Source of the DNA: Lacticaseibacillus yichunensis
Lineage (GTDB): Bacteria > Bacillota > Bacilli > Lactobacillales > Lactobacillaceae
Assembly (NCBI RefSeq): GCF_003946405.1
Contig: NZ_RHOG01000019.1
Location: forward strand, 1-45,305
Length of the DNA stretch: 45,305 bases
Direction of reading: 5' to 3'
In this document: piece by piece, positions 1-45,305 of the stretch
Layout of the letters: each line of letters begins with the position of its first letter
Numbering within the stretch: position 1 is the first letter of the stretch
Made by a program: the position numbers and the translations under genes
The notes under the pieces: generated by a model
Database searches by the model: none
What the model was told of the DNA's origin: nothing
What the model saw: the letters and a program-made list of their open reading frames with translations, nothing else

Positions 1-77
1 TGAAACACCAAAGCAGCGCAGTCCCGTGTGAATCATGGGATTGCGCTGCTTTTTTGAAATTCTATGAATAATCCAGG
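1..77 (+). mobile_element. 3' end of an IS1380-like insertion sequence, with transcription terminator
   Basis: The window opens on a TGA that could be a transposase stop. It is followed by a strong hairpin with T-run (11-56; arms AGCAGCGCA and TGCGCTGCT, then TTTTTT) and the terminal sequence TGAATAATCCAGG (65-77). The exact reverse complement of that 13-mer ends the IS1380-type element at the right edge (44764-44776), so this is read as the end of a related but different element. Only the end is inside the window, so assignment rests on the shared terminus and on the abrupt truncation of the next gene. Confidence 0.65.
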
Positions 78-283
78 TCAAACTAGGATACAGTCCATCG
101 CAAGCAAGCCGCATCGTTAAGTTAACCAAAGAACAGTTGCTCAAACAAGGCTTTGGATGGTACGGTAAGAAAGGCGTAGACCGTGTTCCAGTGGAAGCAG
201 TAGACGCAGTATTAGGCTTGAAACTAAGCCGACTTGAGGGTGCACCAAGTGGCCTTTCCGCAGTTAAGGAGGAACTATCTTGA
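78..283 (+). pseudogene. DUF3173-like small protein, 5' end lost at the IS junction
   Basis: The reading frame gives about 68 residues (VKLGYSPSQASRIV, then KEQLLKQGFGWYGKKGVDRVP and AVDAVLGLKL) and stops at the TGA at 281-283. I recognise this as the DUF3173 family: small, probably DNA-binding proteins encoded directly upstream of tyrosine integrases in lactic-acid-bacterial integrative elements. No start codon or ribosome binding site remains: the frame runs back into the IS terminus and a TGA at 65-67, so the first dozen or so residues are missing. The stop overlaps the integrase start (TTGA), so the pair was translationally coupled. A role in excision or in integrase control is inference. 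Confidence 0.7.
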
Positions 284-1413
284 CTACGAAAGACCATATT
301 ACCAAACAAGCGGACGGCACTTTTAGCTTCCGCGTAAGCTTAGGAACTGACAAACGGACTGGCAAGCGAATTCAAAAACGTGCCAGCGGCTTCAAAACGA
401 AAACGGAGGCGAAAAAAGCAAGACTAGCCATGTTGGCGACCGGCGTTACTGATGACCAAGACATTAAGCAGACCCGCTTTGGGCCATTCATGGAAGACGT
501 GTTCAAACCTTGGTACAAAACCCAAGTGAAACCACGGACTTACCGGCAACGCGTAACCATGATGGGCGGCCAGCATCTCAAGATGTTTACCGAGATCGCG
601 ATTGACCAAATTCGACCGATCGATATTCAAAGGTGGCAGGTACAGATACTAAAAGTCTGCGAACAATCTTATGCGCGAACCGTCAATATTCTAATTGGCC
701 AAGTGTTAGAGCGTGCCAAAACCTTAGGCATCATCTCCGAAAATGCAGTTCGCATCGTCGGTCTGATTCCTAAGAAGAAAGCGAAAATCAAGTTCTGGAC
801 ACGCGAAGACTTCCAAAAGGTGATTGCCAAAACTGGCACTGACACCTACGAGAAACACTTTGAACGCACGATGTTGTGGTTTATGTTCATGTCAGGCTTA
901 CGAAGCGGTGAAGCGCGGGCATTAAAGTGGACAGACGTTGAGCTCGTTGGCAAGACGGTGAACATCAATAAGACCATGGACTATCACAACCGCAACTGGT
1001 TTGAGACACCAGAGCCAAAGACTGCGGCTAGTCGCCGAACCGTTGCGCTTGATGATGCCACAGTTGCGTGTCTAAGCGCGTGGCAGGTCGCACAAGCGGC
1101 GATGGTGAAATCTGAGTGGGTGTTCTCGCTTAATGGGATTCCCTGCGCTGACCGACGTTTCTTGGGCATCGTGAGTGCCTATAGCACACTCGCAGAAGTT
1201 GAGCGGATTACCGTGCACGGCCTCCGCCACTCGCATGTGTCACTGTTGATCAGTCTCGGTGAGAATCCACTCCAGATTAAAGAACGTCTGGGACATGAGG
1301 ACATCGAAACGACGCTCGGCACTTACGGTCATCTCTACCCCAACAGTAACTTTGAAGTCGCAAAAAAGCTCAACGGGATCTTCTCTGAGGAGGCGCCCGA
1401 TGAGCCAAAATAA
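280..1413 (+). CDS. int: Tyrosine recombinase / phage-type integrase
   Basis: This 377-residue site-specific recombinase would integrate or excise a mobile element. Residues about 1-60 form an AP2-like arm-binding domain (FSFRVSLGTDKRTGKR), about 70-160 a SAM-like core-binding domain, and 170-365 the catalytic domain. The catalytic set is complete: R208 (GLRSGEARAL), K247, H313 and R316 (HGLRHSH), H339 (LGHED) and the nucleophile Y349. The start is a TTG, chosen because TAAGGAGG (265-272) lies 7 nt upstream and no ATG fits. It is coupled to the truncated DUF3173 frame. Codon use is less GC-rich than in the genes to the right, in keeping with transfer. No cargo remains in the window; the element body would have lain to the left. 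The 280-bp gap after it shows no recognised attachment site. Confidence 0.93.
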   Translation: MTTKDHITKQADGTFSFRVSLGTDKRTGKRIQKRASGFKTKTEAKKARLAMLATGVTDDQDIKQTRFGPFMEDVFKPWYKTQVKPRTYRQRVTMMGGQHLKMFTEIAIDQIRPIDIQRWQVQILKVCEQSYARTVNILIGQVLERAKTLGIISENAVRIVGLIPKKKAKIKFWTREDFQKVIAKTGTDTYEKHFERTMLWFMFMSGLRSGEARALKWTDVELVGKTVNINKTMDYHNRNWFETPEPKTAASRRTVALDDATVACLSAWQVAQAAMVKSEWVFSLNGIPCADRRFLGIVSAYSTLAEVERITVHGLRHSHVSLLISLGENPLQIKERLGHEDIETTLGTYGHLYPNSNFEVAKKLNGIFSEEAPDEPK

Positions 1414-1631
1414 TTTGAAAAGGGTCAAAATTGTGCCGCCGTAAAATCGGTGGTGCTAGAAACGTTGATACCGCGGGGCAAGCACGAGATGTGTCATTGT
1501 TCCCGGGAAATACTTCAATCGACGTACTGGCAAAAATGCAACCATTTCGAGAAACGTGAAACTCCAAAACGCAAAGCAAATCGGCCCCTTCACGCTCCCA
1601 AGATCGCGCCAAAAAAATCAGTCCAAAGAAC

Positions 1632-1682
1632 TACTTTACCTGATAGAGTAGCCGGGGTATGATAACTGCATCAGGTAAAGTA
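1632..1682. promoter_or_regulatory. PadR operator/promoter: 13-bp inverted repeat
   Basis: TACTTTACCTGAT (1632-1644) is repeated exactly in inverse orientation as ATCAGGTAAAGTA (1670-1682). The arms enclose a -10-like TATGAT (1659-1664), and the right arm abuts the PadR ribosome binding site. The left part, TACT-N11-AGTA (1632-1650), matches the layout of a site upstream of the second PadR gene (37934-37952). Autoregulation by the adjacent PadR protein is inferred from position and symmetry. Confidence 0.65.
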
Positions 1683-1696
1683 AAGGAGGCGGCGCC

Positions 1697-2023
1697 ATGC
1701 TTTCCAGCGACAGCATTCGCGGGTATAATGATGCGATGATCCTGACCGTTTTGGCGCGCGGCGATTCGTATGGCTATCAGATCGCCAAGCAGATCGCGGC
1801 CAACAGTCAAGACGCCTATTCGATGCGCGAGACCACCCTGTATTCTGTCCTGACGCGTCTGGTCAAGGACGGCTTGATCGAAGCTTACCCAGGCGAGATC
1901 AGTTACGGCCGCCCGCGCACCTATTACCACATGACCGCCAGCGGCCATCAGTACTTAGCGGACAAAAAGGCTGAGTGGCAGGAGTTAAAGACCGTCGTTG
2001 ACCGCTTTTTAATGGAGGAGTAG
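1697..2023 (+). CDS. PadR family transcriptional regulator
   Basis: A 108-residue winged-helix repressor of the short PadR type. The core runs from about residue 8 (GYNDAMILTVLARGDSYGYQ) through the recognition helix (ETTLYSVLTRLVKDGLI) and wing (GRPRTYYHMTASG) to a C-terminal dimerisation helix. The ATG follows AAAGGAGG at 1682-1689, and its promoter lies within an inverted repeat that is the likely operator. The gene is followed after 2 nt by a HAAS-domain membrane protein, a very common PadR partner in Firmicutes. Such pairs usually respond to envelope stress or toxic compounds; the ligand here is unknown. A second PadR-HAAS pair occurs at 35454-37895. Confidence 0.9.
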   Translation: MLSSDSIRGYNDAMILTVLARGDSYGYQIAKQIAANSQDAYSMRETTLYSVLTRLVKDGLIEAYPGEISYGRPRTYYHMTASGHQYLADKKAEWQELKTVVDRFLMEE

Positions 2024-2025
2024 CC

Positions 2026-2880
2026 ATGGATTCACTCAAATCATACTTAGATTATGTTTTCAGCAGCATCCCGCAGTCCGACGCCGCCGCGCGCGCCAAA
2101 CAGGACCTACTGGACATGATGACCGACCATTATCATGAAGAGCTTGCAAAGGGAAAAAGTGAAACGGACGCGGTTGCGTCGGCCATCGCCTCTCTGGGCA
2201 GTGTCGACGAGTTGCGCGCCACGCTCGATACGCTTGGCAACGACCAATCCCAAGCTAGCGCATCGCCGACCAGTGACTTCGACGAAGAAACGGGCGATTT
2301 CACCAACACGACGAGCACCGATTCAAAAATCGATTCCGACACCTCCAACGGCGCGTTCAATCCCGAAGACGCCGAGGCTTATTGGGCAAAAAGTGAGCGG
2401 TTCGCCCGGATGTTGTCGATCGGCATCGCCTTGACGATCGCTGCCATGGGCCTGGCGATCATGGCTGACTATACCCGCAGCAATTGGTTTTTCAACATGC
2501 TCGGCATCGATCCGGATGGTCTGGTGGCGATGGTCCTGCTCGGCGGCTGGGCGGTGGGCGTGGCGCTGATCGTCCGCGCCGGCCTCAACCGCCGCGGTGA
2601 TAACGAATGGCTATATGAACATTGGCCGATTGCAAACGCCACATTCAAGGCTGCTCTTGCGCGGCGCGACAGTTACCACAACGCCTACACGACCGGTTTG
2701 ACTGGCGGCATCGTCATGTGCATTTTGTCCATCGCGGCACCGGCCATGGATGGCTCCGACGCCGGAGCCGGTCTGTTCTTCCTGTTCGTTGCGATTGGCG
2801 TGTACTTCATCGTCTATGTCGGCTTGGTCAACAGCTCCTTCAAGCGCGTGCTCGAAGCCGCCAAGCGCCCCTATATCTGA
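2026..2880 (+). CDS. HAAS-domain (DUF1700-like) integral membrane protein
   Basis: This 284-residue protein has an N-terminal HAAS-type helical domain (about 1-75, with the LLDMMTDHYHEELAKG and AIASLGSVDELRATL segments). An acidic, Ser/Thr-rich linker (about 80-125) follows. The C-terminal half has four hydrophobic segments (roughly 130-150, 165-185, 222-240 and 245-265) that should be membrane helices. The gene starts 2 nt after the PadR stop, so the two are one operon. Proteins of this layout are thought to partner the neighbouring PadR repressor, but no enzymatic activity is known. A bidirectional terminator closes the operon. Function beyond the family association is unknown. Confidence 0.8.
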   Translation: MDSLKSYLDYVFSSIPQSDAAARAKQDLLDMMTDHYHEELAKGKSETDAVASAIASLGSVDELRATLDTLGNDQSQASASPTSDFDEETGDFTNTTSTDSKIDSDTSNGAFNPEDAEAYWAKSERFARMLSIGIALTIAAMGLAIMADYTRSNWFFNMLGIDPDGLVAMVLLGGWAVGVALIVRAGLNRRGDNEWLYEHWPIANATFKAALARRDSYHNAYTTGLTGGIVMCILSIAAPAMDGSDAGAGLFFLFVAIGVYFIVYVGLVNSSFKRVLEAAKRPYI

Positions 2881-2893
2881 TACTGATACAAAA

Positions 2894-2938
2894 AAATGGG
2901 TGGCCCGTCATCAATATCGATGCGGACCACCCATTTGT
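2894..2938. terminator. Bidirectional terminator between convergent genes
   Basis: ATGGGTGG (2895-2902) pairs with CCACCCAT near 2928-2935, with further pairing inward and an A-run on the left. It lies between the HAAS gene (+) and the nitronate monooxygenase-like gene (-). Confidence 0.75.
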
Positions 2939-2947
2939 ATAAATCGC

Positions 2948-3841
2948 TTATATCACTTCTGGAAATAATCGGGCGACGATCGCCGCAGCGGATTCCCGCT
3001 TGGTGATCAGCCCTGCGACCTGGCCAGCCATCAAGGTGCCATGATCGACATCCCCATTGATTGCGCGGGTCAAGCTGCCGTCCGTCAGCACCTGCAATTC
3101 GGCTGGCGTTGCCCCGGCGGCTTCCTTCGCCAGATAAGCCGTCGTCAACGCATTTTTCAAACTTCGAACTGCATCGCCTGTGGTGCGGCCCGTCACGACG
3201 GTATCGGTATCTGTTGCCGCAATAACGGCGTCTTTGTAAGCATCGCTGATTGGCGTCTCATCGGCCGCCAAAAATGCGGTGCCGACTTGCACGCCACTTG
3301 CGCCCAAGGCAAACGCGGCCCCGACCCCTTCCGCATCCGCGATACCGCCTGCCGCAAAAACAGGCAAGTCCACCGCGGCGGCGACTTGGCGCACCAGACT
3401 AAAGGTCGTTTCGGTGCCGATGTGGCCGCCGGATTCCATCCCCTCGGCAACCAGCGCATCGACGCCAAGCGCGGCCATTTTTTTTGCCACCTTGACCGAC
3501 GGAATCACGGCCACTATCTTGGTGCCGGCCTCATGCAGCGCCTCGGCGAACAGCTTGGGCGTGCCTGCGCTCGTGGTCACAACTGGCACAGGATGGGCGA
3601 TCAGGTACGGCACCAGCTCCGCGATGTTGCCTTGTTGCAACATCAAGTTCACCGCAAACGGCTGATCCGTGGCCGAGCGCACCTCGGCAATCGCCGCCGC
3701 GAGCGTTTCTGGCGTTTGGCCAACGGTGGTCAACACGCCCAATCCGCCTGCGCGGCTGACCGCGGCGACAAGGGCCGGTGTGGATATTTGCGCCAATGCC
3801 CCTTGAATCAGGGGCAGGCGGGTGCCAATAATTGATGTCAT
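2948..3841 (-). CDS. FMN-dependent nitronate monooxygenase / FabK-like oxidoreductase
   Basis: A 297-residue TIM-barrel flavoprotein of the 2-nitropropane dioxygenase family. The N-terminus (RLPLIQGALAQISTPALVAA), the mid-barrel GMESGGHIG, and the FMN-phosphate segments AAGGIADAEGVGAAFALGA and GVQVGTAFLA are typical. Family members oxidise alkyl nitronates or reduce enoyl-ACP (FabK). This gene stands alone rather than in a fab cluster, so a nitronate monooxygenase-type role is more likely. The ATG at 3841 was preferred over upstream in-frame codons because GGAGGAAAT precedes it and the extra N-terminal residues look non-coding. A promoter (TTGCAC-16-TAGAAT) lies upstream, divergent from the aldo/keto reductase gene. 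Confidence 0.87.
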   Translation of the reverse strand: MTSIIGTRLPLIQGALAQISTPALVAAVSRAGGLGVLTTVGQTPETLAAAIAEVRSATDQPFAVNLMLQQGNIAELVPYLIAHPVPVVTTSAGTPKLFAEALHEAGTKIVAVIPSVKVAKKMAALGVDALVAEGMESGGHIGTETTFSLVRQVAAAVDLPVFAAGGIADAEGVGAAFALGASGVQVGTAFLAADETPISDAYKDAVIAATDTDTVVTGRTTGDAVRSLKNALTTAYLAKEAAGATPAELQVLTDGSLTRAINGDVDHGTLMAGQVAGLITKRESAAAIVARLFPEVI

Positions 3842-3863
3842 AAAAATATTTCCTCCGCTCTTT

Positions 3864-3891
3864 ATTCTAGCGGAACATCCATTTCGTGCAA
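3864..3891 (-). promoter_or_regulatory. Promoter of the FMN oxidoreductase gene
   Basis: On the minus strand TTGCAC (3886-3891) and TAGAAT (3864-3869) are 16 bp apart, with a Shine-Dalgarno sequence immediately downstream. Confidence 0.6.
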
Positions 3892-3896
3892 GCGTA

Positions 3897-3925
3897 TTCG
3901 CATGAGGAGGCAATGAACATATAAT
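3897..3925 (+). promoter_or_regulatory. Promoter of the aldo/keto reductase gene, very close to its start codon
   Basis: TTCGCA (3897-3902), 17 bp, then consensus TATAAT (3920-3925). The ATG at 3930 begins only 4 nt after the -10 box, so the transcript would be leaderless or nearly so. An AGGAGG lies upstream of the -10 and would not be in that RNA. Confidence 0.5.
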
Positions 3926-3929
3926 TAAA

Positions 3930-4760
3930 ATGATCACACTGGCCGGCCAGCAAGTTCCGCAACTCGGCCTCGGCACATGGGGCCTCGGCGAAAACACCGC
4001 TACCTCGGGCCCCGCCCTCGCCGCGTTGCAGGCAGGCATTTCTGCCGGGGCGACGGTCATCGATACCGCGGAAATGTATGGCGACGGGGCCGCCGAAACG
4101 CTGGTGGGGCGGCTTTGGCAAACGGTGCCGCGCGATCGCGTTTTTTTGATCTCGAAATTTTACCCTTGGCACGCGACTCCCACCGCAATGCGATGCGCCC
4201 TGCTCAATAGTTTGCGCCGACTGAAAACAGACTATCTGGACCTCTACCTCCTGCATTGGCCAGGCGACAGCCCGCTGGCCGCCACGGTGCAAGGACTCAA
4301 CGCACTGAAAAAAGAAGGCCTGATCCGAGCATATGGGGTCTCCAATTTTGATGTCGCCGATGTTCAAAAATGGCAGGCCGTACCAGATGCGACCCTGACC
4401 GCCAACGAGGTCCTCTACAACGTCGCCGAACGTGGCATCGAGTTTGACCTTCTGCCCCGCCACCGCCAGCACGGCATCACCACCATCGGCTACTCCCCAT
4501 TCAATTCTGGAAACGGCGACAGCATTCCCATCCCAGACTCCCTCAAAGCCCTCGCCGCGGAAAAGGGCGTCACAGTCCACCAGCTTTTGTTGGCCTGGAC
4601 GATGCGTGATGATGTCTTGAGCATTCCCAAGGCCAGCACAGTCGCGCATATGACCGCCAATTTGGCCGCGATCGCTCTGACGCTTTCGCCCACCGACCTG
4701 GCCCGCATCGACCAGCTTTTTCCCGGGCCGACCCGCAAAATGCCGTTGCACGAGATCTGA
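3930..4760 (+). CDS. Aldo/keto reductase
   Basis: A 276-residue NADPH-dependent oxidoreductase with an (alpha/beta)8 barrel that reduces aldehydes and ketones. The catalytic tetrad is visible as D45 and Y50 (VIDTAEMYGDG), K76 (LISKFYPWH) and H109 (DLYLLHWPG). The C-terminal cofactor region (SIPKASTVAHMTANL) is also typical. It is divergent from the FMN oxidoreductase gene. The ATG lies 4 nt after a consensus TATAAT, with no conventional ribosome binding site at normal spacing: the AGGAGG at 3905-3910 is about 20 nt away. The physiological substrate cannot be read from sequence. No convincing terminator follows. Confidence 0.92.
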   Translation: MITLAGQQVPQLGLGTWGLGENTATSGPALAALQAGISAGATVIDTAEMYGDGAAETLVGRLWQTVPRDRVFLISKFYPWHATPTAMRCALLNSLRRLKTDYLDLYLLHWPGDSPLAATVQGLNALKKEGLIRAYGVSNFDVADVQKWQAVPDATLTANEVLYNVAERGIEFDLLPRHRQHGITTIGYSPFNSGNGDSIPIPDSLKALAAEKGVTVHQLLLAWTMRDDVLSIPKASTVAHMTANLAAIALTLSPTDLARIDQLFPGPTRKMPLHEI

Positions 4761-4844
4761 TTTTTCCACCCGGCCTGGGCCCGAGTGCTTAACCCAGACA
4801 TTTGGCGAGGCGCGTGATACACTTGCTCTGAAAGGAGTGATCAC

Positions 4845-5285
4845 ATGTCAGAAGTCTCTTTGTATCATACGTATGTTCAAAACCATAACGGGCTCACCGG
4901 CACCAGCTTCGTTGAAGGCGACGAAGGCCTGGCGCTTGGCGTGTCGAGTTCCCTGATCAAGGCGCCCGGCACCAATCCGGAACAATTCATCGGCTTTGCC
5001 CTGGCGACCTGTTTCAACGCCACGATTCGCCTAGTCGAAGCGCGTGAAAAAACGGCCGAGGATTCCGCGCTTCGGGTGCGGGTGGATATCGTCAAGGACG
5101 ACCCCGGCTACAAATTTTTGGTCACGGCCCTGATTGCGATGACGGAACACGAGCGCCAAGACGCTGAACACATCATCGCCGTTGCGCTGGACGAATGCCC
5201 GGTTGCCAAGCTGCTCAAAGACAACGAGAATGTGGTCTTCCGGCTGGTCGATGACCTGAACGCGGAACCCGTGCTCGGCGAATAA
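4845..5285 (+). CDS. OsmC/Ohr family peroxide reductase
   Basis: A 146-residue cytoplasmic thiol peroxidase-like protein. Family members reduce organic hydroperoxides using two conserved cysteines, seen here as C56 (ATCFNATI) and C118 (LDECPVAKLL), with the NPEQ segment before the first. Length is normal for the family. The ATG follows AAAGGAGTGATC. It stands alone between the aldo/keto reductase and a bidirectional terminator, and no OhrR-type regulator is adjacent. The choice between the Ohr and OsmC subgroups is open. Confidence 0.88.
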   Translation: MSEVSLYHTYVQNHNGLTGTSFVEGDEGLALGVSSSLIKAPGTNPEQFIGFALATCFNATIRLVEAREKTAEDSALRVRVDIVKDDPGYKFLVTALIAMTEHERQDAEHIIAVALDECPVAKLLKDNENVVFRLVDDLNAEPVLGE

Positions 5286-5325
5286 GCAACATGACAGCGT
5301 ACTGATGTTGCACACAATTTAAGTT

Positions 5326-5387
5326 AAAAAAACCGTGTCACTTCGCCATTTTCAGCTGAAAAATGGGAGGCGACACGGTTTTTTTCT
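5326..5387. terminator. Bidirectional terminator
   Basis: AAACCGTGTC and GACACGGTTT form the stem, with CGCCATTTT/AAAATGG(A)GGCG extending it. It has A- and T-runs on both sides, serving the OsmC gene (+) and the matrixin gene (-). A second inverted repeat, GCAACAT/ATGTTGC, sits just upstream (5286-5311). Confidence 0.85.
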
Positions 5388-5425
5388 TCTATTAATAGGG
5401 CTCCTTGCAAGGCCCACCAGCGTTC

Positions 5426-6139
5426 CTATTGATACAGCGACTTCAAGGCGGCGAGATCCGCGGCGGACAGTTGCGTCAGGCCCTCATCCGTCGGGTACAT
5501 CACCGACCGCGCATCCGTGCTGTGATCGAGGCCGAGCGCATGACCGAGCTCGTGAATGGCGACCGACGCGCTGAGCTGGCCGGTGTGGGAGACGTTGAGC
5601 TTGGCCATCGCGTGATTGATCATCACCGAGCCGATGCGCGTGATGCGCGGCCCGCCGACCCCGAGCTCGACCGAATTCGCCGCGACCTGCCCTGCCTTTT
5701 GATAGGTGGAAAAAGTGATCGCGCTATCCTGCCACTGGCCTTCGCCGGCGATCAATTTCACGATGCCCGTCGCGTTGTAGACCGCCACCGCCTTTTCAAA
5801 CATGGCCTTGGTCCGCGCATCCACCGAGTCATCAAATTGATAATAGTAGGTCGCCTTCAACTTACCTTGATGCATAATGGAAAAAGTCGGGGTCAGCGCG
5901 CTGTCGGCCTGGTCCTGAGCAAAATCGGCGTTACTGTTTTCTGTTTTGGCCGCAGTCGCAGCCGTGCTGGTAGTGTCGGTGATCAGGGCGGGCACGCCCT
6001 TCAAGATATCCTGGCTCAGTGCGGCGAGGCGCGAGGCGGCAGCGTCCTGCCAGGTCTGGGGGATCACGATCCAGCCGTTGTACAGGGCGAACGCGCCGCC
6101 AAGCAGGATGGTCCAGCCGAGTGCTTTTCTTGCCTTCAC
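5426..6139 (-). CDS. Membrane-anchored matrixin-type zinc metalloprotease
   Basis: This 237-residue protein has one N-terminal hydrophobic segment (about 6-26, WTILLGGAFALYNGWIVIP) that anchors it with the catalytic domain outside. A Ser/Thr/Ala linker follows, then a matrixin domain. The zinc site is complete: HELGHALGLDH (H196, H200, H206, with E197 catalytic), followed by the Met-turn SVMYP. The GTG at 6139 was chosen because AGGAGG lies 8 nt upstream; the longer frame reaches back into a repeat element. Such small predicted proteases in lactobacilli have no established substrate. It stands alone, and repeat A1 lies about 130 bp upstream. Confidence 0.85.
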   Translation of the reverse strand: MKARKALGWTILLGGAFALYNGWIVIPQTWQDAAASRLAALSQDILKGVPALITDTTSTAATAAKTENSNADFAQDQADSALTPTFSIMHQGKLKATYYYQFDDSVDARTKAMFEKAVAVYNATGIVKLIAGEGQWQDSAITFSTYQKAGQVAANSVELGVGGPRITRIGSVMINHAMAKLNVSHTGQLSASVAIHELGHALGLDHSTDARSVMYPTDEGLTQLSAADLAALKSLYQ

Positions 6140-6267
6140 CGCGTTCACCTCCTTGTCTTTCTGCGGGTTGTTTTCTGCTATTATGGCAGGCGCTGGCTTG
6201 GCTGTCGAGAGGGGTGACGGTTTCTTAACATTCCGGCAAATTCCAAGCTTCTTTCTCGTGTGAAACT

Positions 6268-6428
6268 CCGGGTGTCCTCCGGCCAGAAATGGCTGGAACG
6301 CTCCCAGGCAACTTTGAGCCCGCGAAAGACGCGGTCTCAAAGCTTACCTTCGGTGTTAGCGGCAAGCCGCTAACACCGACGAGGGGGCTGAGCCATTTCT
6401 GGCCTCCAGACACCCTCACATCCAGCAT
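6268..6428 (+). repeat. Structured repeat family A, copy A1 (short form)
   Basis: About 160 bp running from CCGGGTG to CATCCAGC. An outer stem (GGCCAGAAATGGCT / AGCCATTTCTGGCC) encloses a stem CTTTGAG / CTCAAAG (with inner CCGCG/CGCGG) and a perfect apical hairpin GGTGTTAGCGG / CCGCTAACACC. Three other copies lie at 23831, 25585 and 29840. This copy sits between the matrixin gene start and the ABC permease terminator. Confidence 0.85.
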
Positions 6429-6664
6429 TGCTTATTATCTTGACGTCAGAATTGACTCTCTTTTCAGACCAAGTTGCCCATCAATTACCAACTCAGCAAA
6501 CACAACCCAGTCAGGGGAGCATCCGAGAATCTTCAGTTTTTTGAAGAGGACCGCCCCTTTCAAGTGGCTCCCCTGCTCACCAACTCAACTATAACCTGCG
6601 CAGGCCGCCATCCCGCATCGCGTCCGTCCTGCCAGCGCGCCGCGATTTCCCCTCATTTTCCCAT
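6429..6664. other. Non-coding stretch with one long hairpin
   Basis: No credible gene. The only structure seen is CAGGGGAGC (6512-6520) pairing exactly with GCTCCCCTG (6567-6575). Inside it is a small CTTCA/TTGAAG hairpin. There is no T-run after the outer stem, so it is not a standard terminator. Confidence 0.4.
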
Positions 6665-6705
6665 AAAAAAATCGGCACCTCTCCACCAGAAAGGCGCCGA
6701 CTGTT
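6665..6705 (-). terminator. Terminator of the ABC exporter operon
   Basis: On the minus strand CGGCGCCT pairs with AGGTGCCG and is followed by a run of seven T. Confidence 0.85.
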
Positions 6706-6708
6706 TGA

Positions 6709-9321
6709 TTATTCGTTACCCTTGAGCGCTTCGACCATGTCGATGTGCTTGAGGCGGTTGTGGGTGACCCACATGACGATGAAGGTGAAGACCAGCATCA
6801 AGGCGATGGAGGCGATGTAACTGATTGGATGCATGATTGGCGGGAAGATGATCATTGGGGTCGCGGCTTGCCGCAAAATATAGAGTAGCAGGCCCCAGCC
6901 GACTGCGATGCCGGCGATGATGCCCATCAGTGTCATCACAATATTTTCACGGACGATGTACATGGTGACTTCGCCGTCGAAGAAGCCGAGCACTTTGATC
7001 GTCGACAGTTCGCGCATTCGCTCCGAAACGTTGATGTTGGTCAAATTGTACAAGACAACGAAGGACAACACGCCGGACAAAAGCACGAAGATCGCGACCA
7101 CTGGATTGAGGGTCGAGGACATGGTGGTGATGGTGTCCTCCGAGTCAGCGGTGAAACTGGTGCCCAGGGTCTCGCCGTGTTCCAGCAGGTTTTTGGCCAA
7201 GGTGGTGCGCTGGTCGGCGGTTGGCGAATCGAGTTTGACCATCAGGGTGTTCGCGCTGGCCGTTTTGGCGAAGGCCGTTTGATAGGCGGCCTTGCTCATG
7301 TAGGCCATCACGCCGACGTAATTGACGGTGACCGCGGCGACTTTCACGGAAACGGGGTCGCGGCTACCCAGCGTCACACGCACCTTGGCGCCCTTGCCCA
7401 CGCCCAGGTCATCGGCGATCTTTTGGCTGATCACCAGGCCTGTTTTCGGCAGGGTCAACTCGGTCTTGCCCGATCGCAGCGTGACATACTTGCGGAAAGT
7501 CGTCGCGTTTTGCGGGGTGAACAGATTGACATCGTTGACCTGCTGGCCACCTTGCTGGATCTTGATGATGTCGGCGGCCACCGGCGTGTTGCTTTGATAC
7601 GTGCTCGCATCGGCTAGGACCGCCTTCGCCTTGGTCGCCTCGCCCGCTTTTTTCAAGCGGACCGTGGCGTCATAGTGGAAGACCTCGCCGAATTGCTGGG
7701 TGGCGGTGTTCAAGATCGAATCGCGCAGGCCAAATCCGGTCAGCAGCAGTCCCGTCCCGCCCGCAATGCCAATGATCGTCATGATCATGCGGCTCTTGTA
7801 GCGAAAAAGATTGCGGTAGCTGACTTTTTGGTTGAAGGACAACCGCCGCCAGAGAGGGGTGATTCGTTCAAGCAAGATCCGCTTGGCAGTTTTCGGCGCC
7901 TGGGGCCGCATCAATTCGGCCGGTTTTTCCTGCAGTTCGCGAACGGTCACGAATGCCGCGGCGCCCACGGTTGCCAGCAGGGAAAAGCCCAGGGCCATCA
8001 GGAAGTCCACCCAGCTGAACGGAATGCTGGCGATCATTGGGATGTACATGCGATAGAGCCACAAAATAATGCGCGGCAGGCTGAAATTGCCCAGCACCCC
8101 ACCGATCACCGCACCGATCAGCCCGGCCATCAAGGCATAGACCACATAGTTCCGCGCAATCGCGCCTTTACCGTAGCCCAGCGCCTTGAATGTGCCGATC
8201 TGCATCCGCGCCTCTTCCACCATGCGCGTGACCGTGGTGAAGGTGATCAGGGCCGCGATCAGGAAGAAGAAGACGGGAAAAACATTGGCGATCGCCGCGA
8301 TACGGTCCGAGGAATCCCCGTAATCGGAAAAACCGGGGAAATCGTCGCGCGTCTGCCAGGTGTAGGTCGTCTTGGTTTGGGCGACCAGATTCTTGCGCGC
8401 CTGATCCAGTTTCGTCTGACTGGCCGCAAGTTGTTTTTCCTGCGCCGTGATCTCATCGGTGGTGGTGAGCTGGCCGCCACTTTGCACGGCCACCTGAGCT
8501 TTGGCGGCGGTGAGCTGCTTGCTTGCCTTGTCGAGGGTGGCTTGCTGCTTGGTCAGCTCGGCCAGCGGCGTTTTTTGCAATTCGGCGATGCGCGCTGGCC
8601 GCCGGGTGTTGAACGCTTTTTTCAACGCGGTCACTTTCTTATCGACCGCATCCTTGTAGGCGTCCGAATAAGTATTCTCGTGCTGAAGGCCGGCAAAGCG
8701 TACCGTCAACAGCGTTGCCACGTCCAGCGCCATCTGTTTTTCGGGAATGTAGGCGAAAAAGCGGACCGTGCCATCCCCCACATTGGCGGAGCCGCGCGCG
8801 GAATTGTCGATGTACGTTGGCAGATCGCCAAACCCGACGATCTTGTAGGTGCGCTGCTTGAGCCCAGCGCTTTTGGCAAAGGTGAACGACTGGCCGAGCT
8901 TGTAGTCGTATTCGTCCTTTGCGCGTTGATCGAGCACGATCTCGTCGGCATTTTTCGGCAAGCGACCACTTTCAAGCGTCAACTGATTTTGCGTGAGCCC
9001 CTTGCGATAGCCGTACAGAGCGATCGCCATGTCGCTTTTGCCGCCGACCACATACTTGAACCGCATCAGTTCGGCCTTGGCGCCTGCGACCGTTTCGGCG
9101 GCGTCCTTGTCTTTGGCGATGAAGCCGGTCGTGCTCATCAGCTGCACATCCGCGAGGTGGCTGGCCTTGACCGTGTGATCGAGCGAGTCGTTCAGACCCG
9201 GCCCCGCCGCGCGAATGCCGACGAAGCTGAGGCACCCCAGCAAAATGATCAAGATGAGTGCAATGAAGCGTCCCTTGTTGGCGCCGATCTCGCGCCACAT
9301 ATTTTTTGTCATTGGCCGCAT
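6709..9321 (-). CDS. ABC transporter permease, FtsX/MacB type with long coiled coil
   Basis: An 870-residue membrane protein. It has an N-terminal membrane helix (GRFIALILIILLGCLSFVGI), a large extracytoplasmic region, an Ala/Gln/Lys-rich coiled coil (about 245-320), a first FtsX helix bundle (FFFLIAALITFTTVTRM onward), a second extracytoplasmic region and a C-terminal FtsX bundle. This is the layout of large single-gene permeases that pair with a MacB/LolD-like ATPase and move peptides, lipids or antibiotics out of the membrane. The start at 9321 lies 4 nt after the ATPase stop. The neighbouring TetR gene and operator suggest an inducible exporter or defence pump. The substrate is unknown. 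Confidence 0.88.
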   Translation of the reverse strand: MRPMTKNMWREIGANKGRFIALILIILLGCLSFVGIRAAGPGLNDSLDHTVKASHLADVQLMSTTGFIAKDKDAAETVAGAKAELMRFKYVVGGKSDMAIALYGYRKGLTQNQLTLESGRLPKNADEIVLDQRAKDEYDYKLGQSFTFAKSAGLKQRTYKIVGFGDLPTYIDNSARGSANVGDGTVRFFAYIPEKQMALDVATLLTVRFAGLQHENTYSDAYKDAVDKKVTALKKAFNTRRPARIAELQKTPLAELTKQQATLDKASKQLTAAKAQVAVQSGGQLTTTDEITAQEKQLAASQTKLDQARKNLVAQTKTTYTWQTRDDFPGFSDYGDSSDRIAAIANVFPVFFFLIAALITFTTVTRMVEEARMQIGTFKALGYGKGAIARNYVVYALMAGLIGAVIGGVLGNFSLPRIILWLYRMYIPMIASIPFSWVDFLMALGFSLLATVGAAAFVTVRELQEKPAELMRPQAPKTAKRILLERITPLWRRLSFNQKVSYRNLFRYKSRMIMTIIGIAGGTGLLLTGFGLRDSILNTATQQFGEVFHYDATVRLKKAGEATKAKAVLADASTYQSNTPVAADIIKIQQGGQQVNDVNLFTPQNATTFRKYVTLRSGKTELTLPKTGLVISQKIADDLGVGKGAKVRVTLGSRDPVSVKVAAVTVNYVGVMAYMSKAAYQTAFAKTASANTLMVKLDSPTADQRTTLAKNLLEHGETLGTSFTADSEDTITTMSSTLNPVVAIFVLLSGVLSFVVLYNLTNINVSERMRELSTIKVLGFFDGEVTMYIVRENIVMTLMGIIAGIAVGWGLLLYILRQAATPMIIFPPIMHPISYIASIALMLVFTFIVMWVTHNRLKHIDMVEALKGNE

Positions 9322-9325
9322 GCGC

Positions 9326-10027
9326 TCACCACTCGATCTCTTCAACCGGCGTCGGCTGCGGATTGTCCACGACCGAGCGCACCTTGGCGTCGTTGATGCG
9401 AATCACCCGATCCGCCATTTTCGCCAGCGCGGCGTTATGCGTGATCACCAGAACGGTCTTATTGTCTTTGCGGCTGGCGTCCTGCAGCAGCTGCAGGACC
9501 TGCTTGCCGGTCTCGTAATCCAGCGCCCCGGTCGGCTCGTCGCACAAGAGGAGCTTGGGATTTTTCGCCAAGGCGCGGGCGATGGCCACACGCTGCTGCT
9601 CCCCGCCGGATAATTGCGAGGGAAAATTGTTGAGGCGCGCGCCCAGCCCCACCTTCCGCAGGGTCTCCTCGGCGTCTAGGGCGTCCTTCACGATGGAGTT
9701 CGCCATTTCGACATTTTCCTTGGTCGTCAGATTCGGAATCAGATTGTAAAACTGAAACACGAAGCCGACATCGTTGCGGCGAAACGCGGTCAGCTGGCGC
9801 TCGGAAAAAGTGGCGATGTCGATACCATCAATGATCACCTGGCCGGAGCTGGGGCTGTCCATTCCGCCCAAAATGTTGAGCACGGTGGATTTGCCGGCGC
9901 CGCTGGGGCCCAGGATCACCGTCAGCTGCCCCTGCTCGCAATCAAAGGAAATGTCGTTGTTGGCGATGATCTCTGTTTCGCCCATTTGATACCGTTTAAA
10001 TTCGTTACGGACCTCGATATAAGCCAC
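9326..10027 (-). CDS. ABC transporter ATP-binding protein, MacB/LolD type
   Basis: A 233-residue ATPase that powers the permease encoded 4 nt downstream. Walker A is GPSGAGKST (40-48), the signature is LSGGEQQR, Walker B with the D-loop is [12 protein letters not shown], and the H-loop is VITHN. The GTG at 10027 is preferred over the ATG at 10042 because GGAGG lies 8 nt before the GTG and overlaps the ATG. A minus-strand promoter and a TetR-like palindrome (10047-10061) lie directly upstream, so the operon is probably repressed by the divergent TetR protein. Confidence 0.92.
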
Positions 10028-10046
10028 GCTTTTTGCCTCCATGAAC

Positions 10047-10102
10047 TAGACACACTGTCTAACTGATATAATGATTATGACGCAACTGGCCCTCAGTTCT
10101 CA
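10047..10102 (-). promoter_or_regulatory. Promoter and palindromic TetR operator of the ABC exporter
   Basis: TAGACA-CAC-TGTCTA (10047-10061) is a perfect palindrome just inside the expected transcript start. Upstream on the minus strand are TTGAGA (10097-10102) and CATAAT (10073-10078), 18 bp apart. A half site, TAGACAG, lies nearer the tetR gene (about 10132). Repression by the divergent TetR protein is inferred. Confidence 0.6.
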
Positions 10103-10175
10103 ACCAGCAGATCTGGCCAGCATGTTATGAAATAGACAGTTCACCCAATTTTTGTTGGAAAGAAGGAACGACGCC

Positions 10176-10733
10176 ATGGTCGGCACGAAAAATAATCGGC
10201 GCACCGCCTACACCAAGGCCAAATTGCAGGAGGCATTACTTTCCCTGCTGGCAGACAAACCGCTCGAGAAGATCACGGTCTCGGCGCTGTGCGCGCAGGC
10301 CGATGTCAATCGCGGCACCTTTTACGCGCATTATAGCGACCCCGCCGCGCTGTTCAAGGCGATGGAAACGGAACTGGCCGCCCGCATCGCCCCGATGCTC
10401 GGCCCCGCGCAAGGCGACTTGCGCGAATGGCTGCCTCCGATACTCGAACTGCTTCGCCAACAGCGCGCCGCCACGGTCTTGATCATTCGCAACCTCGAGG
10501 AAAGTCCGGTGCTCCAGCTGATCCTCGACCCGATTCGCGAGCAGACCATGGCGACCTATCGCGCCCGCTTCAATGAAAGTGATCCGCAGAAGCTGACTTA
10601 CTACTTCCAATTTTTCCTCAACGGCTCTGTGCGCGTCATCACGTCTTGGCTCAAAAATGGTGCGGTGGAATCCCCGGCCGCCATCGCCGACATTCTCGCC
10701 AATATCACCCAACAAGTGCTGGCGCAAGACTGA
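10176..10733 (+). CDS. TetR/AcrR family transcriptional regulator
   Basis: A 185-residue repressor. The N-terminal helix-turn-helix (about 8-55) shows the usual TITVSALCAQADVNRGTFY-like core (here KITVSALCAQADVNRGTFYA) followed by HYSDPAALF. The C-terminal all-helical domain carries the ligand pocket and the dimer interface. The ATG at 10176 follows AAGGA at good spacing; the longer TTG-started frame adds residues without a binding site. It is divergent from the ABC exporter operon, and the TAGACA...TGTCTA palindrome between them is the likely operator. The ligand is unknown. Confidence 0.9.
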   Translation: MVGTKNNRRTAYTKAKLQEALLSLLADKPLEKITVSALCAQADVNRGTFYAHYSDPAALFKAMETELAARIAPMLGPAQGDLREWLPPILELLRQQRAATVLIIRNLEESPVLQLILDPIREQTMATYRARFNESDPQKLTYYFQFFLNGSVRVITSWLKNGAVESPAAIADILANITQQVLAQD

Positions 10734-10746
10734 ACGCTCGCATAAT

Positions 10747-10767
10747 TGAGAGCGCTTTCGTTATAAT
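10747..10767 (+). promoter_or_regulatory. Promoter region with cre-like site upstream of the flavin reductase gene
   Basis: TGAGAGCGCTTTCG (10747-10760) differs at two positions from the catabolite-responsive element consensus TGWAARCGYTWWCA. It directly precedes a consensus TATAAT (10762-10767). No good -35 is present at 17 bp. CcpA control is a suggestion only. Confidence 0.35.
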
Positions 10768-10794
10768 AAACGTAACAAGATAGGAGGAATTCTG

Positions 10795-11340
10795 ATGGCT
10801 CATATCGGTATCATTGTCGGCAGTTTGCGCCACGCCAGCTTCACGAAGAAAGTGGCGCAGACCTTTGCTAAGCTCGCCCCGGCGGATCTCGACCCCGTAC
10901 TCATTCCGATCGGCGACCTGCCGCTGTACAACGAGGACGCGGAAGTGCCAACCCCGCCGGCCAGCTGGACCGCGTTTCGTGAGGCCGTTGCGGAAGTGGA
11001 CGGCGTCTGGTTTTTCACGCCCGAATACAATCGCGGCCTGCCTGCAGCTCTGAAGAACGCGCTTGATGTCGCGTCTCGGCCGTATGGGAAAAATGTGTGG
11101 GCGGGCAAGCCTGCCTTGGTGGTCAGCGTCTCCCCTGGTGCGATCGGCGGTTTTGGGGCAAACATGCAGCTGCGGCAGAGCCTGACCTTCCTCGACATGC
11201 CGGTCTTGCAGCAGCCAGAAGCCTACATCGGTGGCATCTCCAAACTGTTGACCGAAGACGGCATTGTCCAGGGCACCCAGGACTATTTTGCCCTGATCAT
11301 CGAGAAGTATGCGGACTTCTATCGCCAGTTGAAGAAATAA
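10795..11340 (+). CDS. NAD(P)H-dependent FMN reductase (flavodoxin-like fold)
   Basis: A 181-residue cytoplasmic flavoprotein of the NADPH-dependent FMN/quinone reductase family. The phosphate-binding loop GSLRHASFTKK near the N-terminus and the flavin-contact motif TPEYNRGLPAALKNALD are characteristic, as is the GAIGGFGANMQLRQ segment. The length is normal. GATAGGAGGAATTCTG precedes the ATG. It forms its own transcription unit, closed by a strong terminator. The electron acceptor (quinone, azo compound, chromate or free flavin) cannot be assigned. Confidence 0.9.
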   Translation: MAHIGIIVGSLRHASFTKKVAQTFAKLAPADLDPVLIPIGDLPLYNEDAEVPTPPASWTAFREAVAEVDGVWFFTPEYNRGLPAALKNALDVASRPYGKNVWAGKPALVVSVSPGAIGGFGANMQLRQSLTFLDMPVLQQPEAYIGGISKLLTEDGIVQGTQDYFALIIEKYADFYRQLKK

Positions 11341-11359
11341 GTCGTCGCAAGAATTCCGG

Positions 11360-11398
11360 GCGCCTGCCACTGCGAAAATTGGTGGCGGGCGCTTTTTT
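11360..11398 (+). terminator. Terminator of the flavin reductase gene
   Basis: GCGCCTGCCAC pairs with GGTGGCGGGCGC and is followed by TTTTTT. Confidence 0.9.
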
Positions 11399-11405
11399 GC
11401 ATCTG

Positions 11406-11681
11406 CCCTCCCGCGAGCCTTCACACCCTTTCATAGTTGGGTTCCGCGGGGCAGGTCTGAGGCATCTAACAGGGCCCGGCACTCGGGGCTAAGTGCAGCC
11501 CCAAGCACCAGGCCCTGTTAGCCGCTCAGACCTAAACGCCCCGCTCCACACCCTTTCATAGTTGGGTTCCGGTGCGCAGGGGTGGGACATTTAGCTGACC
11601 TAGGCACTCGGTGGCAAGGAGCGCCACCAAGCGCCTAGGCCAAGCTAACTGCCCACCCCTAAACGCGCACCTCCACACCCT
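11406..11681 (-). repeat. Repeat family B, two tandem full copies (B1, B2) plus a partial unit
   Basis: Units at 11435-11554 and 11560-11681 run from AGTTGGGTTCCG to CCACACCCT and are joined by TTTCAT. A partial end (CGCGAGCCTTCACACCCT) precedes B1. Each unit folds into one long hairpin; in B2 the arms include GGGGTGGG / CCCACCCC and CCTAGGC / GCCTAGG. B1 has a quite different stem sequence (GGGCAGGTCTGAG, CAGGGCC / GGCCCTG) but the same layout. No gene is seen in this interval. Confidence 0.85.
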
Positions 11682-11723
11682 TTTTGCCTAAAAAATGGTA
11701 TGGTTGTCTCAGGAGATGAGCTT

Positions 11724-12053
11724 ATGTCATTACAAACAATTGACCTCACTGCGCTGGCGCTTCATCCGCACCAGATCGGTAGCAAGACGTTCAGCCGCAA
11801 GCTGGGGATCACTTTGCCGCTTGCCGAATTCACCATGGCCGCTGGGGAAAGCATCACAGAGGAAACGTCGGCTCTCTCGCGGTTGTTTCTCGTGCTGGAC
11901 GGCACGCTACTCATCGATGTCGGGCAGGAGACCACCACAGTTGCGGCCGGCCACTTGGCGTCTGTCCCCGCCGACGTGCCGCACCGCCTGCATGCTGAGA
12001 CAGATTGCCGGTATCTACAACTCGAAAGTCCCGCTCAGAAAGGAAATGCCTAA
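11724..12053 (+). CDS. Cupin-domain protein
   Basis: A 109-residue small beta-barrel protein. The region LPLAEFTMAAGESITEETS and the second cupin motif (VAAGHLASVPADVPHRLHAE) mark a single conserved cupin domain. The metal-binding histidines of motif 1 are largely replaced by Glu/Thr, so metal binding is uncertain. AGGAG precedes the ATG at 11724, which is preferred over the more distal TTG and GTG starts. The stop overlaps the start of a second cupin gene (TAATG), so the two are coupled and may form a heteromer. Function is unknown; small cupins often bind sugars or small effectors. Confidence 0.75.
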   Translation: MSLQTIDLTALALHPHQIGSKTFSRKLGITLPLAEFTMAAGESITEETSALSRLFLVLDGTLLIDVGQETTTVAAGHLASVPADVPHRLHAETDCRYLQLESPAQKGNA

Positions 12054-12397
12054 TGCCATTTATTGATAAGATCGACCCCGCCACCACGTTGTCGCTCACC
12101 TCACTGATTCCGTTGGATGACGGCCAGGTCAACAGCCGCACCTTGGTTCAACGCGACGACATGAGCATGACCCTTTTTTCCGTCGCCACCGATGAAGAGA
12201 TCGGCGGGCATACCGCGGAAGGCGATGCGCTTGTCAACATCCTCAGCGGAGAAGCCGAAGTGACCATTCGCAAAAAGGCCCACCGCGTGCCGGCCGGCCA
12301 ATCGATTCTGATTCCTGCCGGCGCCCGCCATTCGCTGTATGCGCTGGAGGGATTCCAAATGCTGCTGATCGTGGTCAAACCACAAGCAGAAAACTAG
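12053..12397 (+). CDS. Cupin-domain protein (second of a coupled pair)
   Basis: A 114-residue single-domain cupin. Motif 1 reads GGHTAEGDALVNILSGEAEV and motif 2 PAGQSILIPAGARHSLYAL, so two His residues and the usual Gly/Pro turns are kept. The start ATG overlaps the upstream cupin stop, with AAAGGAAA as ribosome binding site. The longer frame would read back through the first cupin gene. Both genes share the cupin fold but are clearly diverged from each other. Role unknown; an enzyme, an isomerase or a binding protein are all possible. Confidence 0.8.
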   Translation: MPFIDKIDPATTLSLTSLIPLDDGQVNSRTLVQRDDMSMTLFSVATDEEIGGHTAEGDALVNILSGEAEVTIRKKAHRVPAGQSILIPAGARHSLYALEGFQMLLIVVKPQAEN

Positions 12398-12410
12398 TCG
12401 CCACACGCAG

Positions 12411-12447
12411 ACCGCCCAGTCGCTTCACACATATGACTGGGCGGTTT
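12411..12447 (+). terminator. Terminator of the cupin operon
   Basis: ACCGCCCAGTC pairs exactly with GACTGGGCGGT; the T-run is short. Confidence 0.65.
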
Positions 12448-12572
12448 GATATGGCGCCGAAACGATTGATATAACAAACTTGGCCTACCGCAACCGACAA
12501 CTTTTGCGCCGGATGTGCGTGAGGCCCTGTTTGCGTTTTCGCCGCGTGCTACAGTTAGCGTGAACACATCGC

Positions 12573-12638
12573 GGAAACATTTCGAAAGCTTTCCGGAAAG
12601 CTTTTTACAAACATTCTGGAATCATTTTGGAAAACCCA
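12573..12638 (+). promoter_or_regulatory. Helically phased 11-bp repeats upstream of the GH28-like gene
   Basis: Three consecutive 11-bp units, GGAAACATTTC, GAAAGCTTTCC and GGAAAGCTTTT (12573-12605), are each roughly palindromic (GAAA-N-TTTC). The same period continues more weakly (TACAAACATTC, TGGAATCATTT, TGGAAAACCCA) up to the ribosome binding site. This looks like a multi-site operator or a bent-DNA tract. A possible extended -10 (TGCTACAGT, about 12547-12555) lies upstream. Confidence 0.45.
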
Positions 12639-12650
12639 CAGGAGGCCATC

Positions 12651-13844
12651 ATGTCCCAACTATTTTCACTCACCGATTTCGGCGCCAAGCCCGACACCGT
12701 CGCCATTCAAACCGAGAGCTTCCAGCAAGCCTTGGACGCCGCGCGCGAGGCCGGTGGCGGCGAAGTTCTCGTACCGGCCGGGCATTTTGTCATCGGCAGC
12801 ATTCGCCTTTACAGCCACACGACGCTGCGCCTCAGCGCTGGCACCCATCTGGAAGCGAGTCCGCGCATCGCAGATTTCACCTCGTTTGGCCAGCGCACCC
12901 ACCTTGCCTATGCCCAGGAGCCCTTTTACATCAAGGACTGGCACCTGCCCGCCGACTATTTTCATGCGCTGATCTGCGCGTACGACGCCGAGGATATCGC
13001 CGTGATTGGTGCGCCCGGTGCCACGATCGACGGCTGCGACCTGCGCGACGATGACGGCGAAGAAGGCTTCCGTGGCCCGATGACGCTGGTGTTTTCCGCG
13101 GTGAAAAATCTGACGTTGCGCGGCTACACAGTCGTTCGCAGTGCCAACTGGGCGCATGTCATCGATTCCTGTGAAAACGTCCAGATCACAAACATCGAGG
13201 TCCGCGGCGGCCATGACGGCTTCAACCTGCATCACTCGCATCACATCGAGCTGAGCGATTGCACCCTGCGCACCGGCGACGACTGCCTCGCCGGCTACGA
13301 TGTCCATGATCTGACCGTCACCAACACGTTCATGAATTCGGCCTGCAACAACATGCGCCTCGGCGGGGTCGATCTGAATTTCATCAACGACACTTTCCTC
13401 GCCCCGGCTGTCTACCCGCACCGTTCATCCGGCCGCCACGACACGCTCAACGCCTTCATGTATTATTCGCTGGACAAGGACACCGGCGAAGATGGGCAAA
13501 ATGTGTCCTTCTCGCATTGCACCTTGATGGGGCTCGACCGGCTCATGTATGTCCACTTCGGCCAGCAATGGGCCCTTCAGACGCATTACCCACTGCGCGA
13601 CATTCGCTTTGAGGACACGACCATCACCGCCATGCACCAGACCGCCATCGCAATGGGCGAAGGCGAACCGCTGACGGTGACCTTCAAAAACGTGACGATC
13701 ACCGATGCCCCGACCCCGTTTTTGACCACAGACGCCAGTGCAACCGTGATCTTGGAGAACGTCGACTGCGGCAAGGGGGTGACCTTTGCAACAGCGGATG
13801 GCCCAAAAACATTTTCCGGAGTCATCGATCACGCGTCCCTATAG
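12651..13844 (+). CDS. GH28-like right-handed beta-helix glycosidase (polygalacturonase superfamily)
   Basis: A 397-residue protein. The N-terminus (FSLTDFGAKPDTVAIQTESF) is the classic pectin-lyase/GH28 start, followed by beta-helix coils with stacked Asn/Ser. The central motif RTGDDCLAG corresponds to the GH28 catalytic GDD. The preceding GGHDGFNLHHSHHIELSDC occupies the place of the NTD motif. The usual GHG and RIK motifs are not obvious, so specificity may differ from endo-polygalacturonase. No signal peptide is seen, so a cytoplasmic enzyme acting on imported oligosaccharides is likely. AGGAGG precedes the ATG. Upstream lie 11-bp phased repeats; no transporter or regulator is adjacent. 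Confidence 0.8.
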   Translation: MSQLFSLTDFGAKPDTVAIQTESFQQALDAAREAGGGEVLVPAGHFVIGSIRLYSHTTLRLSAGTHLEASPRIADFTSFGQRTHLAYAQEPFYIKDWHLPADYFHALICAYDAEDIAVIGAPGATIDGCDLRDDDGEEGFRGPMTLVFSAVKNLTLRGYTVVRSANWAHVIDSCENVQITNIEVRGGHDGFNLHHSHHIELSDCTLRTGDDCLAGYDVHDLTVTNTFMNSACNNMRLGGVDLNFINDTFLAPAVYPHRSSGRHDTLNAFMYYSLDKDTGEDGQNVSFSHCTLMGLDRLMYVHFGQQWALQTHYPLRDIRFEDTTITAMHQTAIAMGEGEPLTVTFKNVTITDAPTPFLTTDASATVILENVDCGKGVTFATADGPKTFSGVIDHASL

Positions 13845-13870
13845 CACCCCAAACTGAAGCAATTTCGAAG

Positions 13871-13909
13871 GCCGGCCACTCACGCAAAATGCGAGTCGCC
13901 GGCTTTATT
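13871..13909 (+). terminator. Terminator of the GH28-like gene
   Basis: GCCGGC(C)ACTCACGC and GCGAGT(C)GCCGGC form the stem around AAAAT, followed by TTTATT. Confidence 0.7.
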
Positions 13910-13947
13910 GACGGAAACAGCCTGGGATAAAGATTTGTCCCAATAAC

Positions 13948-14068
13948 AGTTGGGCTCCGGCCCGCATGGGTGGGACATTTAGCTGGCCCTACCGCTCGAT
14001 GGCCAAGTGCGCCATCAAGCGCCAGGGTCAGGCTAACTGCCCACCCATCCCGCGCACCTCCGCACCCT
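13948..14068 (-). repeat. Repeat family B, copy B3
   Basis: A single 121-bp unit from AGTTGGGCTCCGG to CCGCACCCT. Stem parts include ATGGGTGGG / CCCACCCAT and GCTGGCCCT / AGGGTCAGGC. It lies between the GH28-like gene and the cold-shock gene terminator. Confidence 0.8.
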
Positions 14069-14070
14069 AA

Positions 14071-14103
14071 AAAAAGAGCCCCACACATCGAAATGTGCGG
14101 GGC
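14071..14103 (-). terminator. Terminator of the cold-shock gene
   Basis: GCCCCGCACAT and ATGTGTGGGGC flank TTCG, with a run of T on the minus strand. Confidence 0.9.
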
Positions 14104-14121
14104 CCCACTCACTGTAAAGAA

Positions 14122-14322
14122 TTACAGCTTGTTAACGTTGGCAGCCTGAGGGCCGCGATCGCTTTGCTCTACGTCGAAGGTTACAGCCTGACCTTCGTCA
14201 AGCGTCTTGTAACCGTCGCCCTGGATTGCGGAGAAATGTACGAATACATCTTTGCCGTCTTCACCAGTGATGAAGCCATAACCTTTATCAGCGTTGAACC
14301 ACTTAACAGTACCCTGTTGCAT
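14122..14322 (-). CDS. csp: Cold-shock protein, CspA family
   Basis: A 66-residue single OB-fold RNA chaperone that binds single-stranded RNA and DNA. RNP1 (KGYGFIT) and RNP2 (VFVHF) are intact, and the start [10 protein letters not shown] is typical of Gram-positive Csp proteins. AAGGAG precedes the ATG. The predicted transcript begins near 14389, giving a leader of about 65 nt. Csp leaders usually carry temperature-responsive structure, but none was verified here. It is monocistronic with its own terminator. The paralogue letter (A, B, C) cannot be assigned. Confidence 0.97.
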
Positions 14323-14395
14323 ATTGAATGAATCTCCTTCATTGAAAACTAAAGTGACAAATCAACCGGTAATCGCTGAAAGGAAATCCATCATG

Positions 14396-14424
14396 CTTAT
14401 ACACAACTTGTTTCAGTTCATCAA
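14396..14424 (-). promoter_or_regulatory. Cold-shock gene promoter
   Basis: On the minus strand TTGATG (14419-14424), 17 bp, then TATAAG (14396-14401). Confidence 0.75.
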
Positions 14425-14528
14425 TTACTATGGCTAGTTTAACACAGCCCCGGCGAGAAACCTAATTATTTTGCTTGGCCAAGGCGGTAAAGTGCTACGA
14501 TAAAAGAAATTTCAAAGGAAGTGCCGCC

Positions 14529-15020
14529 ATGTCCCAAACCTTCACCATTCGGTCCATGCGCCCCGCCGATAACCAGGCGATCAAACAAATTCTTCAGCAA
14601 TGCCTTCAGGACGCAGGTCTAGCCATCCCCGGCACCGCTTTTTTCGACCCACAGCTCGACACGTTGGCTGAGTATTACCAACGGTCACCTAAAAGCGCTT
14701 ACTGGGTCGCGGAAAATAACGCCGGTAAAATTGTCGGCGGGTGCGGATATGGCTCCGTTAGTGCGGACCCCTCCGTCGCGGAATTGCAAAAGCTCTACCT
14801 CGCGCCGGCCGCGCGTGGACAGGGCCTGGCCAAAGCGTTGCTACATCTGACGGAAGGCGCGGCCAAGGCAGATGGGTACCGCCAACTATATGTGGTGACC
14901 GACACCAAATTGCCGGTGGCCAATGTCCTTTATCAGCACCAAGGCTTCACCGCCCTGCCGCATGCGCTGCCCGGCGAACCGCATGACGGCTGCGACACTT
15001 GGTACATTAAAGACTTATAG
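14529..15020 (+). CDS. GNAT family N-acetyltransferase
   Basis: A 163-residue acetyl-CoA-dependent acetyltransferase. The central VAELQKLYLAPAARGQGLAK contains the GNAT motif A (R-G-Q-G-L-A) that binds the CoA pyrophosphate. It is followed by ADGYRQLYVVTDTKLPVANVLY and the motif B region YQHQGFTALP. AAAGGAAG precedes the ATG at 14529, which is preferred over the longer frame reaching into the promoter. An extended -10 (TGCTACGAT) lies near 14493-14501. The acceptor substrate is unknown. A family B repeat follows immediately. Confidence 0.88.
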   Translation: MSQTFTIRSMRPADNQAIKQILQQCLQDAGLAIPGTAFFDPQLDTLAEYYQRSPKSAYWVAENNAGKIVGGCGYGSVSADPSVAELQKLYLAPAARGQGLAKALLHLTEGAAKADGYRQLYVVTDTKLPVANVLYQHQGFTALPHALPGEPHDGCDTWYIKDL

Positions 15021-15021
15021 A

Positions 15022-15180
15022 AGGGTGTGCAGGCCCGCGGGATGGTGGGGCAGCTAATTTGGCTTGAGCGCTTGATAGCGTACTTGGCTATCGAGTGCTC
15101 GAGACAATTAGATGACCCCACCATGCGGGCCGGAACCCAACTGAAAAGGGTGTGCAGGCCCGCGGGATGGTTGGGCCCAT
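15022..15180 (+). repeat. Repeat family B, one full copy (B4) plus a truncated copy
   Basis: The full unit (15022-15142) runs from AGGGTGTGCAGGCCCGC to GCGGGCCGGAACCCAACT, with inner stem ATGGTGGGG / CCCCACCAT. After GAAA a second unit starts at 15147 with the same first 25 or so bases, then breaks off within the stem near 15180. Confidence 0.85.
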
Positions 15181-15181
15181 C

Positions 15182-15222
15182 TAAAAAAGACGCAACCTCT
15201 TCGCAACGGCTGCGTCCTTTTT
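15182..15222. terminator. Bidirectional terminator
   Basis: GACGCA (15189-15194) pairs with TGCGTC (15211-15216), with A- and T-runs outside. It serves the amino-acid permease gene on the minus strand. Confidence 0.8.
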
Positions 15223-15237
15223 TGATTCCCGACAGTA

Positions 15238-16686
15238 CTATTTCGAATCGTTCAAACTCGAATGGCGGATCCCATACACAAAGTAAACGGCGAGCCCCAC
15301 CACGAACCAGATACCAGAATAGAGTTTTGCCTGAACATCCAGCCCCATGAAGACGATCAGCGAGCCAAGAAAGCCCAGCGCCGGCATCACCGGATAAAAC
15401 GGCATCTTGAACGCGGGGTCGGCGATGTCCTTGCCTTCGCGCGGCCGCAGCCGGTAGATTCCGAGCGAGACGAACATGAAGGCGATCAGCGTCCCGGCCG
15501 AGATCAGCTGGGCCAAAAAGGCAAACGGGAAAAACGCCCCGATGAGCACACCGATCACCGTCAAGAAGAGCAGCGCGTGATTGGGTAAGCCACGTTCCCC
15601 ATGACCCTTTTCGGCGGTGAGTTTGCCCAGCCAGCGCGGCAGCATGCCATCGCGTCCGAAGCTGTAAAGCAGGCGGCTGCCGGCCATCATCATGCCGATC
15701 AAGGCGGTGAACATGCCGATGACCGCGATGGATTGAATCACCGTGGCGAAAACAGGCTGGTTGATCTCGCGTAGCGCCCAGCCCACCGGTTCCGCGTTGC
15801 CCGCATATTTTTGATACGGGAACATGCCCACCAGCACCAAGGCCACGGCCATGAAAAGAATCACCGCGATGATCAAACTGCCGATGATCCCCCGCGGCAT
15901 CGTGTGCTCCGGGTCCTTGGCTTCCGCGGAATTGGCGGCGATGGAGTCAAAGCCGATATAAGCCAAAAAGATCATCGAGACCCCAGCATAAACGCCCTGC
16001 CAGCCGCCAAACGCGGTGCCATCCGCATTGACGTGATACTGCGGAATGAACGGCACATAATTTTGCCAGTGCACCGCCGTCAAGCCGACTGCGATGAAGG
16101 CTAAGATCGCCAGCACCTTGAGCACCACCAGAATATTTTCCACCCGGGCCGCGTCGGACACCCCGCGCGACAAGAGCAAGGCGACCAGGATGATGACCAC
16201 AACGGCGATCAAGTCGACGAATCCGCCCTTTGTGCCCAGTGGATTGGCGAGGAAAAATGGGACGTTGAGGCCAAACGACCCAAGCAACCCGCGCAAGTTG
16301 GCGGATAAGCCCGACGCGACAAAGGCGACGGCGATGAAATACTCCGCCAGCAGTGCCCACCCCGCGATCCAGCCGAAGACCTCACCGAAGACCACGTTGA
16401 TCCAGGAATAGGCAGAGCCGGCAAACGGCATCGCCGCCGCCATTTCCGCATACGCGAAGGCGACCAGCCCCGCCACGATCGCCGCCAGCAAACAGGACAA
16501 GGCGACGGCCGGGCCGGCATGTTGCGCAGCGACAACGCCGGGCAAGGTGAAGATCGTCGTCGAAACGATGGTGCCGACGCCAAGGGCAAGAAAGTCCTTC
16601 ACCGTCAGCACGCGCGGCAATTTCGCATCCTTATCCTGATACACCGCCGGATCTTCTTTTTTGATCATTCGTTTGAATACGTTCAT
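15238..16686 (-). CDS. APC family amino-acid permease
   Basis: A 482-residue integral membrane transporter with about 12 predicted helices. The first helix contains the substrate-binding unwound segment (FLALGVGTIVSTTIFTLPG), and GFDSIAANSAEA is the conserved helix 6 region of cationic amino-acid-type permeases (YfnA/CAT-like). The start MNVFKRMIKKEDP follows GGAGG at good spacing. Members exchange or symport amino acids across the cytoplasmic membrane; the substrate cannot be read directly. The gene is monocistronic with a terminator at 15182-15222. Its promoter is not obvious. Confidence 0.92.
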   Translation of the reverse strand: MNVFKRMIKKEDPAVYQDKDAKLPRVLTVKDFLALGVGTIVSTTIFTLPGVVAAQHAGPAVALSCLLAAIVAGLVAFAYAEMAAAMPFAGSAYSWINVVFGEVFGWIAGWALLAEYFIAVAFVASGLSANLRGLLGSFGLNVPFFLANPLGTKGGFVDLIAVVVIILVALLLSRGVSDAARVENILVVLKVLAILAFIAVGLTAVHWQNYVPFIPQYHVNADGTAFGGWQGVYAGVSMIFLAYIGFDSIAANSAEAKDPEHTMPRGIIGSLIIAVILFMAVALVLVGMFPYQKYAGNAEPVGWALREINQPVFATVIQSIAVIGMFTALIGMMMAGSRLLYSFGRDGMLPRWLGKLTAEKGHGERGLPNHALLFLTVIGVLIGAFFPFAFLAQLISAGTLIAFMFVSLGIYRLRPREGKDIADPAFKMPFYPVMPALGFLGSLIVFMGLDVQAKLYSGIWFVVGLAVYFVYGIRHSSLNDSK

Positions 16687-16775
16687 TCGCCAGCCTCCGC
16701 GTCTTTAATGAAGAAAAAATGAGAATCGCTTTAACTAGTTTTCCATGTTCAGAGGCCAATGTCAATGTTCGGGAC

Positions 16776-16818
16776 GAAAAAAGCAGGACTGCTTGAGGCG
16801 TGCGGTCCTGCTTTTGCG
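16776..16818 (-). terminator. Terminator downstream of sstT copy 1
   Basis: On the minus strand AAAAGCAGGAC pairs with GTCCTGCTTTT and is followed by T residues; A- and T-runs are present on both sides. Confidence 0.85.
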
Positions 16819-16879
16819 CCTATTGTGGCAAATCGATGGCAATGCGGTGCCCGCGAATATCGAAGGCCACCTCGTCGTT

Positions 16880-18187
16880 TTATTCGGCTGGTTTGACGGC
16901 CGCGCGTGGCACCGTATCCTTCGCTGGCGCCCCGCCGCGCTCCTTGGCGATCGCCCCGCGCACGGCGGCGGAGATGTCCACTTTTTCCCCGGCTCGGCGC
17001 CGGTCGCGGTATTCGGCCGTGGCGGTGAAAAGGAGATCAGAGGCCGAGTTGACGGCGGTCTCGACGGAATCCTGAATCACCCCGATGACAAAGCCAACAC
17101 CGACCACTTCCATGGCGATGTCATTAGAGATGCCGAAAATACTGGCGGCCATCGGAATGATCAGCAGCGAGCCCCCTGCGATACCAGATGCCCCAGTCGC
17201 GGCCAAGGCGGTCAAGAAGCAGAGAATGATCGCCAGCGGAAACGAGACCGGGATATTCAGCGTCGCACAGGCGGCCAGGGTCATCACCGACACCGTGATC
17301 GCCGCGCCACCACTATTGGCAGAGCCGCCCAGTGGAATGGAGACCGCATACGATTTCTTATTCAAGCCGAGGTCTTCGCAGGCCTGCAGGTTGATGGGAA
17401 TGTTGACGGCCGAGCTGCGGGTGAAAAATGCGGGCAAACCCGACACACGCAGCGTCCACAAGGTCAACGGATACGGATTTTGGCGCGTCATCACCCACAC
17501 CATCAGCGGGTAAAGCACTAGGTAAACGAACGCCATCGTGCCGACCAAAAGCGCCACCAACTGGCCGTACCGCGCGATGCCGGCGAGGCCTTTGGTGCTG
17601 ACAGTCTTGAAGACAAGCCCCGCGATGCCAAATGGGGCAAATTGAATCACGGTCTGAGCCACATTTGTGATCGCCTCAGAGAGATCTGTGATCACCTGCC
17701 GAGTCTGCACAGATGTGAGGCGCAACGCAAAGCCGATCATCAGCGCCCAAAACAAGATCGCGAGGTAATTGCCCGAGGCCACGGCCTGAAACGGATTGGT
17801 GACCGCATTGTTGAACAGATCAGTGAGCACCGTGCCCAAGTCTTTCGGCCCACTTGCCGCCGTTTTGGCCACCTTGGTCAGATCCAACCGCACCGGAAAG
17901 GCGTAGCTCGCCCCGACCGCCGCAAACGCCGACAGCAACGTGGCGGTCAGGTACAAGACGATCACGGAGCCAAAATGTGTCTCGCTTCCCTTTTGATAAT
18001 GGGACACCGCCGCCATGATCAAAAAGAAGACCAACACAGGCGCGATGCCCTTGAGCGCGCCGACGAACAGGTCGCCCATCAGCCCGATGCCGGTCAAAGT
18101 CGGCACGGTGACCCCCAGCAAGACCCCCACTGCCAAACCGATAATGATGCGCAAGATCAACGATACGGAACGATATTTTTCAAACAT
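16880..18187 (-). CDS. sstT: Serine/threonine:sodium symporter SstT, copy 1
   Basis: A 435-residue transporter of the dicarboxylate/amino acid:cation symporter family. The opening FEKYRSVSLILRIIIGL, the hairpin region AFFTRSSAVNIPINL and the motif LGGSANSGGAAIT identify SstT. The C-terminal tail (about 395-435) is charged and Ala/Pro-rich, longer than in copy 2. GGAGGAGGCACGACG precedes the ATG, and a promoter TGGACA-17-TACGAT lies upstream. Downstream, the same frame continues for 19 sense codons after the TAA before a TAG. A paralogue with about the same length is at 18586-19848. Confidence 0.93.
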   Translation of the reverse strand: MFEKYRSVSLILRIIIGLAVGVLLGVTVPTLTGIGLMGDLFVGALKGIAPVLVFFLIMAAVSHYQKGSETHFGSVIVLYLTATLLSAFAAVGASYAFPVRLDLTKVAKTAASGPKDLGTVLTDLFNNAVTNPFQAVASGNYLAILFWALMIGFALRLTSVQTRQVITDLSEAITNVAQTVIQFAPFGIAGLVFKTVSTKGLAGIARYGQLVALLVGTMAFVYLVLYPLMVWVMTRQNPYPLTLWTLRVSGLPAFFTRSSAVNIPINLQACEDLGLNKKSYAVSIPLGGSANSGGAAITVSVMTLAACATLNIPVSFPLAIILCFLTALAATGASGIAGGSLLIIPMAASIFGISNDIAMEVVGVGFVIGVIQDSVETAVNSASDLLFTATAEYRDRRRAGEKVDISAAVRGAIAKERGGAPAKDTVPRAAVKPAE

Positions 18188-18222
18188 CGTCGTGCCTCCT
18201 CCGTGTTCAGATTATGAGTCGT

Positions 18223-18251
18223 ATCGTACACGTTTTAAAAACAGTTGTCCA
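18223..18251 (-). promoter_or_regulatory. Promoter of sstT copy 1
   Basis: On the minus strand TGGACA (18246-18251), 17 bp, then TACGAT (18223-18228). An overlapping alternative TTTAAA-17-CATAAT is also possible. Confidence 0.6.
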
Positions 18252-18283
18252 GTATATAAACACATCCGGTCACCTGCCGCGGA

Positions 18284-18316
18284 CAAAAAAAGTCGCGGCA
18301 CCGCTGGCCACGACTC
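18284..18316 (-). terminator. Terminator of the sstT copy 2 / Zn-ribbon operon
   Basis: GTCG(T)GGCC and GGC(C)GCGAC-type arms around an AGCGGT loop (18291-18314), with seven T on the minus strand. Confidence 0.75.
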
Positions 18317-18339
18317 GCTTTGCGCTGATTCAAAAATTT

Positions 18340-18552
18340 TCAGCCGTCGATCAGGAAATCAAGAATATTCATTCCGGCGCTGGATTCCTTGCGGTACAAC
18401 TCGGTGTAGCCGCAATTTGCGCAACTGATCGTGATGAACTTCTTGTTTTGGACGTTGGTCAACTTGGCAAAGGTGCCGCCAGTGGCCTGAAATTGGTCGG
18501 AAATGTAGTGATTGCTGCCACACTTCGGACAGACATATTGTTTTTGTTCCAT
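18340..18552 (-). CDS. Small zinc-ribbon protein
   Basis: A 70-residue protein with two CxxC knuckles, CPKCG (8-12) and CANCG, separated by about 35 residues, plus the segment FITISCANCGYTELYR. This fits the COG3478-type predicted nucleic-acid-binding Zn-ribbon family. It starts 33 nt after the stop of sstT copy 2, with AGAAGG as ribosome binding site and no terminator between. The two genes are therefore probably cotranscribed, although a functional link is not evident. The molecular role is unknown. Confidence 0.82.
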   Translation of the reverse strand: MEQKQYVCPKCGSNHYISDQFQATGGTFAKLTNVQNKKFITISCANCGYTELYRKESSAGMNILDFLIDG

Positions 18553-18585
18553 GTGCGTTGCCTTCTTTCCATTTTCCCCATTATA

Positions 18586-19848
18586 TCATTCGAGCTTACG
18601 GGCTTGGCGCACCCGCGCGTTCACATCGATCGGCTTACCATCGCGGCGGGCATCCCCGAATTCGGCCGCCGCCGTGAACAACAGGTCCGAAGCGGAGTTC
18701 ACCGCCGTTTCCACCGAATCCTGAATGACGCCGATGATAAAGCCAATGCCGACGACCTGCATCGCAAAATCATTGTGAATCCCAAACAAACTGGCCGCCA
18801 TCGGAATCAAGAGCAGCGAGCCCCCTGCAATGCCCGACACCCCTGTCGACGCCAACGCCGACAGGAAGCACAACAGAAACGCGAGCGGCCAGGACACCGG
18901 CACGCCCACGGTATGCGCCGCGGCCAGCGTCATGATGGTGATCGTGATCGCCGCCCCGCCACTATTGGCCGAGCCGCCCAGCGGAATCGAGATCGCATAG
19001 GAGGACTTGCTGAGGCCGAGATCTTCGCTGGCCTGCAGGTTGATCGGAATGTTGACGGCCCCGCTCCGGGTGAAAAACGCCGGGATACCCGAAGTCTTCA
19101 GGGTCCAAAAAATCAACGGGTATGGATTTTGCCGCGTCTCAAGCCACACCATGCCGGCGTATAGCACCAAGTAGACAAAGGCCATGGTGCCGACCAGCAG
19201 CAGGACCAATTGGCCATACCTGGCGACCCCATTCAACCCATTTTCGCTGATGCTGCGGAAAAGCAGGCCGACAATGCCAAATGGCGCAAACTCAATGATC
19301 AGTTGGGCGACATGCTGTATCGCGTCGGTAATATCGCTGATCGTCTGGCGCGTCGTCTCCGTTGCTAGGCGAAGCGCTGAGCCGATCATCAGCGCCCAAA
19401 ACAGAATTGCCAGGTAGTTGCCTTCGATCATGGCCCCAAACGGATTGGACACCGCGCCGACCACCAGCTGCTCGAGCACCGTGCCCAGACTTTGCGGCGC
19501 CGCACTGGTCCCACTAGCCGCTTTCGTCGCGGCATCCGAGACAATGAGCTTGATCGGGAAAAAGTAACTCGCCGCAACGGCCGCGACGGCTGCGACCAGG
19601 GTGGCGATCAGATAGAGTTTGATCACCGTCCCGAAATGATTTTCCGCTCCCGGCTTGTAGCGCGAAATGGCGGTGGTGATCAAAAAGAAGACCAGGATCG
19701 GGGCGATGCCTTTCAGGGCGCCGACGAACAGGTCGCCCAAAACGCCGATGAAGGTCCAGCTTGGCAGCGCCACCCCGAGCAGCGCGCCGACCACCAGCCC
19801 GATCAAAATTCGGAGAATCAAACTGATACTGCGGTAACGTCGAAACAT
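18586..19848 (-). CDS. sstT: Serine/threonine:sodium symporter SstT, copy 2
   Basis: A 420-residue paralogue of the next gene, sharing the FTRSGAVNIPINLQASEDLG hairpin and LGGSANSGGAAITI motifs and most helices. It lacks the long charged tail of copy 1. AAGGAGG precedes the ATG. The promoter (TTTCAA-17-TAAACT) overlaps a 14-bp near-palindrome resembling a cre site, so this copy may be under carbon catabolite repression while copy 1 is not. The tandem arrangement with a Zn-ribbon gene between suggests an old duplication. Confidence 0.92.
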   Translation of the reverse strand: MFRRYRSISLILRILIGLVVGALLGVALPSWTFIGVLGDLFVGALKGIAPILVFFLITTAISRYKPGAENHFGTVIKLYLIATLVAAVAAVAASYFFPIKLIVSDAATKAASGTSAAPQSLGTVLEQLVVGAVSNPFGAMIEGNYLAILFWALMIGSALRLATETTRQTISDITDAIQHVAQLIIEFAPFGIVGLLFRSISENGLNGVARYGQLVLLLVGTMAFVYLVLYAGMVWLETRQNPYPLIFWTLKTSGIPAFFTRSGAVNIPINLQASEDLGLSKSSYAISIPLGGSANSGGAAITITIMTLAAAHTVGVPVSWPLAFLLCFLSALASTGVSGIAGGSLLLIPMAASLFGIHNDFAMQVVGIGFIIGVIQDSVETAVNSASDLLFTAAAEFGDARRDGKPIDVNARVRQARKLE

Positions 19849-19885
19849 GTCAGAACCTCCTTGATTACGTTGCGTCCTTTATTCC

Positions 19886-19923
19886 AGTTTACTTGGTCAA
19901 CCGGCGTTTTGAAAGCATTTTCA
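19886..19923 (-). promoter_or_regulatory. Promoter of sstT copy 2 with overlapping cre-like site
   Basis: On the minus strand TTTCAA (19909-19914) and TAAACT (19886-19891) are 17 bp apart. TGAAAATGCTTTCA (19910-19923) matches the cre consensus TGWAARCGYTWWCA at 13 of 14 positions and covers the -35. Confidence 0.5.
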
Positions 19924-19943
19924 CTTCTCGCTTTTGGCCACAA

Positions 19944-19985
19944 AAAAAGTCTCCCACTCTGCAATAATTGCAGGCGGAAGACTTT
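19944..19985 (-). terminator. Terminator of rpiA
   Basis: AGTCT(T)CC..CTGCAAT and ATTGCAG..GG(G)AGACT arms followed by TTTTTTT on the minus strand. Confidence 0.85.
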
Positions 19986-19989
19986 GCGG

Positions 19990-20682
19990 TTACTTGCGGA
20001 CCCAATGTGCGATGGTGCCATCTTTTTTCGCGATCAGGACTTCATCTGTCATGTTCAAGAACAGCCCGTGTTCGACCACGCCGACCGTACCATCCAGGTA
20101 ACTGGCCAGCCCCGCCGGAATCGGCAGCGGTGAGACCGTCAGATCCAGGATGTAATTGCCGTAATGGGTCACATAGCGGCTACCATCTTCGTTGAGGCGG
20201 AACTGCGGCGCCAGGCCATCACGAGTGAATTTTTTCAGAAGTTGCTCGCATGAGACCGGCAACACCTCGACCGGCAACGGAAACCCGCCGAGTCGGTCCA
20301 CAACTTTGCTTTCATCGACGATCCAGACGTTATGTTTGGAGTTGATTGCGACGTTCTTTTCAAGCGTCAACGCGCCGCCACCACCCTTGATGCCATCCAG
20401 TTGCGGGTCGACCCGGTCGGCGCCATCGATCGTCAGGTCCGCCTGGTCGATCTCGGCGAGCTCGCTGACGTGAAAGCCATTGTCCTCGAGCTGACGCTGG
20501 CTGCGGCTGGATGTCGTGACGATCGCCGCCAAGTTCAGCGGGGTCTTCTGGTTCCGCGCGGCCAGCGCATCAATGAAAAAAGCGACCGTCGATCCAGTAC
20601 CGACGCCAAGAATACTGCCGGGCTGCACCATCTCAGCGGCTTGCGCGGCCGCCTGCTGCTTCAATTCGTCTTGTGTTGTCAT
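19990..20682 (-). CDS. rpiA: Ribose-5-phosphate isomerase A
   Basis: A 230-residue cytoplasmic enzyme of the pentose phosphate pathway that interconverts ribose 5-phosphate and ribulose 5-phosphate. Family motifs are all present: GVGTGSTVAFFIDAL (phosphate loop), TTSSRS, DLTIDGADRVDPQL and GGGGALTLEKNVA (catalytic Asp, Glu and Lys region), and VVEHGLFLNMTDEVLIA near the C-terminus. Two adjacent ATG codons follow AGGAGG; the second (20682) has the better spacing. The gene is monocistronic with its own terminator, and tandem family B repeats lie just upstream. Confidence 0.96.
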   Translation of the reverse strand: MTTQDELKQQAAAQAAEMVQPGSILGVGTGSTVAFFIDALAARNQKTPLNLAAIVTTSSRSQRQLEDNGFHVSELAEIDQADLTIDGADRVDPQLDGIKGGGGALTLEKNVAINSKHNVWIVDESKVVDRLGGFPLPVEVLPVSCEQLLKKFTRDGLAPQFRLNEDGSRYVTHYGNYILDLTVSPLPIPAGLASYLDGTVGVVEHGLFLNMTDEVLIAKKDGTIAHWVRK

Positions 20683-20749
20683 CATTGCCTCCTGAGAGAT
20701 TTCTTCCTTGACTGTACGAAGACAAGAGGTGCGTGTCAAGCAAAAGGAT

Positions 20750-21130
20750 AGGGTGTGGAGGCTCGCGTTTAGGGGTGGGCAGTTAGCTTGGCCTGGGTGC
20801 TTGGTGGCGCTTCTTGCCACCGAGTGCCTAGGTCAGCTAAATGTCCCACCCCTGCGAGCCGGAACCCAACTGGATAAGGGTGTGGAGGCTCGCGCTTAGG
20901 GGTTGGCAGTTAGCTTGGCCTAGGTGCTTGGTGGCGGTCCTTGCCACCGAGTGCCTAGGTCAGCTAAATGTCCCACCCCTGCGAGCCGGAACCCAACTAG
21001 AGGGTGTGGAGGCTCGCGGGATGGTCGAGTAGCTAGCTTGGCTCGGGTGCTTGAGGCGTCCTTAGCCTCGAGTACACGAGACAGCTAGATACCTCGACCA
21101 TGCGAGCCGGAACCCAACTGAGGGTGTGGA
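20750..21130 (+). repeat. Repeat family B, three tandem full copies (B6-B8) and the start of a fourth
   Basis: Units at 20750-20871, 20877-20998 and 21001-21119 run from AGGGTGTGGAGGCTCGC to GCGAGCCGGAACCCAACT; a fourth begins at 21121 and stops after about 10 bp. B6 and B7 are near-identical. B8 keeps the outer arms but replaces the middle stem AGGGGTGG / CCACCCCT with ATGGTCGAG / CTCGACCAT, a paired change. The 500-bp gap between rpiA and ldh holds only these units and a terminator. Confidence 0.9.
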
Positions 21131-21141
21131 ACGCGGCGTTC

Positions 21142-21178
21142 AAAAAAGGCACCCCGCATACAGCTGCGAGATGCCTTG
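21142..21178 (-). terminator. Terminator of ldh
   Basis: AGGCATCTCGCA pairs with TGCGGGGTGCCT (one mismatch and wobble) and is followed by TTTTTT on the minus strand. Confidence 0.85.
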
Positions 21179-21191
21179 CTCTTCCAACCAA

Positions 21192-22130
21192 TTATCCCGG
21201 GTAAACCGACTGCAGATTTTGCTTCAATATCTCGGCGGAGTCCGTCAATTTTTTTAAATCATCCGGATTGAGGTCCAGCTCGATGATGCGGTCGAGGCCG
21301 CGTCCACTCAAGATGACCGGCACGCCAATCGATACATCGTCGAGGCCGTACTCCCCGGTCAAATGAACGGACATTGCAAAGGCCGCGTGGTCATCGTTTA
21401 AGATCGCCGCTGTGAGGCGGGTCAAGCTGGCCGCGATGCCGTAGAACGTCGCGCCCTTTTGCTCAATGATCGAATACGCCGCCGTTTTCACCTGCTCACT
21501 GATCGCAGCGAGGTCTTGGTCGAGACGATTGGCCGGGACAAAATCGCGAATCGGCTGGCCACCGATCGTTGTGTAATCCCACACCGGAAATTCGGAGTCG
21601 CCATGCTCCCCCATGATGTAGCCGTGCACAGCGCGGACATCGACGTTGTAGCGCTGGCCGATCGCCGAACGCAGACGCGCGGAGTCCAGCGCGGTGCCAG
21701 AACCCAGCACGCGATTGCGCGGCAAGCCGGACAATTTCAGGACTAATTCGGTCAAAATATCAACTGGATTTGAGGCCACCAAGATAATCCCATCAAACCC
21801 AGACGCCATAATGTTTTTTGTAACATCGGTGATGATCGCGGCGTTTTTTTGCAGCAATTGAAGCCGCGTCTCACCGGGTTTTTGCGCCACGCCAGCCGTG
21901 ATCACAATGATGTCGGCGTAGCGGCAGTCTTCGTAATTCGCCGCATAAATATTTTTCTGCGAGACATACGGCAAGGCATCCATCAGATCTTCGACGTCGC
22001 CTTGCACACGCTTGCGATTGACGTCGATAATGCCGAGGCTCTTGCCGACGCCGGTGGTCAAACAGTTGAACGCATAGCTAGACCCGATCGCGCCATCGCC
22101 GATCAGGATGATATTCGCTGCTTTACTCAT
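21192..22130 (-). CDS. ldh: L-lactate dehydrogenase
   Basis: A 312-residue NAD-dependent enzyme that reduces pyruvate to L-lactate. The nucleotide loop is IGDGAIGSSYAF. The mobile loop AQKPGETRLQ carries the Gln that favours pyruvate and the catalytic Arg; VASNPVDILTE binds substrate, and GEHGDSEFPVW contains the catalytic His. The ATG at 22130 was chosen over a GTG four codons upstream; neither has a strong ribosome binding site. A TATAAT lies at 22167-22172 on the minus strand. It is monocistronic. A homologous L-2-hydroxyacid dehydrogenase role cannot be excluded, since lactobacilli often carry several copies. Confidence 0.93.
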   Translation of the reverse strand: MSKAANIILIGDGAIGSSYAFNCLTTGVGKSLGIIDVNRKRVQGDVEDLMDALPYVSQKNIYAANYEDCRYADIIVITAGVAQKPGETRLQLLQKNAAIITDVTKNIMASGFDGIILVASNPVDILTELVLKLSGLPRNRVLGSGTALDSARLRSAIGQRYNVDVRAVHGYIMGEHGDSEFPVWDYTTIGGQPIRDFVPANRLDQDLAAISEQVKTAAYSIIEQKGATFYGIAASLTRLTAAILNDDHAAFAMSVHLTGEYGLDDVSIGVPVILSGRGLDRIIELDLNPDDLKKLTDSAEILKQNLQSVYPG

Positions 22131-22212
22131 TCTATCGCCCACTTTACTCAGATTGACTACGACTTAATTATACCCGACTTGGCGAAAAAATACCGTGTAC
22201 AACCGAGTAAAC

Positions 22213-22250
22213 AAAAAGAACTCAGAATAAAAATATTCCGAATTCTTTTG
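22213..22250 (-). terminator. Terminator of the YitT-like / phosphoesterase operon
   Basis: AGAATTCGGAATA and TATTCTGAGTTCT arms with TTTTT on the minus strand. Confidence 0.8.
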
Positions 22251-22256
22251 CGGTAG

Positions 22257-22871
22257 TCACGCTTCAGCTGTGCCGAACCGTTTTTGAAGGAGCGTCAACG
22301 TCTCGGTGTAGATCAGGATAAAAATCAGCCCCAGCAAAAACGACTTGAGGCCAAACGAGATCGCGCCGATGCCAAGGACGATCAAGTTGATCAGCCGCAG
22401 TCCAAGACCCACGGAGAATTTTGGCTGATGCTTGTTGATGACGAGCGCAAACACATCCAGCCCCGCCGTTGAGGAGTGATGGGCGATGCACAGGTAGTAC
22501 CCAACGCCCACCCCGAGGCCAGCGATCGGCAGCCCCAGCCAAACCGGCAACGTGTGCGTCGGGGCAAGCGCCTGCGCCAGCGTGAACCAGCCCATGTAGG
22601 CGAGGCTCGAGACGATCGAGTTCATGAACGTCCGCACGCCCAAAAAGATCAGTGCCGCCAGCAGACACGCCACCGTGATCGCGTTGGTCCAAAACGTGAC
22701 CGATAACGGCGTCAACTTGCCCATGATCATCCCCGAAGCGGTGACCCCGCCGGAAATGATATTTAATTTGACCATGATCCACGAATACGCAAATGCGGAC
22801 ACGGCATTGCCGATGATCACCCACACCACATCCATCACGGCTTCATGAACCGTGACCGTTTCCTCTTTCAC
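22257..22871 (-). CDS. YitT/YczE-like integral membrane protein
   Basis: A 204-residue protein with about five or six hydrophobic helices. The segments SWIMVKLNIISGGVTASGMI and AHHSSTAGLDVFALVIN resemble the N-terminal membrane domain of the YitT/YczE families, but the DUF2179 tail of YitT is absent. The GTG at 22871 was chosen because GAGGA lies about 7 nt upstream and the codon falls 10 nt after the phosphoesterase stop; the longer frame overlaps that gene. Cotranscription is likely. Transport function and substrate are unknown. Confidence 0.75.
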   Translation of the reverse strand: MKEETVTVHEAVMDVVWVIIGNAVSAFAYSWIMVKLNIISGGVTASGMIMGKLTPLSVTFWTNAITVACLLAALIFLGVRTFMNSIVSSLAYMGWFTLAQALAPTHTLPVWLGLPIAGLGVGVGYYLCIAHHSSTAGLDVFALVINKHQPKFSVGLGLRLINLIVLGIGAISFGLKSFLLGLIFILIYTETLTLLQKRFGTAEA

Positions 22872-22881
22872 CCTTTTGTCC

Positions 22882-23715
22882 TCACAATTCGTAATAATCC
22901 TTGACCAGCGCCCGATAATTCCCGGCCGCGTTGACCTGCGCCAGCCGCTCGAGATCATGCGTCACCGTTTTGCCCGTGTGCCGCAGATACGCGTATAGAT
23001 CCAGATATGGCAGGCCCCGCGTTTTGGCCAAGGCAAGCTCGGCCTCAATGTCGTAGGCGATCTTGCGAAAATCAACATCGACCAGCCCACTCGGTGAGAT
23101 CGTCAGCATCAAATAATGCGCGCGCTGATCCGCAAACAACTTCGGCCACGGGCTGTACGGCTGCCCCGCCGCCCCGGGATTCAGCACCAGTTGACCCTTC
23201 CGCGACGTGCGCATCAGTTGTTGGTGCGTGTGTCCATAGATCGCGATATCCTGGTCGCCGGCAAACATCCTATCAAAATCCGCCTGATGCCCCGCCGGAT
23301 ACAACATTCGCCCTTCTGTGGAAAAGCGTGAATTATGCGTGAGCCCGATCGTCACGCCATTCACCGTTTCCGTCAGCGCATACGGATGATTGCGCATCAA
23401 TAGCAATTGCGTCGGTGTTAATTTTTGCAAGACATACGCCGATAACGCCGCGATATAAACGCTGCCCGGATTATCAAGATCGATATGCTTATCCGCCATC
23501 GCGAAAAGCGCCTGTTCCCAGTTGCCATTCAGCCAGACAGTCGGCGCCACCGTTTCCACCAGCGCGTACAAGTCCCCAGCGCCTGGCCCCGGCAGCAGCA
23601 GGTCCCCCAGAAACCAATAATCGGTCGCCTGGTGCGCCATCGCATCCGCCAACACGGCCTTCGTCGCCGTCACGTTCCCATGCGTATCTGAAAATACTGC
23701 GATTCGCCGCTCCAT
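22882..23715 (-). CDS. Calcineurin-like metallophosphoesterase
   Basis: A 277-residue two-metal phosphoesterase. Metal ligands appear in order: FSDTHGN (D10, H12), LGDLLLPG (D38), LNGNWEQ (N65, a variant of GNHE), LTHNSRF and GHTHQQL. This resembles YfcE/serine-threonine phosphatase-like proteins, with an extra C-terminal helical part (about 220-277). GGAGG precedes the ATG at 23715. It is followed 10 nt later by the YitT-like gene. The substrate could be a phosphoprotein, nucleotide or phosphodiester; not assignable. Confidence 0.88.
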   Translation of the reverse strand: MERRIAVFSDTHGNVTATKAVLADAMAHQATDYWFLGDLLLPGPGAGDLYALVETVAPTVWLNGNWEQALFAMADKHIDLDNPGSVYIAALSAYVLQKLTPTQLLLMRNHPYALTETVNGVTIGLTHNSRFSTEGRMLYPAGHQADFDRMFAGDQDIAIYGHTHQQLMRTSRKGQLVLNPGAAGQPYSPWPKLFADQRAHYLMLTISPSGLVDVDFRKIAYDIEAELALAKTRGLPYLDLYAYLRHTGKTVTHDLERLAQVNAAGNYRALVKDYYEL

Positions 23716-23830
23716 CTCGTGCCTCCAAACGTCCAATAGTCTATCACCCACCATGCCAGAAAAGAAGGCCGCATGCAAGCAAGTTGGCGGCATCGGCCGT
23801 GTGCCAATTTTTTTGGGTTTCTTGTAACCC

Positions 23831-23990
23831 CCGGGTGACTCCGGCCAGAAATAGCTGGAACGCTCCCAAGTAACTTTATGCCCGCAAAAATCGCGGTCGT
23901 AAAGCTTACTTTCGTTGTAAGCGGCACAGCCGCTAACAACGACGAGGGGGCTGAGCCATTTCTGGCCGCCGCCACCCTAATATCCAGCGT
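23831..23990 (+). repeat. Structured repeat family A, copy A2 (short form)
   Basis: Same layout and orientation as A1. Stem arms differ in paired fashion: AAGTAA / TTACTT instead of AGGCAA / TTACCT, CTTTATG / CGTAAAG instead of CTTTGAG / CTCAAAG, and GTTG / CAAC in the apical hairpin instead of GGTG / CACC. It lies between divergent genes. The remaining bases up to 24171 show no clear feature. Confidence 0.85.
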
Positions 23991-24171
23991 TATAACGAGG
24001 CCATTCGTATCCGTTCAGTCGCCACAAAAAGTCCTCATTGGACTGGCGCATTGCCATTTAGGATATGGCGGCTGATAGGGCTTGCCGATGGGAACTGAGT
24101 GTCCATCTAATCACCCGTCAATGGATAGAAATGATCTGTATGGACCAGCTCATCGGCCTGTTGTCTCGCAA

Positions 24172-24180
24172 TGATATAAT
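24172..24180 (+). promoter_or_regulatory. Extended -10 promoter placed for a leaderless transcript
   Basis: TGATATAAT (24172-24180) is a consensus extended -10. The MFS gene ATG (24188) begins exactly 7 nt after it, where transcription should start. No convincing -35 and no Shine-Dalgarno sequence is present. Confidence 0.5.
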
Positions 24181-24187
24181 AGACGTT

Positions 24188-25384
24188 ATGCAAAAGAATC
24201 AAATGAGCCTACAACTAATTTTCAGTCCATTTATCTCACAACTCGGCAGCGCCATCTATCTACTTGGCCTCAACTGGCTGATCGTGCACGCGACCGGCGA
24301 CACCAAATTGATCGGCCTCATCACGGGATTAGGCGGCATCTTCTTTGTCGTCGGCGATCTCGTGGCGGCCACCCTGGTCGATCACCATGACCGAAAAATG
24401 GTGATGGTGGGCGCCGATGCGCTCTCAGCGGCCGCCTGTTTGATCGGCGCCTGGCTGATCGACCCCGCCCATCCCCAGACGTGGCTGTTGATCATGATCA
24501 CCGCCGTTTTGGACCTCCTGCTTTCGATCAGCTATCCTGCCGCCAAAGCGATCACGCCAGACATCATCGCGCCGACCGCCCTGCAGCGCTTCAATGCCAT
24601 CGCCAATTCCGTGTTCAGCCTCGCGAGCATCGTGGCCCCGCTGGTCGGCGGCTTGTTGCTGGCGAATCAGGCATTAGACTTCAAAGGCTTTTTGATTATC
24701 AACGCCTTGTCCTTCATCGTCGCGGGATTACTTTCTTGGAGTATCCGCGCCCCACGATTTCAGCCCGCTAACGGAAACAGTAACATGCTTCGCGACACCA
24801 TCACCGGCTTACGATTTGTGCTGGGCGAGGCCCATTTGCGCCTGATGATGATTGCACTGGGCGCCTTCAATTTCTGTGCAGCCGGATTTCTCCTCACCGC
24901 CCCGTTCATCGCAGACACCGTTTTCCAAGGACGCGCCACAGCCTACAGCGAATTCCTGATGATGTCGGCGATTGGCGGCATGATCGGTGGCTCACTCCTC
25001 GCCCTCCAGCGCCGCGCCGTCTCGGCCGTTCAAGTCTATGGCGAACAAGTGCTGTACGGCCTGCTGTTGATCATCCTCGGCCTCTGGCTCCAGCGTCCCT
25101 TTTGGCTGATCTGCGCCCTGATCAACGGCTTCGTCAACGGCCGCATGTTCGCCAGCCTCGCCACCCTGATGCAGGCCGCCACCCCGCGCGACATGCTCGG
25201 CCGCGTGTTCGGCCTGATCTTCCTGGTCTACGACGGCGTCCAGCCCCTCGGCAACTTCTTCTTCGGCGCATTTATCCACAGCTGGGGCGCCCACACCTAC
25301 CTCGTGCTGGGCGCGCTGCTGGTCATCGGCTTCATCGTCCTCATCACCCTGACCAGGCGCCTACCAGAAGTGGCGGAAAAATAG
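24188..25384 (+). CDS. MFS transporter
   Basis: A 398-residue major facilitator protein with about 12 hydrophobic helices. It belongs to the group of drug/macrolide-type exporters with a VDHHDRKMVMVGADALS loop between helices 2 and 3 and the SYPAAKAITPDIIAPTALQRFN helix 5 region, as in MefA/tetracycline-like families. The ATG at 24188 is preferred: hydrophobic sequence begins right after it, and codons upstream read through a -10 box. There is no ribosome binding site. Substrate unknown; drug or metabolite efflux is likely. Confidence 0.85.
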   Translation: MQKNQMSLQLIFSPFISQLGSAIYLLGLNWLIVHATGDTKLIGLITGLGGIFFVVGDLVAATLVDHHDRKMVMVGADALSAAACLIGAWLIDPAHPQTWLLIMITAVLDLLLSISYPAAKAITPDIIAPTALQRFNAIANSVFSLASIVAPLVGGLLLANQALDFKGFLIINALSFIVAGLLSWSIRAPRFQPANGNSNMLRDTITGLRFVLGEAHLRLMMIALGAFNFCAAGFLLTAPFIADTVFQGRATAYSEFLMMSAIGGMIGGSLLALQRRAVSAVQVYGEQVLYGLLLIILGLWLQRPFWLICALINGFVNGRMFASLATLMQAATPRDMLGRVFGLIFLVYDGVQPLGNFFFGAFIHSWGAHTYLVLGALLVIGFIVLITLTRRLPEVAEK

Positions 25385-25584
25385 GAAGGCAAGGCTTCGG
25401 CAAAAGATGGCGAAAAGACCAATAATCAGCGGACAAAATCTGAGCGTACAGACAAAAGCTAACTAGAGCAAGAATAATGGCATAGACACAACAAGTGTGA
25501 CAATCTAGCCGGTCAAATAAATAGTGGAATGAAACGAAATTTTTACCATTTCCACAGGTCCACATTTCGATGTGTTCATTGAAT
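25385..25584. other. Intergenic DNA without recognised gene
   Basis: A mostly AT-richer stretch. GTGGAA...TTTCCAC (about 25523-25555) and CACATTTCGATGTG (25561-25574) are small inverted repeats without T-runs. Nothing else is seen. Confidence 0.4.
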
Positions 25585-25792
25585 GCTGGATATGAGGGTA
25601 GGCTCCGGCCAGAAACGGCTCACTTCGCATGTCTTGGCGTAAGGCATAAATGCCTAACGCCAAGAGCAAGCCCCCTCGTCGGTGTTAGCGGCTTGCCGCT
25701 TACACCGAAGGCAAGCTTTGAGACCGCGCACTTTGCGGGCTCAAAGTTGCCTGGGAGCGTTCCAGCCGATTTCTGGCCGGAGCTCACCCGGA
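25585..25792 (-). repeat. Structured repeat family A, copy A3 (long form)
   Basis: 208 bp, inverted relative to A1/A2. The outer stem is extended (GGCTCCGGCCAGAAA / TTTCTGGCCGGAGC). It has the shared stems plus an additional hairpin CTTGGCGTAAGGCAT / ATGCCTAACGCCAAG absent from the short copies. Confidence 0.87.
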
Positions 25793-25824
25793 CGCTCAAA
25801 CCATCTAAAGAAGTCGAATAAATC

Positions 25825-25867
25825 AAAAACGCACCCATTCCAATCTGCAGAATGAGGTGCGTTTTGA
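25825..25867 (-). terminator. Terminator of metE-metF
   Basis: AAAACGCACC(T)CATTCTGC and GATTGGAATG(G)GTGCGTTTTT-type arms form a bidirectional terminator. Confidence 0.85.
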
Positions 25868-25878
25868 TAGCTATTAGT

Positions 25879-26751
25879 TTATGCCCGCACCAACGTTTTC
25901 GTCGCCTGGACGATGCGGCTTGCGACAGTCGGGTTGTCCATCGTGTAAATGTGGATCCCGTCGACGCCATGCACCAGCAAGTCGACGATCTGGTCGATTG
26001 CATACGCGATTCCGGCATCGCGCATCGCAACCGGATTGTCCGCATACCGCGCCATCATGCTGGTGAATTTTTTCGGCAACGTCACCCCGCTCATTGTGGC
26101 CATCCGCTCGATCTGATGCTGATTGAGGACGGGCATGATGCCCGCCTCGATTGGCACTGTGATGCCCGCTTCCCGGCACTGCGCGACAAACTCATAGAAA
26201 CACTCATTGTCGAAAAACAGCTGGGAGATCAGCTGACTGCAGCCGGCATCGACCTTCTGCTTGAGAAAATGGATATCAGTCGCCAGATCAGGCGACTCCG
26301 GATGACACTCCGGGTAACACGCGCCGATCACATTGAAATCCCCCACCGCATGAATGTGGCGGACCAAGTCACTGGCATGGGGAAAATCGTCGCTGAGCCG
26401 GCCGTTCTTTGGGATGTCTCCGCGCAGTGCCAGAATATTTTCCACCCCAGCCGCCTTGAATTCACCCAGTAGCGTATCCACCGCCTGGGCATCCAGTTGC
26501 GCCGCCGGTAAATGCGCAACACTTTCGATTCCGTAACGTTTTTTGATCAACGAAGCCAACTCAAGCGTCCCATTTTGCCGGCGCGAGCCACCAGCGCCAA
26601 AGGTCACCGAGACAAAATCGGGGCCAAGCGCACTGATTGCATCCATCGTGCCGGCGATCCGGTCAAAATCCTCATCCGGCGTTTTGCGGCGCGGCGGGAA
26701 TAATTCAAATGAGATGACCTGATGTTGCTCAAACAGTCGGTTGACTTTCAT
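25879..26751 (-). CDS. metF: 5,10-methylenetetrahydrofolate reductase
   Basis: A 290-residue flavoprotein that makes 5-methyltetrahydrofolate, the methyl donor for methionine synthase. The start [15 protein letters not shown] holds the catalytic Glu region. [20 protein letters not shown] and [15 protein letters not shown] are family motifs for FAD and folate binding. The ATG lies inside the 3' end of metE (23-nt overlap), with AAGGAA as ribosome binding site, so translation is coupled. It is controlled with metE by the upstream T-box. Confidence 0.96.
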
Positions 26752-29011
26752 GGGCGAGTTCCTTCCGTACTTGCTTCGTGGCCGCCACCAGATTCTTCAA
26801 GCTGGCCAAGACTTCTGGCTCCTCGCGCGTCTTCAGCCCGCAATCCGGATTGATCCAGACTTGTTCCTTTGGCAGACGCGCCAAGATCTTATGAATGATG
26901 GTGACGATCTCGTCTTCAGATGGCACCCGTGGCGAGTGAATATCGTAAACGCCAGGGCCGACTTCCGTTTCAAAATGCGTGTCGTGCAAAATATCCAGTA
27001 GCGTCAGATCCGCCCGAGCAGCCTCAAACGAGATCACATCGGCATCCAAGGCATCGATTGCCTCGATGATATCGCCGAATTCCGAGTAGCACATATGGGT
27101 GTGGATCTGCGTGGTCGGCTGGACCTTTGAGGAAACTAGCCGGAATGCCGGCACCGCCCAGTCGAGATACTTGCTGAACCAGTCTTTTTTGCGCAGTGGC
27201 AGATTTTCGCGCAGCGCGGGCTCGTCGATCTGAATGATCTTGATCCCGTGTTTTTCCAGATCAAGGGTCTCATCGGCCAGCGCCAGCGCGATCTGTTCGG
27301 TGGACAGCTTCGGCGACACGTCCTCGCGTGGGAACGACCAGTTGAGAATCGTCACCGGCCCCGTCAGCATCCCCTTCACCGGCTTGTCGGTCAGACTCTG
27401 TGCGTACACGGTCTCCGCCACCGTGATCGGATGCGTGCGGGCCACGTCGCCCCAGATGATCGGCGGCTTGACCCCGCGCGTGCCATAGCTTTGGACCCAG
27501 CCGTTTGCGGTGAAGCGGAAGCCCTCGAGCTCATCGCCAAAGTATTCGACCATGTCGTTACGCTCGAATTCGCCGTGCACGAGCACATCCAGCCCAAGCT
27601 CTTCCTGAATGTCGATCCAGCGCTTGGTCTCCGCGCGGTTGAACGCCGTGTACTCTTCCTCGGAGATCTCGCCTTTGCGGAACTTCGCCCGGTTTTTGCG
27701 CACCGCCGGGGTCTGCGGGAACGAGCCGATCGTTGTGGTTGGCAAAACAGGCAAGTGGAACTCTTTTGCCTGGAGGGCCAGCCGCTCTTTGCGTGCCGGT
27801 TGCCGCTTGTAGTCTTCTGGCTTGAGTGCCGCGATCTTCGCATTGATCGCCGCATTTTCCTGATAGCGCGGCTTGGAAAACAGCGTTTCGTTGGCTTGCA
27901 GCGCAGCGTTATCGCCATTGCGGGCCGCATCCAGATCAGCCAGCTCAGTCAATTTTTCCTCGGCGAACGCGAGGTACTGGAGTTCTTCCGGCGCGATCTG
28001 ATCCTCGTTGCGCGTGGTGTATGGCACATGCAAGAGCGAGCAAGATGTCGACAGCACCAGCTGCGGCGCCACCTGATCGAGCTGCGCCAGCGTGGCCAGC
28101 GCCTGATCGTAATTCGTCCGCCAAATGTTTTTCCCATTCACGATGCCGGCAAACAGCACCTTGTCTTCTGGAAAACCAGCAGAGGTGACCAGATCCAGAT
28201 TGGCCTTACCTTCGATGAAATCAAGGCCGAGCCCATCAAATGGCAGCGACGCAAGCACGCTCAGCGCATCCGTCACATCGCCAAAATACGTCTGCGCCAA
28301 GATCTTCGCGCCGTGCTTGTGCGAAAGCAACGGCTGATACAGGCTCGTGAACAACGCCTTGTCCGCGATCGTCTGATCATAGACAAGCGCCGGTTCATCC
28401 AGCTGGATCCACTCCGCGCCAAGCGACGCAAGCTTGGCGATGATCTCGCTGTACGCATCGATCAAGGCCGGCACAAAGTCTTCGGCCTGCTTGCCATCCA
28501 AAAAGCGGCTCAACTGAAGCAGCGTGTACGAGCCCACGAGCGCTGGCCGGGCATTGAGGCCCTGTTCCTTCGCATCCTTGAACTGCGCAAACAGCTGCCA
28601 GTCGCCGACCTTGATCTGCGTATCCGCATCAAATTCGGGCACCAGATAATGATAATTCGTGTTGAACCACTTCTTCATCGACAGCGCCTTCACATCCCCG
28701 GCCGGCCCCTGATAGCCGCGGGCCAGTGCAAAGTATTCCGCAAGCGGCGACAAGCCCAACGCCTGGTAGCGCTTCGGCACGATATTCAGCAAAAACGCAG
28801 TGTCCAGCGTGGTGTCGAAGAAGGAAAAATCGCCCGTTGGAATCTGATTCAACCCAGCGGCCTTCAGCGTCGCCCAATTTTTGTCGCGCAGGCCCTTTGC
28901 CGTCTTCAACAACTCGTCTTCAGTCAATTGATGCTTGAAAAATTTCTGGGTGGCAAACTTCAACTCGCGGTGCTCGCCGATGCGTGGGTAGCCGATGATC
29001 GTTTTTGTCAT
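26729..29011 (-). CDS. metE: Cobalamin-independent methionine synthase
   Basis: A 760-residue zinc enzyme transferring a methyl group from 5-methyltetrahydrofolate (triglutamate) to homocysteine. The N-terminal barrel starts [17 protein letters not shown]. The C-terminal catalytic barrel starts near [11 protein letters not shown] and contains the zinc ligands in [10 protein letters not shown] (His, Cys), the Glu of the following strand, and NPDCGLKTR (Cys). The length is complete. The ATG at 29011 has AAAGGAG upstream and follows a T-box leader. metF overlaps its 3' end; together they form a methionine-responsive operon. Confidence 0.97.
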
Positions 29012-29040
29012 AATGTGTCTTCTCCTTTGCGCGATAAAAA

Positions 29041-29326
29041 GAAAAAGCTGTCCTCGCCGCATACAAATGTATGCAGCAAGGACAGCTCAGCTGTGGTACC
29101 ACCTTGGTTTACAACACGCTTGCACGTGTTGCCTCTACCGGTCCGGCCAATTGGCGAGACCTGCACGCTGTAATGGGCGTCCCCATGACCGGCTTGCCGA
29201 AGCTCGCCGATCAAGCGCTGACCAAGACCATCTTCATGCGCACCTTTTTGCTGCCTTGCACCATCTGCAGCTCGCTAAGAAAAAGGCCACGCACTACTCA
29301 TCTTTTTAATCGCTTTATCATGTTGA
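29041..29326 (-). ncRNA. T-box leader of metE-metF with Met specifier
   Basis: On the minus strand the T-box sequence AAGGTGGTACCAC (29093-29105) is followed by a terminator (29041-29088; AGCTGTCCT...AGGACAGCT and TTTTT) that competes with the antiterminator. Upstream, Stem I has an AGTA element, the distal GATGGTGCAAGG loop, and GAA-G-ATG-G on its 3' side. By the GAA-N-specifier layout the specifier is ATG (29229-29231), methionine. Uncharged tRNA-Met would let transcription reach metE. Confidence 0.88.
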
Positions 29327-29331
29327 GGCCC

Positions 29332-29360
29332 ATCTTACTCACTAACCTGCGGGCTGTCAA
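29332..29360 (-). promoter_or_regulatory. Promoter of the metE T-box leader
   Basis: TTGACA (29355-29360), 17 bp, then TAAGAT (29332-29337) on the minus strand; start predicted near 29325. Confidence 0.8.
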
Positions 29361-29434
29361 GCGTTTGTTTTTTAGTGTAGTGGTCAGTGAAAAGATTCGG
29401 GTGTGCTCCAGCACTCTGTTGACTCACCAAGACG

Positions 29435-29590
29435 CTTAGCAAATCGACAGGTAGTTCTTGAGGGCCTAATAATGATTGGCATTTTCTCCGAAAAGTCAGT
29501 AGAACCCTGACGATTTGCTGAGCCTTTTGCGTAACCCCTCACCGAAATAACTTCACGTGTGAAGGTAGCCGCGTCCTCGAAGATGAGGCC
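29435..29590. other. Unassigned structured intergenic segment
   Basis: CTTAGCAAATCG (29435-29446) pairs with CGATTTGCTGAG (29511-29522) over all 12 positions, one of them T-G. The stem continues inward with CAGG/CCTG and TTCT/AGAA around a 40-nt loop. It is followed by CTTCACGTGTGAAG (29551-29564) and CCTC/GAGG (29575-29588). No coding frame or promoter is clear. The rest of 29361-29839 shows nothing recognised. Confidence 0.4.
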
Positions 29591-29839
29591 CGACGGAAAG
29601 AGGCGATGAACCAGGCAGGTTTAGTAGAAGTGATTGCAGTCAGCCGCAGATCGACGCTAGAATTATTCGCAAGCCAAAACACGACGCGGCCATTAGACAA
29701 TCACAGATTTCAAGGCTTGCATCACGGGCAGTCACGCACAGAAAGACCAGCCATCCGCCGTAGCCTCAATGCTCAATCCTTGTCCTCATTACCAAGCGTA
29801 TCGGCTTTGTTAGCCGCCTCTTCCCCAAAATTTTTTGTT

Positions 29840-30046
29840 GCTGGATGTGAGGGTGGTCTGCCGCCAGAAATGGCTCGCTTCGCATGTCTTGGCGTAAGGC
29901 ATAAATGCCTAACGCCAAGAGCAAGCCCCCTCGTCGGTGTTAGCGGCTGTGCCGCTTACACCGAAAGTGAGCTTTAAGACCGCGGTCTGTGCGGGCTTAA
30001 AGTCACTTGGGAGCGTTCCAGCCATTTCCGGCGGCAGCCCACCCGG
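29840..30046 (-). repeat. Structured repeat family A, copy A4 (long form)
   Basis: Same layout as A3. Its outer stem is CTGCCGCC / GGCGGCAG where A3 has CTCCGGCC / GGCCGGAG, and its inner stems are AAGTGA / TCACTT and CTTTAAG / CTTAAAG. It lies between the two divergent Met T-box promoters. Confidence 0.87.
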
Positions 30047-30096
30047 GCGTTTGACCCGCTCCCAAACTGACAACAAAAAAATTTTGAGGGGCGCTG

Positions 30097-30125
30097 TTGA
30101 CAAAGCCGATAAAAGCCGCTACGCT
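30097..30125 (+). promoter_or_regulatory. Promoter of the met ABC transporter T-box leader
   Basis: TTGACA (30097-30102), 17 bp, then TACGCT (30120-30125). Confidence 0.75.
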
Positions 30126-30131
30126 TACATA

Positions 30132-30398
30132 CAATAAGTACGACATGAGGATGAGTAGGTACGGCTAGCGCGTTCAGAGAACTTGCGGTTGGTGGAAGCA
30201 AGTGGTTGCGGCGTAGCGAATATGGTTCTCAAGAGTTTTGGCGGTGAGCTTCGGTCAGCTGTCAGCGGGCACTCCCGTTATCGAGTCGGCATATGTTTGT
30301 ATGCTTAAGGGAGCGCATTTTGCACTCTGAACCAAGGTGGTACCACGAAGCGATTTCGTCCTTGTCCAGTTTTTCGGGCAAGCACGAGATCGTTTTTC
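30132..30398 (+). ncRNA. T-box leader of the ABC importer / transsulfuration operon with Met specifier
   Basis: Stem I contains AGTA, the AGAGA element, a GGTTGGTGGAA distal loop, and GAA-T-ATG-G on the 3' side, giving an ATG specifier (30222-30224). The T-box AGGTGGTACCAC is at 30335-30346. The terminator pairs CGATTTCGTCCTTGTCC (30351-30367) with GGGCAAGCACGAGATCG (30376-30392) and ends in TTTTT. This independently repeats the methionine-sensing design of the metE leader. Confidence 0.9.
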
Positions 30399-30426
30399 TT
30401 TGTCTCAATCGTCAGGAGGAAAAAAC

Positions 30427-31140
30427 ATGGTCCAACAGATCTTCAACGAATATCTTCCCAATATGATCAAAGCCGGTCTTCAGTACACCATTCCCATTGC
30501 GGTCGTGTCCTTTATTCTCGGACTCATCTTGGCCCTGCTGGTCGCGCTGGCCCGCATTTCCCAGCTCGGCGGCGCGTTCAAGATAGTCAAAGGCATCTCG
30601 AGTTTTTATGTCTGGCTGTTTCGCAGCACCCCGCTGCTCGTGCAGTTGTTCATTGTGTACTTCGGCCTGCCATATCTGAAAATTGCCGGGATCTTTCCTG
30701 ACGGCATCAAGCTTGACCCCGTGGTGGCCGGAATCATCACCTTTTCGCTGAACACCGGGGCGTACTGTTCGGAGACCATTCGCGCCGCCATTTTATCCAT
30801 TCCGACTGGCCAATGGGAAGCCGCCTTTGCGATCGGGATGAAGCGCAGTTTGGTCCTGCGCCGCATTATTTTGCCACAAGCACTCCGAACCGCCGTGCCA
30901 CCGCTCTCCAATTCCTTCATCGGCCTGGTGAAGGACACGAGCCTGGCCGCGTCGATCACCCTGGTGGAAATGTTCCAAGTCTCCCAGCAATACGCGGGGG
31001 AAAATTACCAACCGCTGATGATGTACAGCCTGGTCGCCCTGCTGTACGCCGTGATCTGTACAATCTTGACATGGCTACAGAGTTACCTTGAAAAAGTGAC
31101 ATCCAAGCACATCACAGCCGGTGAAGGAGGTGCAAACTGA
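30427..31140 (+). CDS. Amino-acid ABC transporter permease
   Basis: A 237-residue permease of the polar amino-acid (HisM/GlnP) family with about five helices. The EAA coupling motif is WEAAFAIGMKRSLVLRRIILP, and RSTPLLVQLFIVYFGLP is also characteristic. The ATG at 30427 follows CAGGAGGAAAAAAC, after the T-box terminator. Its stop overlaps the ATPase start (TGATG). With the Met T-box this suggests import of methionine or a sulfur amino acid such as cystine; sequence alone does not separate these. Confidence 0.92.
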   Translation: MVQQIFNEYLPNMIKAGLQYTIPIAVVSFILGLILALLVALARISQLGGAFKIVKGISSFYVWLFRSTPLLVQLFIVYFGLPYLKIAGIFPDGIKLDPVVAGIITFSLNTGAYCSETIRAAILSIPTGQWEAAFAIGMKRSLVLRRIILPQALRTAVPPLSNSFIGLVKDTSLAASITLVEMFQVSQQYAGENYQPLMMYSLVALLYAVICTILTWLQSYLEKVTSKHITAGEGGAN

Positions 31141-31880
31141 TGCTCAAGCTCAGTCACGTTAATAAGACATTCGGCGAAACGCCGGTGTTGAAGGATCTGT
31201 CCACGGAATTCCCTGAGCAACAGACCACCGTGGTCCTCGGCCCCAGCGGTTCGGGGAAATCCACCATGTTGCGCAGTCTCAATCTGCTGGAACGCCCGGA
31301 GTCGGGCATCTACGACTGCGACGACCTGCAGATCGATTTTGCCAAGCCCATTACGAGCAAGACCACGCTTGAAGTGCGCCAGCGCACCGAAATGGTGTTC
31401 CAGAGCTTCAACCTGTTTCCCCATTTCTCTGTTCTACAAAATGTGATCGAGGGACCCGTCCATGTGCTGCATCAATCAAAAGATGCGGCCACCAAAGAAG
31501 CCTTGACCTTGCTGGATTCTGTTGGCCTGCTCGACAAGGCGGACGCCTATCCGGTCGAGCTTTCCGGCGGCCAGTCCCAGCGCGTGGCGATTGCCCGCAG
31601 TTTGGCCATGCATCCGCAATACATTTTGCTCGATGAGCCCACGTCCGCGCTGGACCCCGAGCTCGAGCTTGAGGTGTTGAAGGTGCTGCTGGCGATTCAT
31701 GATCAGAACCAATCAATGATCATCGTCACGCACAACATGGCCTTTGCCCAGCGCGTCGCCAATAAGATCCTGTTCATCGAAAATGGCGATGCGCTGTATG
31801 ACGGCCCCACGGATGGCTTTTTCCATTCGACGAACGATCGTATCAAGAGTTTCATCGATTCAATGACTTTCTCAATTTAA
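31140..31880 (+). CDS. Amino-acid ABC transporter ATP-binding protein
   Basis: A 246-residue cytoplasmic ATPase. Walker A is GPSGSGKST, the Q-loop is VFQSFNLFPH, the signature is LSGGQSQRVAIARSL, Walker B is ILLDEPTSALDPE, and the H-loop is VTHNM. The VFQSFNLFPHFSVLQNV segment is typical of the GlnQ/HisP group. It is translationally coupled to the permease and followed 13 nt later by the binding protein, forming a complete importer. Confidence 0.95.
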   Translation: MLKLSHVNKTFGETPVLKDLSTEFPEQQTTVVLGPSGSGKSTMLRSLNLLERPESGIYDCDDLQIDFAKPITSKTTLEVRQRTEMVFQSFNLFPHFSVLQNVIEGPVHVLHQSKDAATKEALTLLDSVGLLDKADAYPVELSGGQSQRVAIARSLAMHPQYILLDEPTSALDPELELEVLKVLLAIHDQNQSMIIVTHNMAFAQRVANKILFIENGDALYDGPTDGFFHSTNDRIKSFIDSMTFSI

Positions 31881-31893
31881 GGAGCGTTTCAAT

Positions 31894-32715
31894 ATGAAGA
31901 AAACAATTATCCGTACCCTCGCCTCTGTTGCCGGCCTCGCTGTCATTGCCCTGGGTCTTGCCGCTTGCGGCAGTACCTCCAGTTCCAGCTCAAAGGGCGA
32001 CACCGTGGATTCCGAACTGGTCTCCAAAGGCAAGCTGACAGTCGGCCTTGAAGGCACCTACGCCCCTTATTCCTATCGCGCCAATGGCAAACTGACCGGC
32101 TTTGAAGTCGATCTGTCCAAGGCTATTGCGAAGAAGTTGGGCCTGACCGCCGATTTCAAGCCGACCAAGTGGGACAGCCTGATTCAGGGCGTTGGCTCCG
32201 GCCGGTTTGATATCTCGCTGAACAACATTACCGAGACCCCGGAACGGGCGAAAGCCTATTCGTTCAGTACCCCTTACGTTTACTCGCGCTATATCCTGAT
32301 CACCAAGAAGGGCAATAAGGATATCACCAAGATTGCCGACATCAAGGGAAAGAAGACCGCCGATGCAACCGGCTCCGATAACGAGGCGCTGGCCAAGAAA
32401 TTCGGCGCGACCGTTGTGCCGAGTCAGGAATTCACCACGTCCCTGCAGCTCGTGAAGGATGGGCGCGCGGATGCGACGATCAACGCCGTTTCGGCTTGGA
32501 GCACCTACGCCAAGACCGAGGACACCTCGGCATGGACCGCAACTGAGATTCCATCCAGCGACGTCCCTGCTGCCAAGATCGCTGCGCTGTTGAACAAGAA
32601 GAGCACTGCGCTGACCAAGGCCGTCAACAAGGCGATCAAGGAACTCCGCGAAGATGGCACGCTGACCAAGCTCTCCAAGCAATACTTCAACGCCGACATC
32701 ACGGAAGACAAGTAA
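31894..32715 (+). CDS. Substrate-binding lipoprotein of amino-acid ABC importer (SBP family 3)
   Basis: A 273-residue exported lipoprotein. The signal peptide (MKKTIIRTLASVAGLAVIAL) ends in the lipobox LAAC with C25 as lipid anchor, followed by a Ser-rich linker. The bilobed binding domain opens with GKLTVGLEGTYAPYSYR and includes FEVDLSKAIAKKLGL and DISLNNITETPERAKAYSFS, typical of family 3 amino-acid receptors. AAGGAGCG precedes the ATG. It captures the substrate for the two genes upstream. Confidence 0.94.
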   Translation: MKKTIIRTLASVAGLAVIALGLAACGSTSSSSSKGDTVDSELVSKGKLTVGLEGTYAPYSYRANGKLTGFEVDLSKAIAKKLGLTADFKPTKWDSLIQGVGSGRFDISLNNITETPERAKAYSFSTPYVYSRYILITKKGNKDITKIADIKGKKTADATGSDNEALAKKFGATVVPSQEFTTSLQLVKDGRADATINAVSAWSTYAKTEDTSAWTATEIPSSDVPAAKIAALLNKKSTALTKAVNKAIKELREDGTLTKLSKQYFNADITEDK

Positions 32716-32740
32716 CCGTTAATAGAAAGAAGTCTGCTGC

Positions 32741-33889
32741 ATGACAAAATTCAATACGCGCCTCGTTCATGGCACCCCACTCAATGACAACAATACCGGC
32801 GCGATCAATCCGCCCGTTTACACGACCTCGACCTTCGAGTTTCCCAATGCGGAAAGCGACGTTCGCTGGGATTACAGCCGCTCTGGTAACCCGACCCGCG
32901 AGTTTTTGGAAAAACAGGTCGCCGATCTCGAGGAAGGCGCGGCGGCGTTCGCATTTTCCTCAGGGCTGGCCGCCATCCATGGGACGCTGACGATTTTTGC
33001 CCCCGGCGACCACATCATCGTCGGCGACACGGTCTACGGCGGCACCTGGCGCCTGATCAACGGGTATTTTGCCAAGCACGGCCTCAGCTTCACCGCCGTT
33101 GACACTCGCGACCTCGCCGCCGTCGAAGCCGCGATTCAGCCCAACACGAAGGCCATCTATTTTGAGACCTTCACCAACCCGTTGCTTCATGTGACGGATG
33201 TGCGCAAGATCGCGGCCTTAGCGAAAAAACACGACCTGCTCACGATCGTCGATAACACCTTCCTGACCCCGTATCTCCAGCAGCCACTGACGCTGGGCGC
33301 CGACATTGTGCTGCACTCCGCCACCAAATATCTGGGTGGCCATTCGGATCTGGTGGCAGGCATCGTCGTCACCAAGACAGCTGAATTGGGCGCGCAGATC
33401 TATTTTGCCCAAAATGGCCTCGGTGGGGTGCTCTCACCGCGTGACGCGGAGCTGGTTCGGCGCGGCATTGAGACCCTGGCCGTCCGGATGGATCGCGAAG
33501 ACGCCAATGCCCAAGCCATCGCCGAATTTTTCCACGACTCGGAGACGGCGACGGTTGTCCACTATCCTGGCCTGCCGGATGATCCGGATCACGCGGTCGC
33601 GGCAAGCGAGACCAATGGCTACGGCGCGGTGCTGTCCGTGGAGCTGGCGCCGAGCATCGATGCCAGCCGCTTCGTCGACGAGCTGAAATTGTTCCGGTTA
33701 GCCGTTTCGCTGGGCTCCGTGTCCAGTCTTGCCGAATTGCCGTACACCATGACCCACGCGGAATTGCCAGTGGCGGACCGCTTGGCCGTTGGCATCACCC
33801 CACAGCTGGTGCGGCTGGCCGTTGGACTCGAGGACATCGAGGATCTGCTCGGCGACATCAAACAGGCGCTGGCCAAAGCTACAAAATAG
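32741..33889 (+). CDS. PLP-dependent transsulfuration enzyme (cystathionine gamma-synthase/lyase family)
   Basis: A 382-residue Cys/Met metabolism enzyme. PLP is bound by K196 ([12 protein letters not shown]), with D171 (IVDNTF) contacting the ring and YSRSGNPTR contacting the phosphate. [12 protein letters not shown] near the C-terminus matches the gamma family. Family members make or cleave cystathionine, or act on O-acylhomoserine or methionine; the exact reaction cannot be fixed by sequence. Location at the end of a Met T-box operon favours methionine synthesis from cysteine or homoserine esters. The ribosome binding site is weak. Confidence 0.9.
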
Positions 33890-33923
33890 GCATAAACAGC
33901 TGCATTGCGACCTTTGCTAGGCT

Positions 33924-34062
33924 TTTCAAGTGAGCGCATTCCATGATATAATGAATAAGTAAAAAGGCCGCCCAAAAGCGACCCCACAGCCTGCGTAACA
34001 GTTGGCTTTAGTAGACAAAGATCGTCAGACTTCGGCTAAAAAGTTACTGACGGTCTTTTTTT
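33924..34062 (+). ncRNA. Probable antitoxin RNA of a type I toxin-antitoxin locus
   Basis: A promoter TTTCAA (33924-33929), 17 bp, TGA-TATAAT (33947-33952) should start a transcript near 33960. It ends at a terminator (AGATCGTCAG 34019-34028 / CTGACGGTCT 34047-34056, then a T-run), giving about 100 nt. It has no reading frame of note. It converges on a small hydrophobic peptide gene on the minus strand and overlaps that gene's 3' end. Direct repeats AGCCTGC(G/A)TA (33988, 34185) and CTT(T/A)AGTAG (34006, 34120) would let this RNA pair with the toxin mRNA, as in par/Fst systems. Confidence 0.55.
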
Positions 34063-34152
34063 GTTGTCCTTGCACGCCTTTACGAGCTCGACGATCGCGG
34101 CCACTAAGTCAACCAGCAACTTAAGTAGTACGATCACCTCGGCGAACGACAC
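34036..34152 (-). CDS. Small hydrophobic peptide, probable type I toxin
   Basis: A 38-residue peptide: a short start, about 20 hydrophobic residues (VIVLLKLLVDLVAAIVELV), then a charged tail KACKDNKKRPSVTF. This is the layout of Fst/Lpt-like or holin-like membrane toxins, though no specific family match is claimed. The GTG start has GGGAGG at 7-nt spacing. The stop lies within the shared bidirectional terminator. A possible promoter (TAGACA-18-TAAACT, about 34260-34295) would give a leader of roughly 100 nt containing the 10-nt sequence complementary to the antisense RNA. Confidence 0.55.
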   Translation of the reverse strand: MSFAEVIVLLKLLVDLVAAIVELVKACKDNKKRPSVTF

Positions 34153-34199
34153 ACGGGCACCTCCCTTCTGTTCAGAGTTATGAGAGCCTGCATAGGCAC

Positions 34200-34500
34200 C
34201 AACTCCTCGCATCTTGGATTAGCCAACCGTCATCACAATGCTGCGAATCCAGTTTACAGGGTCACGCGAATTTCTGTCTACCACCTCTCAGCCTTGTCAC
34301 ACCGCCTGTTCACCGTGTTTTCACGCACAAGTCATCCGCATCTTCGCGCTTCCCACGCACACGCCACTCGCGATCATCATCGTGAATGGCGTGTTTCCGT
34401 CTCAGCTGCTTCCCTCACCACCTGTCGTACCATTTATGCGAACGAACATTTGCGTAAGACGACTATTTTCTTAACGATTTTCCGGTATACTGACGTCAAA
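34200..34500. other. Intergenic region with promoter for the alpha/beta hydrolase
   Basis: A TATACT (34486-34491) is the likely -10 of the next gene. CGAACGAACATTTG (about 34440-34453) resembles a Gram-positive LexA box with two mismatches. No gene is seen. Confidence 0.35.
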
Positions 34501-34522
34501 CAAGGATGAGGAGGCCCGACAA

Positions 34523-35365
34523 ATGAAAAAGCATCTCTGGTTTCTCGTGGTGGGCATCCTCGCTGCGGCCGCCATCGTGATCTTCGCGGCGACACCGCGC
34601 CAAACCACCGCCGCCCACGAACAGGCGCCGGTCACGTTGTATCTGCACGGCCACTTCGGCAACGCGCATTCGATGCAGGCGCTGATGACACGCGCAGAAC
34701 AAGTCGACAATGCCCAGCAAGTCCTCACCGCAACCGTCGATTCGCACGGCCAGGTCACCTTCACCGGGCATTGGCTCGCGCGGGTGCGCCGGCCGCTGGT
34801 CAAGGTGGTGTTTCAGGACAACCGCACGCTCAACTACGACCTCATCTCCGACTGGCTCCATAACGTCCTGGTGGGCTTGCGTGCGCGTTATGGGGTGAAA
34901 AAATTCAACATCGTCGCCCATTCGCTGGGCAACGCCGCTGTCCTCTATTATGAATTACGCTACGGAAAAGACCACAAGCTTCCCCAACTACAACGGTATG
35001 CGGCGATTGCCGGCAATTTTGACGGGATTCCCGGCATGCATATGCAGCCGCGCAACAATCGTATTCAGCGAAGCGGCCAGCCGCGGTTCCTGGCGCCCGA
35101 TTTTCGCCGCGCGATGCTGGATCGCGACAGCATTCCGGCCGGCCAGATCGATTTTCTCAACGTTTACGGCGACTGGGATGACACCGGCAGTGATGGCCGG
35201 ATCTTCAACGCCTCATCTCGCGCCCTCGGCTGGCTGGTTGCCGGCCGCGCCCGCAGTTATCGCGAGGCCAAGTTCACCGGCGCACGGGCCCAGCACAGCC
35301 AGCTGCGCACCAATCCCAAAGTCGCCCGCACTGTCGATGAATTTTTATGGGCGGCGCGAAAATAG
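34523..35365 (+). CDS. Membrane-anchored or secreted alpha/beta hydrolase (DUF915 family)
   Basis: A 280-residue protein with an N-terminal hydrophobic segment (about 5-23, LWFLVVGILAAAAIVIFAA) that is either an anchor or a signal peptide. The alpha/beta hydrolase domain has the oxyanion region LYLHGHFGNAHSM and the nucleophile elbow AHSLGN (Ser). A late Asp (VYGDWDD) and His (AQHSQL) complete a plausible triad. This matches the DUF915/cell-surface hydrolase family of lactobacilli. AGGAGG precedes the ATG. Monocistronic, with its own terminator. Substrate unknown. Confidence 0.87.
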   Translation: MKKHLWFLVVGILAAAAIVIFAATPRQTTAAHEQAPVTLYLHGHFGNAHSMQALMTRAEQVDNAQQVLTATVDSHGQVTFTGHWLARVRRPLVKVVFQDNRTLNYDLISDWLHNVLVGLRARYGVKKFNIVAHSLGNAAVLYYELRYGKDHKLPQLQRYAAIAGNFDGIPGMHMQPRNNRIQRSGQPRFLAPDFRRAMLDRDSIPAGQIDFLNVYGDWDDTGSDGRIFNASSRALGWLVAGRARSYREAKFTGARAQHSQLRTNPKVARTVDEFLWAARK

Positions 35366-35375
35366 CATACGAAGA

Positions 35376-35412
35376 CGCAAAAAGGACCTGGCAAATTGCC
35401 GGGTCCTTTTTG
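35376..35412. terminator. Bidirectional terminator
   Basis: AAAAAGGACC(T)GGCAA and TTGCC(G)GGTCCTTTTT; serves the hydrolase (+) and the DUF4097 protein gene (-). Confidence 0.88.
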
Positions 35413-35453
35413 TTGACACTGCTTATTTTCCAGACCAATCTTGTCGTAATCAA

Positions 35454-37559
35454 TCAAGCCTGAATCGACACATCTCCGCTGGCGCTTGTTGCAGTCAACG
35501 TGGCCGATCCGCCGATGCCCACGGTGCCGATATGGTGATGCGCCTCCCGGGTCGTGAAGCGCAGCGGCTGGCGCGTCCGTTCGGTCAACTCGCCATCATC
35601 CGAGCTCAAATCGAAGGCAAAGGTCGCAGTCGGCCCAAGCTTGGCGCGCACATCCCCGTCTTCCGCAGACAGCGAGGCATCTGCGGCCAGCGCTGGCTGA
35701 GTGAACATCACATTCCCGCTTTCCGAAGACAGCGTGACCTCCCCGCTGAGCTGATCGCCGCGCACATCGCCGTCGCTGGCACTGGCCACAATTGTTGGCG
35801 CCGCCGCTTGACTCAGAGTCACGTCGCCACTTTCGGCGGACGCAACGACCGTGGTAACAGCCTTCAACAAACTTGCATGCACATTTCCATCGTCGCTACT
35901 GAGGGTGAGCGCCCCGGTTTCGCTGGCCAGCTGAAAAACAGCCAGATCCCCGTTTGCACTGGTCAGCATCGCATCGGCCTCAACTTTGACCCGCTCGCTG
36001 TGCACATCGCCGTCATCGCTATTCGCCGTCAGTTGGCCAGCCTTGATGCCGATCAGCGTCAGGTCTCCGCTTTCAGTCGTCGCGGTCAGCTCCCCAGCGA
36101 TCGTGCTTTGCGCCAGCTGAAGGTCGCCATCTTCCGTCGTCAGGGTGACCTCCCCTGATACAGTCAGCCCATCGCCTGAGATGTCGCCATCCTCGGAAGT
36201 CGCGGTCAGATCACCCACCTGAAGCTGGTGTAGCCGAATGTCGCCGTCTTCACTACCAATGGTGAGCGGTGCCGCTAAATTGAGCTGGCTGGCGGCCACA
36301 TCCCCGGATTCCGTGGTGATGGTCAGACTCCCATGATAGCTGGTCGGAATTTTCACCGTGATGTGCGCCCAGAAACCGAAGCGATGGCCGTTGATCGTAA
36401 CGCGCAGTGACGACACCGGATGATCGCCACCTTCAACGATCACCGTTCCGCCCTCATTGACCAGGTGACCATAATACGTTCGTTTCGCCGTGGAAAATGC
36501 TTCCTCGACCACCAACTCATCCGTGTCTCCGGCAACCAGGGTGACGTCATCCACCGGGTAGTTGATGGTGATGTCCGACACCCCTGCCAGCCCCGCCGTC
36601 ATGGTGTTGTCAACGGCAAGGTCTGCGTCTGCGCTCGCATCTTTATCTTCACCTGTCTGGGCAGCGGCTGCCGCCTTGGCCTGCTTGGCATAGTGGCGGC
36701 TGGCCTCAGCCAGTGCCCGTGCCTGCGCCGCCTGTTCCCTGCCGGCATCGCGCGCTGCTTGCGCCTGATCATAGGCTTCCTGCTGGATGTCTTGAGCCGC
36801 CTCACGCGCCGCTTTTTTTAGCTCGCCTTTGCTTTGCCCCAATGCCCGCCGAATCTGGTCTTGGGCCTGCGCCATCGCGGCCTGGGCCTGACGCCGCGCC
36901 GCCCGGGCAATTGCGGCAAACGAATTCTGGTCGTCTGCATCCTGGGCTTGCTCATCCTTCGCCGCATCGCCCGCGCCTGCTTTCGTGCTGCCCTGATCAG
37001 CGTCTGTATCGCGGCCGTCTTGATCTGTACCCTCGTCCGCCTCATCTCCAAAGTCCGCGAACCGGGCGTCGATCGCCGCATCGATCTTATCATCGAGGTC
37101 TTGGTCGTCGTCGACCCCAAATGCGCCGTTGACCTGCGCCTCGACCATCGCGTTGATGTCCGCGATCTGCTTATCGATCGCTGCATCGAGCTGATCGTCA
37201 AAATCGGGCGCTGGCTTGGGCGCATCAGGCACGTCGACATCCGGTCCCTCCGCGGTCACCTCCAGCTCAGCCGCACTGGCATCATCCGAAGTGGCCGTCG
37301 TCTCTTCCGCATCAGCCGCCCCACGACCAGAATCCGCTTCAGCCGCCGTTTCCTGCAGAAGGTCGCTGATGTCGCCGAATTCCTGCCAGGCCTGCATCGC
37401 GGCATCGCGCGGGGCAATACCGTGCTCCCGTTTTTCCTGAGCAGCCGCGGCCAGGTCATCGCGAATCTCATCGCGCAGATCGACCATCGCCTGACTCGCC
37501 GGATATTTTGCAAATGCCGCATCTAGCTGCTCATCAATTGCTGCATACATCTCATTCAT
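35454..37559 (-). CDS. HAAS-DUF4097 protein with repetitive beta-solenoid, no membrane segment
   Basis: A 701-residue protein. Residues about 1-75 form a HAAS-like helical domain (AMVDLRDEIRDDLAAAAQEK...AWQEFGDISDLLQET). About 75-205 is very acidic and of low complexity; 205-310 is Ala/Gln/Arg-rich and helical or coiled coil. From about 320 to the end lies a DUF4097 adhesin-like fold with about 14 short repeats built on (S/T)(E/D)(D/S)GD(V/I/L). I see no signal peptide or membrane helix, which is unusual for DUF4097 proteins. The ATG follows GGGAGG and lies 3 nt after the PadR stop, so the two form an operon. Function unknown. Confidence 0.82.
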   Translation of the reverse strand: MNEMYAAIDEQLDAAFAKYPASQAMVDLRDEIRDDLAAAAQEKREHGIAPRDAAMQAWQEFGDISDLLQETAAEADSGRGAADAEETTATSDDASAAELEVTAEGPDVDVPDAPKPAPDFDDQLDAAIDKQIADINAMVEAQVNGAFGVDDDQDLDDKIDAAIDARFADFGDEADEGTDQDGRDTDADQGSTKAGAGDAAKDEQAQDADDQNSFAAIARAARRQAQAAMAQAQDQIRRALGQSKGELKKAAREAAQDIQQEAYDQAQAARDAGREQAAQARALAEASRHYAKQAKAAAAAQTGEDKDASADADLAVDNTMTAGLAGVSDITINYPVDDVTLVAGDTDELVVEEAFSTAKRTYYGHLVNEGGTVIVEGGDHPVSSLRVTINGHRFGFWAHITVKIPTSYHGSLTITTESGDVAASQLNLAAPLTIGSEDGDIRLHQLQVGDLTATSEDGDISGDGLTVSGEVTLTTEDGDLQLAQSTIAGELTATTESGDLTLIGIKAGQLTANSDDGDVHSERVKVEADAMLTSANGDLAVFQLASETGALTLSSDDGNVHASLLKAVTTVVASAESGDVTLSQAAAPTIVASASDGDVRGDQLSGEVTLSSESGNVMFTQPALAADASLSAEDGDVRAKLGPTATFAFDLSSDDGELTERTRQPLRFTTREAHHHIGTVGIGGSATLTATSASGDVSIQA

Positions 37560-37562
37560 TTT

Positions 37563-37895
37563 TTACAGCCTCCCGTTGATCAACGTGTCGATCGTCTTGG
37601 CCGCCAGTTGCCAATTGGCCCGCTCGTCCGTCAGCTCGATCTTGCCCGTTTTTGTGATCTGATAATATTTGCGCCGGCCGCCTTGGCTTTCATCGCCCCA
37701 GTGACTGGCGATCAGCCCGGCTTTTTCCAATCGTTTGAAAACAGTGTACAGGGTCGCTTCATTGATCTCATAGGCCCCACCACTGAGCGCAGCGATGTCT
37801 TTGGTCACCTGGTAGCCGTAACTTTCGCCTTGCGCCAGCACGTTCAAAACGATCGCACTGAGATACCCGCGCACCATATCTTTGGATACTTCCAC
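37563..37895 (-). CDS. PadR family transcriptional regulator (second copy)
   Basis: A 110-residue winged-helix regulator: VRGYLSAIVLNVLAQGESYG, recognition helix NEATLYTVFKRLEKAGLIAS and wing GGRRKYYQITKTGK. The GTG at 37895 was chosen because AAAGGAGGGAGC lies just upstream; the longer frame reads into promoter DNA. The stop is 3 nt before the HAAS-DUF4097 gene. A TACTTT-N9-AGTA site lies upstream (37934-37952) and matches the layout of the operator at the first PadR operon. Autorepression is inferred. Confidence 0.9.
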   Translation of the reverse strand: MEVSKDMVRGYLSAIVLNVLAQGESYGYQVTKDIAALSGGAYEINEATLYTVFKRLEKAGLIASHWGDESQGGRRKYYQITKTGKIELTDERANWQLAAKTIDTLINGRL

Positions 37896-37933
37896 GTTGC
37901 TCCCTCCTTTTGATGAGGCAACTATAGCATAAT

Positions 37934-37952
37934 TACTTTGTTGAGAATAGTA
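37934..37952. promoter_or_regulatory. Putative PadR operator
   Basis: TACTTTGTTGAGAATAGTA, 19 bp, with TACT/AGTA ends. It matches TACTTTACCTGATAGAGTA (1632-1650) in length and ends. An extended -10 (TGCTATAGT on the minus strand, about 37922-37930) follows. Confidence 0.5.
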
Positions 37953-37990
37953 CTTCCTAAAGAAATCTAATCTGTCCATCAAATTCAGGC

Positions 37991-38150
37991 GTCTACCCGG
38001 CCATCCCGCGAGCCTACGCACCTTGTCATAATCGGGTTTCGGCTCGCATGGCGGGTACCTCTAGTCGACCTGGGTACTCGTGGGCAAGGAGCGCCCCCAA
38101 GCACCCAGGCCGAACTAGCTGCCCCGTCATCCCGCGAGCCTACGCACCTT
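37991..38150 (-). repeat. Repeat family B, copy B9, plus a preceding partial unit
   Basis: The full unit is 38030-38150, ending GCGAGCCTACGCACCTT. A partial unit end (CCATCCCGCGAGCCTACGCACCTT) precedes it at 37991-38024. Its stem contains CTGGGT / ACCCAG and TGGGC / GCCCCC pairings of its own. Confidence 0.8.
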
Positions 38151-38153
38151 GAA

Positions 38154-38190
38154 TCAAAAAAGGCGCGCCATCGCTGACACGCCGCCGTTT
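38154..38190 (-). terminator. Terminator of the ABC exporter gene
   Basis: On the minus strand GGCG(G)CGTGTC and GA(T)GGCGCGCC arms, followed by TTTTTT. Confidence 0.7.
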
Positions 38191-38193
38191 CAT

Positions 38194-39972
38194 CTATTCA
38201 AATTGCGCGTTGTAAAGCCGTGCGTAGACGCCATTTTGCGCCATCAGGCCATCGTGGGTGCCGATCTCCTGGACCTGGCCGTCCTCCAGCACCACGATCT
38301 GATCGGCGTTATGGACCGTCGACAAACGGTGTGCGATCACCAGCGAGGTCCGCGCGACCAGCAGATTGTCGAGGGCATGCTGAATCGCTTTTTCCGATTC
38401 ATTGTCCAGCGCCGCGGTGGCTTCATCCAAAATGATCACTGGCGCATCCTTCAATAGCGCCCGGGCAATGGCCAGCCGTTGTTTTTGCCCGCCGGATAGT
38501 TTGACCCCGCGCTCACCAACCGGCGTGGCCAGCCCCTGCGGCAGTGTCTGGATGAACCCATCCAGATCCGCCAGTCGCACCACATTTTCAACTTCGGCCG
38601 TGGTTGCCCCGGGCCGCCCATACAAGATATTATCCGCGATCGTCCCGTCGATCACGTAGACATCCTGCGACACCACCGCGATGTGCTGGCGCAGGCTTGC
38701 CAGCGTCACGTCTCGAATCTCCTGGCCGTCGAGCAAAATATGGCCGCTATCGATGTCATACAGGCGCGTCAACAGTTTCGTGATTGTCGTTTTTCCCGAA
38801 CCCGAATGGCCAACCAGCGCGGTGGTCTGGCCGACCGGAATATCGAAGCTGACCTGATCGAGCGTCGGATGCGACTTGTCGCGGGCGCGGTCATACGTGA
38901 AGGTCACGTCTTGCAGGTGAATGCCGTCATGCAGATCCGCGAGCGGCTGGGCGGCTGGCGCGTCGATCACCTTGGGCGTTGCCACCATGATCGACTTGAT
39001 GCGGCCATAGGAAACAAGGGCCTGTTGCAGCTGATTGAGCATCCGCGTCAGCGATTGAATCGGGGCCTGTACCATCCCGACATAGGTCAGATACGCCACC
39101 AGCGCGCCAATCGTCAGGTCCCCGCGCATGATGAAAAACGCCCCCAGCGACAGTACGATCGCCGTGCCCAGCGCGTTGACCCCGTCGATCAGCGGGGAAA
39201 ATAGCGCCTGATTGCGCCCTGCGTCGATCATGTCGGCCTTATTTTCCTGGGCGATGGCGTCGAAGCGATCCGCCTCAAGTTGCTCGCTTGTGTAGGACTT
39301 GATCAGGTCGATCTGCGTGAGCGTCTGTTGCATCTGGTTGGACATCCGCGCCTGTTGCGCCCGGGCGCGCCGAAACGCGTTGCGGATCCGCACTCGGAAA
39401 ACGCGGTACACGAGAAATTCCAGCGGGAAGGTCAAAAAGACGGCCAGCGCCATTTGCCAGTTGATCCAAAAAATCATCGCAAGCACGCCGACAAACGTGA
39501 ATAAATTGCCGATCATGCTGAGCATGTTGCTGGAAATCAACCCCTGCAAATTGGAGATATCCGACGTCAGCCGCGTCATCAGATCGCCGGTGCGACTTTC
39601 CTCAAAAAACGCGGTGTCCTGCCCCAGAATGTACTGGAACAAGTCGTTGCGCAGATCCGTGATCGCATTTTGGCTCATCACCGTCATGTAATACATGGAA
39701 AAATAATTTAGCAGGCCCAGCGCCAGCGCCGTCAATAAAAGCAGGCCGATCACCGCCGCCAGATGCGCGAGATTTTTCTCCGGAATCACCTTATCAATAA
39801 TATTCTGCTCGATCTGCGGCATCACGAACTGCAGCGCCGTGATCAGCGTCAGGGCAAGCACGTTGACGATCAGCAGCCACTTGTTGTTCAGGACCTTGCT
39901 GAAAACAAAACTGAACATCTCAGGCAAACTGGTGGGTTGCTCACTGGTGTCCGCTGAAGCGGATTCTTTCAT
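38194..39972 (-). CDS. ABC exporter, fused permease-ATPase (multidrug/lipid type)
   Basis: A 592-residue half-transporter. The N-terminal six-helix domain (about 30-325) is followed by an ATPase domain with Walker A VGHSGSGKTT, Q-loop VVSQDVYVIDGTIADNILYG, signature LSGGQKQRLAIARAL, Walker B VIILDEATAALD and H-loop IAHRLS. This matches MdlB/MsbA/LmrA-like exporters acting as homodimers; no partner half-transporter is adjacent. The ATG at 39972 has AAAGGGG upstream; the longer frame is less likely. Substrate unknown. Confidence 0.93.
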   Translation of the reverse strand: MKESASADTSEQPTSLPEMFSFVFSKVLNNKWLLIVNVLALTLITALQFVMPQIEQNIIDKVIPEKNLAHLAAVIGLLLLTALALGLLNYFSMYYMTVMSQNAITDLRNDLFQYILGQDTAFFEESRTGDLMTRLTSDISNLQGLISSNMLSMIGNLFTFVGVLAMIFWINWQMALAVFLTFPLEFLVYRVFRVRIRNAFRRARAQQARMSNQMQQTLTQIDLIKSYTSEQLEADRFDAIAQENKADMIDAGRNQALFSPLIDGVNALGTAIVLSLGAFFIMRGDLTIGALVAYLTYVGMVQAPIQSLTRMLNQLQQALVSYGRIKSIMVATPKVIDAPAAQPLADLHDGIHLQDVTFTYDRARDKSHPTLDQVSFDIPVGQTTALVGHSGSGKTTITKLLTRLYDIDSGHILLDGQEIRDVTLASLRQHIAVVSQDVYVIDGTIADNILYGRPGATTAEVENVVRLADLDGFIQTLPQGLATPVGERGVKLSGGQKQRLAIARALLKDAPVIILDEATAALDNESEKAIQHALDNLLVARTSLVIAHRLSTVHNADQIVVLEDGQVQEIGTHDGLMAQNGVYARLYNAQFE

Positions 39973-40075
39973 TGACCACTGCCCCTTTTCTCTGACTGCA
40001 TGACTTTCTGGGCGAAACGTTGACTGCAAGGCCTTGGCCGCAAGTTGACCGTAACCTATTTCTCACCGCAAAAAC

Positions 40076-40873
40076 TTACTTCAACACCTTCGCCATGACC
40101 GTTTTGACAATCAAGGTGTAGTACCACACCTGGCCATTGACCTCAGGATGCACCCCGTCCGCCGTCAGCCAGTCCTTGTGTGGTGCGACCAACTTTGCCC
40201 AGTCGATCACCGTGAAGTTGTCATACGTGCTGGCGGCTTTTTCGATCTCCTGATTATTGGCCGTCATCCAGCTCGTTTCAGGCGCATAATTCGTCACCCA
40301 AAAGACTTGGCGGCTGGTGCCCACGACGTCCATCACCGCTTTGATCGCATCGGCATCCACCGGGCCATTGGTGCCCAGGCCAACCACGACGACATCCGCG
40401 AGCCGCCCTGCCACCTGCAATTTCTGCAGTAAGGCCGGCCCTTCGCTGACCTGGCGTGAGACCGAGGCGTCGAGCTGAATCTGCGGGAACAGTTCCTTCA
40501 ACCCGTAATCGGACCCCAGCATCACAGAGTCCCCGACCGCCGAGATCTGCAAAGTCTTTGCGCCTTGGATCATCTCATAGGTCAAGCCGTAATTCTTGTA
40601 TTCCTTATAAAGCGGGTCCGCTGCCATTTCTGAAGCAAGTTTGGCCTTGCTTGATGACGCCGCGATGGAACTGGCCTTTTTGGACTCGGCAATGGAACTG
40701 GCCTTCGCCCGACTCGCCGCCTGGGACGACGCACGGGACAGCGACGTCTCGCGGGCTTTGACAGCCTGTTGTTGATGCACGAAAAATGCGGTGCCGACGC
40801 CCGCAATGATCAGGATGGCCGCGATGATCACCCAGATCATCCGGTGGTTTTGGTGATGTTGTTGCGCTCTCAT
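40076..40873 (-). CDS. Membrane-anchored stand-alone SGNH esterase/acetyltransferase domain
   Basis: A 265-residue protein with one N-terminal helix (about 13-32), a Ser/Ala/Lys-rich linker (about 38-82), and an extracytoplasmic SGNH domain. Catalytic residues appear as S116 (VGDSVMLGSD), N169 (GLGTNG), and D239 with H242 (DGVHP). It closely resembles the C-terminal domain of OatA-type peptidoglycan O-acetyltransferases, but the acyltransferase-3 membrane domain is missing and none is adjacent. GAGGAGG precedes the ATG at 40873. It may act on cell-wall acetyl groups; inference only. Confidence 0.85.
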   Translation of the reverse strand: MRAQQHHQNHRMIWVIIAAILIIAGVGTAFFVHQQQAVKARETSLSRASSQAASRAKASSIAESKKASSIAASSSKAKLASEMAADPLYKEYKNYGLTYEMIQGAKTLQISAVGDSVMLGSDYGLKELFPQIQLDASVSRQVSEGPALLQKLQVAGRLADVVVVGLGTNGPVDADAIKAVMDVVGTSRQVFWVTNYAPETSWMTANNQEIEKAASTYDNFTVIDWAKLVAPHKDWLTADGVHPEVNGQVWYYTLIVKTVMAKVLK

Positions 40874-41008
40874 AAGACTCCTCCTCAAACAGCACTGAGG
40901 CCTGCAGCCAAGCCGGTCAGCCGTTGCCCACCGCGTCGCTGCATTTCCAGCCTCGCCAGTTTACCCATCTGCGTCTCAATATCTTTTTATTATATGCCTG
41001 CAAGCGTT

Positions 41009-41036
41009 GACATCACAGCCCTTTCCGCTACACTAA
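41009..41036 (+). promoter_or_regulatory. Promoter of the second MFS gene
   Basis: TTGACA (41009-41014), 16 bp, TACACT (41031-41036), then AGGAGGG near 41051. Confidence 0.8.
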
Positions 41037-41064
41037 AGCCATTGACTTTCAGGAGGGTCCCGAA

Positions 41065-42225
41065 ATGTTTTCTGCGCTGCTTGCCATTATTTATCTCGCC
41101 TTTATCAGCCTGGGTCTGCCGGATTCTTTGATCGGCGCCGGCTGGCCGGTCATGCACACCGCGCTTCATGTCCCGGTGGCCTACGCCGGCATCGTCACGA
41201 TGATCATCTCGGCCGACACGATCATTTCCAGCCTCCTGTCCGACCGCCTGACGCGTCGGTTCGGCGCCGGTAAAGTCACCGCCGTATCCGTGCTGACCAC
41301 CGCGCTGGCACTGTTAGGCTTTTCCGTTGCCACCCAATTTTGGCAGCTCTGCCTCTTGGCCATTCCATATGGGTTAGGCGCGGGCGCGGTGGATGCGGCA
41401 CTGAACAATTTTGTCGCCCTGCATTACCCGAGTCGCACCATGAACTGGCTGCATGCCTGTTGGGGCATCGGCGCCGCCATCAGCCCCTATGTGATGGGCT
41501 TTGCCCTGACGCATTCACTCGGGTGGCACAGCGGCTACCGCATCATCGGCGTGATTCAAGTCGCCCTGACGATACTGCTTTTCGCGACACTGCCGTTGTG
41601 GCGGCAAAAAGAACAGGCGGCCCGCGCCCATGCCAGTGACAGCCAGCCCCTTACCTGGCGCGAATTATTCGGCCTGCGCGGGGTCAAAGAGGTGCTGCTC
41701 GCCTTTTTTGCCTATTGCGCCACGGAACAGACCGCCGCGTTGTGGGCCGCGAGCTACTTGGTGAAAGTCCGCGACGTCTCGCCGGCCGCTGCCGCGCGCT
41801 TTGCCGCCCTTTACTACATCGGCATCACGGTAGGGCGTCTATTATCCGGCCTGATCGCCGATCGTCTGGGCGATCAAAACATGTTGCGCCTGGGCACCGG
41901 CATCATGTTGGCAGGCATCGTCTTGATTCTCCTGCCGGTGTCTTCCGCCTTGCCTGCCCTGGCCGGCCTCGTGATCTGCGGGCTGGGTAGCGGGCCGATC
42001 TACCCGACCATCATTCACGAGACCCCAATGAATTTCGGAGCCGCGCACAGCCAGGCCGTCATCGGCATCGAAATGGCCTTTGCGTACATCGGCACGACCT
42101 TCATGCCGCCGCTGTTCGGCTTTGCGGCTGGCGCGATCGGACTGGCCAGCTATCCCGTCTTCCTGCTAGTCTTCGGTTTGCTGGTCCTGGTGCCAACTGA
42201 ACGGTTGAATCGGCTGACGTTGTAA
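41065..42225 (+). CDS. MFS transporter (sugar/FucP-like group)
   Basis: A 386-residue protein with about 12 hydrophobic helices. The start LAIIYLAFISLGLPDSLIGAGWP, the SDRLTRRFGAGKVT loop between helices 2 and 3, and NWLHACWGIGAAISPYVMGF are typical of a group of MFS proteins distantly related to FucP. AGGAGGG precedes the ATG. Monocistronic with a clear promoter and terminator. The substrate is unknown. Confidence 0.88.
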   Translation: MFSALLAIIYLAFISLGLPDSLIGAGWPVMHTALHVPVAYAGIVTMIISADTIISSLLSDRLTRRFGAGKVTAVSVLTTALALLGFSVATQFWQLCLLAIPYGLGAGAVDAALNNFVALHYPSRTMNWLHACWGIGAAISPYVMGFALTHSLGWHSGYRIIGVIQVALTILLFATLPLWRQKEQAARAHASDSQPLTWRELFGLRGVKEVLLAFFAYCATEQTAALWAASYLVKVRDVSPAAAARFAALYYIGITVGRLLSGLIADRLGDQNMLRLGTGIMLAGIVLILLPVSSALPALAGLVICGLGSGPIYPTIIHETPMNFGAAHSQAVIGIEMAFAYIGTTFMPPLFGFAAGAIGLASYPVFLLVFGLLVLVPTERLNRLTL

Positions 42226-42360
42226 GATACAAAGAGACAATAGCACACGATTTTTCAAGTCTGAATCCCAAACCGCCGAGGTGCCAGCCACACCAAAAAG
42301 TAGCGTACAGTCATAACAATTTTGGTCTGGCAGGCAATTCTATTAACCCCAGAAATAGCC

Positions 42361-42398
42361 AAAAGGTCGGTGCATTTACCAGTGCACCGACCTTTTTT
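42361..42398. terminator. Bidirectional terminator
   Basis: AAAAGGTCGGTGCA and TGCACCGACCTTTTTT; serves the MFS gene (+) and the toxin-antitoxin operon (-). Confidence 0.93.
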
Positions 42399-42465
42399 GC
42401 GTTCCGACGAGTTTCTTGATAGTTCTGACACGAGACATGTTGATCTTCGTATACTCGCGGATAGG

Positions 42466-42757
42466 CTAATCAACTCGTCTATGCTTTTCATAATGTGACC
42501 AAGCCGCCCACACCTTGACGACATGAAGTTTTTTTATCAACCGTATAAACAACCCTATGCTGCGCATTGATTCGCATCGAGTAGATTTGTTTAGCATGAG
42601 GCGTAAGAAGCTCGCGCTGGTGATCAGAACTAAAAGGATTCTCTTTCAAGGTATTAATCACCTCTAAATACCTCTCAAACAAGCCTGCCCGCTTCAAAAG
42701 GTCTTCTTCTTTACGTTTGACATCGCGGTAAGGAACTACCTTCCAGGCCTCTTTCAT
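42466..42757 (-). pseudogene. YoeB/Txe-type toxin, frameshifted at an A7 tract
   Basis: The continuous frame (42488-42757) gives 89 residues: a normal YoeB-like body (QIYSMRINAQHRVVYTVDKK), then an aberrant tail TSCRQGVGGLVTL. Removing one A from the seven-A run (42529-42535) restores KLHVVKVWAAWSHYEKHRRVD and a stop at 42466-42468. The WSHYE ending with catalytic His-Tyr is what the family requires, so the protein as read should lack RNase activity. Alternatives are slippage during transcription, phase variation or an assembly error. It is coupled to the antitoxin (TAATG). Confidence 0.85.
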
Positions 42758-43017
42758 TAATAAGCATCCGAGTCTGTAAAATCATCCGGCTTCTCTTTGG
42801 CCATACGCTCAAGGACCATGTCTAGAGTCCCAGTTTTCTCAAGAAAGTCCAGTTCTTCTAGTTGCTCATATCGCTCTTTACTGATCATGATGACACCTTT
42901 ATTTGGACCACTAGGTTGCTTAAGGGTGATCTCATAGCTCTTGTTCTCTTCGGATACCTGACTTAATATCTCAAAGAGATTCTTTCTAAGATTTGTCGGC
43001 GTATAGGTTTCCATCAT
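42757..43017 (-). CDS. Phd/YefM family antitoxin
   Basis: An 86-residue antitoxin. The N-terminal DNA-binding and dimerisation domain (YTPTNLRKNLFEILSQVSEE) and VIMISKERYEQLEELDFLEK are typical of the family. The C-terminal tail would wrap the toxin. AAAGGGGG precedes two adjacent ATG codons. Its stop overlaps the toxin start by 1 nt. A strong promoter lies upstream with GTAC-containing inverted repeats that could serve autorepression. This antitoxin appears intact although the toxin is frameshifted. Confidence 0.92.
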   Translation of the reverse strand: MMETYTPTNLRKNLFEILSQVSEENKSYEITLKQPSGPNKGVIMISKERYEQLEELDFLEKTGTLDMVLERMAKEKPDDFTDSDAY

Positions 43018-43043
43018 CGTGTCCCCCTTTATTCGATACGCCC

Positions 43044-43075
43044 ATTATACTGTTCTCAATTGCGTACGTCAACGC
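43044..43075 (-). promoter_or_regulatory. Promoter/operator of the toxin-antitoxin operon
   Basis: On the minus strand TTGACG (43067-43072), 17 bp, TATAAT (43044-43049). GTAC-N8-GTAC flanks the -35, which fits YefM-type operators with a core TGTAC(A). Confidence 0.75.
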
Positions 43076-43131
43076 GTACAGTTCCTTCTTAGCACTACCG
43101 TTATGTATTTCATGATTCGCTGCTAGCATCT

Positions 43132-44763
43132 CTATTCCCGATACGCCCGCGCTTCTGGCACATAGTAGAACACATGATCCTGCCCCGCAGTCTCCACGGT
43201 GATCTTCCGATACGGGTGCGGGTAACCCTGGCGCGTCAACTCGACGCTGGCCTGGTCGCCATCAAAACGGACCTCATACAGATTGTAAGCCCCGTTTTGA
43301 TACGCGAGATCTTCCCCGTCATCCTGATAATGCGTGTACACGCCGGCCTTGCCGTAGCAGCGGAACGTCAGCGTCGTTTCCGTCGCCACATCCACTGATT
43401 GGGTCAGCGGCCGCCATGGCAACAGGCTCCCCGCCTTAACGAACAGCGGCAAGTGATCCAGTGGGGCGTCCACCACGATGCTTTGCCCGCCGGCGACTGT
43501 CTTGCCGGTCCAAAAATCGATCCAGTCCCCAGTCGGCAGATACACCAGGCGCTGGGTCGCGCCCTGCTCGACGACTGGCGCCACCAGCAGCGACTCGCCC
43601 ACCAGGTACTCATCATTCAGCGTCTGGACTCGCGCATCATCTTGGTAATGCAGTACCAGCGGCCGCATGATCGGCAGGCTCGGTTGTAGCGCAAACAAGT
43701 CGTACAACAGATCCAGCAGATGGTAGCGCAATTCCACGAATTTTCGGTAGATGCTCAGCGTTGGCTCGCCGAACGCCCAGGGTTCCTGCAGCCGCGAGCG
43801 TGCCGTGCTGTGATTTCGCAGCAATGGGGAAAATAGGGCCGCCTCCAGCCACCGCGTCATGAGCTCCGCCGTTGTGTCACTGGTGAACCCACCAATGTCA
43901 GTTCCGGCAAATGGGATGCCGGACAGGCCCAGGCTGCACAGTTGCGGCAAGGCCAGTCGCAAATGCGCCCAGGTCGAGCGATTATCGCCGGTCCAAACGG
44001 TCGTGTAGCGCTGTGCCCCGGCATAAACGGCGCGACTGATCACGAATGGCCGCTTCCCGGTCAATTTTTTCAGGCCGTCGTAGGTCGCATGCGCCATATT
44101 TTGGCCAAAGACGTTGTGCATCGCCAGCGCCGTGGATGGTTGGCCATTATCGGAAAAGACCGTGTCATCCGGAATCGGCCCGTCAAAGCCGGCCGGTTCG
44201 TTCATATCGTTCCACACCCCGGCCACACCGAGGTCAGTCAAAAACTGCTGATTCTGCCCCCACCACGTGCGCACAGCCGGATTTCCAAAATCGGGGTACA
44301 CCGCCTTGCCCGGCCACACCGTGTTCACATAGGGCGTGCCATCGGGGTTGGTCGCAAACGCGTGCTTGGCCAGCCCGTCTTCATAGATCGCATACTGCTT
44401 GTCGACCTTGACCCCAGGATCGATGATCGTGACCACCTTGATGCCCTGTTGCTTGAGGTCGGCGATCATCCCCTTCATCTGGGGAAAACGCTCGGGATCG
44501 GCCGTGAACACCCGGAAGCCATCCATGTAGTCGATATCCAAATGAATCGCGTCACACGGAATGTTCAGCGCGCGCATTTTCGCCGCCAAGTCCCGCACCA
44601 CCTTTTCACTGGCGTAACTGAAGCGGGACTGCTGGTAGCCCAGCGTCCACTTCTGCGGCAGCGGGGTGGTGCCCGTGAGCGTCGTGTAGGCCTCGGCCAC
44701 ATCCGTCATCGTCGGGCCAGCAAAAAGATAATAGTTCAACTTGCCGCCAGCCGCATCGATGTA
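43132..44763 (-). pseudogene. GH31 alpha-glucosidase, N-terminal part removed by IS insertion
   Basis: The remaining frame encodes about 540 residues of a glycoside hydrolase family 31 enzyme. The nucleophile Asp is in GVWNDMNEPAG and the acid/base Asp in VWTGDNRSTW. DAIHLDIDYMDGFRVFT and GFTSDTTAELMTRWLEAA are also typical. Full enzymes are about 750-800 residues, so roughly 230 N-terminal residues (the beta-sandwich and start of the barrel) are missing. In-frame sequence continues to the IS boundary at 44763/44764. Intact, it would hydrolyse alpha-glucosides such as maltose or isomaltose in the cytoplasm. Activity of the remnant is unlikely. Confidence 0.85.
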
Positions 44764-45305
44764 CCTGGATTATTCACCTCGGTATTTGGGACATGAAATC
44801 GCATCTGGCCGGTCTGAAAGCAACGTTTGGAGCGTTGCGAATACTGACTGAGCGGAGAAGTTGGTGATCGATGCACCACGAACAGACCGACCCAGTTTTC
44901 GGCTCGACGCACGACCTATTCAGTTATTCAGTTCAGGTCGCCAACTGATGGACTTCGTCCATGAGCCGACTAAACCAGTTCTTGTAAACATAGTTAGAAG
45001 CAAGATGAATCACCACACGACGGGCGTGCCAAGTAATCCTACCGGCGATGTGAAAGAGACTGAACCGTAGCGAGGAGATGGTTGAACGACGGTCTTCCGA
45101 GACAAAGAGCTGTTTAAAGAGCTGAACCAGGTTATAGGCAATACCGGTGATCAAGGCTCGTGCAGTGTTCCGTGCAAAAGTTGAGCTGTCTGTTTTGTCA
45201 AAGCCAAACCCGCATTTCAGCTCCTTAATTTGGTTCTCAGCATTGCCCCGCTGTCTATAGGTCTTGAACAAAGTCTCTGGAGCCTCGGAGGCCAGGCTGG
45301 TCACT
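44764..45305 (-). mobile_element. IS1380-type insertion sequence, 3' part
   Basis: The terminus CCTGGATTATTCA (44764-44776) is followed by about 155 bp of non-coding DNA and a transposase C-terminus. The element continues beyond the window. The GH31 coding frame stops exactly at its boundary. Confidence 0.82.
44933..45304 (-). CDS. IS1380 family transposase, C-terminal fragment
   Basis: The last 123 residues of a DDE transposase. YRQRGNAENQIKELKCGFGFD contains the catalytic Glu region (Y-x2-R-G-x2-E-x5-E-K like signature) of IS1380 transposases, and it is followed by ARALITGIAYNLVQLFKQLF. The N-terminus lies outside the window, so this is an edge-truncated gene, not necessarily a broken one. 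Confidence 0.85.
   Translation of the reverse strand: MTSLASEAPETLFKTYRQRGNAENQIKELKCGFGFDKTDSSTFARNTARALITGIAYNLVQLFKQLFVSEDRRSTISSLRFSLFHIAGRITWHARRVVIHLASNYVYKNWFSRLMDEVHQLAT

Follow-up and report, generated by a model that had tools for sequence, protein, structure and literature searches.

The four structured repeats of the window (the whole 45,305-nucleotide stretch of Lacticaseibacillus yichunensis DNA analysed here) belong to a repeat family of the Lactobacillaceae that, on balance, probably represents non-autonomous mobile DNA, folded, mostly decaying and built on an inverted, REPIN-like doublet. Across genera, the stems of these repeats covaried while unpaired features, namely a GGAAC/TG loop and a C.T mismatch, were kept.

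Copies in the window and their fold

Four copies had been proposed in a sequence-only reading of this DNA, and all were recovered at these places with covariance model R1, whose training copies include these four (hence scores of 147.7-155.3 bits are those of training members). In what follows, G000 is the window's own genome and G013 a sister species; other G numbers designate further genomes compared.

6268..6418, plus strand: short-form copy A1, with loop GGAAC and lacking the extra hairpin (R1, 147.7 bits)
6295..6299, plus strand: conserved unpaired GGAAC of the A1 internal loop (partner strand TG at 6389-6390; the loop recurs in copies from other genera)
6312..6342, plus strand: A1 hairpin 1 with C.T mismatch (C 6319, T 6335), read from the sequence
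23830..23981, plus strand: copy A2, short form (R1, 150.9 bits)
25593..25791, minus strand: long-form copy A3, which has the extra hairpin (R1, 154.2 bits)
29394..29415, plus strand: what remains of A4's plus partner, with the core deleted and the outer left arm joined to the right tail (alignment with G013)
29848..30046, minus strand: long-form copy A4, ancestrally the minus half of an inverted doublet (R1, 155.3 bits; the G013 ortholog retains the plus half)

The predicted fold of each copy is a long stem capped by two hairpins. A3 and A4 carried about 47 extra bases with one additional hairpin, absent from A1 and A2. Folding was compared with dinucleotide shuffles for A3 and A1 (z = -9.8 and -9.2, respectively), and none of 200 shuffles was as good in either case. 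The G+C content of copies was 57-67% in the own genome and 38-66% across the named loci. A2 and A3 were convergent, with an MFS transporter gene between them (MFS_1 in 24065-25384), and A2 sits inside a 377-bp stretch (23790-24166) whose counterpart in G013 measured 21 bp.

The stems quoted earlier for these copies were all present in the sequence, but that of A2, CTTTATG/CGTAAAG, contains one T.G pair and is thus not fully compensated. The first stem of A1, previously omitted, read AGGCAA/TTACCT with a C.A mismatch, and the outer arm of A1 displayed a symmetrical unpaired block.

Covariation and conserved unpaired positions

Two species supplied 43 copies, in which 26 of the 61 pairs were changed on both sides. 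Cells changed on both sides amounted to 159, versus 40.6 +/- 7.8 in shuffles, and 94.3% of cells were paired in the true register, against 35-46% when the structure was slid by 1-3 columns. The cores of the first detector, which demanded pairing, were kept out of the covariation counts; the cross-species set comprised 99 matches examined, 88 with the 3' anchor, and pairing played no part in choosing them. In these other species, Watson-Crick pairs accounted for 900 of 1232 in the outer stem (463 in shuffles, max 534) and for 494 of 528 in the inner stem (359 in shuffles). Of 88 copies examined at other loci, 79 were partnered, and 77 of these retained the C.T mismatch, which plain arm-to-arm correction would erase.

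Selection on the fold, beyond mere copying, as initially suggested, was therefore strongly supported once other genera were added, by covariation as well as by the kept mismatch. Part of the paired changes that had been taken as its signal stemmed from copies swapping entire hairpin variants at fixed sites, which had not been considered.

Facing pairs and their decay

A clear orientation was observed among neighbouring copies: within 1.5 kb, the covariance-model count gave 29 convergent, 4 tandem and 0 divergent pairs (33 in total; P about 5e-14 if orientations are independent). The input consisted of 78 + 78 + 39 loci, with L137 and L192 excluded as chance matches and L201-L224 left aside, and pairs were countable only as far as the stored flank extends. 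This count replaced a looser one (52 tandem, 19 convergent, 15 divergent), dropped because its detector let in many false cores in coding DNA. Where both strands are fixed by a motif, the convergent excess was 16 versus 1. Doublet spacers measured 42-584 bp, with one of 1022.

The ancestral unit was probably formed by two facing modules with a non-coding spacer, i.e. an inverted doublet. Most copies are singles, and loss of doublets by deletion was shown at three own-genome sites. A4 is the surviving minus half of a doublet whose plus half persists in the G013 ortholog; at L040, the G013 doublet was reduced to a 41-bp hairpin in the own genome; and at L034, half a plus module stood opposite a whole minus copy. 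Singles elsewhere may largely have arisen in the same way.

Distribution of the family

At least 39 places of the window's own genome hold a member of the family, which covariance-model searches also recovered in the genus and in the Lactobacillaceae at large. Within the genus, 19 of 30 genomes were positive and 11 had no match at E 0.01, numbers of matches per genome ranging from 0 to 74. Positives in the family Lactobacillaceae were 48 of 251 genomes, in 10 of 40 genera, whereas at the level of the order R1 matched 17 of 345 genomes, all 17 in Lactobacillaceae and none outside. The 211 distinct module sequences gathered belong to a family with a module size of about 150-213 bp. Two own-genome matches to a single arm corresponded to a collapsed hairpin (C67:4450) and to a half module opposite a whole copy (C7:42987).

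The earlier remark that no known class fits held for Rfam, where a scan of the window and of 22 loci with copies gave nothing above the gathering threshold; literature searches found no account of this repeat family. Among plasmids, one casei-group query gave four carriers and one L. brevis query none, and no near-identical plasmid without a copy figured among the matches listed. That casei-group query had no match in phages, and one viral contig matched.

Strand symmetry and orientation to genes

Selection could also act on a transcript, the copies being dispersed small RNAs or regulators embedded in mRNAs. The strong covariation, the conserved unpaired nucleotides and the junction fold are consistent with this. 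So are the terminator-like hairpins with T runs downstream of many of the 17 casei-group copies and the upstream gene, which shares the element's strand in all four plasmid records (two of which represent a single site). The G000/G013 species pair further displayed a plus-strand lean, with better pairing of this strand (G.U 4.2% versus 1.6%) and 32 of 37 copies more stable on it. Yet, over 168 copies, G.U pairs were rare and equal on both strands (3.7% and 3.5%) and the plus strand was more stable in 72, unlike T-box leaders, where G.U reached 15.3%/8.7% and 28 of 28 were more stable on the plus strand. The test used 168 of 185 cores from the pairing-requiring detector, and T-box leaders were the only RNA family showing bias (30 loci, minus two lacking the T-box motif GGTGG); six tRNA genes behaved opposite to expectation (G.U 5.5% sense, 10.5% antisense).

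Orientation to genes was random, with 29 copies on the same and 31 on the opposite strand in gaps between same-strand genes, and 23 in convergent versus 15 in divergent gaps. Dozens of copies were without a likely partner gene, and the facing-pair arrangement and the lack of an Rfam family at threshold likewise speak against an RNA. Strand symmetry and random orientation thus disfavour a functional RNA, which we regard as quite improbable. If the copies are indeed DNA elements, they show that strong covariation by itself does not prove RNA; a strand-symmetry test helps to separate the two cases.

Inheritance in place and mobility

Comparison of 38 own copies with the sister species revealed an element at the same site for 20 and none for 3 (one being a deletion chimera), 15 sites being not comparable. 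The non-shared sites included no clean insertion, and no movement was caught between these two genomes. That 20 of the 23 testable sites kept the element, and that variants are exchanged at fixed sites, would also suit palindromes kept by a host function, as chromosome-architecture or transcription-end sites, and spread by gene conversion. A mild, non-significant excess in convergent-gene gaps (23 of 98 versus 26 of 168, P = 0.14) points the same way, as does one site where G005 has the element and G028 and G006 an ordinary terminator. Such a host role is nevertheless very unlikely in view of the 11 genomes of the genus without a match, the wide variation in matches among the others and the deletions seen.

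A classical MITE would consist of the ends of a DDE-transposase insertion sequence, its fold being a by-product of long inverted repeats, and would carry terminal inverted repeats bordered by target-site duplications. In G020, the longest unit measured about 330 bp and displayed 22-bp imperfect inverted ends, one copy (L229) was flanked by the 9-bp repeat CTTTTTGCT, and casei-group arms finished in sharp inverted GTGCCAAA/TTTGGCAC. However, no such flanking repeat was seen by eye in the other G020 copies inspected, several of which were without right end. A 69-base left end from G020 had no match in plasmid records. Flank matches slightly exceeded shuffles for G000/G013 (5.05 versus 4.76, max 4.98), a weak excess obtained with 216 loosely selected entries that included duplicates and false cores, whereas none beyond shuffles appeared in the casei group (4.85 versus 4.74), namurensis (4.81 versus 4.69) or G020 (5.08 versus 4.67 +/- 0.27). 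A list of 52 contained no match longer than 8 bases and none placed at both edges. Target-site duplications, which the sequence-only reading had named as a sign to look for, were consistent in none of the four copy sets. Moreover, neither the C.T mismatch nor the asymmetry of the loop would be kept from genus to genus if the fold were a by-product, so that a classical MITE appears unlikely.

Y1 transposase (PF01797, RAYT) occurred in 13 of 30 genomes of the genus and was absent from G005, G017 and G020 despite their 35, 35 and 12 model matches, respectively. Y1, reverse transcriptase and Y2 transposase were rejected as mobilisers, each being missing from several copy-rich genomes. At L164, L092 and L073, the frames that separate the facing copies showed no transposase by eye, and the two L164 frames compared with Pfam matched no family. 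Only one cluster of neighbour proteins lay beside many copies (18 of 148 loci); it is an ABC transporter and was taken as chance. Neither a tracking transposase nor an autonomous partner was thus found.

Relationship to known systems

Among the classes first envisaged (MITE, REP/BOX-like element, RNA), the REP/BOX-like one fitted best, specifically as a REPIN-like inverted doublet; the functional RNA was disfavoured and the classical MITE unsupported. REPINs are described, in PMC3116915, as inverted REP doublets forming the unit, with singlets as remnants and a link to RAYT transposases; an ssDNA hairpin is predicted and compensatory changes are called common. Likewise, the present family is high-copy, non-coding and extragenic, with inverted doublets, singles as probable remnants, a predicted ssDNA hairpin and compensatory changes. 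It differs by its larger module, of about 150-210 bp and built around a three-way junction, REPs having a few tens of bases (20-40 bp with GTAG/CGTC tags, according to the abstract of PMC3733652), as well as by its spacer lengths, the three genomes without Y1 transposase and the occurrence of one family across many genera.

Interspersed repeats of modular build, tightly folded and with paired ends, are also found in Streptococcus pneumoniae, whose BOX elements are likely non-autonomous and dormant according to PMC3049150. The present family differs in its facing doublets, and R1 matches were confined to one family of the order. MITEs are characterized in PMC3049150 as small, non-coding, highly base-paired and multi-copy; in contrast, the present copies are not AT-rich in the own genome and are without consistent target-site duplication. 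The hairpins with fixed unpaired bases further recall another kind of site. Integron attC and IS200/IS605 ends are folded single-strand recombination sites with fixed unpaired bases that are read by shape; the difference is that the distribution of Y1 transposase does not follow that of the copies.

Proposed mechanism and implications

Under the favoured reading, a mobile DNA family, each module is modelled as a near-palindrome whose single strand would fold into a long stem, the fixed GGAAC/TG internal loop and a two-hairpin junction, the hairpins carrying a C.T mismatch that is fixed and an A.A mismatch that is common. A trans-acting enzyme probably recognises this folded single strand, and selection would thereby hold fold and mismatches while the sequence drifts. 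Copies would now be mostly inherited in place, swapping hairpin variants and decaying. More speculatively, and with considerable doubt on our part, the element may end on both sides in large modules of folded single-stranded DNA whose shape, given by loop and fixed mismatches, is recognised by a recombinase of a new type, the facing doublets having spread through about ten genera and the enzyme having been lost in many.

These repeats leave local deletions in food lactobacilli and may mislead surveys of structured RNAs. If the proposal is true, selection for a DNA-level fold would be traceable across a bacterial family through some two hundred natural variants, offering a route to the enzyme that reads the folded strand.

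Copies in the window and module anatomy

The four copies described in the sequence-only reading were confirmed in the window, and the predicted folds of A3 (z -9.8) and A1 (z -9.2) far surpassed those of shuffled sequences. The stems proposed for them were present as well, although the second stem of A2 holds one T.G pair and the first stem of A1 a C.A mismatch. Copy A4 and the remnant of its partner are flanked by two T-box leaders, one preceding metE/metF and the other an ABC transporter.

Repeat copies and neighbouring features in the window
6268-6418 (+), repeat copy A1
23830-23981 (+), repeat copy A2
25593-25791 (-), repeat copy A3
26729-29062 and 25879-26751, metE/metF
29075-29319 (-), sub-threshold T-box (84.5 bits, cut-off 93) upstream of metE/metF
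29848-30046 (-), repeat copy A4
30134-30366, above-threshold T-box facing the one at 29075-29319

In the predicted fold, a module (single repeat unit) is composed of a long stem, followed by an internal loop GGAAC/TG and another, short stem, and of a junction bearing two hairpins. The first of these (hairpin 1) displays a C.T mismatch and hairpin 2 often an A.A mismatch, which is absent in A1. The left loop is either GGAAC or a longer GGCGACCG...AGAGCG form, the latter also present in two other genomes (G020 and G017), and the right side occurs with or without an extra hairpin; the genome containing the window holds all four combinations. In agreement with the earlier statement that no known class fits, no Rfam family reached its own threshold over any copy in the window or in 22 other loci.

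In the casei group, related terminator-like hairpins with T runs, e.g. GCGAACATACTC...GAGTATGTTCGC, followed many copies among loci L109-L119, L075, L076 and L083, about 60-100 bp past the right arm; these hairpins may be part of a longer unit whose ends resemble TGAGYCATAATT. Elsewhere in the window, a cspA thermoregulator match was recorded at 14073-14432 (-) (91.6 bits). Segments 11406-11681 and 20744-21130 both matched the same two places (L255 and L268, about 70-80%) in G013, the genome of the sister species, as did part of locus L039; the probable explanation is a further dispersed repeat or a gene that recurs.

Distribution

BLAST located 39 repeat places and two partial ones in the 2.56-Mb draft genome containing the window. 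Places that it missed (e.g. C67:86861-87012) were recovered by a covariance model built from 43 copies of two species; its 74 matches in this genome partly represent the opposite-strand shadows of copies already matched. With this model, the family was found across the genus (19/30 genomes at E 0.01, some weak) and the bacterial family (48/251 genomes and 10/40 genera at E 0.0001). Order-wide, 17/345 genomes were positive, all 17 inside the same bacterial family; these last two counts are lower bounds, their filters being stricter than in the genus search. A pattern scan of named genomes returned at least 104 stretches, and the matches listed included Lacticaseibacillus, Levilactobacillus, Schleiferilactobacillus, Companilactobacillus, Lactiplantibacillus and Limosilactobacillus. 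At least three pattern matches (Chloroflexi L137, Arthrobacter L192, L215) lacked the 3' half and are apparently chance matches. Loci L086 and L054 of genome G003 displayed a tandem array of copies with a period of roughly 170-190 bp, closed by one inverted copy.

Conservation of the fold

Selection on the fold, as initially claimed, was strongly supported by paired changes in excess of shuffles in two sets of copies. In the 43-copy alignment, two-sided changes affected 26 of 61 pairs (159 cells versus 41 shuffled). Since these copies are close relatives, the test was repeated in other loci, with copies chosen without using pairing. Once locus-end, N-containing and identical matches were removed, 99 pattern matches were examined, 88 of which carried the CTGAG anchor; the other 11 comprised three apparent chance matches and eight copies with a variant anchor, a long form or a deletion. 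Among the 88 copies, Watson-Crick pairs amounted to 900/1232 in the outer stem (shuffled mean 463, maximum 534) and 494/528 in the inner stem (359 shuffled). The C.T mismatch was kept in 77 of the 79 copies with a recognisable partner (nine had none), while 80 hairpin-2 segments displayed 57 single A.A mismatches, and 60 of them at least one single mismatch of any kind. Drifting stems with a persistent mismatch point to something reading the folded strand.

Facing doublets

Neighbouring covariance-model matches at most 1.5 kb apart, counted after removal of overlapping opposite-strand shadows, formed 33 distinct pairs: 29 convergent, 4 tandem (two of them from one array) and none divergent, a distribution with a chance probability of about 5e-14 assuming independent orientations. 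Where both strands were fixed by motif, 16 pairs were convergent versus one tandem. Spacers of these doublets (two convergent modules) ranged from 42 to 584 bp, with one of 1022, and the five compared were mutually unlike. The eight short-spaced doublets examined in Levilactobacillus namurensis each consisted of one GGAAC module facing one of another type (L127, L136, L161, L167, L178, L188, L198), in which GTGAC/TG replaces GGAAC/TG at the same loop.

Decay and turnover at fixed sites

G013 retains a plus copy 442 bp ahead of its A4 ortholog (L348, 7405-7603 + and 8046-8243 -); only the outer left arm and the right tail of this plus copy are left in the window (29394-29415). At a second site a doublet in G013 corresponds to a 41-bp hairpin in the genome containing the window, and at a third (L034) a whole minus copy is faced by half a plus module. 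Some copies in G020 lack the core. A2 lies inside 377 bp that correspond to 21 bp in G013, with no clean insertion.

For 38 copies of the genome containing the window, compared with G013, 20 had a same-site element, 3 had none (including one deletion chimera) and 15 fell where comparable site sequence was missing. At the 20 shared sites, 51 pairs had changed on both sides and were still Watson-Crick, 18 had turned G.U, 8 had become Watson-Crick by one-sided change, pairing was broken by a one-sided change in 53 and a two-sided change in 5, and 196 lay in gaps; many of the breaks reflect alignment of unlike module forms, which makes these counts rough. Double changes frequently replaced one common hairpin variant by another, which points to sequence exchange between copies. 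Exchange can explain covariation within a hairpin, but less easily that of the outer arms. Within the casei group, the copy at one site lies on the plus strand in G005 and on the minus strand in G028, G006 having a remnant there; another site carried an element in G005 and a terminator-like hairpin in the other two genomes.

DNA or RNA

A transcript under selection is expected to display more G.U pairs on its sense strand. Over 168 copies, G.U pairs were nearly equal on both strands (3.7% and 3.5%) and the plus strand was the more stable in 72, unlike 28 T-box leaders used as control (15.3% sense versus 8.7%; sense more stable in 28/28), which argues against the repeat being selected as RNA. 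Such a reading is favoured by the 37 copies of the window's own species pair, which lean to the plus strand (4.2% versus 1.6%; 32/37), and the argument from symmetry is weakened by six control tRNAs with a bias opposite to that expected (5.5% sense, 10.5% antisense). Copy orientation relative to genes was random (29 same strand, 31 opposite, 23 convergent and 15 divergent, for gaps of at least 150 bp), as judged with a naive gene caller whose frames contained 19/167 copies.

Relationship to known systems and proposed mechanism

Among the classes initially suggested (REP/BOX, MITE or RNA), REP/BOX fits best, in a REPIN-like form; no consistent target-site duplication, by which a MITE is judged, was found for this family. 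In its working the family most resembles REPINs, for which PMC3116915 describes inverted doublets, hairpins and compensatory changes. Yet, it is not a REPIN member, since the Y1 transposase accompanying REPINs is missing from three copy-rich genomes. It also recalls BOX elements in its modular build, its folding and its apparent dormancy (PMC3049150). Literature searches, with most subscription journals outside their scope, returned no description of the family; an older name may exist.

Among the genomes of the genus, neither Y1 transposase, reverse transcriptase nor Y2 transposase tracked the copies, and their neighbourhoods displayed no recurring likely partner gene. The sole Y2 (IS91-type) match in these 30 genomes was G017:C1:2957154-2957666. 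The family displays covariation in its predicted fold, loops that are fixed, modules arranged as facing doublets, losses through deletion and, over the whole set, strand symmetry. We infer that the doublet was formerly the mobile unit and that a trans-acting enzyme, which would now be absent or rare, would read its folded single strand.
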